Position numbers and translations under genes: made by a program. Under the pieces are notes generated by a model. That model was not told where the DNA came from and searched no databases. It worked only from the letters and a program-made list of their open reading frames with translations. From positions 27,064,101 to 27,128,100 of the forward strand of contig NC_092677.1 of NCBI RefSeq assembly GCF_964355755.1: a stretch of DNA of 64,000 nucleotides. The letters are read 5' to 3'. Source of the stretch: Antedon mediterranea. Taxonomy: Eukaryota; Echinodermata; Crinoidea; Comatulida; Antedonidae. Shown in pieces: positions 1-64,000 of the stretch (positions are counted from its first letter, which is position 1; the number at the start of each line of letters is the position of its first letter).

Positions 1-189
1 TGCTAGTCCTATATCCCTTACAATTATACTAATGCAGCTCTCTATTTTATAAATCATTATTATGGAAGTATGTTTCCATACATTTATGATCCAAAAAATG
101 TGTGCAGTGCATTGAGATCTTGCTTATATGCGCTGTATAAGAATGAACTACTATTATTTTTGTATGATATAATAGCTTGTCCTACTTAC

Positions 190-3100
190 CAATTTTTCTC
201 GGTGTTGCAAGAGTTTGATATTGGTGTTCGGTGAGCGCCTATGACAAGCTTTCTAAAAGCCCTTATCAGAGAGTCTTGACTTGGGTGTCCTTGGTAACAG
301 TTAGGAATAATAGAAAACAGTGGAGACTCGACTGTAAGACAAATACCAACAATAGTATATCTGGCATTTATAAAGTTGACATAAAAAAGAAACATTCACA
401 CTGTGTCAACTACTAGAAAAAATTATGTATGTTTACATACCTTTACTATTGTGATTATCGTTGAGGTGTGGCAAGAGAAACATGTTGATATCAAGTGGTA
501 GATTAGTGGTGTTGGCTCCTGACATCAACCCAGATTGGGTCAAAGAGATTGCACCTGTAAAGGCAAAATGATCATTTTACAGTTTTTACTTCTAATTTCT
601 AATGATGTGTTTGTAACATCTTTAAGCTCTGTCTACACTATAAAACTAGTTTGACAAAAAAAGTTTGAAGTGCTCAAATATGGTAGTGATATGCACAAAT
701 ATGGTAGTGATATGCACAAATATGGTAGTGATATGCACAAATATGGTAGTGATATGACATCATCATGTCCATATATGGGCACATCAAATTTTTTTTGTCA
801 CATAGAGTTTGATAGTGTGTATCGGAGCTTCAGAAAGTACTAAAGAAATAAATCAATAAATCAATTGGGTCTTTACCTTGAATTTTCAATTTTGTGCCTG
901 TAAATATCTTGTCGATATCTTCTTGCATATTTTTCAGATTATTTAGTTCAAAATCTTCTCGTGATGCTTTATTCTGGACAAACACTGCGAATAAATAAAA
1001 TAATTAGTGATATTTCTGTATATTATGCTAAACACTAGTAAAATACTAATGCTTCTCATCATTCAAGACTAACAGTTGCATATTAAGTCCATTAATGTTT
1101 ATTTGAAAAAGAAAATGCATTATATAAAGCCACATGTAGGAAGTTTTTCTATTTACTATCACTTCTGCTGCTGGTCTCTGGTTTGAAAAGGGCATATCAT
1201 CAATGGAAGGAGTGCGTGTCTTTGTTACTTACCTACGCTGGGAAAATACTCAATGCCATCCTCACCATCAGAATTTGGATTAGCAGTTGAAGGTTTTAGC
1301 ATCTCTGCTTTCTTGAGACACTGTAGGAGAGGAATGTCTGCAAACCAATTCTGGACGACAAGTACCACATTGCTAACAGTCATAAGGAACGTTGCCAATT
1401 GAAGAGACTTTTGAAACAAACAGAAAAATAAAAATAAAGAGGTATTTGGATACTGTACATTGGTTATTGAGGTCATGCTGGGTCACTTTTTGTGAAATAG
1501 GGAATTAAGGAATGGTACACTAAACCTAAAGCTCTGTCTACACTATCTATTCAAACTAGTTTGACAAAAGATAGGAGCATCATGTGTTAACTAGCCAACT
1601 CCACAAAGAGACATATAACTTGAACAATATAAACATTCAATTAACACCCCATACATAAATGGTACAGTCCAAAAATGTTATTGCTCAACCATGTATAATC
1701 CCAACATATGTAAATAATCATTTAGTTTTTAAAATGTAAGCATGCTAAAGTATGGAGAGCAATGTATTGACATTGTTCTTTAGCTACTTAAACATGTTAA
1801 TTAATGTATGCCATCTTTGACACTGGACTGCAGATGGGTAACTGCGAGTTCAGAAACACTAATGGCAAAGTGGTAGTGATATGACATCATCATGTCCATA
1901 TATGGGCACATCACATTTTCTTGTCACATAAAGTTTGATAGTGTAGCTTAAGATCTCACCTGTATCTCAATACAGTTCTCAGATGATGTCATTTCTGATG
2001 GGATAAACTTTTCATGGTTGATGAGATAGTCCAACACCGATGCGCTAAGAACTGGTTGAGTGTCTAAGATGATGGTTCGTTGTGATGTCACATAAACGTC
2101 AACGCCAGATGTCTGGTGGCCAGCTAGCTCACGTACATCGGGTGTTTGAGTTTTGAAGATATACGAACTAAAAAGTATAAAAAACAATGAAATATTCACT
2201 GACAAAGGAAATGCTTACACAGTTGTAAGCTTTAGTTTATAAATGTTTGCATCAAACTTGATATGATAAAAGGTGTGATGTGCCCATATATGGATATGAT
2301 GATGTCATACCACTACCATATTTGGGCACATCAAACTTTTTTTGACTAGTTTGATAGTGCAGACAGAGCTATTCTTTTATCCCAAATAAAGTGTATACCT
2401 TTCATCATTGGCCTTGCATCCTGCCAGTAGAGAAGCAACAGTAGACTTGCCAGAGCCTTGTAAGCCAATCACTCCAACAACAAAATAAGATCCTTGGTCT
2501 AAAAGATGCTAATGAGGCAAAGGCAGTCAATTCATGACATTTTGAATACAGTCAAGCATGAATGAATGACAGGGCTATACAGGGCTATAAGGCTATACAT
2601 TTGTTATCCACTACCAAACATTGAAATAAATCTAATGGGCAAATGACCAATCAATTAATGAAATACAGCATATACACAAATGATGACATACAGGGCTATA
2701 CATTTCCTTTTTTATCCACTACAAAACATTCCTATAAACACAACAGGAATAATGACCAATCCAACTAGGAAGCAAAACTAAAAAAATGATCACACCTACT
2801 GGACCTTTTTTTGTTAGACTAAATTTCTAGTTTTCTAGCATGAATTCTGAGCCTCCTTCAATAATCAACATTATATAGATTTTAAAGTACATTTTTCAAG
2901 GTTGGCTGTCTTCAGTCACATAATCTTCCAATAGAAACAGGGTTTTTTACCTCCATTGCCTGATCACTCCAGTGAAATGCCGAGTCAATAAGTTGAACAC
3001 TTTGTTTCATTGGTATCAATGGAGTTAATCTATGGTGGACAGGCACTGTAAGAGAATATAGAAAATATTTTACATAAGCAAGCAGTTAGCAGTTGGGGTA

Positions 3101-3997
3101 CGGTCTTGGTCAATCATGTACGATGGCTACATCTTCATAGACAATCATCTCTTATAAGTCCTACCTTCTATGGCAATGTTCACAGGCGCATTAGATGGTC
3201 TATGACCAACAATGGTAGGAGTATGAGGTGATCCACCTAATACTCGTACCATATCCATAGAGGGCGGTGTTCCATATATTGTTGCTTTCATGCTTCCATT
3301 GTTTGTGGTCATGGTAGTGGTCGATGTACGTCTAATCGGTTCATTTTGTTGGCTCGTCTCTCTTTCCCGTGGTTTTATAATGATTGTAGGAGTGGCCTTT
3401 TGTTCGGGGACCATTGTGGTTGGTTCAAGAGGTTCTTTTACCTACACAGAATAAAAGAAGTTATTGAAAGAACAACTTCCAATTCCGGGCACAACGTAAA
3501 ACCAAGTTTTAGGAGTTCTGCTGGGCGAGATACTAGAGACTTGGCTACTTACACACAGTTAAGTATGGTGTATGTGAGTGTATGTGTAAATATTTTCAAT
3601 AATTTCTTTAAAAATTGTACAGCATCAAAACAAATTGTTCATCCAAATACAATTATACATATTTTATTGTTACCTTTGGGTTACCAGGTTTAGTCAGGAA
3701 CTGTATAGGCTTTGTACCAACACCAGGCTGTGATGACCCGCCCTCAGCTAGGCCTACCTCAACTTCTTGTGTACCTTCTTGTCCCTATAAAGTACAAGAA
3801 AACATTTTTGAAAACATTTTTAAAATGATGTTATGTTGGATGAAACCACAATGTCAAAAAAATATTCACCACCATATAAAATAATTAAATAAGACATTCT
3901 GTCTACTACTACTAACCTTGCCCCTACCACGTCTCCTTTTTCTTCGACCACCTCCTCCAGCAGCGTTCCCAGCACCCACACCACCACGAGATGCCAT
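190..3997 (-). CDS. SMG9: SMG9, nonsense-mediated mRNA decay factor (3' end off window)
   Basis: SMG9 partners SMG8 to bind and restrain the SMG1 kinase that phosphorylates UPF1 in nonsense-mediated decay. Ten coding exons are spliced on the minus strand: 3917-3997, 3674-3784, 3165-3441, 2951-3045, 2399-2508, 1960-2167, 1233-1407, 877-984, 441-554 and 190-331. Phases are consistent and give about 473 residues. The start MASRGGVGAGN leads into a basic Gly/Arg-rich disordered N-terminus. A P-loop-like GLQGSGKST follows, then VTSQRTIILDTQPVLSAS and EMLKPSTANP, which match the family's G-domain core. The exon ending at 190 closes with TEKNW. The family continues with a short conserved tail, so the last coding exon must lie beyond position 1. 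Family A MITEs sit in three introns. Identity is from recognised family sequence and is secure; exon edges are inferred from GT-AG signals. Confidence 0.93.
626..828. mobile_element. Family A MITE, copy 1
   Basis: Terminal inverted repeats GCTCTGTCTACACTA (left) and a diverged complement (right). The centre holds four direct 21-bp units containing ATATGGTAGTGATATGC. It lies in a SMG9 intron, about 48 bp downstream of the donor at 877/876. Confidence 0.8.
1531..1947. mobile_element. Family A element, long form (about 420 bp)
   Basis: Left end GCTCTGTCTACACTATC and right end GTTTGATAGTGTAG frame about 300 bp of extra internal sequence. That sequence recurs, inverted, at 29313-29711. It appears to be the longer parent of the short copies. 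The right end is only about 12 bp from the SMG9 donor at 1960/1959. Confidence 0.75.
2255..2370. mobile_element. Family A MITE, copy 3
   Basis: Contains the core GTGATGTGCCCATATATGG and ATCACTACCATATTTGGGC, with right end TTTGATAGTGCAGACAGAGC. The left end is degraded. It ends about 29 bp downstream of the SMG9 donor at 2399/2398. Confidence 0.75.
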
Positions 3998-4150
3998 CTA
4001 TAAAATGATTAAATTCCAAACAATGTCACAATAAATTTATTCGAAAAATAAAAATAGTAGTGAAGCCTATAGCCTAGTTAGTAGTAGTAAGCATGTTTCT
4101 ATTCTACCGCACACTACTTTTACTAGGCCTACTGTGTCTATGCCTCTAGC
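3998..4150. other. SMG9 upstream/5' region
   Basis: Short stretch upstream of the SMG9 start codon that should hold its 5' UTR or promoter. I see no clear TATA box or other decisive element; TAGGCCTA-type words begin here. Confidence 0.4.
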
Positions 4151-4603
4151 TACCGTATATTTCGGTGTACAAGTCGCACCTGTGTATAAGACGCACCCCC
4201 AACTGAGAGTAAAATATCGGTATTTTTTATATCGTCGATGTATAAGACGCACCTTATATTTCATCAAAACAATGTTTTTTTAAATTGTAATAATTGCAAT
4301 ATTATTGTAATAATATATTTTGTTATATCTACAACGGCGTCCTTTATTTAGGTTTTTTCTTACCTAGGCTCGGCCGCGCCCAGCCTCAACAAGTTCTTTC
4401 TAACTTGTTATTCATGAGTTTCGCGGCAAAATCGAGTGCATGACCGTGTGTGTAACACGCACGTGTGTGGGCTAGCCTCGCTCGATCATTTCGAGAGGGC
4501 GCACGTTTTCACGGACAATCGTATTCGATTAGTATCTATGTATCCGAGAAGTGTGTACGCTATGTCCATGCTATAATCACCTGGAGACGTATCCGGATAT
4601 TCA

Positions 4604-4930
4604 CCCCCCGGACAACTACCCCCGGACAACCACCACCTGGACCACTACCCCCTTAGGACAACTACCCCTTTAGGACAACTACCCCTTTAGGACAACTACC
4701 CCCCGGACAACTACCCCCTTAGGACAACTACCCCCTTAGGACAACTACCCCCTTAGGACAACAACCCCCTTAGGACAACTACCCCCCGGACAATTACCCC
4801 CTAGGGACAATTACCCCCTAGGAACAATTACCCCCTAGGAACAATTACCCCCCCGAACAATTACCCCCCCCCCCCCCCCCCCGAACAATTACCCCCCCGA
4901 ACAATTACCCCCCGGACAATTACCACCCAG
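4604..4930. repeat. C-rich 18-bp minisatellite (left arm)
   Basis: Degenerate tandem copies of about 18 bp, GGACAACTACCCCCTTAG, drifting to GAACAATTACCCCCC, with a run of 17-18 C near 4867. The same unit appears as its complement at 6070-6245. The G-rich strand has repeated runs of five or more G. Confidence 0.85.
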
Positions 4931-5584
4931 AAAACTATCCCTTTAGAACACCCTAACCACCCAGACCATTCAACAACCTGACTCTGCAACAGTGTATAAT
5001 AGGAATTAATAACTATATTTTAATTCGTTACTTTGACGAATTACTATTCATTATTGTAAACAAAAGTAAAAGATTGAACATAAATATAGCCTGGTATAAA
5101 CTGAAAATTGTCACACATGATCATAGGATAGTCGAACGTATTATATAGTACTCCCTGTATTTACTGTAAAGACTGGGTTCGCTAATAATAATAATAATTT
5201 TTGCGTCAGGACAATGCTTCGATAACCACTGGTCTTAAAAGAATTAATTTTTGTCTCAAATTTGTCATATATGTATTTTTGTACACTTGAAGAATAATAT
5301 CACTTTTGATATTTGACCTCAATGTTCACTCACCGAATAAACGTCGATCTTTAAATAAATTCCCCTCAAATAAACGGTGACCATGTCACTCCCATGAAAC
5401 ATCATATGGAATAATCGGCGTCTATTTCCATTAGATTATACCCCCTCCCATTGAATAAACAACTTTCTTCCAATAAATGTCCACCTAAAAACCACCTAAA
5501 CAATAAACAGCCCAGGCTGTTTTTTCAATAAATACGGTACTTTAAATCTAGCACATCTAGGGTCTAGAATAGTCGGTTAAAAAC

Positions 5585-6010
5585 GGGTGTTTCGAAACTA
5601 GAGACCCGAGACCCAATACGAAAAGGGAGACCTAAATATACGAAAAGGGAGACCCACGTACGAAAAGGGAGACCCCACTATACGAAAAGGGAGACCCCAC
5701 TATACGAAAAGGGAGACCCCACTATACGAAAAGGGAGACCCTAATATACGAAAAGGGAGACCTAAATATACGAAAAGGGAGACCCAATTATACGAAAGGG
5801 AGACCCAAATATACAAAATGGGAGACCCAAATATACGAAAAGGGAGACCCACTATAAGAAAGGGAGACCCCACTATACGAAAAGAGAGACCACACTATAC
5901 GAAAAGGGAGACCCTAATATACGAAAAGGGAGACCCAAATATAGGTCTCCCTTTTCGTATTGGGTCTCGTGTCAGGTCTCTGGTCTCGGGTCTCTAGTTT
6001 CGAAACACCC
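5585..6010. mobile_element. Mutator-like non-autonomous element with 9-bp target duplication
   Basis: The ends are a 29-bp perfect inverted repeat beginning GGGTGTTTCGAAACTAGAG. The direct repeat GTTAAAAAC flanks it exactly at 5576-5584 and 6011-6019. The interior is a minisatellite of about 20 bp carrying ACGAAAAGGGAGACC. There is no coding capacity. A 9-bp duplication with long inverted repeats suits the Mutator superfamily; the assignment is inference. Confidence 0.75.
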
Positions 6011-6069
6011 GTTAAAAACAGATGATTTCATTTTTACAGAAACCGGTCCTATATATTTAGTAGTAGTTG

Positions 6070-6245
6070 ACCGGGGGGTAGTTATCCTAAGGGGGTAGTT
6101 ATCCTAAGGGGGTGGTTGTCCTAAGGGGGTGGTTGTCCGGGGGGTTGTTATCCTAAGGGGGTAGTTGTCCTAAGGGGGTAGTTGTCCTAAGGGGGTAGTT
6201 GTCCGGGTGGTAAACATCCGGGGGTAACTGTCTAGGGGGTAGGTG
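6070..6245. repeat. G-rich minisatellite (right arm, inverted)
   Basis: Tandem GGGGGTAGTTGTCCTAA units, the reverse complement of the 4604-4930 array. The pair could form a large foldback. Confidence 0.85.
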
Positions 6246-6695
6246 TCCTAGAACCCCTGGAGAATATACTTGTCGAATACCGTACACCATGTGGCCACCA
6301 AAAGAAGGGCTTGCGCTTGGGGTACGGCGATCGTGCGTATAACTACTGTATAAATAAATACTATTCCAATCGTACGACGTAAACGTTTACAAATAAAATT
6401 TTATCGGAGCGCCATAATGAACAAATCTTTTCATCATATTTAGTATAACATCATGCTAAAATGACTTGAAAACTAGGCAGAAGCAGGTTGCCGTTACGTT
6501 AGTTAGTTACTGTAGCTAGGCCTAGCCTACTCAGGCCTAGCAAACGAGGTGACGATAGCCTAGGCCTAGCTAGGCCTATATGTACAATTTGTGTGGTGAG
6601 GCATTTATGTTCGGTGTATAAGACGCACCCTTAATTTAGAGGTCAAATTTGCGTGTCAAAAGTGCGACTTATACACCGAAATATACGGTAGTAAG

Positions 6696-6877
6696 TATAG
6701 GCCTAGGCCTAGCTAGTAAGACGCCCAACACCACCGAGCAGTCCAGGACAGGTGGTGTTAAACTGGGCATACATAGTTACAGGGGTTGCGAACACAAATG
6801 TGTTATGGCGCTCTGTTGCTGTCGCAACCCCTGGACCGCTTGTTGTCGAATAAAGAAATGAAATGAAATGAAATAGC
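6696..6877 (+). mobile_element. Possible SINE-like unit with (ATGAA)n tail
   Basis: About 180 bp ending AATAAAGAAATGAAATGAA, the short pentamer tail typical of retroposed elements. It contains an internal inverted repeat around GGGGTTGCG and CGCAACCCC. I do not recognise a tRNA-like head, so the class is tentative. Confidence 0.35.
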
Positions 6878-6879
6878 TA

Positions 6880-9800
6880 GGCCTCTCCCCGTCGTCCTAG
6901 GCCTAGGCTAGCTAGTTGTTACTACTAGGCTAGGCCTAATACTAGGCTAGCTTTATTTAATATCGCTAGAGGGCGCTGTGTATAAGGGAACCAACAATTT
7001 AAATACAAAACATGTGTCCCTCCGCGACGGGGGAATACCTATGTTTGTTTTTGTTTTTCGGCGGACTTATTGTAGTTATGCTGGAACTACTTTCGGATAT
7101 GACGTCTTGAATATTTGCCAAAAAAATATAAAGTGACCTTTGACCGCGAAATATAATTTTTAGCGTATTTTACGATGGTAACAAGTTTTTAATCGGATTT
7201 TACTTAAGGAAAACATTAAAGATTAAGTTTTTTGATCGCATCTCTGTTTTCCTTGGATTTTGAAATATAAAGGTAAGTTTGTTAGATTATTATATTCCTT
7301 AGCGCAAAAAAATGAGAGAGTGCGAAAAGTGACCCTATTTAAAAATTGATTAGGCTAGGCCATTATAGAGGGCGCACTACATTTCGCCTAGGCTGATTGA
7401 GAGATTTTCCAAGGCAGGCTAAGTAAACAGATGGCGTCACCTTGTTGGCCTAGACTATTAAAGATAGTTAACTTGTCTGATTTTACTTTCTTTGTATTAA
7501 ATTTACCTTTATTTTATGTTATATCCATAAAAACAACACCAAAAGTGAAATTTATATTTTTAGGCCTAGCAAACCATTAAATAATTTTAATTTTTTTTCC
7601 TCTTATTCCTAGGCCCTCCTAGTCTATAATAATTTATTTTTATTTTAACTTTATTTAAATGTTTTTTTTAATTTTCCTAGGCTTATACAGTATATATATA
7701 ATGTGAACTAGACTTATGCTCAGCAAGACTATAATTAATATAGACGTGGTCAACCTTGAATATTGTTTTTATTTGTATTCCTCATTACTCAAGAAAAGTA
7801 GTTTTTCACTATATTGTTAATTTGAACACTAATAATATTAACTTGGTTTTCTTTTCTTTCTTTACATTCTAGAATAAATATTTCTGCAGTTTCTGGATGA
7901 TATACAGTAAAGAAGTCCATTGAAACCAATTGACTAAAGAAGAAACAACTCTATTCAAATGTTTAATGAACTGTATTTCTTATTTATAGCCTGGAAAAGA
8001 AATTAAATCAAATTAGTTTCATATTAAACTCCACTTTGATTATTTGATTTCCAAATTAGCACATACAAATTATCTAAACATTTACTTAAACCATGAAAGG
8101 TCTTGCGGCATTGAAAAATGTTAATATTTTATTCCATATTCTAAATTTACTGTACTAAGCGTATGAACTTAACTGCTAACCAACATAAAATCTTGGATTT
8201 ATGTAGATATTCAATGATATCTTATGATAATAAACATACAAATATATCATCATTATATCTATTAACCTTTTAAAGTATGTTTTCTTCAAAAAATTTGGGT
8301 TTTTAGGATGGTAAATATATATTTATTAGTGTTTATTACAAATTGACCTTTGACCTCATATGTGATGACCTTTGACCTCTTGCAAAATTTAAGTACTTAC
8401 TTAATTGTTGGTGTTGCCGTACTAATGTTTCGTAAGAAGTTTATTAAAAAAATATTCATACAAATGGTACTTGAATTTTCTGTTGTGTATTTGTTTACAT
8501 AGGCTAAATACACACTGATTACACACAAGGGAAACAATAATAATGCATTATATAATAGGGATATCGGGTTACAAAAGGTCGACACTAAAATTGCAATATC
8601 TTTGGTGATAATTGGCCAAATTTCATAATTTTTGTTTTAAAATGATTCTTTCACTTACCTCTATAATGTAATATTGTTTAAAAGACTGTAAATTAAATTA
8701 AAAAATTTAGGAAGTAACCTAACTAGGCCTAGGCCTATAGGCCTAGCCTAGTTAAGTAGGACTACTAGATAGGCTAGTACCCACGCTTAGCCTGATAATT
8801 TCATAGTGTAATAATGAACATTATCATATATAATATTAAATACACTTACTATCTCAAACTAGCCTATAAATGAGGAGTTATTTGTATTTTGATTGCATTT
8901 GCAAAAAGTCTGATCGTCTCGCGTGGTGTCGGATCGTCTGCTGTCTATCCTCACTTTTAAAACTATAGAGGGGGCAGTCCAAACTTTTAACAAATATCGT
9001 TCACAAAGAAAGATATACGATTTTAAATTACTTCTTCTTCTTCTTCCAATTTAGTGCAAACTTCAGACTTGAAGACTAAAGCACTTTGGTGGGATGTGGG
9101 GCGAGTGAGTTAGTTTTTGTAAAGAACCCCCTTAAATGATTTAAAAGTTGGTGCCTTTACAGTTGATTCTGCTAGGATGTTCCAATCTCTTGACGTTCTG
9201 GGAAAGAAGGACATCCGATGATAGTCGGATAAAGTATTATATCCATTCATACAAATTACAAGGAAAAAAAAGATTTAAAATTGCTCACTAATTTTTAAAG
9301 AGGGCATAATTGTGAATTTTTTTTCAATTGGTTATGTTTTATAATTAAAATTAATCTCTTTAATTGTTAATACAGTATTGTAATGTTTTTCACATTTTGT
9401 ACTTGTCAGTTTTATCTTTTTTAAATGATGAATACATGCAACAAAATCAAAGTTCCAAAATGAATTGTCTTTATTCTTTATTATATAATTTCCGATACAT
9501 TATTCCAATATTGTAAATGAAAATCTATGTCAATATTACGACGACATTGGTGTCCGATTCCTGTATAATTAAACCTACATACTATGACATCACTGGTTCA
9601 TAATTTCTTTAAATTATTTCAGGTCTTTTTCAGGAACCATATCTGGCGCTGGGAAAATTAATTTGATAACAGGGACGACTTTGCTATATCACAAAACAAA
9701 TTTGGGTCAAAAATATATTCTACCTCTTAAAATAATACTGTATAGGCCTATATATCATAGCATAGATCAGCTTTACAATGAGAGCAGCACCACTTGCACT

Positions 9801-10020
9801 ACATCCCGATTTTTTATACATTGTAAACATTTCATCTAAACTCGATATTCATTTTAAGATTGAAAATGGCACAGAAAGTCCTAAAAAGGGATGAAAACTG
9901 TGTCCCTTACAAAGGAAAATAGGCAACATGCAAAGTTTATTAAACTGATTAAAATGCAATGTATATTCCATATATTGTTTTTGCTCCAAAATAATTACGA
10001 TTTATCAATTTACGATTTAT
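6880..10020. other. Intergenic, no gene seen
   Basis: AT-rich spacer between the SMG9 promoter side and the 3' end of the first FMO gene. Open frames are short and unlike any protein I know. It is dense in TAGGCCTA around 6880-6960 and 8720-8770. The 3' UTR of the FMO gene should occupy its right edge. Confidence 0.6.
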
Positions 10021-13000
10021 TCAAAAAAAGTATGATTTTAAGAGAACAGCAAACAGCAACACGAGTAATATCAATAGGTACTGTGCCAAAGTGTACACAA
10101 AGTTCGTATACCGAACTTTAGATAAACGAGTTTTTGTTGGCTTGATCGTTTTGCGTGTGCTGTCCTCAATTGCGCCAATTGCACCGTCCCACGAGTGTGG
10201 ACCAGTGAGCCGAAATATGTACGGATTGATGGTTCCAAGCGCCAACTTAAGAGCAAGTCTTGGTTTCGTGAATAAGTAAGTCCACGGACTTGGTAGGCAA
10301 CCGATTTCCTTCGCAAGATCCAGAACATACGGTATCCAGAGAACCTGAAAACAAAACACAAAAGAACATATTAATAAAAGATTTTATTGGACAATAGCAC
10401 GTAATAACAAAATTGAATGAGGCAGTCTATGATATCAATCTGGTTATGACTAGTGTCCCCTGTTTCTTATGCAACGCCAGACAGACTTGCAATTTTCCTT
10501 GGCTCCTTTTTGCGGCCATTTAAGTTTAAATAATAATTATTTTTAAGTTGTATACTTACATATGAATGAACACTTCCATGGTCTCTTAAATTTTCTTCCC
10601 TTAGAGTGTTCGCCGCTGATCGCATTACGCTATCTGAGGGCAGTTTGCATTTCCCGCTGAAAACTCTAGCAACCCATCGTGACTGAAGCTCGTACGATGA
10701 CGCTTGGGGTCCGAGACCTTTAGCCAAACCAACTGCTGCAAATGTTGGGTGGCCTGGCAGAAAAATGTACTTGTACAGGTCAAACTTATCTTCCAGAGAC
10801 TCTATTTCAAAATGGAAAGGAATAAAATTAGTATGAAAAGTAATGCTTGCGGTAAGACTTGGTTAGAGATACAACGCAGGCAAGTTGACCAATGACAAGC
10901 CACTGATCGAATAATCCATCACTTGTAATTGGTCAAATCACTTACATTGTGTCTCTAGTGGGAAGCAAGCTCAAGAAACTGGGACAAATAATGAATTTTG
11001 TTGGGAGTGTCTTCAGGCATCAACCTACCTCTCATGCTTTTATCTTCGAGGTATGGGTAATACTTTTTATACCCCGTAGCGAGAATCACCGCTTCAACGT
11101 CTTCTACACGAGAGTCGTCGGCAAACACTACACTGTCCTTTGTCAACATCTTGATTTCTGGTTTTATCTATAAACAATAACACAAAACTATTTATTTATT
11201 TATTATCATCTTTAATGAGGGTGGCCTACCAGTACATCAAATATATACTTATAAAAGTTTATATAACTATTTCAATGTTTACCATAATTATTTATTTTGG
11301 TAGCTGAAAAATTCTGTCTCAGTAGACCTTCATCAGTGCTAGTGTTTTTCTTAATCTCTGTTTACACTATCTAGCTTTACGTAAAAAAAAATGTGATGTG
11401 CCCATATATGGACATGATATATGGACATGATGATGTCATATCACTACCATATTTGGGTGTCATCGTAATATACCTTTAGTTTTCCGCATAATATCTGGTC
11501 ATTAATGGAGTCATTCAACATAATACTCGCCCCGCTATACAACCGAATGTCACTCTCTAAGCCAAGGTCTTCGTGATTCACTAGAGCTCTGAAGACAACC
11601 TCCAGGTACAGCTCCTGGAAGCATTCTGGCATGTAGTTGAACCATCGGGTTAGGATGTGCAAATCCCATGGTCCCGCGCCTCGGAAGGTTCTTCGCATGA
11701 CCCAACATCCTCTACGTGTACTCATGTACGTCTGAAATTAAGAAGAAATTCAGGAATCAGTTGAGGAAACACATCCCTATCTCCATATGCACACATTGAA
11801 TTAATATGAAATTAAATATGGTTAGTACATTAGTAGATTAAGATATCTCATCCCGATATAGACATTTTCAATGCCTATATGGAGATGGGGTACAATGCTA
11901 GAAAAAGATTTAATAATTTACGAGGTTTGTCGAGTTCAACAAAAACCTCCAGATATGTAAAAATTATTATTTTAACAGTTAATATTTATTTACCATGTTA
12001 CTATGACGACTGCAATCAACGGCAACGTCTCCGGCAGAAAATGAAGCTCCTGAAATAGAAACATTGAACATTTAGATTTAAATATAATAAAATTACATTT
12101 TTAAGATGACATTTTTTTGGTCATATCTATGACACGTAGTCTACTCATAGATGACGATAAACTATTTATTTGATTAGATAACCAAACTAAAAGTGTTCTA
12201 AATAAGAACAGTCTGAATTTGTCTTTCCTTTTAAGTAATATTTTGTGTCATGTTACAGAGGTTTTGTATTTCCCATGCAAGTGTTTTTTTTACCAAACAA
12301 ATAAGGTACTGGTACTTTAATGGGATTGGTAACACAACAACCATAACTGCAAACTTAATTAAAATGAATTATGGTAAATGACCTTATTATAAAAATAAAA
12401 TTAAACCAAATCTGCTAAGAACTGAAACCTTTCCAATTTATTACAAATTGCTGGTCGAGGAAGAACATTTCAAACCTAGATCCATCGTTCAGATTTCATA
12501 GTAAAATATAATGAGCAGCGCTATCAACCTATTATTGGTTTAGAGTTGGCACTTAAACTTGGGTTTACAGGGACAATTAGCATGTGAAGTCTGTTGCTGG
12601 TTGATGGTGTCTACAAATTGAAGTATACACTATGTCTAAATTTTCATTTCTTTTGCTTTCAAATGTTAACTCGAAAGAATTCATCTAATCTAAAAAAGCT
12701 ACGGAAATTATTGTTAAATTAACTAACTTCTTACCGAGGACCACAACTTTTTTCCCAATATAATCCGTCCCTCTTCTAAATTCTTGAGAATGATAAACCT
12801 TTCCAGCAAACTCTTGTTGTCCTGGAATATCTGGTGCGTTGGGAGTTCCTTGAAGTCCTGAGGATACTATCAAGGCATCAACTTCAGTTTCTGTAACGTT
12901 ACCATTGTCCACATCTTCTGCAACAATCTTCCATCTACCAGATCCGATGTCGGTTATCTTGGTGACTTTTTGGCCCAGACGAATGTGTTCTTTAAGTTTG

Positions 13001-15251
13001 AAGTGCTCGACGTAACTACGCCAGTAGTCTTGCATTTGCCTTGGAGTAGGGAATGGTGGGTAATCCTCGGGGAATGGGAAGTCACTCATGCACATCATCT
13101 CCTTACTGGTGTTGGTCGTCAGACTATCAAACATGAAGTTGAAACCTTTTTTTGTTTTTTCATCGTCAGTGTACCAGACTCCACCTAAATATGAAAACAT
13201 CAAAACATAAATTAAATTTAAGTTATTTTGGTTTAACAAAAATTATCTTGTTAAATTTAATATTTTATATTGTTATAAGTATATAGTACAGGGGTATATT
13301 CATTTGATTCCAGTCATGTCTGATGGCTCATGACTGTAATGATGAATAGCCAAGAAGGTCGACGGTCTTCAGTAAGTTGATATATTATATGTGTAGGTTG
13401 TCCAATTAAAGTTTTTATTCTATCAAATCAAATCAGGGGTATAGACGTTATTTAAGTTTATATATATTTTAAAGAGGGCCCCTAGATATCAGCTGGCCTG
13501 AGGGTACACTGGAAGGGTTGACCTCTATAAAGTTGAAATGAAATTAGATAAAATTAAATAATCAGACATAAATTTAGGCCTACCATTAGATGAATTTTTG
13601 CACCTTGCATTTTTTAACCCCCTTCTTCTACTATTGGTGTTTGGGGGGGGGGGGCAGGGGCTGTGTGGAAGGCTGTGATTTTTAATTAGCTACGACATCA
13701 ACATTAAAGTTCAAACCATCTATAAATAGCCCATAAATTAAGCAAGAGTACAAAAAATGGTAAAGTTATTAAATTTGCTAGTTTATCTCAAGGACATCTA
13801 ACACGTGGAGGAAATTTCCATCCACGCCTGAATGAACTATGACCCCAATTGCACTTAATAATTATGTTTGGGCCCAATTTAATTGTTTGGGTCACATCGT
13901 ACGACTTCTCAGACAATTCATATTATATTTAACAAATTGTTCATGCTCCACTGGGTTTTGTCAGTCCAATAAAGCGCCTTGGGATGTGTTCTGGTTTTGC
14001 CGCTACAGGATCTGCTTCTACAGATAAAGCATTCATCAGATTGAATTATATAACTTAGAAGTAATTATATACATTTAGTAAACTCAAAATAAAGATTTTT
14101 TTATTGCAAATGTTTTTCTAGTTTGGTTTGTGTTTGACTTTTTCAAATTCAAACACATAATTTATTTATTTTATCTTTAACTTTCTTAAACCCTCCATTC
14201 ACATGATACCAGTATAGTCAGGGACCCTCTTAAATTGTTTAACATAAATGTTATAAGAATTTTTTTAAGGAAACAAATTATTATTAATAATTAATCATTA
14301 ATCTGCACTTCTCTTTAAAATTTAACAGAAATTATCAACAAGTTAAAATTAATTTCATTAATAATACAATTTAATAAACTAATTTAACTAAATGGTGAAC
14401 ATGTTATATATTTATTTAATTACGAATGACAAAAAGCCATTATTTATCCAATAAAGCTGCCAGTATGGTGGCCAGGGAGGTATAATACCTCCCTGGTATG
14501 GTTGACTCACAAGTTTTTTAGGACCCAATGGAAATAATGTGCTACAAAACTTGTTGGGCTACCCTGGGAAATCTTCTATAAAATGTATTATTCATTTGTA
14601 ATGTCAGTTGTTCAAATGTTATAACTGTGTGTGTATTTTTTTGATTTTCCAAAAAATGTAAAATCAAATCATATTTGAGGAAATTTTGTAACTACAGGGA
14701 AGGTGAGATGAGGAAAAATTACATTTACAATAATATATACCTCAAAATACAGGTTCATATTCTAAAATAAAGATAAAGTTTCATTTTGTATGGATGACAA
14801 TAGGCCTATATAAATTATGCTATTTTGCGACCAGACTATGCATATTTATTATGCCACCATAGGCCTACTGCTAAAAACCCACATTATTGAAATTTTCCCG
14901 ACTTTTAGAGGAATTTCCTAACTAATTAAACAGTTCTACCGTCCTAAAATGTGACCTGCGTGCCCGGTATATTCCTTAGGGATTCAACAGTCGAGCTTCC
15001 CATCTACTAGATGGGGTTGGCTATCAGACGAACACGTGTTACTTAATCTTCAGCTTTTAAACCCGAGAATAAGATCCAAAAACTGAATCGCTAAAGATAA
15101 CAGAGACTTAACTTAAGTAATAATACTTTGACTTACCAAACCCAGATTGTCTTTCGAAGCATATCGGCTGCAGACCTTCCTCCAAACAACTTTTAACGGA
15201 CGTAATTCCACTTGAGCCAGCACCAATGATACCTACCGTCCGAATAGCCAT
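10021..15251 (-). CDS. Flavin-containing monooxygenase, copy 1
   Basis: FMOs use FAD, NADPH and oxygen to oxidise soft nucleophiles (N, S) at the ER membrane. Seven coding exons: 15137-15251, 12735-13184, 11994-12049, 11474-11731, 11029-11167, 10560-10801 and 10021-10344, giving 527 aa, close to the usual 530-535. The FAD motif GAGSSG is at residues 10-15 and the FMO signature [11 protein letters not shown] at about 164-174. The NADPH-binding GASFSAGD at 189-196 is split by an intron, and LATGY is near 323. A hydrophobic C-terminal helix (about 505-525) would anchor the protein to the ER. The downstream neighbour 16974-20712 is a paralogue with identical intron phases. It belongs to the animal FMO family, but which vertebrate FMO it is closest to cannot be told by eye. 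Confidence 0.92.
10854..10971. mobile_element. Family B MITE in FMO copy 1 intron 5
   Basis: A palindrome built around GTTGACCAATGACAAGC and CTTGTAATTGGTCAAATC, ending TAGTGGGAAGCAAGC. It fills over half of the 227-bp intron. A family B copy occupies the same intron of FMO copy 2. Confidence 0.7.
11355..11458. mobile_element. Family A MITE, truncated, FMO copy 1 intron 4
   Basis: Left end TCTCTGTTTACACTATC and the core GTGATGTGCCCATATATGG. The right terminal repeat is missing. The copy stops about 15 bp from the donor at 11474/11473. Confidence 0.7.
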
Positions 15252-15575
15252 CTTGAAAGTTTCAAAGACTTGATTGAAGCGCTGCTTTCAGCAAACAGAC
15301 TAAAATGCAAATACGTCAGTTCTTGCCTGGCCACAAATTGAAAAAATAAGTTGGCGCATGCTCAAATCAGCATCGGGAAATGTATAAATCAAAACTATTT
15401 ATTGTTTCCGTGCAAGCGATTATGGGTTTTTTTAACCAACTGTGAAATATATTTTATAACAGAAGATCTTCATGATATCAGATGAAATTACTTTATAATC
15501 AAAATTAATTATGTTATTTCAGTATTGTAACGTTAGTAAAATCGTGGGTGGATAGGCCTATATTATATTTCGATA
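15252..15575. other. FMO copy 1 upstream region
   Basis: Promoter/5' UTR side of FMO copy 1. I see no recognisable element in it beyond AT-rich sequence. Confidence 0.4.
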
Positions 15576-16230
15576 TCTCCATGGTAAAATTAGGCCTACA
15601 GTTATACTGTCTGCCCTGTGTGGCATGGAAGCATCAATAAGGCCCAAATATCGACCATTGAAAGAGTGCAAAAGAGAGTTTTACGTATTATTCTGGGTCC
15701 CGCTTTCCTTACGTATGATTCAGCTCTTGAGCTTACTGATATGACCACTCTCGCATCCAGACGAGAGACGTTGATTCAAAAATTTGGAGAAAGGCTCTTG
15801 AAATCGGAATTGTACAGAACTATTTTGCCCGACTACCGCATTATTAATAGAGAGCTTAGATCAACCACGGTAGATAAACCCCTAATTAATATACCTGTTT
15901 GCAGAACTAACCGTCTTAAGACTTCGCCTGCCTTACCATAAGTAGAATCCTTAATTCAAACAGTACCTGATCACGCTGAAGATGGCTATGTTATAAATAT
16001 TTACATATATTGGCCTATGCATTTGTATATAAATTTTGTAATCTTTTTAACATAACATAATTTTATTTTTTTAACTGATTTTTTCAAATTTTTTAATGTT
16101 TTGTATAAATTTTTGTATTTTTTTTAATGTTTCTGTTTCCATATATTTATATATATATTTTTGTAAATCAACAATTTCAGCCTTCGTGCTGCATGTTTTT
16201 TATTGTATAAACCTGAATAAATAAATAAAA
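15576..16230 (+). mobile_element. LINE 3' fragment (reverse transcriptase C-terminus and 3' UTR)
   Basis: An open frame around 15603-15941 reads VWHGSINKAQISTIERVQKR and VLRIILGPAFLTYDSALE. This is the C-terminal region after the reverse transcriptase domain of CR1/Jockey-type non-LTR retrotransposons. An AT-rich 3' tail ends AAATAAATAAAAAAAATAAA near 16230. It is 5' truncated, the usual outcome of incomplete reverse transcription, and is a dead fragment. Confidence 0.8.
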
Positions 16231-16973
16231 AAAATAAAAATACCGTAACCGCTTATTTTTTAGGACTCCGATTGTGGACTTTTTTTCGTGATTACTTTTG
16301 CAAACTGAAAGAGATGTCTTCTTCTCAAAATAAATGCTGTAAATGTCGTGAATTACTACTATATATGATTTTTGTGCCAATTTTACATATTTGCTATTAT
16401 TAACAAGAATTAGAATATACAAGATGTAGGCCCTAATACAAGTACCATTTGACAATAACTTGTAGAATAATGTATGAGGTTTGATTGTTGTTGTAAGATC
16501 ATATAATTTATATAAGGCTATTGATATGACAACACGATCAATACATTTCTATTGTTTTGACATTCAAATCTCAAAAAGATTTTCAAAGGTTTCAAAAGTG
16601 TTACGGTATACGATTTAATTGAATTCATATCATGAACTTCGACGTTGCTAGAAGCATTAAATTAAATAAAACAGCAGTATGTCGTTCAATATGAGTATTA
16701 TACCTACCATGGTATATTTTACTGATTATTTTATTGAGTAATAATATATTCACATTTATTCCTAGTTTATGCCAATTATGGCACATTTCGGTCTACTTGA
16801 ATTAACCAATTAAATCATCACCATAAGACAGATAATTCACACACGCGTTGCTTGCTTGTGCGCGTGCGTGCCGTGCCGTACGAGGTGCCGCACGAAACAG
16901 TACATGCGAACTAAACCATTGTGCCCTCCTGTAGGCCTATGTTTAAAGACTACTGGAAATATAAGACAGGAAA
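16231..16973. other. Spacer between the FMO genes, no gene seen
   Basis: Contains the likely 3' UTR of FMO copy 2 at its right edge. A short GC-rich patch with CG-containing words lies near 16855-16900. No supported open frame. Confidence 0.5.
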
Positions 16974-19963
16974 TTACATAAAATACCATGAGAGTAGCAA
17001 AGCAGATACCAAAACAAGTACTGCTAACAACGCCTGTTCTGCCAATGTGCGCACGGCGTTCTTATAAGGCACTTTAGGCACGCGCGTTTTCGTAGACTTC
17101 ACCGTTTTACACGGGACTTCCTTAATTGCGTTAGCTGCGCCGTCCCAAGAGTGCGGACCGTTAAGGCGAAACGTGTACGGGTGTACAGATCCTAATGCTA
17201 ACTTTAGTGCGAATCTCGGACTCTTCAACAAGTAACTCCATGGATTTGGTAGGCAGCCGATTTGTTTGGCGATATCCAGAACATATGGCGTCCATTGAAC
17301 CTAAAACCCACAAAAGTATTTTTATATACAGTACGGTACTTATATATATTTGCATAGACTAGCATTTGGTATCAGTAGGCCTATTGAGTTCAGAGGCTCT
17401 GCTCTCAGACTGATAGGCCTTTTTTTTAAATAACTCTTAAATATGAATGTATACTTACATATGCATGAACGCTTCCGCGAGCTGTATTTCCATCAGACAC
17501 TGCCTTGACTTCTGCCTGCATCACGTGGTCTGAGGGCAGTTTGGATTTCCCGCTAAAGACGCGCGCAACCCAACGTGACTGAAGCTCGAACGCTACACCC
17601 TGGGGCCCGAGACATTTTGCAAGACCAAGTGCAGTGAACGTCGGCTGCCCTGGTAGGAATATAAACTTGTACAAGTTGAACTTTTCTTCCAGAGATTCTA
17701 TTGTAACAAATGAAAAGGTAATTTAGAAACTTTCAGCAAAACTCTCAGAAGCAAAATAAATGTTATACTAACTTGGTTCCCACTACGAAATGCAACACAA
17801 GAACGTAAGCGCAACGCAAGGATTTGACCAATCACAAGCGGGATGGATTATTCAAGCATCGTTTCTGATTTGTCAACTCGTCCTTGCGTTGCTGCTAGTG
17901 GGAATAACGCCTAAGTGTTATTCTAGGCTGTAGGCCTACCTCTGATACTTGTATCTGCGATATATGGATAGCATTTCTTATATCCAGTAGCCAGAATCAC
18001 CACATCAACGTCGTCCAAACGGGAACCATCGACAAATTCTACACCGTTCTTTGTCAGCTTTTTAATTTCTGGTTTTACCTATAATCAATGAATATCATTA
18101 TTATAATCCAATGCTTCTTATTGATATAAAAGTAAGCATTTTGTAGGCCATAAAAAGATATATGCCTACACATTCCCTTCCTACACCACCGCACATTCTG
18201 AGGAAAGAGAGATGTGGTCGGGTAGTGGTTTAGGGGACTAGTGAATTGCCAATGGCAAACTACGGTACATTTTAACATTAAGATCGGTAGATATATGTTA
18301 TATTGTTGTATATAGAATAATAGATAAAGTATCACATTCTTAATGTAGTTTTAGGATGACCTTTTTAGGTTCGTAACATTCATGTCTATTTGGCAGGTGT
18401 TTTTACCCCATGCATGGAATCATTTATGGAACGCATTGAGGGCACAGACTCACACGTTGGAAAACACTAGGCCTAATTAAATAATTAAAGATATATTGTC
18501 TCCCCAAAAAAATATTGTTTTCAATCTTTTTTTTAACATGCTATTTTAATGTCACGCAATAGTTATTCACTTCAAAAAATTAAAATTAACCGTTTCTTTT
18601 GTATTTTTATAAGTGAAATAATTATTATTTTGTGTGGTTTTTATTTAAAGAAGTGATTAACTTATTAAATCTAAAAAAGGTCCTATTTAAAGTCTGATTT
18701 TATTAATCTTAATTTTTCATGTTTTTGGGGAACAATACATCTCGTATTGACCAAGTACAAGCTAAGGATTATTCGAACTACCTTTAGTTTTCCGCAAAGT
18801 ATCTGGTCGTTTATTGAGTCATTTATCATGACACTAGCGCCTGCGTACACGTGCACGTCACTCTGTAAGCCCAGGTCTGTGTGATTGACCATGGCTCTGT
18901 AAACCGTCTCTAGATACCACTGTTGTAGGTTGATCGGCATATAGTTAAACCATCGGCTTAGGATGTGTGTATCCCAAAATGCAGCACCTCTGAATGTTCT
19001 TCGCATAACCCAACATCCTCTACGAGTACTTAAGTACGTCTAAAATAAATAACATTGATCAAACAGAGTTGTTTGTTTGGTAAAATGCTAATGTCAAGTG
19101 TGACAATAAGTTCTCAAACAAGCCTTGTGTATTTCAAAACTGTAAAAACCGACTTTATTAGCGCAATTCGCATTCTTCTATTCACCCACTTTATTAACAA
19201 ATACACAGGCAATTCATGATTCGCGCGAATAATATTCTACTGCTACTATTAGTGCAATACAGGTTTTATTGATAACAATATTTGTTACCATTTTACAGTG
19301 ACGGCTGCAGTCAACAGAAACATCTCCGGCAGAAAACGAAGCTCCTGAAATAGAAACGTCGAAACATTTAGATTTAAATATAATAAAATTACATTTAAAG
19401 ATGGCATTTTTTTGTCATAAATGACACGTAGTTTTTGGAATAATAATTTCTATAAAATACTGCTTGATGTTGATTATCTTACCGACAACGACAACATTTT
19501 TCCCAATATAATCCGTCCCTCTTCTAAATTCCTGAGAATGCAGCACTTTTCCAGAGAACTCTTGCTGTCCGGGAATATCTGGTGCGTTGGGTGTTCCTTG
19601 AAGTCCTGAGGATACTATCAAGGCATCAACTTCAGTTTCTGTAACGTGACCATTGTCCACATCTTCTGCAACAATCTTCCATCTACCAGATCCGATGTCT
19701 GTTATCTTGGTGACTTTTTGGCCCAGACGAATGTATTCTCTCAGATTGAAATGCTCGACGTAATTTTGCCAGTATTTTTGCAACTGGGAAGTAGAAGGAA
19801 ATGGTGGGTAATCCTCGGGGAATGGGAAGTCACTCATGCACATCATCTCCCTACTGGTGTTGGTTGTCAGACTATCAAACGTGAGGTTCAAATCCTTCTT
19901 TGTACGCTCATCTTCTGTGTACCAGACTCCACCTATTAACAATAAAACCATTGTCAAAATATA

Positions 19964-19995
<32 letters not shown>

Positions 19996-20712
19996 AAGCC
20001 TAAATGTATTGTTAGTAAAGCTAGACAAATTAAAAATTAACAGCCAGAAAATTTTTTTTTTAACTATAGCAGGCCACTTTAAAAAGTTAGTTATTGAAAA
20101 TGTATTTCTAAGCGTTTGGGACCATCTGATTGTTAAATGCGTGTTACAATATACTAACATTTATAAGATAAATTTTCTTCCTAAATGTTTTTGTTGAATA
20201 TGCCATTTTAATATCACAATAGTTATATCACTTTGAACAAAAATTGGATCGAAAACAAAATTATTTAAATTAAAACTAATAACTTAGGCCTAAAGCAAAA
20301 AAATTAAAAGTCAATGGGTCTTTGGTTGAATTTTTTAAATTATTTGTTGTTTTTTCAAAAGGATTTTTAATGTTTTTTTTTTCTATGGAAGTGATTATTA
20401 AAACTGCGAAATGGCCTATTCAAAGTCTTTTTTTAAATTTTAATCTTGATTTTTCATGTTTGGGGGACAATACATCTACATTATCATTACACAGCCACAG
20501 GTTCTAAAGTCCGCAGATTGTTAACAACGTTTGAACTCTTAACATTTCTCATCGTTACATCTAAATTACGTAAGTTCTTCTATCATACTTAACTTACCGA
20601 ATCCAGATTGTCTTTCGAAGCATATCGGCTGCAGACCTTCCTCCAGACAACTTTTAACGGCCGTTATCCCACTGACTCCAGCACCAACGATACCTACCGT
20701 CCGTATAGCCAT
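16974..20712 (-). CDS. Flavin-containing monooxygenase, copy 2
   Basis: Same role as copy 1: an FAD/NADPH-dependent N- and S-oxygenase of the ER. Exons are 20598-20712, 19483-19932, 19289-19344, 18782-19039, 17940-18078, 17459-17697 and 16974-17300, giving 527 aa. Intron positions and phases match copy 1 exactly; exon 6 is 3 nt shorter and exon 7 is 3 nt longer. GAGVSG (FAD), [11 protein letters not shown] (FMO signature), [12 protein letters not shown] (NADPH) and ATGY are all intact. The C-terminus is strongly hydrophobic ([18 protein letters not shown]). Both copies look functional. Parts of exon 2 and intron 3 are far more alike between copies than the rest, suggesting gene conversion or a recent unequal exchange. 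Confidence 0.92.
17770..17908. mobile_element. Family B MITE in FMO copy 2 intron 5
   Basis: Palindrome from ACTTGGTTCCCACTACG to GTTGCTGCTAGTGGGAA around GACCAATCACAAGC. It ends about 31 bp from the donor at 17940/17939, in the same intron as the copy in FMO copy 1. Confidence 0.75.
19961..19996. repeat. (GAT)n microsatellite
   Basis: About twelve GAT/TGA trinucleotides in intron 1 of FMO copy 2. It gives spurious poly-Met and poly-Ile frames. Confidence 0.9.
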
Positions 20713-21280
20713 TTCATTAGCTGACCATCAATGAATGTGGTAGGATGGTGCGTGTTAATGGTTATATATACACAAAACAGAGACATGCAAGGTAAATATT
20801 AATTACGATATACCGTAATCTGCCAATAACCCGTGTTATCGATATGTGGTTTCGGTTTGTATAGACATCAACGATCGATAGCTGTCCATCAATGAATGTG
20901 GTAGAATGGTGCGTGTCTATGGTTGTATAACATGAACACACAAAACAGACATAATCGGTAAATAGATATTAATTATGATATACCGTAATCTCATCAATGA
21001 AGTGGTAACGGTGCGTGTGGTTGTTGAATGTTTGTCAAGTATTCTAAACTATGTTATATTCAGTCAATAACCTGTGCTATGAAATAGTTGATAAAATCAG
21101 TATCACTCATCAGTTCACTTCAGTGTTCGGTGATATGCGTTTTAAGCGTAGTGGCAATATTGGGTATTTATTTTATAATTAAAATGTTTATCTTGTGCGA
21201 TAAAAAACGCATTAAATGGCGGCAATTAATAGGCCTATAGGATGTTTCGTGAATCAACAATAAAACAAATATATAATTTA
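20713..21280. other. FMO copy 2 upstream region with internal direct repeat
   Basis: The segment at 20719-20820 (CATCAATGAATGTGGTAG... to ...GATATACCGTAATC) recurs at about 20887-20990, and a fragment recurs at about 20993-21022. A local duplication in the promoter side of FMO copy 2. Confidence 0.6.
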
Positions 21281-21376
21281 TCATATATGGAAACGATGAC
21301 ATCATATCACTACTGTACCATATTTGGGCACATCACACTTTTTTTGTAAAACTAGTTTGATAGTGTAGACAGAGCT
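21281..21376. mobile_element. Family A MITE
   Basis: Core ATCACTACTGTACCATATTTGG and right end TTTGATAGTGTAGACAGAGC; the left end is missing. Confidence 0.7.
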
Positions 21377-21585
21377 TGGGAACACGGAAGTTGTTCAGCT
21401 TTAAACGTCTTAACCTCTTATACTACATGCAGTACGTGAACATGACTTGGCATAACATATTTGCTCTATTTATGTTTTTTTATGCAAACAGCTTTATTTA
21501 TCTTTCTAGCATTTACTGCCCTCGAATTCTCGCACTTTGGTCGAACTCTCTAAAAGCAAATCACGTTTCAAATTAAGTTTGATTT

Positions 21586-21646
21586 CCACTTGAACGCGAC
21601 AGCTGAATGATCCATCGCGTAGTGATCGAATTACTTACGGTGCACT
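21586..21646. mobile_element. Family B MITE fragment
   Basis: Degraded half-element with CCACTTGAACGCGACAG and a central GAATGATCCATCGCG. It directly adjoins the next family A copy. Confidence 0.45.
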
Positions 21647-21649
21647 TAA

Positions 21650-21766
21650 GCTCTGTCCACACTATCATTATCAAACTTTATGTGACAAAAAAAATGTGAT
21701 GTGCCCATATACGGACATGATGATGTCATATCACTACCATATTGGGGCACATCACACTTTTTTTAC
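21650..21766. mobile_element. Family A MITE, right end truncated
   Basis: Left end GCTCTGTCCACACTATC preceded by CTTAA, with the core GTGATGTGCCCATATACGG. It stops after CACACTTTTTTTACG without the right terminal repeat. Confidence 0.75.
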
Positions 21767-22053
21767 GTCCCTGTGTTGCATGTAAGCTTTATAATTTAAT
21801 TATAATGTATTTTTTTTTTACACTTCGCTATTCACTTTACATTTAATAATGTATAAAAAAACATTTTTTTATTACCATTTCATTTAATAAATTTAATATT
21901 ACATATTGTAAAATTCCGATTGATTTGAAACTCCCAACCTTGGTCTGAAGAGAATACCAACTTCTACATTGTATAGCTGGACATTAATAGTGACCACCAG
22001 GAAAAAGAAGACGACGTACCTCCAAACAATGTTGAATGACTGAGCACTAAATA

Positions 22054-22245
22054 CAGTCAACTCTCCCAATACCAGACACCTTTAGGTTGACCAAATATAT
22101 CTGGTTTTTAGAAAAGTCTGGTATTCTGAATGTGTTTTTCTAATGGTAAAAAGAAATTTGGGACCTTCTGAACCACCTAAAAAACATATATGATATTGGG
22201 CTAGTGTATGGTTTTCATTGAGTCTGGTATTGGGAGAGTCAACTG
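22054..22245. mobile_element. pogo/Tigger-like MITE with TA target duplication
   Basis: A 192-bp non-coding element with about 24-bp inverted ends: CAGTCAACTCTCCCAATACC at left, and at right the complement with two changes. TA dinucleotides flank both ends (22052-22053 and 22246-22247). CAG ends with TA duplication fit Tc1/mariner-pogo elements. Confidence 0.8.
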
Positions 22246-22606
22246 TATAAATGTTTAAAGCAGTGCAAAATAATATAATTTAATATATCAATTCTTCCCT
22301 TAAATATATATATATATATATCTTTGTTTTTTTACGAAGACAAATAAAGTTTCTTGTATCTTATATATGCCATATTAATATTAAAATATTTACTTGAAAA
22401 GGGGATAAAGCATTTTACTTGAGAAGTGGTTGGACAGAGTAAGAATGGCTGCTTTAATGCCTCTAAGTTCATAGCGTGCACATTGACCTAATGACTTATA
22501 TATTATACTCTGTTAAGTTCCAATATACTCCAAAGCTGATGGAGAAGAAATGATGTAATAAAATCATCCAACATCGGTTCCACATACTTCATGTTAATTC
22601 TAGTTT

Positions 22607-23777
22607 TTATTCGGCCGTCTTTTCCTTGTAGGATATAATGCCTTTCTCTATAAGGTCAGGAATTTCAACCGCAAGCCACGGACCAAGCTGTAATATGATT
22701 ATAAAAATGTGATATAAACAAATAAAAAACTTTCCAGCAAATTATTCATAACATTCATTAACAAACTTTTAATTTAATTAGGAAATTCTTAAAAATGCTG
22801 CATGTGGCAATTTGTGTGGAAAACAGTGCAGATCTAAATGCATGCACGTGACGTCAACGAGGCATAACGATGCTGGTAACTTACCCCTAGTGCCATTGCA
22901 TGGCCAATTCCAAACTTGGGTACATTTTTGGCCCAAAGCGGTTGGAAGTGATCTGTCAAACAAATCTTACCCCCACGATACATCTTGGCGGTCTTCCCAT
23001 CAAGCTCTGGAAGTGCTATCTCGGGTGACGTGCTTGGATAGGTTACAGGAATCTAAAAAAGACACAAATGCTGCAGTTACAAAATACTGTTGAAAATATG
23101 AAATATTGTTTGAAAATAATTTAAACATTAAAATTAATTGATTTTTTACTTGATCTTACATCAAATTCAATATCAAACTCGTATTTCAAGAGATCTTGGA
23201 TGTGCCAGCACTTTCCAAACCACCTTGTACCGTCCTTGTTAGATTCCAACCTAAACCAATCATTATCTGCCTCTTTGTTGTTTTGCACATACTAAAAAAA
23301 ACATGATCATTATTCAATAAATATTTAAAAAGATGTAGTTTTTATAATTCAATTATTTTTAATAATTTTTATTATGATCAAAACTTTGAATTGTCAAGTA
23401 AATAGCTTCATTCCACAATGGATAAAGGATGATGATAGGATAACTATTCCTAGCCTAGGTAGGCCTACAACTACCACACACGTAGTTAGGCCTATACTTT
23501 TGTACAACGAAGACGGCTGGCACTCTTGAGGTGCTTGTGGGTGATGGATGGCGGCATTACTCAGTTCGGTCGCGCCTGGTTTTACTTCGACAGCTGTTGA
23601 TTTAAAAACCATTTTTATGCCTAGACAGACAAATAGAAAAAGTGATCGAACAACCTTAATAAGAGATTGATATTCTTCTTTTAGACGTGTCGGCCATAGT
23701 TCTGTGTCACGAGGGCCAGCTCGTGTTTTTAAAAGGGGAATATTGCTGAGAGTTTTTCTTGTTGCTGCATCCACCAT
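22607..23777 (-). CDS. UFC1: UFC1, UFM1-conjugating enzyme E2
   Basis: UFC1 takes the ubiquitin-like modifier UFM1 from UBA5 and passes it to substrates with the UFL1 ligase, for example in ribosome and ER quality control. Four coding exons: 23655-23777, 23160-23291, 22885-23052 and 22607-22687. They sum to 504 nt, or 167 aa, the usual length of the animal enzyme. The start [20 protein letters not shown] and the E2 core [19 protein letters not shown] are clear. The catalytic cysteine lies in [14 protein letters not shown]. The tail [16 protein letters not shown] is complete and ends in a stop at 22607. It is head-to-head with DDX6, with about 0.9 kb to the DDX6 5' exon, so a shared bidirectional promoter is possible. 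Confidence 0.96.
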
Positions 23778-24688
23778 TGTCAGAGGTCGAAGTTGAAAAG
23801 ATTTCTGCAAGAAGTTGTAAATCCACATACATTTCAATTTAGTCTTCTACAATTATTCATATTCTTCAAAAAGTTATTTAGTCAAACATTTGTATTTCAT
23901 GTATCTAAATTTATTTTTTTTACACTAATAAATATATTTCTTTAATTTTAAATATAAGATAAAATAAAATAGTAGAATAGTAATTGGAATGCCTGATACG
24001 CCAGCCATTTTGAATCTGATATTGAACAGAGAAGTAATATTCTAAAACGAGAGATAAAGAAAACTGTATCGTTTTCAATCTGTGTAAGTTTAAATGAAAA
24101 GAAATTTGAGAAATATATGTTGGAAATTTATTTTAATAAACAGTACTTACATTTGTGTTATTTTTGTTTTAAATTGTGCTGAAATAATGGATTAAGTGTT
24201 CGTCATTTGTCTAGGCCCATGTATGGCCTTTCTTTTGTCTACGCAAATGCTTCATGTAGCCTTGCCGTGAAAGCTGTTGTGATAGGCTTATACAATTTCA
24301 CTTTATTATAATGCAGTAGGCCTAGCTAAGTTAGTATTTATTCAGTTTTATTCATAAAATAGGCCTACGTCTATAAGGCATATAATTAAATATTTTATTT
24401 TTAATATAATAATAAGATACTGTGTTTTTTTTAATGAAACTGCATTTTAAATTGTTTTTTTTATTAATTCATTGAACTTGCCCGCTCACCGCAGACGGCT
24501 TGCAGACTTGACAATTATTGTTGATTTATTAAATCAATATCGTTCCCATGTAACATAACATGTGACCTTTCCATCATTTTTGGAAACTAAAAATGTCTTT
24601 TGCTTAAATTTTTTAATTATTTAATAAAATTGGTTAGTTGACAGTCTCAACTCTGAAATAATTTTAAAAATAATTTTTTTTTTTGCAG
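23778..24688. promoter_or_regulatory. UFC1/DDX6 divergent promoter interval
   Basis: Spacer between the UFC1 start codon and the acceptor that begins the DDX6 5' UTR exon. It should hold both promoters and the first, non-coding DDX6 exon. It is AT-rich with scattered TAGGCCTA; I cannot point to a core promoter element. Confidence 0.4.
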
Positions 24689-25059
24689 GACAAACATTTT
24701 CAAATACCTGTATCAAAGTATTGTGTATTTCCAATACCATATCAAACGTGTATCAAGACAACTGGTGCTCTTTACTAAAGATTATCTAAAAAACGTGATA
24801 GTGTAACATTTAGTGAATGTTGAACATTTAGAACATTCAGCTCTTGAACGCTGAACACTTTGTATATTTTTGGACTTCGTTACGAAGCATCTTGTTTATA
24901 TATAAAACTGTACATAACTTGTTTTATAAGATATAAAAAATATATATATATATGTGTATTGTATATTTGCCAAAGAGAACATTTTGTAGCAACTGAGCTC
25001 CAAACACACATCTCAGGGAGTGTTTGTGTAGAGCCGTGTTAATTTAATATATTGAAAAA
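24689..25059 (+). other. DDX6: DDX6 5' UTR part of first coding exon
   Basis: A long T-rich tract ending TTTTGCAG at 24688 is a strong 3' splice site. Sequence from 24689 runs without another good splice signal to the start codon at 25060. This implies an upstream non-coding exon. Confidence 0.55.
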
Positions 25060-31465
<6,406 letters not shown>

Positions 31466-33848
31466 AGACAACAATATTTAAGTCTTCGTTTTACTTGTTC
31501 ACCGTGCAATGATGCCTTTTGTAAAGGTACCATAGTTTGGGCAAAGTTGCTACATCTAGCTACATTCCAAATTGGGTAGGTGGGTGGGGTGATTGTTGAA
31601 AGGGGCGGGGTGTTGTATGGGTGGAGTCAACATTGAGTATCATTCTTGTTGCATTACTAAAATGGTACAAAAAGAAATATTTTATTTTGTGTATGTTTTC
31701 TTATTTTTTGGAGAACACTACAAAATGATATAAGTACTATGTTTTTTGAGATTACTAAACGCTCACTGTAAATTTCACTTTTAAGTTGTTCATTTCTTTG
31801 ATAGTGAATGTTTTTAAAGCAATTTTTTTTCCCAGAGAGCAATTGTACTTAGTGTTATTTGAAATATTTTATTTAATTTTTATTTACGTAAAATGTATGG
31901 GAACTGGATTCATTTTGTCTTATTTATGCTGATCTAATCAGAAAATGGAAATGGTTGATTGAAAGAATAGTACAGCCGCAGTTTATGATAAAAAAAAAGT
32001 GTTTATTTAACTTGCCCTGTTTGATTACCACGGTGCGTTGTTTGAATATGTCTCCGTTCCGTGATATCGTCTAATTATGCAATTCAGAGAGCGAGTTATG
32101 TACGAGATATTTGATTTTACTTTTTACGAGCGAGTGAGTCTAGTTGATGCTGCAACTCGTCCAACCACAGGATACCAGATGCGTATAAATACTATTTTTT
32201 ATAAGAAAATGAACAATTGAAGGAAGAAAAAAGTTGAATAAAAAAAGAACAATTTGGTGTCTGTGGTTGGAGGTGTACATTAGTCACTGAAAAAAATGGA
32301 ACTGCTCGTTACAGTGTGAAGAAATTACGCAATTATCGTCGTGTGAAGTCTTAAAAATATTAAATTATTCACGCGAAAGAAACATGCAATTATACTGAAA
32401 AATGACAGTAATGTTTAGAAAACAACCAAGAACTATTTTGCGTATGAGAGCACCTCAGATTTTAAAGTATACAATGTGCCAGTACCTCAACAAGGTGAAT
32501 ACCTTGAGAATTCACACATAACCGTTGATCGTGCTTAAAATTTAAAGAAACATTCTGGTATTAACTTCTGAATTACTCCGCTTGAAGGTATAAGGAGTGC
32601 CTTAGTGATGGTAGTTGATAGCAGTGACAGCAGAACCTCTTATACAAACTGTCGCTAGAATACTGCTGTGTAATCTTATCATACAATACCTGGAAGAAAT
32701 GGCCTTCTAAAACAGTTGTTTGCAAAAATAAAGATTGTGATAAACACAAGTTTTGATGCAACAAAGTATCAATACAGTAATTTGTGTGCTAGAAAATGGA
32801 CCATGTTTTATGCTTTCTATACAGAAATTTTATAGCAGATTATCGAAGAATTTTAATTTGAAAATGTGATAAAATGAGAAGTTGAAAACTATGGATAGTA
32901 TTTTATCAACGTTATTATTACCGATAAAGCTGATTGCTAGCGATGAATACAGATTGCTGATACGCGAAAAAAGAAGTAATAATCGCAATCGAAGTAATGG
33001 TATTGTTATGTTAAAGTTCATGGACAGTTGGAGACATGTAAACAGCCTCGTGGGATACCTTTAAAGAAAGAAACAATGATAAAGGTGTTTTGCTGTAAAA
33101 GTGTTGAAAACAAGAAGTATACAGTCATTTCCAGTCAGTTCCATATTTTCATTGAGATTTTCTGTTATTTTTATACTCCAAATGTTATTCATTATCACTA
33201 GAGGGTCTGCTGGTGTGTGTGGGTGTGTGTGTGTGTGTAGATATTGTATTATACAGTATAGTGTGTGATGGGAGTACAGTATGTGTGAAAGAGAGCGAGT
33301 GATGTTTTATGTGAAGGAGTGTTATGTGTGAATGCGAGTAGTCATGCCCTGAATGCAATAACTGTAGTGATGTCAGCATAGCTTAACCTTTGACCCTCTT
33401 TCATGGTGCTTGTATGATTCTAGTTCAAATATTAATATGGGAAAAAATCAAAATATGTAAGTAAACTATTTTACTTTTTTCTGATTAGCATAATTTTTGG
33501 CAATTGTTTTATCAATGTTTTACTTTATTTTTTATTGGAATATTTTGTTTTAAATGGACTATAATTTATTTTATTCATGATTGTCCCATGCATACTTTCA
33601 AAATTTGTTTTATCCGTGTTGATGATGTCACAGTTAATAGATCTTCCACGATACATTTGAAATGTTTGCGGAACATGGATTATTAACTGGTGACTGCTGC
33701 CACCTATCATATCTAAAATGCTTTCATAATCCGTCACGTGATACGTGTTTAAAATCCTTTGGATTTTATTTTTTATTTATTTATTTGTTAGAGATGTTGT
33801 AACAGCTGAATTTTATTTTTGCATCTTTACAAAGATTTTATGTTTGTG

Positions 33849-33990
33849 TTTACAACGCAATAAAATGGATTTCTGTTGAAGAGGGGCAAATACATTTTAC
33901 GAAAAATATTAAATTAACTGTATGATAATAAAAACTAAACATACAGAAAACCCACATATTATTTTAAAATCCATTATATTGCGTTGTAAA
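33849..33990. repeat. 142-bp hairpin, 24-bp arms
   Basis: Arms 33849-33872 and 33967-33990 are complementary with one mismatch (left arm starts TTTACAACGCAATA); the spacer is 94 bp. It could be an old MITE or a structured 3' UTR element. Confidence 0.7.
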
Positions 33991-34803
33991 TACCAGTTTA
34001 TAATAAACAAAATAAATATCCCAATGCAGCTCGTGGGTTATTTAAAAAAAAAATCAAACTCAATGAAAACCAAACACTAAGAAATGTATTGTTTAATACT
34101 TGATACCACCGATGTTGTTTTGCGATTTTCATATGAGCTGCAAACTAGCTATGAAAATAGCATGTCCTAATACAATTATGAATTATAATACAGTAATTCT
34201 ATTTGTATTGGAAGTGTAACTGTAATGTACAGCTAAGCCTAGACACTAGATACATGGTCTGTCAATAATATCTGTCATGTGATTGTAATACCATATTTGG
34301 GCAGCCAATATCAGGATGTTCTTAATATTGCCTAAGAACATCCATTTGATCATGCAATACTAAATGTTATACTTTGTGTTGTTTAAAAACCAATGACTGA
34401 AAAGATTTTTGTCATGTGATATTACTCTTTCCATGTTTGGGCATTGAGCCAATGATGATGTCACTTGGTGTCTGGGACTAGCTGTACAAGTACTAACTGG
34501 TGAATTGTCCAGTTTTTAGGTCATTAAGGAGATACTTAATTGTGTAAAGTATCTCCTTGGTGATGTGTTAAAGGGAGCTTTAGTTTTATACATTGTTATC
34601 TTCTTAAACTGCATAGTATTCAATACTGTCATGTGAATAATTTGTACTATTCAACACCATAGTGAGGATACTTTGGTACTACCCTGTATTAAACACCATA
34701 ATGAGAATACTTCATACTATTCAACACTGTCATGTGAATACTTTGTACTATTCAACACTATGATACTTTGTATAAAACTAAAACGTCCATTTTAAAGATT
34801 TCC

Positions 34804-34932
34804 AGATAACATGGTTTTAAAACTCGCTGCATTAGGCATCCTTCCGTCGGTTAGTACGCATCTTTTCAAACAAAATCCTTATTTTCTTTGCTTGTTGGGT
34901 GTTGGCATCATTAATTTAAAACCATGTTATCT
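34804..34932. repeat. 129-bp hairpin, 18-bp perfect arms
   Basis: AGATAACATGGTTTTAAA at 34804-34821 pairs with its exact complement at 34915-34932; the spacer is 93 bp. Confidence 0.75.
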
Positions 34933-36199
34933 GTGATATATCTTGTTAAATGTGTATGGCATTAACATCTGGCAAACTAACATATTTAACATTGTAATGT
35001 TACCTGAATTCACTGATCGCTATAAAGCATTAAAGATAGTTATTCATGATCATTTTTATGTTTATTTTGTAGACGAAATAAACACAAACATATTAATGAA
35101 ATGTTTTAATGTTGTGCATCAGTGAATTCATGTTACTATTGTACTGTAGTTTAGTACGCTGCTTAACTACTTTAAGCTCGTTTTAATACCATTCTATTCT
35201 ACTGCATGTCACACTCTGGTTTAATACGACTAGATTCTATATTCTCCTCATTTTGCTTTAAAATCAAACAAAAATATTTTGACAAATTAATCAAAGGTTA
35301 TACGGTTAGCCGACTCCACAAACATTAAATAAATTTGGTTTACATTCCGAGATTCTAAACATATTTTGTAACCGTATTGGCGCATCACTGCAATAACACA
35401 CTGTATATCTAAATAACAACAGCTAAATTTTAAAATGTTTTTCTACTGTAAAGTAGATATCTATTCTCTGTTGAATATTTTGTCAATAGTACTCTTAATA
35501 CAGCTTGGATATGATTCAGTCAATATACTTGTTGAGAATGCTCTTAAGTGCCAATATACCACATTCAAACAAGCTTTCCTAATATGTCACATGATGAGCA
35601 AAATGAGGTCAATTTCCTGGAAAAAAAACTTTAATAATACAGAAACGCCAAAAGTCTTGGGCGTAGTTTAATTCTTATTTTTTGGCCATTGATTTCAACT
35701 GTTTCGTAATAACATCATTAAATCATTTTTCAGTTTGTTTCTGTAATTAAATAGAAAAATAAATCATCATTTCTCTATTTAAGTAAGAGTTTGTTATACA
35801 TGTTTTTAGTGACGGTATTTTTAATTATAGCTGATAATAGCAAGTGCTAGTAAATCAAAAACTACTGCATATACATCAGTAATATATCATCTATACCGTT
35901 TACTATTGAAAATATGTTTTTAAAATGTGTCTATAACATCATATCCTGTTCTCATACCATTTAAGTATGTCATCATCTGTTGAGACAATTAAGAATGTAA
36001 TCTTAATTTGTGTAGGTGCCAACTTGGATGGTGTGATTTACTGAGAACATTTGTTTGTTACTGGTCTCAAGTGGTGACATATTTACTTTCTTTTTCTTGA
36101 CCTCCAAGTTAGAGTAAACTCCTTTCTGTTAAATGATTACGAACAGTTACTGAATAAACTTTACACCTGACTTTTAATCTTGTGTTATTTTTGTTACGT

Positions 36200-36540
36200 T
36201 GTTGAGGTAGCAGAGTGGTTAGGATACTTGACTATCATACAGACATATCAATATCTTTCTGTTCAGGCTTAGAAATTTGGTTACCTAACCCAACAAAGTT
36301 GACGATAAGTTTTCCACAAGCCAACTTAGTGGGTAAATTTACTAAGCCTGAACAGAAAGATCCGGGTTCAATACCTGATACGACTCCCAGTCTGCTAAGC
36401 TGTAAATGAGTATGAGAGAGGAAGGATAAGGTAACATGGAAAGGAACTGGCCATCCTAGTACACAATGCTGACGCTTAGTACCATGAGCTCCATTCACAA
36501 TGAATACAAGACTACCTTTATTGGTTTTGAACAGATTTTA
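36200..36540 (+). mobile_element. tRNA-derived SINE interrupted by a hairpin insertion
   Basis: An A-box-like head GGTAGCAGAGTGGTTAGGAT at 36206-36225 and a B-box GGGTTCAATACC at 36364-36375 resemble a Ser/Leu-type tRNA. They are separated by a 109-bp inverted-repeat element (36253-36361). A tRNA-unrelated body follows. The intact order would have the boxes about 30-50 nt apart. Confidence 0.55.
36253..36361. mobile_element. Hairpin element inside tRNA-like SINE
   Basis: ATCTTTCTGTTCAGGCTTAG at 36253-36272 pairs perfectly with its complement at 36342-36361. Confidence 0.7.
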
Positions 36541-36548
36541 ACTTAAAA

Positions 36549-36637
36549 GGCTAACAAATTTGGGCATATCACTACAGTACTATATTTGGGCACATCACAC
36601 TTTAAAAAAAAAATAGTTTGATAGTGTAGACAGAGCT
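36549..36637. mobile_element. Family A MITE upstream of the F5/8C gene
   Basis: ATATTTGGGCACATCACAC core and right end TTTGATAGTGTAGACAGAGC; the left terminus is missing. Confidence 0.7.
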
Positions 36638-36884
36638 TTAAACCAAATTTTAAATGCATCACTTTATTAAGCTATAAAAAGCCATCCCCAACGGATATAC
36701 TTTCCTTCGGTTCTTCCACTTCCCCAACAGGGATGTCTGAAGTAGGGCGTCTGATCTTACGGAAATTCCTAAGTACGTTGTCCTTGGGGTTTCTATCTGG
36801 TGTACTTTAAGACTTACCCGCTTTATTTTGAGTCATTCTAGGAACAGCGACTGACTGAACATTTGATTTTAACTGCGGAACACA

Positions 36885-39800
36885 ATGGTTTCATTACAAC
36901 ACCTTGCCGTAGTGCTTCTTTTTATAGCATCATTTAGTTATGCTGACCGGAGTAAGTTAATCTTTGTTTACTCATGGAGGTATCCTCCATGGTTTACTTA
37001 TTTTTCCTTTAATCATGTGTATTTTAATCTTGTTTTAAAATGTAAGTTTTGTCTCAAATATGCACTGGGATATACTTGATCATTATGTAAATGTTATTTC
37101 TTATGTTCATGATAATAAATTTGACTAATTATTTTATATATTTTGCATTTTAGGTGTCTCTATCATATTATCTTTATTTCTTTTATTATGTTATCATTAT
37201 CACTAAACACCTTTTTTCAACATCATTCTCATAATTTTCACCATTTGATTCTATGTTTTAATCATTATCATTGTTATCTTTCCATCATAATCACTGTCAC
37301 TTTCATCTTCTATCATAATCTCACCTCCCCTCGAGCAGCTGGGCATTATCTCTTTACAGATGTTTAACTTCCGAATTATCCCCCTCACCTTCTATAGATT
37401 GTTTCACGCCCCTCGGAATGCAAGACGGTACAATACCAGACCGCCAACTCACTGCTTCGAGTCAGTTCAACCCAGAGTCTGGCCCGACAGCTGTACGCCT
37501 CAATGGGCCGGGTAGCTGGGCCACTCTCCACAAGGTTTCTGATCAGTGGGTACAAGTTGATTTGGATACCCCGCGTCAAATCACCGGTGTTGTCATCCGA
37601 GGAAACCCTGATTATAATGAGTTTGTTATGCGTTACTACGTGCACTATAGTTTTGATGGTTTACAGTGGAAGACAGTACGTGATGCAAATCAGAATACCA
37701 AGGTTAGTTGTTTCATACATAAATTTACAATTTAATGTTGATTGATTTGATCATTTGATCATCATGATTTGAGTGATTTGAGATGGAATCAACTATACTG
37801 TAATATATACTATTGTTTTCATGGTTATGATGACTGCAATTAATGCACAATTATATTTAATATTTTGAATACTATTGAATATTGCACTCTCTTTTCAGTT
37901 ATTTGATGGCAACTTTGATAACATCACTCCGGTCCAGACAATTTTTGTCAAGAGCATTCGTGCACGATATATCAGAATTCAACCATATGTGTTCCACGGA
38001 CATCCCAGCATGCAATTTGAACTTCTAGGATGTTTAAACAGTAAGTTTACCAACCTATAAAGTTCATAAAATGACTTTTCTTAAGCTCCATCTACACTAT
38101 CTAACTTTATGTGACAAAAAAGTGTGATGTGCCCAAATATGGTAGTGATATGCTTAAATATGGTAGTGATATGACATCATCATGTTCATATATGGGCACA
38201 TCACATGTTTTTTGTCACATAAAGTTTGATAGTGTAGAGAGAGCTTTATTTCTACTAGAACAACAGAAAGCAAGTGTTTTAATACTCCTTTTTGTTGCAG
38301 AAAGTGAGTCTTGTTGGTCGTTCCCTTGTCAAAATGGCGGCTCTTGTGTGGAACTTGGAGATGATTTTGAATGTAACTGTTTACCTGGATTTTCTGGCAA
38401 AACGTGCCATGCTGGTAAATATTATTATTTTTTTTTTTTTTTTTTTGTGGCACATAAATGATCAAGTATATTACCCCAGGGCTTAATTTGAGACATTTGT
38501 ATTTAAAATTAATATTTTTGTGTTAGATAATTGTTATTGATTTTTACACATGATTGAAGTAGAAATAAGTTAATGTTGCACTTTATGTTGGGTTGCATAA
38601 ATAAACCTGACACAGTGCTGTACCCACAAGAAATAAAGTGGTGAAGTGGTCACAATAAAAGGGAACAATCTGTGTCCTGGTCACAGGGTTGTCAAAGGCC
38701 TCTGTGTGAAACCTTACCAACTGTACTGGTGTCTACGGCCCTGTGAATAGTTATACATGGGATCACACAACATTGGTAAATTATGCTTGATACAGTGAGC
38801 ACAAGTCGTTGGTAAGTGTTGCATAGTGCACAGAATGCAAGATACAGTACTGTAATGGTAAGTTATGCAAGGTAAGTATTATGAATTTGTTGGTTTGAGA
38901 AGCACTAGATGTAGTGAAACAATTTAGAGCACTGGCTTACATAAACAACATAATGTTTGATTGAATATAGAACATTGCTCCACACCCCTTGGTCTTGAAA
39001 GCAATGTAATCCCTGACAGCCATCTCTCTGCGTCGTCATACTGGTCTGGTGAAGGTACCGCGACACGTGGTAGATTGCATAGTTATGGTTGGGCCGCTTC
39101 AACCAAACGTGATCACGAGTGGTTCAGTGTGGACTTAGGCCGACCGACAAACATCAGTGGCGTGGTTACACAGGGTCATGCGTACTGGCCTGAATGGATT
39201 AACAGTTACAACGTTTTGATTAGTAACGATAGTGATACGTGGACAGCTGTTTTGAATGTTACAAGTAGGCGACCACAGGTAGAACATTTGGTTTTTAATT
39301 TCCCTTCAAACATACACCTCTGCGTAGGTCATAGGTTAAAATTCAGCCTGATACAATAACTAGTAACAAAGCTGTATATTGTTTAGTTTTGTCACAATTG
39401 GTATGCCATAGCAGTGTATGACAATGCATGTCATAAGCTATTCTCTGTTGCCTCATTTTTTTCTTGTCAATTAAACTTGACAACTAAGATTTGTATTTTC
39501 TGTTTTATTTATCGTTATATTCATGTTACAACCAATCCATTGTGTGCAGTAATAAAAATAAATCCTAAATGAAAATTTAAAATCACAAAAGTTTCACAAT
39601 CAATTTCTAGATATTTAAAGCAAATGTTGATAAGACTTCTCCGGTTAAAAATTATTTACCGAATATTGTGACAGCACGGTATATACGTATACGCATTGAA
39701 GAATACCACGGCCATCCAAGTCTTCGCTTAGAAATTCTTGGTTGCGAGGAACTTGATAGTAAGTTGTGCTTGTTTAGTCAAGTTGGTTTACATTAGCCTT

Positions 39801-42722
39801 TTCGTCTTGCTTGCAGTGATCTACAGTTTAAGTTCTATTTATTTGTTGTTTGCCGAAATCATTCAATTCATTTCTATGTAAATTTTTTTTATATATTTTC
39901 AAATGAAAATAAATTTACTTACTTACAATAATCTTGCTTGTTTCAAATTTGATCAGCAATATTCTACAGATTTTATTTCTACTAAAAGTTGTCTAAACTT
40001 TTGGATTTTTTTTATAGCTACATTGCCCCTAACAACGCCAGTAGCAACGACCCCATTCCTAACAACAGAAACAGATGATGTGTCGCAGCCTTGCACAAAG
40101 TATCCGTGTGAAAATGGAGGAACATGTCGACCAATCGGATCTACCAGTTTCACGTGTAGTTGTCCCGAAGGATTCACAGGCTTTGTTTGTCAGGATGGTA
40201 AGATTTACAATGATGAAGTTTATGATGTGCCCAAATATGGTAGTGATATGCCTAAATATGGTAGTGATATGCCCAAATATGGGAGTGATATGCCCAAATA
40301 TGGTAGTGATATGACATCATCATGTCCATTGGGTACATCGTATTTGTTTTTCACATAAAGTGTGATAGTGTAGACAGAGCTTAAGCTCCATTTCCTCTTC
40401 ATATTGATTTTATAACGCATTTGAATTGACTATTTTAGCTCCTAGTGCTTGTGAATCTAACCCATGTATTAATGGAGGATGGTGTAACAAACAGGGCTCT
40501 GGCTTCAGATGCACCTGCCTGGCTGGCTTCACTGGTAAAAGATGCCAAAAAGGTAAATGGTTATTATACTGGTATTGGTTGGTGGATTGGTAGGATTGAG
40601 TAACCCAGGGCATACAATACAAATTATAAAGAGCTGAACTTAAATAGGCATTTGTGGCCGGCTTGCTTCTCCTTGAATCGGCCTATGGGGAGGTGGCATT
40701 TTTTCTAATCAAGATTTCGACAGGAACTGAAAATATATCTTTGATTATTTTTACAATTGATAGAAACATGTGTTGATGAACTTGGAATGGATAAAGGAAC
40801 AATTTCCGATAGTGATATAACAGCAACAAGTTTTTTAACCTCCTCACGACCTTCTGATGCCAGACCCAAAGGGGTCGGCTGGATGCCAGCATCAAATGAC
40901 TATCAACCATACATCCAGGTAATTTATTCAACTTTATTTTAAGCTTTGTCTACATTATTAAACTTTATTTGACAAACATGATGATGTCATATCACTACCA
41001 TATTTGAGAATATCACTACCATATTTGGGAATATCACTACCATATTTGGGAATATCACTACCATATTTGGGCACATCACACTTTTTTTTCCAAACTAGTT
41101 TAATAGTGTAGATAGAGCTTTAGGTAATTGTAAGATACAGTTATGGAAATGCATGATAAATTGAACATATTTCAATAATTTGTTTTTTTATGAACAATTC
41201 TAGGTTGATTTAGGAAAAATGAAGAACATGTCGGCCATCATTTTGATGGATTACCCAGCCTGGTCTGTAGTTGTCACACAGTTCCAACTGTCATACAGTG
41301 CGGATGGTGTCAATTGGGAATTTGTACTGGACGAATATGGTCAACCAATGGTGAGTATACCGGTTAGGGGCATTGATTTGATTTCTTTGTTAGACCTATA
41401 CTGGGTGACCTCTTCAATGCTCCGTTCTCCCAAAAGGCCTGGTGTACAGAACTCTCATCAACACGTTAGGAGATGTGTGATTATTGTACAGGGGATCAAC
41501 AGCTTTACGTCTCATCTGAAGGACGATTAGAAAAAAGTATCTTGCTTAAGGTTAAGTCCATGGAGCACAGATACTCAATTGAATCAATTCTGTTAATTTA
41601 AACCAAAGTCCAAATTCAACAACTTTTGTACAATCAACGTTAGTAATGAAATGTTTTTTTTAAATGAATTAGGAACTACTCGGTCTGACCTATGGTACGT
41701 CCGCTGTACAGATTCACCTGTATGAGCCGATAACAACACGTTACATACGTGTGCACCCCACAAGGTGGATAGGCACTTACCCAGGAATGCGATTTGAGTT
41801 GCTTGGTTGTGATATCGGTGCTCCCTCTATCGTGAATGACTTTCCATTGGTTACACCTGCGACAGGTGTAGCTACTGTACCAAGTGATGCAGTAACATTG
41901 TTCTATGGCTTGAAGGAACGAATCTATAATAGTAAAGACTCACCACAGGTACAGCCATACTTGTACAGTATAGGTTTCTCTGTCTACAAATAGTCACAAA
42001 TAATTGCTACAAGTAATGAACAACTACGTTTATTTTATTATTGTTCATTTTTTTACATTGTAGTTTAAGTCACAGGTCCTTGTGAGAAGCCTCCGAGTGA
42101 AGTTTTCAATTCTAAAAAAAGTTTGAGGGAAGCAAACTTTTTTAAAGCATTCTCTTCTCTCAATTTTGCCTGCTTTCTTGTCCTATTTAAATGTCAGACA
42201 TCTCCATCTAGATTCAACCAAGTTTCCCTTTAATAAGGCTGTCCTCTGAGTAGGTGCTGTAGTGTTACTGTTGCCTATATGAAATTAGCCATTTTCGGTT
42301 TTAGAAGTGTTCTGAATGTATTTAAAACAGACTCTTATGTTTGAAACTTTCCTAAATACATCCTTTTAATTTTTCAGGTGATACAATTTGATTACGAGTA
42401 TTTTGATTATGGTGATAGTTACAACCCAACAACTGGAATTGTCACCATTAAGGTTCCAGGAACGTACCTCATTTTCATCTCGGCCACCAGTACCAACTTG
42501 TACACCCCACCTAGTGTAACCATCATGCATAACAACAACGCACTATTAAGTCAACTTGTTCCCAAACCATCTGCTAATGGATTGCTCAGAGGTGAGATGA
42601 GTGCAGTCGTTGATGCTGAGGATGGGGATAGGCTCTGGCTGGAGATACCCAGTGGTGCTTCATTAGCAGCAGATATTATTAATTCATCTTTATTTATACA
42701 GCTTGTTTCAAAGTCAAATTGA
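36885..42722 (+). CDS. Secreted F5/8C-EGF-C1q mosaic protein
   Basis: Twelve coding exons: 36885-36951, 37398-37702, 37899-38040, 38301-38414, 38971-39278, 39611-39758, 40018-40197, 40439-40552, 40764-40918, 41204-41350, 41673-41948 and 42378-42722 (2301 nt, 766 aa). Residues 1-20 are a signal peptide ([12 protein letters not shown] core). Domains in order: F5/8C (about 23-170, [10 protein letters not shown] to ELLGC), EGF (173-209), F5/8C (211-358, [10 protein letters not shown] to EILGC), a Thr/Pro linker with EGF (about 388-421), EGF (423-459), F5/8C (462-610, [10 protein letters not shown] to ELLGC) and a C1q-like jelly roll (about 630-766, with [18 protein letters not shown]). F5/8C domains bind glycans or phospholipids, and C1q-like heads usually trimerise and bind ligands. 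A secreted lectin-like or matrix role is inference. I know no named gene with this exact order. Confidence 0.88.
38085..38244. mobile_element. Family A MITE, F5/8C gene intron 3
   Basis: Full-length: GCTCCATCTACACTATC left and GATAGTGTAGAGAGAGC right, with two 21-bp units. It starts about 44 bp after the donor at 38040. Flanks are TTAA and TTTA. Confidence 0.85.
40216..40380. mobile_element. Family A MITE, F5/8C gene intron 7
   Basis: About four 21-bp ATATGGTAGTGATATGCCC units and the right end GTGATAGTGTAGACAGAGC followed by TTAA. The left terminus is lost. It starts about 18 bp after the donor at 40197. Confidence 0.8.
40943..41118. mobile_element. Family A MITE, F5/8C gene intron 9
   Basis: Full-length: GCTTTGTCTACATTATT left and AATAGTGTAGATAGAGC right, with four inverted-orientation 21-bp units (ATATCACTACCATATTTGG). 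It starts about 24 bp after the donor at 40918. Confidence 0.85.
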
Positions 42723-44718
42723 ATGAAAAACCAATCAAAGATTTGCATGGTGAAAATCAATTTAATGATATAAAGTTTGCGGTACACCATGGGTATGTTC
42801 TGAAAAGAACTGTTGAGCTTCTCTACGTTTCGATCAATATGTTTCGATTGTTTTTATCAGGAGTGAGAGTGCCAATAGTCCAGAAATTGAGAGTATAAGT
42901 TTTCAAAACTACTTACGTTGTGTACTGCAAATTTTATATCATGAATCATTACTTTAAAAACTTATTCTCGGTTGTACAGTATACAGTAGTAATAATAGTA
43001 GTAATAAAAGTTTAAACAAACCCTCAAGTTTGTACACAGTTTTGTTTCGATTCGGTCATTGATTTTAAACATGGTTCAAAGATACTCACCCGGTATTTAT
43101 CTCTATATGTCCAGTATCATAGTCAAGTTGTATAGTACAGTGTCACATATGTATCACATGTGACACATATGTATCACTTACGGGCTTGCGTTGCGTCGAG
43201 GTGGGAACCAAGAATGAATACAATGATATAATCCACTGTTTTTTCTCACAATTTATTTCGATCAATAAAACTGTTATTAATACATTTTATAAGATTTGAT
43301 TCGAGTAAAATAATCAGAAAATGAATTGATTCATTGATATTGTTTAAATCATACAGTAATACCAGGTTAAGTCCAAGTTAAAATAACCAATATTAACTTG
43401 CAGTATTGTAAGTAAGATCAACGTGTATAATTTATTGAACATTAAATAATTATAACAACTACCAGACTAATAATCACTGACATGTTTTTAAAAAGTTCAT
43501 GTTTTAAAATAAAATGCAATTATAGTAACATTACGTAGTATTGACTGGAAAATTTTTAAAAATGTTTTAAAATATCATTTACCATATGTTCTTTATACTT
43601 AAGATACTTGTGGAAGAATACCTATAGAATTGCATTGAATTTAAATACCCTATTGTGACGGTGTATTGTATACACTCTACTTTGGCCTTTAAAGCGCAGT
43701 TTTAACAAACGATATCTTGATGACGTCATAACATAGTGCGTCGCGCGCACTTTGTGTTGATGACATTATCAAGAATGGAAAAAATAATCTTGCAACATAG
43801 CTGTTACTTACGCAATTAAAATAATTTACATTTTAAAAGTTTTTTCAATACCAATATGGTTTTAAATAATTTGGTATTTGCATTGAAAGACAATTTAAGA
43901 TACACCTCTTGTGTCACACTCGCCCCTTAATGGCCCTCTCGCCTCTAATATCAGCACATTAACAACACACTACATCTTAGGTACTACAATAAAGTTTAGT
44001 ATTAATCTGTGCATTCTAGATGTGCAGACAATAACACATTATTTGCCCCTTTTCAGTAATAAATATAAATTCATAACATATTAGTTAAAACCCTTAAATA
44101 ACGGCTGTAAAAAAAAGGGTGAATTCGTCACCCAAAATAACCGGGAAGTACGTTTAAGTGTGTTTAAACAGTATTTATTTAGTTACTATTTTAATAATAT
44201 CTTGCAAGTATGCCGTGCGATAAACTCAAATCTATTAATTCAAAACATGCTACATGCTACAAATAAAATCGGAACGAAATATTTACAGTATTATCATCAT
44301 CGTAGACCATCCGTACACACTCGCTCGGCATATTGCATTAAGTGTAGCCTTACCTATAACATTCAATCTCGCTATTGGTCCTAATGCATTACATCACCGT
44401 ACGAACATACTTTCGTCATTAAACAAATAAAACTGTTAAAACGAGCATTTAAATAATTTTGGAACGAGCCTAAAATTGTTCATCTTTATATATGTGGATC
44501 CGTTAGGGAAAATATTGAGCTATAACTTAAAGACATTGCTCCTAAGATGCCAATCTACTCAGCCGAGATGATGACGTCGTCAAGAGATTCATGTCGTCAT
44601 TGGTCTGTACCACGTGATGTCTTAAACCGTTTAATGTTGAACCAGAGTGTATAAACTGAGAAAAACTTCGAAGGCTGATTTGTTTCCGTCCCACCAAATG
44701 GGAATTCAATCTCCGAGT
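42723..44718. other. Convergent 3' spacer, no gene seen
   Basis: Lies between the stop codons of the plus-strand F5/8C gene and the minus-strand SLC7 gene, so it should contain both 3' UTRs. It has a short ATGTATCAC repeat near 43140-43180. No supported frame. Confidence 0.5.
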
Positions 44719-47700
44719 TTACTCCTTGTACTTCTCTGTTGGTGGCACAACTCGCATTAATTTCTGTAGGAAATATGTGAAGGTTTCTGCAAAAAAAAAA
44801 TGTATCAAAAGTTTGAATCGATCATCAACTTCCTAATGTAAATGTCTGTATGTTCCTCGATTTGCATTCAATGTTCATCTTGATAGATAGTAAGTCAAAA
44901 TGTACAGGAGTGGTTGCCACGACAAGAGAATACAAAGAGTGTGCTGTACATGAAGTTTTGAACATTATTATTTGGCCATATATATATAAACATAAAAAGA
45001 GTTGAAACTATAGGACAGTACTTAAATGCATTGGCGACAGTCATAATATTATTAGGTAATGCTCTGTTTATACAAATAGCTAGTTTGATGTGTGATGTGC
45101 CCAAATATGGTATTGATATGCCCAAATATGGTATTGATATGCCCAAATATGGCAGTGATATGACATCATCAAGTCCATATATGGGCACATCACATTTTGT
45201 TGTCATATAAAGTTTGATAGTGTAGACAGAGCATAGAGTGTGTTGAATAATATAATATACAAATACTTACTGTTGAACGAAAAAGAATATTTCTTGTACA
45301 CAAATGGGAAATATAGAAGAAGTCCGGCGAAGATGAAGATGAGGGCGTACAAGAACTCAAGCTCTGGTTGGTCGATGATAGGGGCAAGGACAAGGTATAC
45401 TGCCGCTAGTAAAACAGCAATTGGCAGGAAAATCGGTACCTATAAGAAAACCAAGTGGTCATTGAAAGATGGATGGTCAGCAGGCTACTCTCGTGGTGGG
45501 ATATGATTGGAATGATTACAATCTATCATGGCTTAAGCTATATTCAACAAACGGAACAATTTAGATTTAACCTTCATTCCTTGGACGCAACACAATTGCG
45601 TACGTACGCGCAACGTAACGCAATTGCTGACGTAAACGAGACATCGAATTCATCGCGTCGTGATTTGTCAAATTGCTTGCGTTGCGCATACTAGGCCTCC
45701 TCCTAGGTCCCCGGCGTTTTAGTGGAAACCAAGCTTGAGATAAGCCCATTGGGATTGTTGTCGAGTCATGCTATAATGTACACCTCTTACCTTAATAGCT
45801 CTCTCCTTATCGGGATATTTATAACGTAGAACAAGAAGAGCAATAAATGTGGCTCCATAAAACATCCAAGCGGCGAAACTAAAGTAGTTGACTAAAGTAT
45901 CGAAGTCGTTTGGTATAATAAATATTATAGCAATAAATGACTGTAAAATAAAACAGTTTTCATATGAATACATTTTATAATGAATACATAAATGGAGGAG
46001 TCATGGTTGGTTGGTTGGTTGGTAAGTGACGTAATGAATAATGAACAACAATGTTGTTTATGATTTAGATGACAACAATGACGCGCTGTATTTTAATTTG
46101 ATTTTAATAATACAGAATGATGTTGATAATGATAATAATGACGATGTTTACATAAATGATGATTCACTAATGTACTGTCGTGATAGTTTGAACTGTGGTT
46201 CTGTTGATCATGACGTGGATGGTGTTGACAATGACGTCATCGATCGTGGATGAACATGGAGATGGTACTCACTGTGAAGACGATGGATGGAAATGGAGTG
46301 AATCGCTTAATATGAATCATTGAAAGAATTTCCATCATGTGACCTTCACGAGCAGACACGAACGCTAATCTATAAAATGGTGGGAAATATGATGTTTAAA
46401 AAAGTACAGAAACCTCTTTCTACTTAGCGTTGACGACTAATGCGCTAGTCTGGGTTCCAGACGGAGTTTTGACTAGTCGTTTGGCGTTTCATACGTGTAC
46501 TACTTGATCTTGTATTTCAGACAAACATCCGCGAAAAACCTCGAAATAACTACAGACTTGGGACAAGTCTAACTAATGCGCATGCGCATTAAACTTTTCA
46601 TCTACTTTTTGTGACGTAAAAATGCTCAACCAATCAGAGCTCAGTAAGGTTTGATTCGCGCGAATATCTTCACTAATGGAACACAGGCGAGCAACCAATT
46701 GCAAGATTCAACTTCCATCTAGTTGCAACTTACCGTCCTGAAGCAAACAGAGCACCATTGGCAGCCCCAAACGTCGAGAAACATACAAACAGTGGTATGA
46801 TCCAAGCCATAACACCAAGAGTACGATCAGCCAAGGTCTAAACAAAAGCAAATACATTCAGATGATTATTCCGTATGACGTCATAACCCAAGATGATATG
46901 GCGTCATAAAGCTTAATTGTTATCAATAATATTATGTGTACAAACAAGGAGATTTGTAGAGGCGTGACTTTATAATGAGAGGTCCATAACATACATGTTT
47001 AATAGAGAACTGTTTACTTGTACACTAAACTGAAATTATGTAAAAGAATATAAATGTCATACCACAGCTACAGCATCAGAAGCTAGAAGTTCCAAAGGTG
47101 ACATGACAGTGAAGTAAGCGATGTTGACCAGGAGGTAGAGGACGATGACCAATGGCATGCCAATGAGAATGGCCAATGGCAGGTTCCTGAAATGAATACA
47201 TTAAATGATTTCAGTTATGTAATAGTCGGTATAGTTGCTGTCATCTAATTATCATCTGCTACAGTATATAATTCCTTCTCATGTTTCACTTTTCAAATCA
47301 TAATTTTTTAAATTCTAGAATTAAATAAATTGTCCTAGATTGGTATGTTATGCTAATATTCACTTCTTTAAAAAATACTTTATGCACTTCTGAATGCCCC
47401 TCTCATTCCGAATCCTTACCTCTTTGGGTTGACCAACTCCTCGGTAACAAAATTTAACTGATTCCTGCAAAAGAAAACAGAGAATAGATTATTATAACCT
47501 ATTTAACTCTTCTTTTTCAGAGTGATGATGTCGTTGACAGATTTGCTATGGGGATTTCGATTTTTTTTTGGCCACATATTGTGTCTTTGCGTCGGTCGTC
47601 GTGTAAACCAGGACAAACTGTGTCGAGAAATCGAGTGTAAAGCGTGTTTTACACACACGCAATGTAATTACGTCACGCAACGCGTAAGCGAGTTGACCAA

Positions 47701-49998
47701 TGACAAGCGACAGTTCGAATGATAGGCCTACTTGTGATTGGTCGTCAAATCACTTACGTCACGTCTCTAGCGGGAACCAAACATTATATTTACCATGAAT
47801 CGTACGCCCATAATCCCTGATAAAATGCAATTCCATAAGCAAATACCCTTGTAGATGATCCCTCGAATGACACGGAAGTGTTTAGATGCTCAGTATGACC
47901 TATGAAAATAACAACATACAGCTGTAAAAACAATTATTTACACAAAAATCATTACAGAAACACTCATACAGAATTTCTGAGCAAATGCACAATGACAATG
48001 TTTATTTTGGAGTATGACGCTACAAGGCAAGCTAATGTTACAAATAGGTCGGATAAACTATTCAAACTAACGCTACTTGTGGTATGTCTGGAGAGTAGCC
48101 TACACAAAAAGGAAAAGGGCAGGTCCTAGACAAAGTTTATATAGTGTATCTTACCTTGACAGAGTCTTACAATTCCAACAAATACAATTATAATAAGTGC
48201 AAATATTTTTGCTGCAGTGAAAATAATTTGAACTCGTGTTGCCCATTTGACACTGTAACTATTGATGAACGCAATTAAAACTAGAAATAAAAAACGAATA
48301 AATAATTTATTAGCATCATAAACAAGAAGGAATATATGCATAGTATTGTATAATACACGGGGCGCAGTTTGCGACATGGTACTTGTCCCTAGCGGCGCCC
48401 CGTAACTATAACATTACATGACAATGCATAATTAATATGTCATAAAGGTTATGGTAGTAGAACATAATGGTATTACTACTAGTCATGTCAGTCTGTTATT
48501 TGTATTAATTTTTTCAAGGTTTTTATACCACTGAAAAGTTCACTCTTCACTATTCCCTGCGGTATTCGTAATGTTAGACCAGACCAGCAATGAATAATGC
48601 TGCTTGGTTCTCACTAGAGACGCAACACAAAGACGCAACGTAAGTGATTTGACCAATCACAAGCGATGAATTATTCGAACTGTCACTTGTCATTGGCCAA
48701 CACGCTTGCGTTGCATTTATGTCCTTGCGTTACGTCATAATGCTTGGTTCTGAAGCGTGGTTCCCACTAGCGACGCAACACAAGGACGTAACGCAACGCA
48801 AGTGAATTGACCAATCACAAGCGATGGCTTATTCGCTTGTCATTGCTAACTGTCTATAACTTCGCTTGTCGTTCGTTGCGTTTTTGTCCTTGCGTTACGT
48901 CATAATGCTTGGTTCTCACTCTTGACGAACCACAAGCGATGATTTATTCGAACTGTCGCTTGCCATTGGTCAACACGTTGCGTTACGTCCTAGTGGGAAC
49001 CAAGCTTAAGTATAAATGCTCTATAATGATAATATATAGATAGTATCAATCATGGAGAGAATAAGCAGCGCTGTATGTTTCAAACTAAGATGTCAGTACT
49101 TACGTATAGCTGTAATAGCAAACAATTTTATAAGATACACCGGAACCTCGCAAGATCCGGAAACAAAAAGCTGTACAAAATATGTTCCAAATGTCAATGT
49201 GATAGCTGCGAGTGAACTCGGCTTTAGAACAATCGCATAAGTCCATGAAAATAGATAAGCTGGTACAGGACCGAATGCTTCGAACAGATAAGCGTACTCG
49301 CCCCCTGACTTGCGTACTAGTGTTCCAAGCTCAGCGTAACACAGAGCAGCTGTCGAGAAAGAAAAAAAAACATATTTATTTTGCGGTAAATAAAAGACAT
49401 TAAAATAACTATTATAATGTGAGAAATTAACAAAAAAACGTTTGCCGAAAACGCGGGCGTATAAGATTACGTTTGACGTATAAAGGAGGCAAGCGTCGTA
49501 CAGATTACGTTTTACGTATGAACACGCGCAATCGGGTGCGTACGTTTATTTACGTTTGACGTATGGGATGAGCACGCACAACAGGAATGTATATAAATGT
49601 ATAGATTATCATTTTTTTTATATATTTAAATTTTCTTTCTTTTAGTACTCAACTCTACTAACTTATTTTCTCAATAATAATAATGAATATCTTCACCTAG
49701 CTGCATACTCCCTAGTGGATATCGATTGGCGATAAACCTACTCGTAATATACAGTACTAATGTATTGGTCTTAATGCACGTTTTTCTCTTATTTGTTTAT
49801 TGTATCACGCAGATACAGTCGACTTAACATATATTGCATATATTGCATCATACAGTATATTATTATTGGCGAGACCCAATGCTTTTTCTTCTCTGTGTTT
49901 TTATTGCACCACCACAGACATAATATTTACATTAAAAAAAGTAGAGAGTCATGCAGCCGCGTGACATATGATCACGACATTGTTAGGTTGCAGGCTGA

Positions 49999-50033
<35 letters not shown>

Positions 50034-52572
50034 ATGCAATAGACGCACCGCATCAAGCCTAACGAAAAAACAGAATGTCTTATCATGTTTTGCTGTCTAC
50101 ACTAGCAGAAACTAGCACCGGTGAAACTAGTTTGACAAAAAAAGTGTGATGTGCCAAAATATGGTGGTGATATGACATCATCATGTCCATATGGGCACTT
50201 CACATTTTATTGTCATATAAAGTTTGATAGTGTAGACAGAGCTTTAGTTAGACATGTAGTCAGCAAACATGATAGGACAATCTGCTTAACAGATCGGTAT
50301 ACAGATGTACCCTTCTGTGCATTACCACGCCCGGTTGGGCTAAAATGATTCGTTAATAAAATGTAGTATAATTAAGGTGTTTCTTAACAAAGCCTTTTAT
50401 TTGTTGAATATTTTCTATGAATCAAAGGGTAGGCCTATATAAAAGTTGAATTTGACCTTTTGTAATATATTCACTATTTATTTTAAAAAAATACAAATGA
50501 ATTCGATTACAAACAAGGCAAGTAGTCTGTTATTGTAATAAGTTTACAAATTATTGTCAAGTACAGTTCAGACTACCTTCACAAAACTCGGAATTGGTTG
50601 TTCATAATTGTTCGTTGATAAAGTACCCGTACACGGTCTATTAAACCTACGTTTTGATTGCTATTACTGCCTGCACCATTTCCAAAATGAATTATTAATA
50701 TTTCATATAGATTGAATTTTTTTAGGGCGAATATCGACAAGAAATGAAGGTGAGAAGCAATCATATGAACGCATCATCACCGATGTTTGATTCCCGTGAT
50801 TGGATTTTAGGCCTGCAACTGATTTACTTTTATTTACTTACTGCTAATCGATTATTGATTTTAGTTGAGTTAACTAATTTCGCAAATCGCACTGTACTGC
50901 CTATGAAATTGTACAGTAGCAGCAGTGGTTGGTTGTGTTGGGCTGAAGAGGTCGATGAATGACACACATCATGATGATGTAGTATAATAACGATGTTGGT
51001 GATGATGATATGAAATATGATGACGGCGACGATAATGATATGATATGAAAGATGATGATATGAAAGATGGTGATGATATGAAGTATGATGATGATTACGA
51101 TGATTATGTATCAGGATGATGATGTCAATAACAGTGATGATGATGATGTTGCTGCTGCTCATGATATGATACATGATGATGCCAAATACATGAGAAAGGT
51201 TATCCATAACTGGGTTTACTATATTGTATACCAGCATTTTATATTAATATCGAACTATAATCCTTGACCAGACCTGGCCGGACATCACGATTTCTAACAA
51301 ACATATGGAATTTGCAACGAACCCAATGCAATCTTATAGACTTGATGATTGTTCAATTGTATGTTTATAAAAGATGTGGGTCGGCGGATCATTCGTTGCT
51401 TTGTATTTAATACCAGCGCACCAGAACAGCATTCGTTTTAACTCACACATAAGTTGAATAAGTTGTATTTTTTTATGGATTTTGATGAAAACGTGACCAA
51501 AAAAGTATTTACTGTAATAACATAACAAGCTAACAGACATTCACAAAATATCCCATCTCAACGAAAATATTTCTCCGAAATGATTATCACAAATGCTATG
51601 GTGGAAATTATATATTTCCTACATGCTAAAACACATTAGTCGTTCTGTTGAATGATATAAAAGTTAGACTATCTGGTACGTAGGCCTATTTAAGTATCTA
51701 AACTATTTCCAGCATGCATACAAACAAACTTGGACCATTTAAATTGTAGTAGGCCTCGACCAAATTAATCCCTGTTCTAGCTGCTTAATTCATATTCCAG
51801 AGCCTTGACTTAGGCAAGGATCAGCAATAATCGCCGTAAGATGGTCAAGAAAATTCTGAATTAAACAGAATGGTAGCTGAAGGCAGAACATGTGGGCGTT
51901 CCTTCTCGTTACTTAATATTTTGAATTTGTATGCCATTATTCATATATGAGTTGGCATTAAATTTCGTTTAGAATCAGAGAGGTGTGTTGTCTACTAGGA
52001 GTAAAACGTAATTTACGCAATTAACGACAGTTCGAATGATTTGTCACGTGTGATTGGTTAGAATTATATGCGTTGCGTGTATATCATTGCGTTGCGTCGT
52101 AGTGAAACCAGGCCTATTGGTGGATTGTCGCGTTAATAGTGAAGTTGGTAATGTTAATGGTGATCTATATTTAATGGTCATCCCTGGTATTTAGTGATAA
52201 TGTATGGCACGCCATGGCGGACATAAATATATCGAAGTCATATACTCATGGGGTTTACACACAAAGCTATCCATCGACATGCACATTGTTACCAAGGCCC
52301 TGGCGTGCCATAATAATGATACTATGGCACACAAAAAAACAATTGGTATACATACCACACGTAGATAAAACTCCACAGGCTATCCAAATGACAAGACTCA
52401 TTCCAACACTATCTGTCTGTCGCAATACCCCCTTAGGGGATATAAATATACCAGATCCTATGATTGTCCCCACTAACAGTGATACTCCAGCTAAAAGGCT
52501 AACTTGACGCTTAAGGACCACTTCGTCACCGCCTCCACCGGTACCCCCATCACCTTTTTCCTTTTCACTCAT
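44719..52572 (-). CDS. SLC7A9-like (b0,+AT-type) amino-acid transporter light chain
   Basis: Light chains of heteromeric transporters exchange amino acids across the plasma membrane, disulphide-linked to an SLC3 heavy chain. Eleven coding exons: 52356-52572, 49104-49349, 48155-48280, 47794-47899, 47420-47464, 47063-47186, 46734-46837, 46273-46369, 45791-45940, 45271-45439 and 44719-44786 (1452 nt, 483 aa). The LAT signature [12 protein letters not shown] is at 35-46. [16 protein letters not shown] and [11 protein letters not shown] are strongly b0,+AT-like, as are [18 protein letters not shown] and [11 protein letters not shown]. The extracellular cysteine that bonds to SLC3 is at about 139 (SGSCEVP). 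About twelve membrane segments are expected. SLC7A9 is my best match by eye; a sister such as SLC7A13 is not excluded. A strong 3' splice site at 52599 implies an upstream non-coding exon. Confidence 0.9.
45061..45232. mobile_element. Family A MITE, SLC7 intron 10
   Basis: GCTCTGTTTATAC left and GATAGTGTAGACAGAGC right, with three 21-bp units. It lies about 38 bp downstream of the donor at 45271/45270. Confidence 0.85.
45579..45734. mobile_element. Family B MITE, SLC7 intron 9
   Basis: Begins CCTTGGACGCAACAC and ends AGTGGAAACCAAGCTT, with GATTTGTCAAATTGC in the middle. About 56 bp downstream of the donor at 45791/45790. Confidence 0.7.
47650..47782. mobile_element. Family B MITE, SLC7 intron 4
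   Basis: GTTGACCAATGACAAGCGAC and its imperfect complement, ending CTAGCGGGAACCAAAC. It is only about 11 bp downstream of the donor at 47794/47793. Confidence 0.7.
48602..49006. mobile_element. Three tandem family B MITEs, SLC7 intron 2
   Basis: Three head-to-tail copies (about 48602-48740, 48757-48906 and 48906-49006). Each begins GCTTGGTTCTCACT or CGTGGTTCCCACT and carries CAATCACAAGCGATG. The last ends CTAGTGGGAACCAAGCTT. Confidence 0.8.
49998..50030. repeat. (AT)n microsatellite
   Basis: About 16 AT repeats in SLC7 intron 1. Confidence 0.9.
50092..50242. mobile_element. Family A MITE, SLC7 intron 1
   Basis: GCTGTCTACACTAGC left and TTTGATAGTGTAGACAGAGC right, flanking the usual core. 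The left end carries about 20 bp of extra sequence. Confidence 0.8.
50990..51185. repeat. Imperfect GATGAT-rich tract
   Basis: A low-complexity region of GATGAT and GATATGA words in SLC7 intron 1. It creates spurious Asp- and His-rich frames. Confidence 0.8.
51990..52113. mobile_element. Family B MITE, SLC7 intron 1
   Basis: CTACTAGGAGTAAAACGTAA left and GCGTTGCGTCGTAGTGAAAC right, around AATGATTTGTCACGTGTG. Confidence 0.6.
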
Positions 52573-52877
52573 TTTTCTTCTTTATTCCTCAACAAACTGA
52601 AAAGAAATTTTAATATTAATGATTAATTTTTTTTTTTAAATCAACATTCCGCGTACAACAGATGTAACAGATATTTTTTATTAAATCTAGTTATGTTTAT
52701 GATGGTAGTAATTTATTCTCTACACTTGTTTTCAAGGGCACATCGCAATGTTCACATTCCTTGTCTTGCTTTTGTTTTGTTGGGGGTGGAGCAAATGGAG
52801 CTATTGTGTATTGGAAATCGATTTTGAAACAATACACTGTTAAATTAAGGTCACTATTTATGGATTTTATTATTAAC

Positions 52878-52972
52878 GCTGGTTCCCACTAGAATGCAAC
52901 GCAAGCTAGTTGACCAATCAAGCTAGTGATTGGTCAAATTGCGTTGCGTTGCATCCTAGTGGGAACCAAGCT
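52878..52972. mobile_element. Compact family B MITE, nearly perfect palindrome
   Basis: A 95-bp element with GCTGGTTCCCACTAGAATG left and its near-complement right, meeting at GACCAATCAAGCTAGTGATT. It is the shortest and cleanest member in the window. Confidence 0.85.
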
Positions 52973-53534
52973 TCAGTAAACAACATAATTGCATACATAA
53001 TTTTTTCTATCACAGTTGCTATTTTTACCGTCCGAATAATGCGCAATATATTACAATTTTAACATGGTTTTAACCCTAGAGAATGTAAAGTCCTCGAATT
53101 CCACTCGAAAAATTCGAGCGGGCATGATGCGTAACCGGCTTATTATGGTAAGGAATGTTCACAGTTTGTTTCTCCGGGCAATACCTATCAACGGGAGTCG
53201 AATTTCAATTCGCTTTCGAAAAGTAAAATGTATGCAGTTTTACTGTATGTCGTCCGTGTAGATGCATAACAGAAAAACATAATTAATTCCCCATTCTAAA
53301 ATCACAGGATTTACCGAAGCCTTAACAAGCATTAACGATTTTCCTATTGCCTATTTGGCTGACCATTGACCTGTTATACAATGTCTTTTGAAACTTCAAG
53401 GTCTTGCATCAAAGACAAAAGAACAATGGCTATTTGAAGCATACTTATTCATGTGCGAATCAATACCTGTTGTTGTTTTTACAAGATTTTTTTACCATGG
53501 TTTATTTTTCACATTTTACTAAATCATGAAACAA

Positions 53535-53625
53535 AGATTTGACCAATGACGGATCATACGAACTGTCGCTTGTGATTGGTCAACCCACTTGCGTTGCGCG
53601 TACGCCCTTGCGCTGCGTCCAAATC
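53535..53625. mobile_element. Family B MITE, half copy
   Basis: GATTTGACCAATGACGGATC through CCTTGCGCTGCGTCC; the left terminus is missing. Confidence 0.6.
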
Positions 53626-54274
53626 GGTCCACACACCCCGATCTAAGCACCATCGTTTATGCAATTTATAAACGTACTACTGTAGCTCTCACAAATATAG
53701 ATTTGATATTGATAACAGTTTAGTAGTTTTTTCTCGTTTATCGATCAGTATAACCGTACCAGCAGATTTCAGTTGGAATACTGTTTATCATTTGCCGGCT
53801 GGAACACAGCAATGAACCATCGATTGACTGTTAGAATGCAGGAGATCTTTATGATTATAATTTAAATGTCGAGGCCTAATTGCTACGCACATGTAAAGTA
53901 ATATGTTGAAAATATGACGTTGGATACATGACGTCACCTACACATTAATAATTATCACATTGACACGCCCACATCCACACGTGACTTGATGTTTACAACT
54001 CGATGATTGCATCAGGCATTTTTTAACCTCAGAAAAAAAATTTTTATATCGTGTAAATGTTGGTGTACTATACATCCTGTTTATGTTAAACATTAATTAG
54101 ATACGGGACATTATATCACAAACATGAAATGTGAACGTCTGTTGTTGTCATGTAAATTGTTGATGGAGTGTGTGTTAGTACTGTTACTAGTATGTACTAA
54201 TTCATAATCGTTCTATGATCAAACTATTAAATCAGTGACTAATTACATTATCATTTTCTATGTATTATTTACAG

Positions 54275-54411
54275 TGATACTTAAGTGCCACGGCAAACAA
54301 ACAATCGGTGACCGTGGCACTTACGGACCACCGTACATTGGTATTAAGCCTGACCAAGGACGACCTTGTCACTCTAAGGACCTCAGCAGACTGCAGATCG
54401 GATACATTACA
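54275..54411 (+). CDS. Possible terminal coding exon of an unknown gene
   Basis: A good 3' splice site (TATTATTTACAG at 54274) is followed by an open frame reading ILKCHGKQTIGDRGTYGPPY and IGIKPDQGRPCHSKDLSRLQ, then a TGA near 54411. AATAAA occurs near 54467. The exon would be entered in phase 1. A hydrophobic leader MKCERLLLSCKLLMECVLVL at 54124 lies just upstream, but its best donor (54190) is in the wrong phase, so the two cannot be joined with confidence. I do not recognise the product. An 11-bp perfect inverted repeat (54285-54324) lies within it, so a non-coding structured role is the alternative. Confidence 0.35.
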
Positions 54412-57400
54412 TGAGATAGTCTTAACCCTCTTTTATTTCCATTGTTATAGCTGGTTATAGTCATAAATAAACCTTGTAAACATAGGTCTGAGTGTGACTC
54501 ATTAGATATCATATATAATAATTCATACCAATCCATAGAGATTCATATTCCCTTAATTGTTACTAAAAAGACGAAAGTGGTCTTATATTGGAGGTATGAA
54601 CTATGTCCGTACCCCTTCTCAGCAGGAGCGTCTATATATACAGTATTAGATGGCGTATTAGGTTAGTTGTAAATAATAAGCCTAACATTTTTAGATACAT
54701 TTCAAACAGACTGATACATCATACGACATACTACAGTACTATGTATACAGTACAGTACTCCTATGCTACTGTACTACAAACTGCACAATGAGAATCAACA
54801 GACTGAACAAATGAACGATAAAAAAAACAACGTATTCGCCACGTGTACAACTAGTACCCACAACATTAAATGCTTCACGACACAAATTCTTGACAAAATA
54901 CTAAATATTTTCGAGTTAAATGTCTAAAATAAGCGTAAAATACTCACGTAAATTGTAAAAAAACGGTGTGTGATAACGTATTCCAAATGAAACAGACAAA
55001 ATGAATGTTTTTTAATACAACCTAGGCCGCTACAGAAGAGTACTTGATCTTAGTAATCCTCACTCATGCTCACAATATCCCTTAACCAGTAAGTAATTAA
55101 GTCTACCCAATGGACCAATCAAAAACTTGTTACGTCATGATTGACATGTTGTCTACCAATCACATTGCAGATACTGAATACTAGTTATATACACTCACTG
55201 TTCACTGTCAATGAAAATACTACGCTTTGATATAAACAATACTGTAGGCCTACTTAATTTTCAGAAAAATAAGCTGAAAACATAAATAATTAAATACACT
55301 GTGTCTGATAAATCTACATTCTGCTGCACTTACAATGACTATCGGTGGTCTATGTTTTAACTATTAATCAATCATTTTACAACTCCTGGTATGAACAAGG
55401 AAATTCATGCTGGTTTGAAACTGCTACGTCTGTTCTATTACTATTTTATATTTAAACGTTTTTACACAAAAGCACATTCTTTTTGTAAAACAAGTATGAG
55501 GAAATATTCATGTCTTTCTAATAAAAGCTGTAACAATTGCTGATTTGTCTAAAACTGATGTTTTATATTGTTGTTGTGGGTTGGTCTACCCATGAGTTAT
55601 AGTACAAGTCAATCTCTCACCAGAGGGGTGCTAACCTCCCTGGTGAGGGAAAAGTAGGCCCTACAGTCGGGCCTACAGTATAAAATAAAGGCTTTATGTA
55701 GCCTGTGTAGAAACACTCCCAGTCAAGTTATTGTTTGATACTTATTTCAGATTACACGGACTAAAGACTTGATTGAATAGGCTATTGAGATTTAGATTGA
55801 AATCAAACTCTACGTCAATACAATTAGCAACAAATAACGCGCGAAATCTTGTAAACTCTTGGCATGAATCCACTTGTTTATATGCTCTAGGCTATTGGCC
55901 AAGTATGAGAGGAAACTGATGAACAATAGGAAACTAACAACCAGTTTTAGTTCAATGTTATTTGCAATCACATCCGCCAGACAAACTTAACAATGGATGA
56001 GGCATGGATGAGTTATAAATCATATCCTTTCCTGGAATAGAGAGAAGATAATTGTAAAGGGTCCAACCAGGAGAATTGGTGGAAGGGGTAGGGGGTCAAA
56101 TTCTTACATTGGTTTCTGCTGGTAACATTGTTTTAACCATTTAAATTAATTCATGTTACAGTTTATGAATGGGTGTATGTGGACCTCTTAATGAGGTATG
56201 GCACGCTCCTGTAATGAATCAGTATATGCTATTTGTACCGTAATATAATATATTTTTATTAATGTAATAAATATTATCTTTGACTGTATCACCCTTAATT
56301 TGTTTCAATTTAATAACTGAAAGTAGCATTGACAATCAATAAATAACACGACGTTTGCTCCTCGTTTGGATGTCGAGCAAGTGAATAACGGTAAACACAC
56401 GTACTGCAATAACATGGGATGAGATTTGATTGTGATCGATAAAAATATATGTTACATTTCACAAGATCAAGTTTTGTCAGGAGGTCCAGATGTAAGGCTC
56501 CGGTCACAACATATCGTCTGATGAAGAACAAGAAGTTGACACACAACTATTAACTATCATATTAATTAAAGTGTGTGTACAGTACGGTACGTACCTATTA
56601 TGATTAAATGGGCGTATACACTAAGACCAGGTACGATGTTAGAAGAGGACTATTTAGCTGTAGATGAATACATGACGTCTATCAGCTACTCTTGGTCCTT
56701 GGTTAGTTTATACCATACATTACGATATTTCTCAAGGCTATAAACAAAATGTACAATATGGAATCAAGTCCATATGGTAGTAGCGGGTGTGGCATTATTA
56801 TTATATAAATAAACCTTACAAACCTTATAATTGGAGTCTAGCCAAATTTGTATTGATATCATGCAGTTCAGTGCCATTCATAATTGTATGTACGTGTGCA
56901 GGAATTAATTTTCGCGCCATTTGTTGTTGTATAATAATAATTATAGGCTAAGTTTTGTTTACTCACTATAGTTTCGTATGTATAGAATATAGTGTTGCAT
57001 GCCTTGAAAATAATCAGCTTTCGGTAAAAAGTTCATGTTTAATGTCAAAGACGTAACACTATTCTACGTTCTTGACGAGTTCAGCCGAGAGATAAGACTG
57101 TTAAGAATAGATAAGACAGCAGAGACCGCCCATTTTATATACATAATAAATAACATTAAAGTCTAGATACGAGTATTACTCTACGGTGCTATACTGTACA
57201 ACAAGGAAATTCAAACACTAACTTTTCTTATATTAAATGAATAAATATATTACTGACTGGTACGGTTTGTTACCTTTGTCATGTCTCAATGTTGTATTGT
57301 TACCTCGAGTGCCCTAGGCCTACACTGCCATTTTCAAATCAAATAGTCCATACTCAATATGGTAACAATGAAGACATAAATAAAAGTTATTTTTATTTTA

Positions 57401-58122
57401 TTTTTATTTTTATTTTATTTACCGTTAGAGGACGGTAGACGAAAGAAACGGTAATTAAACAAAAAAATAATTTACGCATGCGTGTAACGTCAGTATGTGA
57501 CGTCATTTGAAACTTTTTTCCAATCAATTTGACTGTAAGACAAAGGAATTAGTAATAATTATAATAAAAACTAATTTACGCATGCGTGTTAGCCCGGGAT
57601 GAAACGTTATTTGAAAATTTGCACATGCGTAGAAGTCCAATATGTGACGTCATTTTGAAACTTTGTCCCAATCAAAATGGTCTGGAAGCATACACGGATT
57701 TTGCTGTGGTAAGTTACACGTGATTTAGTTGTTTAACCAAACATATCATATGTACTGTGAATTAAATATGAATCTTCTATTATTGAAGAAAAACATAATC
57801 GTAAGCCCTCTATTTCAGGTTTTGATTTAGGTCCATTTTTTGCTTGGACCACCTAGGCTAGCTACTTGGAGTAAGACTAAGTACTACGACTCTGTCCTGC
57901 GCGGTGCCGAGCGAGCCTGTGTCCCCTAGCTGTCGTCTGCTGCTGTGTTCCCCTGTCACGTGACCAATGTGTTTAGTTTGATCGTCCTGAAATTATATCC
58001 AAAGCTCCAAGAAAGTAACTCGTTTGAAACAATCACTGAATTTGTCACTTATTTTACGTCATCAATAATATAATTAGCAAGAATTAATTAGTTATTGATT
58101 TAATATAAATATATTTTCTTGT
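54412..58122. other. Intergenic, no gene supported
   Basis: AT-rich. Reading minus, AATTTAC followed by GTGAGT near 54954 could be the donor of an SLC7 5' non-coding exon (about 54955-55050). Direct repeats with CRE-like sites lie at 57465-57670. No convincing protein frame. Confidence 0.5.
57465..57670. repeat. Direct repeat with TGACGTCA and GCATGCG sites
   Basis: AATTTACGCATGCGTGT occurs at about 57468 and 57580. GTGACGTCATTTGAAACTTT and its near copy occur near 57498 and 57643. Perfect CRE octamers in a repeated block upstream of nothing obvious; they may be transposon-borne. Confidence 0.6.
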
Positions 58123-61100
58123 TTAACTACTGCGACCGTCGACTAAGTTCTTGGAGAAGGCTCTCTGGTCGACTTTGCTGAACGGGTTGAACGGGTAGGT
58201 TAGCGTCACAGTCTTCGATAACGGCCCCCTTCTACAGTGTGATAAACGATGAAGCATTTCAGATGGAAATGGTCTGTAAAATGTAAAATATGTGTTTGTT
58301 AGTCTGAGCTAGGCTTACTCTCTAAGAAGTGAAATGCGTACCCTTGCTCCCCCGGCGGCCAATCCGAATGTAGGCATGTAACATTATGAAGTAGGCCTAC
58401 CTGAATGAGCTCCTCATTGTACTGCTCGGCGTATAATCAGCAGTTAGCCTGCCCCTTGCCATTGGAACTTCAAGTGGTGTACGAGGTACAAAACCAGCGT
58501 AGCCTGGTGTTTGCCGTACACTAGAAAGAAAATCATTTTATCAATTAATAAAAAACGGAATTGAATTGAAAAGCTTGGTTCCAACTCGAAACGCCGACGC
58601 AATATATGTGAGTTGACCAACTATAGGTGTTTAGCATCTCTTTGGTCTTTCCTTGCATTTTATATTTGTTTTGGTTTTTTATGTATTGTATATGGCAGAA
58701 ATTTAATAAAAAAAAACCAAAAACAAGCGACAGTTGGGATGATTCACGCGTCGTGGTTGGTCAAATTACTTGCGGTGCGCTTACGTTCTTGCGCTGTGTC
58801 CAATTTGGTACAAAGTTTTAACTCACTATGTTGATGTCAGTTTGTCATCTATGGACAATCGATACGTGTTTTCTTTGATTGGCACGTTGTTGCTGCATGG
58901 TCTTTAAAAAACAAAGAAAATGTGTTAATGTTTATAAAATGAAATAAAAAGTTCAATTACATTACAAATAAAAAAATATAATGTTTTAATGATATGTTTA
59001 TAATAATATGCTAATTAATATAAAATTGCTGAGTAATTCTTGGTCCCACTAGAGACGCAACACAAGGACGTAACACAACGTAAGTTAGTGAACCAATCAC
59101 AAGCGATGGATTATTCGAACTCTCGCTTGTCATTGGTTAACACGCGTGCGTTGCGTTTACGTCATTGCCTTGCGTCCTAGTGGGAAACAAGATTGACAGA
59201 TAAGTAACGTACAGTTTATCCATTGTGTGTGTTGCAGCAGTCAACATCTTACGTGTTGAGATACTCGGCACAGTAGATCTCTCCTGCGGTAGGTCCCAAC
59301 GCGTTGCAACACGTTGCCAAAGACGTGGTGCGGATTCGTAACGCTTTGGTTTACTCATGACCAGATCAGCATTTGCTTCCAGTGTGGTTCGTAAAGGTGG
59401 TTTCTGGTTAAAATATTAAAATGATAATCTTTGTTGAATCTTTAAATTTGCAACAGTGGCACAGGATAAAACGTTCACAATGACAGAACACATGTTACAA
59501 ACAATAAAATAGAACAGGTGATTAAAAACAAATGATTATATTATTAATAAGGTAGAATATGAGGTTATTTGTGTTGCTATATTAAAAAATGATGGGCGTT
59601 CAAACTCTAAAAAAGCTTGGTGCCTATTGAACGCAACGCAAGGAGGAAAGCGCGTAAGCTGACTATAATCCCAACAAACGTCGTTTTTTATTGGTCAACA
59701 CTGGGCTTATTTCCTTACGTTCAAGTGGGAACCAAGCTTTATAACGTTCAACTGTTTGTTTCAAATGCTCTTGTCTCTGATTTCGTTTTTCGCATTAGTA
59801 ATCAGCTTGCATTAATTAAAATGAAATATTAATTCATTGAAAATCCTGTTATGAAGCAAATTATAGGGTTCAACGAACTAATTACTATCGGTCACTAGTA
59901 ATAACCCTATTAAACAGGATAAGATAACCACATACTGCCGGCTTAATAAGGTTGATCACAAATAGCTTGATTTCGCGAGGAGAAACGTCATTGCACAATG
60001 CATGATGGGTAGGGTTTGGTACGCGTACGTACAAACAACAAATCACGTACGTACGCGTTGTGACGTTTGCTCCCAAATCCTTCCCATCATGCGTCGCGCA
60101 CGCTATATGATCGCAAATAGCTTGATTTCGCGAGGAAACGTCATTGCACAATGCATGATGGGAAGGATTTTGTTAGCAAACTTCAAGACGCGTACGTACA
60201 AAACAACAAATCACGTACTAATCCTTCCCACCATGCGTCGCGCACGCTATTTGCGCGCGATAAACCTTATTTATATAAAGCTGTGTGAAATGTAATAATA
60301 ATGAGGTCTGAAGTTAGCAATCATGATACCTCAATGACAGGCAAACAAGCCTGTTCGGTAGCCGCTCTAGTAGTGGATTTCCACCTGAAAACGCTACACA
60401 ACTCGTCAATGGTTTCTTTATCAACCTCTTCCGAATACTCATCAACGTTATTAGCTTCTGGTAAAGCTGGCAATGCCTCCGAGATATTCGCTGCTGGTTT
60501 GTGATACTTCTGTGGCTTACCACCAGTACTCAAGTTTGGTTCAACTTGGAAGTCTAAAGGCGCTGGTGCTCTTACTATAGGCTTGTCATGAAACAGTCTA
60601 ATAAAATAAATAAGAAATAATTGAAATCTTTAATGTGGTGGTCTTATGATCTGATAGATAACCATGCTCAATGATCAGATTTTCTGTCCGATATTTGACA
60701 AAATTATACTTCTTTCAAAACGTGGGAATTCACTGAGTTATGCTTAGGTGATGTGAAGGGATATTAGCTTACTATCTAGACTATAGGCCTATATTAATTG
60801 ATTCGAGATGACGCTGCCGTTTTTGATTAAATAATTTTATTTTGTATAGGCTAAACATTGATAAAAATAGTTTTGACCTCGATTGCCATGAAACCAACAA
60901 AAGTATTATTGTATAATTATGAAGGGAATTTGTTTTTTCCTTCATGGTATAGGCCTAACTATATTTTGTCTCAAGAGTAGATTTCGTTCTGATAAAAAAA
61001 GTGATATATATCGAAAACGCCTATTGGAAAAAAAGAATACCCCCAATGACTACGACATGGGGCAAGTCTATCTTCCAAAGTAAGTTGTTATTGGAATGAG

Positions 61101-62483
61101 GATGTCATCTTCTGGGTGATGCCATGGTAGCCCTCACAGTTAATTAATTTACTGAACAATAATTTGTACTAAATATGTAAAAGCCTATGCATTGATCTTC
61201 TTGTTAACCCCAACCAATTATTTATATCTATTAACCCCATCCAGCTGCTACTGGATCAAGAAAGCCTTTCTTCTTTTGTTTAAATCTTCTTCATTCATTG
61301 TCTTTCTTAATCCTGCAGGCTTTAATACAAACTAAACGTAACCTTATGGCATCCTGTTTTTATTCCTTTTAAACAAATAAATGTATTACGTAATAGCTCA
61401 TTGCTGCTGGGTCTATTCTATTTCGGTGCGTATAAGTTCATTCTTTGTGTCAATCCAAAACAATGGCCCGGCACAACGAGAAATAAAGAAAAGGATGATG
61501 ACAATCTATTTCCGACATGGCCATAATACAATTGTGGGGGAAAATTATTGACGTTTGTCCTGACCAGGGTCAGTTGTCGCTAGCGTGTACTGGTAGACTC
61601 GTGTTTGGGGACCAAAATGTTTTTGAGAAAATGATAGATTCTAGTCTAGTATCCCATAGAGATATTATCTATGAGTATACTGTTTCTTTTTTAAAGTGCC
61701 AACCATTACGATGTTCTTATAATACTGAATAAAAATAGGCCTATTTGTGTAAGTTGTTCATTAAAAAGTCACAACATCGTCTATGTACTTTTCCTAATTC
61801 AGTCAATGGACAATTAAATTGAATTACTGAAATGAATAATGACATTTGGTACACAATAAACATTATATTACCACCGTACTCTGTAACACTTTTTATTCAA
61901 TTATAAAACAATGATAAAAATCTGTAGCAAGATGTTTAAAACTGGACTGTAGGCCTAGTATGATTCCTGCAGTTTGATTTAATAGAAATAATTGGTTATT
62001 CGTTAATGATGTGTATTTAATAATCAGATTAAACACAAAGATGCAATCAGAGGCCCAATAACGCATATATGATTCAATTAGTTCATAATTAGAAAATATC
62101 TAGGTCTATACACTTAACGCTAAACATACCAGCAGAGGCGCGCATAGCCTAACTGAAATACATGAAAAAGTTAATAATTATTAAATATTGGTTGGTCGCA
62201 CTTTTTCGATGTTCAAACCGGGTATAAATTCATGGAACTATAAAATCATGTATAATATAATAACATTAACTCACTGTATATTCGGTAGATGCGGTGAGAT
62301 CGCCTCTAGATGGCGTTTAGGACCAATCGGCTCGATCGGAAACTTTCGTGGCTGTAATTTCGGAGCTTTTGTGAGCTCAATCGACGCAATTTGACGAAAT
62401 TTCTTTAATGGTGGAAAGATCTTTTTAAAACCGTAACTGCAATTGTACGTTGTAGCATTTTCGTTATCAAAATTAACATCCAT
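58123..62483 (-). CDS. Unrecognised 337-aa protein, sperm/ciliary MIP-like
   Basis: Six exons with consistent phases: 62275-62483, 60330-60597, 59213-59403, 58827-58901, 58401-58520 and 58123-58273 (1014 nt, 337 aa). It starts MDVNFDNENATTYN and ends FSKNLVDGRSS. No signal peptide or membrane segment is apparent. The protein is basic and proline-rich, with short aromatic motifs: RLWQRVATRWDLPQERSTV near 180, VRQTPGYAGFVPRTPLE near 250 and TYPFNPFSK near the end. GY-GFVPR and PFNPF-type motifs are common in axonemal microtubule inner proteins of the SPMIP/CIMIP groups. SPMIP7 (SPATA48) came to mind, but I cannot confirm it. The exon model is firm; the function is a guess. Confidence 0.72.
58570..58817. 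mobile_element. Family B MITE with internal insertion
   Basis: Left half from AAGCTTGGTTCCAACTCG to GTTGACCAAC, right half from ACAAGCGACAGTTGGGATG to CCAATTTGGTACAAAG. About 105 bp of unrelated T-rich sequence sits between them (58622-58727). The right end is about 9 bp from the donor at 58827/58826. Confidence 0.7.
59040..59191. mobile_element. Family B MITE, full length
   Basis: CTTGGTCCCACTAGAGACGC left and GCGTCCTAGTGGGAAACAAG right, with AACCAATCACAAGCGATGG. It is about 21 bp downstream of the donor at 59213/59212. Confidence 0.85.
59612..59738. mobile_element. Family B MITE, diverged
   Basis: AAGCTTGGTGCCTATTGAAC left and GTTCAAGTGGGAACCAAGCT right. Confidence 0.75.
59954..60258. repeat. 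Tandem pair of 155-bp palindromic units
   Basis: Two copies, starting at 59954 and 60109. Each holds GCATGATGGGAAGGATT-like sequence and its complement AATCCTTCCCATCATGC around an ACGCGTACGTAC core. They lie in an intron of the 337-aa gene. Confidence 0.8.
60598..62274. other. Intron 1 of the 337-aa gene
   Basis: A 1.7-kb intron. A 71-aa open frame at 61517-61732 on the plus strand resembles nothing I know and lacks splice or context support. Otherwise AT-rich sequence. Confidence 0.6.
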
Positions 62484-64000
62484 ATCAAAGAAACATTGTT
62501 GGTTTTATCCACTCTAGTTAAATAAAATATCTTCCGCCGCGGAAGGAGGAGGCAATAGCAACGTACATAAGAGGTAGGTAGGTACGCATATCTGTCATAG
62601 CAACACATAGGGAAGCGCATCTGGTGTTACGCGCTTCCGAAAGGACGTCGTGCGTCGTTTTCATATGCACGCGCGATAATACCGTAACCCATATTTCATG
62701 TTGCGCTGCGCACTGTAAATGCTGAAATTTTACTTATCATATTTTATTAATTTTCTTCAAATCTACACTATCAAAGTTTATGTGATGTGCCCATATATGG
62801 ACACGATGACGACATATCACTACCAAATTTGGGCATATCACACTTTTTTTTGGTAAAACTTAAGTTTGATAGTGTAGACGGAGCTTTTAAACTACAAACG
62901 CAATAGTACATAGGCCTACAGTGTGTAAAAATTGACGGACATTTCAACATAAACTATTGAAAACGTGTATTTTTTAAAAGGAAGGAAGAGAGGGAGCCAG
63001 AAGGCAAATCAACTGGATAATTAATTGTTCCCATCATAACATCCAGCAAATTAATACAAAACAAAAAACAAACCAATAAAAAGTGCGTCAGTTGTGGTTT
63101 CATCAAGTTTTTCAAATAAACTTCTGTAGCATATTATGTGACTTGTTAATTCGGGGAAATCGAAATGGAACATGGAAATGATCATTGTAATTTGTAGGCT
63201 TGTAATAAATGGTACAAGTGTAGCCATTTTATTTGCAAAACACCAATTAATTAATTATTAACATTACTGTATATACAGTACTGTATGTTGATAATAAAGT
63301 TGTACTGTACAATTCACTTCACCGATGTTTAGCAAATTACATGGATCTTTCCAATACTTTACACACAAAGATAAATGAATAATCAATTTGGGTTAAGATC
63401 TCATTTTTTCACTTCATAAAATCAGCCCACGGTTCGTGCTTATTTCCTTATGGTTAATTAAAGTTAATTCCTTTTAGAAGTAAAAACAAAACACGTCTTT
63501 GATGGACAGATAAATTTAAATTTTAATTTATTTGAATACAAATAACCTAAAAATTAAAGTGTTACACATTAGTAAATTAAATTGACTTTTTACAAAATTG
63601 TTTACGTATATACAATAGATGTTGAATTACTCCAAATTGTCCACACCTAAAATATGAAAAAGAGCAAAGTGGTGTATGTGTTGTGAACACAGGACGTGTT
63701 GACGGTACAGTACATACAGGTACTGTTCAGACAAACCTAAGTTAAGATGATAAACAAAGATTTAAAGTTACCAAAAACAAAACATGTTGCTGTAAAATAA
63801 GAAATAATAATATTAATGCTGTAATCACATTAAAACATTAATGTTATCCATATCAAACCAAATGCTATACACAGAAAATAAAATTGACACACTACAAACA
63901 GAAAATATCTAAGCATGATTTTTGTTAATGAAATTGTAAATACGATTATGTTGGGTATCACTTTGGTCTTGGCCAACATGTCCATTAAAAAACCTTAAAA
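62484..64000. other. Upstream region to window end, no gene seen
   Basis: The first 200 bp are relatively rich in CG words (62600-62720) and should hold the promoter of the 337-aa gene. The rest is AT-rich with no frame over about 60 codons. Confidence 0.5.
62761..62884. mobile_element. Family A MITE
   Basis: TCTACACTATCAAAGTTTA left and TTTGATAGTGTAGACGGAGC right, with the standard core. Confidence 0.8.

Follow-up and report, generated by a model that had tools for sequence, protein, structure and literature searches.

A modest donor-side skew of two putative PIF/Harbinger-like MITE families in introns of Antedon mediterranea

In a 64,000-nucleotide stretch of the Antedon mediterranea genome (NC_092677.1, 27,064,101-27,128,100; hereafter, the window), copies of two short element families, A and B, lie close to 5' splice sites. 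An earlier note, made from the sequence alone, described such copies in at least 14 introns, saw few equally close to acceptors, and suggested insertion targeting, selective retention or an introner-like link between the elements and their introns. It also cautioned that short introns inflate the effect and that a null model was needed. Here, we ask which of these explanations agrees with the element positions in the window and in other genes of the host genome (354 Mb in 18 contigs).

The intron models of the seven window genes came from spliced alignment to homologues and hand reading. For the FMOs, SMG9, SLC7 and DDX6, we used a purpose-written spliced protein-to-DNA aligner with homologues of solved structure; the homologue reference sequences of these housekeeping proteins were in part reconstructed. 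The exons obtained with the aligner were stop-free and joined at GT-AG sites. The exons of the F5/8C gene and of a gene for a 337-aa protein were hand-read directly from the sequence, and a Pfam search gave no identity for the latter. The seven genes contain 50 introns with GT-AG ends, with a median length of 308 bp. The window also carries tandem arrays (4610-4852, 5616-5943, 6074-6204 and 31127-31476). A 17-bp unit forms two inverted arrays with a 22-bp array in between, and a 67-bp array starts just beyond the aligned DDX6 coding end. A 115-aa open frame at 15594-15938 resembles the terminal part of a non-LTR reverse-transcriptase ORF and had no Pfam match. An Rfam scan of the window returned no matches.

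Families A and B were mapped by profile HMMs whose source copies came from the window and from other loci; the element edges they define could be several bp out. A rough first look at the whole genome gave 3367 candidates for A and 2703 for B. The window holds 21 intronic A/B elements, listed in Table 1 together with one weak fragment. The 14 donor gaps listed earlier were all reproduced within 1 bp on the rebuilt gene models, and the 14 elements indeed lie within 60 bp of a donor. The list was nonetheless incomplete, as it omitted seven elements in DDX6, SLC7 introns 1-2 and intron 2 of the 337-aa gene, none of which is within 60 bp of a donor. The scarcity near acceptors was also borne out: only 4 of the 21 elements are within 60 bp of one, the smallest acceptor gap being 45 bp by profile edges, and 18 are closer to the donor than to the acceptor.

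Table 1. Family A and B elements in introns of the window (window positions; gaps in bp).
Element	Positions	Strand	Host intron	Donor gap	Acceptor gap	Remark
A	626-828	+	SMG9 intron 8 (876-555)	48	71	- strand gene
A	1531-1947	+	SMG9 intron 6 (1959-1408)	12	123	interrupted or longer copy
A	2255-2370	-	SMG9 intron 5 (2398-2168)	28	87	
B	10854-10971	-	FMO1 intron 5 (11028-10802)	57	52	
A	11355-11458	-	FMO1 intron 4 (11473-11168)	15	187	one end missing
B	17770-17908	+	FMO2 intron 5 (17939-17698)	31	72	orientation opposite to FMO1 copy
B, weak fragment	18747-18794	+	FMO2 intron 4			E=4e-4; overlaps donor (18781); excluded from tests
A fragment	26422-26467	+	DDX6 intron 2 (26299-26647)	123	180	
A	27378-27503	+	DDX6 intron 4 (27292-30187)	86		
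A fragment	29315-29386	-	DDX6 intron 4	2023	801	deep in intron
A	38085-38245	+	F5/8C gene intron 2 (38041-38300)	44	55	
A	40216-40381	+	F5/8C gene intron 6 (40198-40438)	18	57	
A	40943-41119	-	F5/8C gene intron 8 (40919-41203)	24	84	
A	45061-45232	+	SLC7 last intron (45270-44787)	38	274	
B	45579-45734	-	SLC7 intron 9 (45790-45440)	56	139	
B	47650-47782	-	SLC7 intron 4 (47793-47465)	11	185	
B, cluster of copies	48594-49015	+	SLC7 intron 2 (49103-48281)	88	313	
A	50092-50250	+	SLC7 intron 1 (52355-49350)	2105	742	deep in intron
B	52020-52116	-	SLC7 intron 1	239	2670	
B	58570-58817	-	337-aa gene intron 4 (58826-58521)	9	49	interrupted
B	59040-59191	+	337-aa gene intron 3 (59212-58902)	21	138	
B	59607-59745	+	337-aa gene intron 2 (60329-59404)	584	203	

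Uniform placement within the same introns predicts 8.2 elements within 60 bp of a donor, against the 14 observed (P ~0.001). The relative position u = d5/(d5+d3) averages 0.28 instead of the expected 0.5 (P=0.0002 or less). As the window is the discovery sample, its P values are optimistic; moreover, sample sizes are small, and all P values given here are nominal, with no adjustment for the many statistics computed. The warning about short introns was well placed. Several of the 14 elements are near-central in very short introns, with donor/acceptor gaps of, for example, 57/52 in FMO1 intron 5 and 44/55 in F5/8C intron 2. When the 45-50 bp before acceptors were closed to insertion, the window expectation rose to 11-12 elements near donors, with P=0.03-0.16 depending on the statistic. 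Nothing clear emerged for orientation near donors (A, 16:8 vs 25:18 elsewhere; B, 5:4 vs 8:4).

As an independent sample, we took regions elsewhere in the genome encoding CCT chaperonins and a mitochondrial-type relative, cullins, myosins, adaptins and kinesins. The genes were found exon by exon with Pfam, and their introns came from a small window-trained gene finder anchored on the Pfam matches. Run unanchored at nearly the same setting, the finder recovered 49 of the 50 window introns exactly, the window being its training set. The sample comprised 314 introns with 71 A/B elements, or 313 and 70 after one gene-duplicated insertion was dropped. Within 60 bp of a donor lay 21 of the 70 elements, compared with 11-15 expected under several nulls (P=0.001-0.03), and 8 were within 60 bp of an acceptor (~12 expected). 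The mean u was 0.43. Excluding the last 45 bp before acceptors brought the expected mean u to 0.447 (observed 0.430, P=0.29), but the donor-proximal count still exceeded expectation (21 vs 14.2, P=0.018). In a within-intron likelihood fit, the zone 7-60 bp downstream of the donor had a relative density of 2.37 (95% CI 1.28-4.06), and the 45 bp nearest the acceptor one of 0.70 (0.25-1.65), the latter not significant alone. The cleanest subset, 111 introns with both flanking exons supported by Pfam, contained 18 A/B elements, of which 9 were near donors (3.9-5.2 expected, P=0.005-0.03) and 1 near an acceptor, with a mean u of 0.33. Masking other repeats (7.7% of intron sequence) changed the skew little. 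The gene models outside the window include false exons (a reverse-transcriptase-like frame in CUL_a, a tandem repeat in AP_c, a doubtful exon in CCT_g); by reading, one of the 21 donor-proximal elements depends on a doubtful exon (CCT_g intron 5).

The window pattern might still be mainly chance, combined with the post-hoc choice of a striking short-intron pattern, with no bias genome-wide. The window fraction (14/21) does exceed that of the independent genes (21/70; Fisher P=0.004), the CCT and cullin genes alone give a mean u of 0.46 (P=0.21), and in the kinesin genes the donor-proximal 60 bp are free of copies. On the other hand, donor-proximal counts are above expectation in both large sets (CCT and cullin, P=0.04; myosin and adaptin, P=0.015) and in the Pfam-supported subset. 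Hence, we regard chance as an unlikely explanation. The donor skew is real but modest, and smaller outside the window; the asymmetry between donors and acceptors thus persists under null models, in a weaker form than the window suggested.

Two duplications were noticed outside the window. The cullin genes L032 (C5, 3.24 Mb) and L034 (C1, 30.5 Mb) are recent duplicates, with more copies near 3.37 and 3.40 Mb of C5. They share a family A copy located 18-19 bp upstream of an acceptor, which indicates that elements are able to persist very near an acceptor. On C3, ~20 Myosin_head exon matches, nearly identical to one another and covering model positions 342-408 and 563-641, are spread over 5.5 Mb (19.6-25.1 Mb), and would represent an amplified myosin gene or fragment.

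Full-length copies of both families start with AGCT and have TWA flanks; the terminal sequences are AGCTCTGTCTACACTATC and AGCTTGGTTCCCACTAG. Among full-length A copies, the 3-bp flanks are identical in 15 of 54 and the 4-bp flanks in only 1 of 54. The commonest A flank pairs are TAA/TTA (9), TTA/TTA (8) and TAA/TAA (7); B copies were few. These flanks conform to the 3-bp TWA target-site duplication of PIF/Harbinger-type MITEs, and for some copies, with TAA on the left and TTA on the right, a 2-bp TA duplication is possible as well. Before insertion, the site reads as the palindrome TC-TWA-GA (the 9-bp target is written TCTWAGA). C precedes TWA in 53% of insertion sites (11% background), and T stands one position on in 56% (37%). 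With a matrix scored on its own training sites, 86% of insertion sites score among the best 15% of TWA sites. The families therefore also display the extended palindromic 9-bp insertion preference of PIF/Harbinger-type MITEs. From the ends and target, we infer that A and B are non-autonomous PIF/Harbinger-like MITEs, which probably used the same kind of transposase. MITEs of the PIF/Harbinger type are moved by ORF1 together with a DDE transposase from their superfamily. The earlier note treated them as two unrelated families. With common AGCT ends and a common TWA target, however, they are not independent witnesses of the skew. The B consensus contains the donor-like AACGTAAGT, and both consensus sequences contain moderate acceptor-like sites; a link between these splice-like sites and element position was not established. 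Inside the A copy of SMG9 intron 6, a 228-bp segment (1646-1873) recurs inverted at 29394-29621 with 96% identity, adjoining the A fragment in DDX6 intron 4, and is probably a longer A-related subfamily.

Does the target draw the elements to donors? Good target sites occur at 11-12 per kb 6-61 bp after donors and at 11 per kb deep in introns. Consequently, the idea that TA, TWA or the 9-bp site directs the elements to donors was rejected, and with it a sequence-based form of the insertion targeting proposed earlier. On the acceptor side, good sites fall to 4 per kb at 6-20 bp before the acceptor, and the weighted target density 20-40 bp before it is ~0.7 of the deep-intron level. The target sequence exerts no draw toward donors, yet it keeps some elements off acceptors.

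Per kb of TE-free intron, A/B copies number 1.1-1.3 in the zone 7-61 bp downstream of donors, compared with 0.4 in the zone 7-61 bp upstream of acceptors. At 61-101 bp from either splice site the figure is 0.7, and deep in long introns it is ~0.2-0.3. Around 20% of the independent-sample introns hold an A/B copy, with little dependence on length, meaning that the number of copies tracks the introns and not the amount of sequence in them. This could reflect younger sequence in long introns or, alternatively, a preference for short introns. As a control, profile-based families grown from 14 seeds of unrelated repeats yielded 72 copies in the same introns. Of these, 21 (29%) lie within 60 bp of donors (17.9 expected) and 14 near acceptors, with a mean u of 0.44. 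Pooled in this way, they match the A/B elements of the independent genes (30% near donors, mean u 0.43), a similarity that would also suit chance as the source of the window skew.

A further explanation is that the first ~60 bp of introns are favoured for the insertion or retention of A/B elements, beyond the effects of target sequence, intron length and acceptor constraint, e.g. because chromatin is open at exon ends or because recruitment is coupled to transcription. The density just after donors, ~5x the deep-intron level per kb, would agree with it. So would the within-intron fit, in which the unrelated repeats have a relative donor density of 1.07 (0.52-2.01), against 2.37 for A/B. Likewise, in the Pfam-anchored introns the donor/acceptor counts are 9/1 for A/B and 7/8 for the other repeats (mean u 0.55), so the skew there is found in A/B only. 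Nevertheless, the numbers are small, the pooled raw fractions do not separate A/B from other repeats, and target sites are no denser at donors. Short introns, together with younger sequence diluting long ones, can also mimic such a preference. We consider this explanation rather doubtful.

It was also proposed that the elements are linked to the origin of their introns, as introners are. A published introner search required similarity to start no more than 5 exonic or 10 intronic bases from both boundaries (PMC9860276). No A/B element has both gaps within 15 bp, and usually 49-200 bp of non-element intron sequence is left around the element. The sole pair of introns alike to both boundaries belongs to the recently duplicated cullin genes and is unrelated to the elements. 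FMO1 and FMO2 have all six intron positions in common and differ in their insertions: in intron 4, the A copy is present in FMO1 only, and in intron 5, both have B copies in opposite orientations and at different positions. Thus, the FMO pair offers no case of an intron missing together with its element, and its introns are older than the elements. The splice sites in the window are all outside the elements. A partial exception is intron 10 of adaptin AP_e (L048/L049), where an A fragment starts ~3 bp downstream of the donor (GAAAG|GTAGGGCTCTGTC), making the element end part of the donor site. That about one-fifth of introns carry a copy whatever their TE-free length, and that the element at 58570-58817 occupies most of a 306-bp intron, would be expected if A/B insertions had created their host introns. 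Still, given the lack of reach to both boundaries and the FMO differences, the introner origin was rejected, and we consider it highly improbable.

Selective retention, the third earlier suggestion, is the best-supported cause, in the form of a shortage of targets near acceptors and a presumed purging of insertions there, although it does not fully explain the residual donor-zone excess. We consider it somewhat probable that A and B are PIF/Harbinger-like MITEs residing in introns that predate them and are often short, and that their retention is limited toward the acceptor. According to this model, the elements would have inserted at TCTWAGA sites in already existing introns, many of which measure only ~60-200 bp once the element is subtracted. 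Insertions past the first few donor bases would be tolerated, while the final 20-45 bp of the intron would harbour fewer, because the T-rich tract has few good targets and because damage to the branch point or polypyrimidine tract would lead to purging. In short introns, such limits would often leave the survivors within ~60 bp or so of the donor. The purging near acceptors is something we infer, as is any cause of the remaining donor-zone excess. Four observations speak against this retention model. The donor zone exceeds the mid-intron density, an excess that would not follow from acceptor exclusion by itself. The measured depletion near acceptors is, taken alone, not significant. Some independent elements lie 19-35 bp from acceptors, so exclusion is not absolute. 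Finally, the other repeats in Pfam-anchored introns have no acceptor deficit.

Compared with known systems, A and B resemble introners in being non-autonomous DNA elements located in introns (PMC9860276). Introners, however, reach both boundaries and create the intron, whereas A and B do not reach both, and the FMO introns predate the A/B insertions. The resemblance to Tourist-like or PIF/Harbinger MITEs is closer. Like mPing, for which a 3-bp duplication and an extended 9-bp insertion preference were described (PMC2836001), A and B are short and non-autonomous and have terminal inverted repeats, flanks fitting a 3-bp TAA/TTA duplication, and an extended 9-bp preference; unlike mPing, some A copies have flanks that would fit a TA duplication equally well.

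In human and mouse, intronic TEs are much rarer near acceptors than near donors, which was ascribed to the length of the splice signals (~6 bp at donors vs 20-50 bp at acceptors), and they are depleted near both intron ends (PMC3088655). Should the donor-zone excess of A/B prove to be genome-wide, it would run counter to the rule that transposons keep away from exon edges, and would illustrate how MITEs lengthen short introns while leaving splicing intact. If it does not, A/B would be another case of splice signals shaping transposon survival. As in the mammalian underrepresentation zones (PMC3088655), the acceptor side in our introns is poorer in elements than the donor side; in contrast to them, the donor side is enriched over mid-intron rather than depleted.
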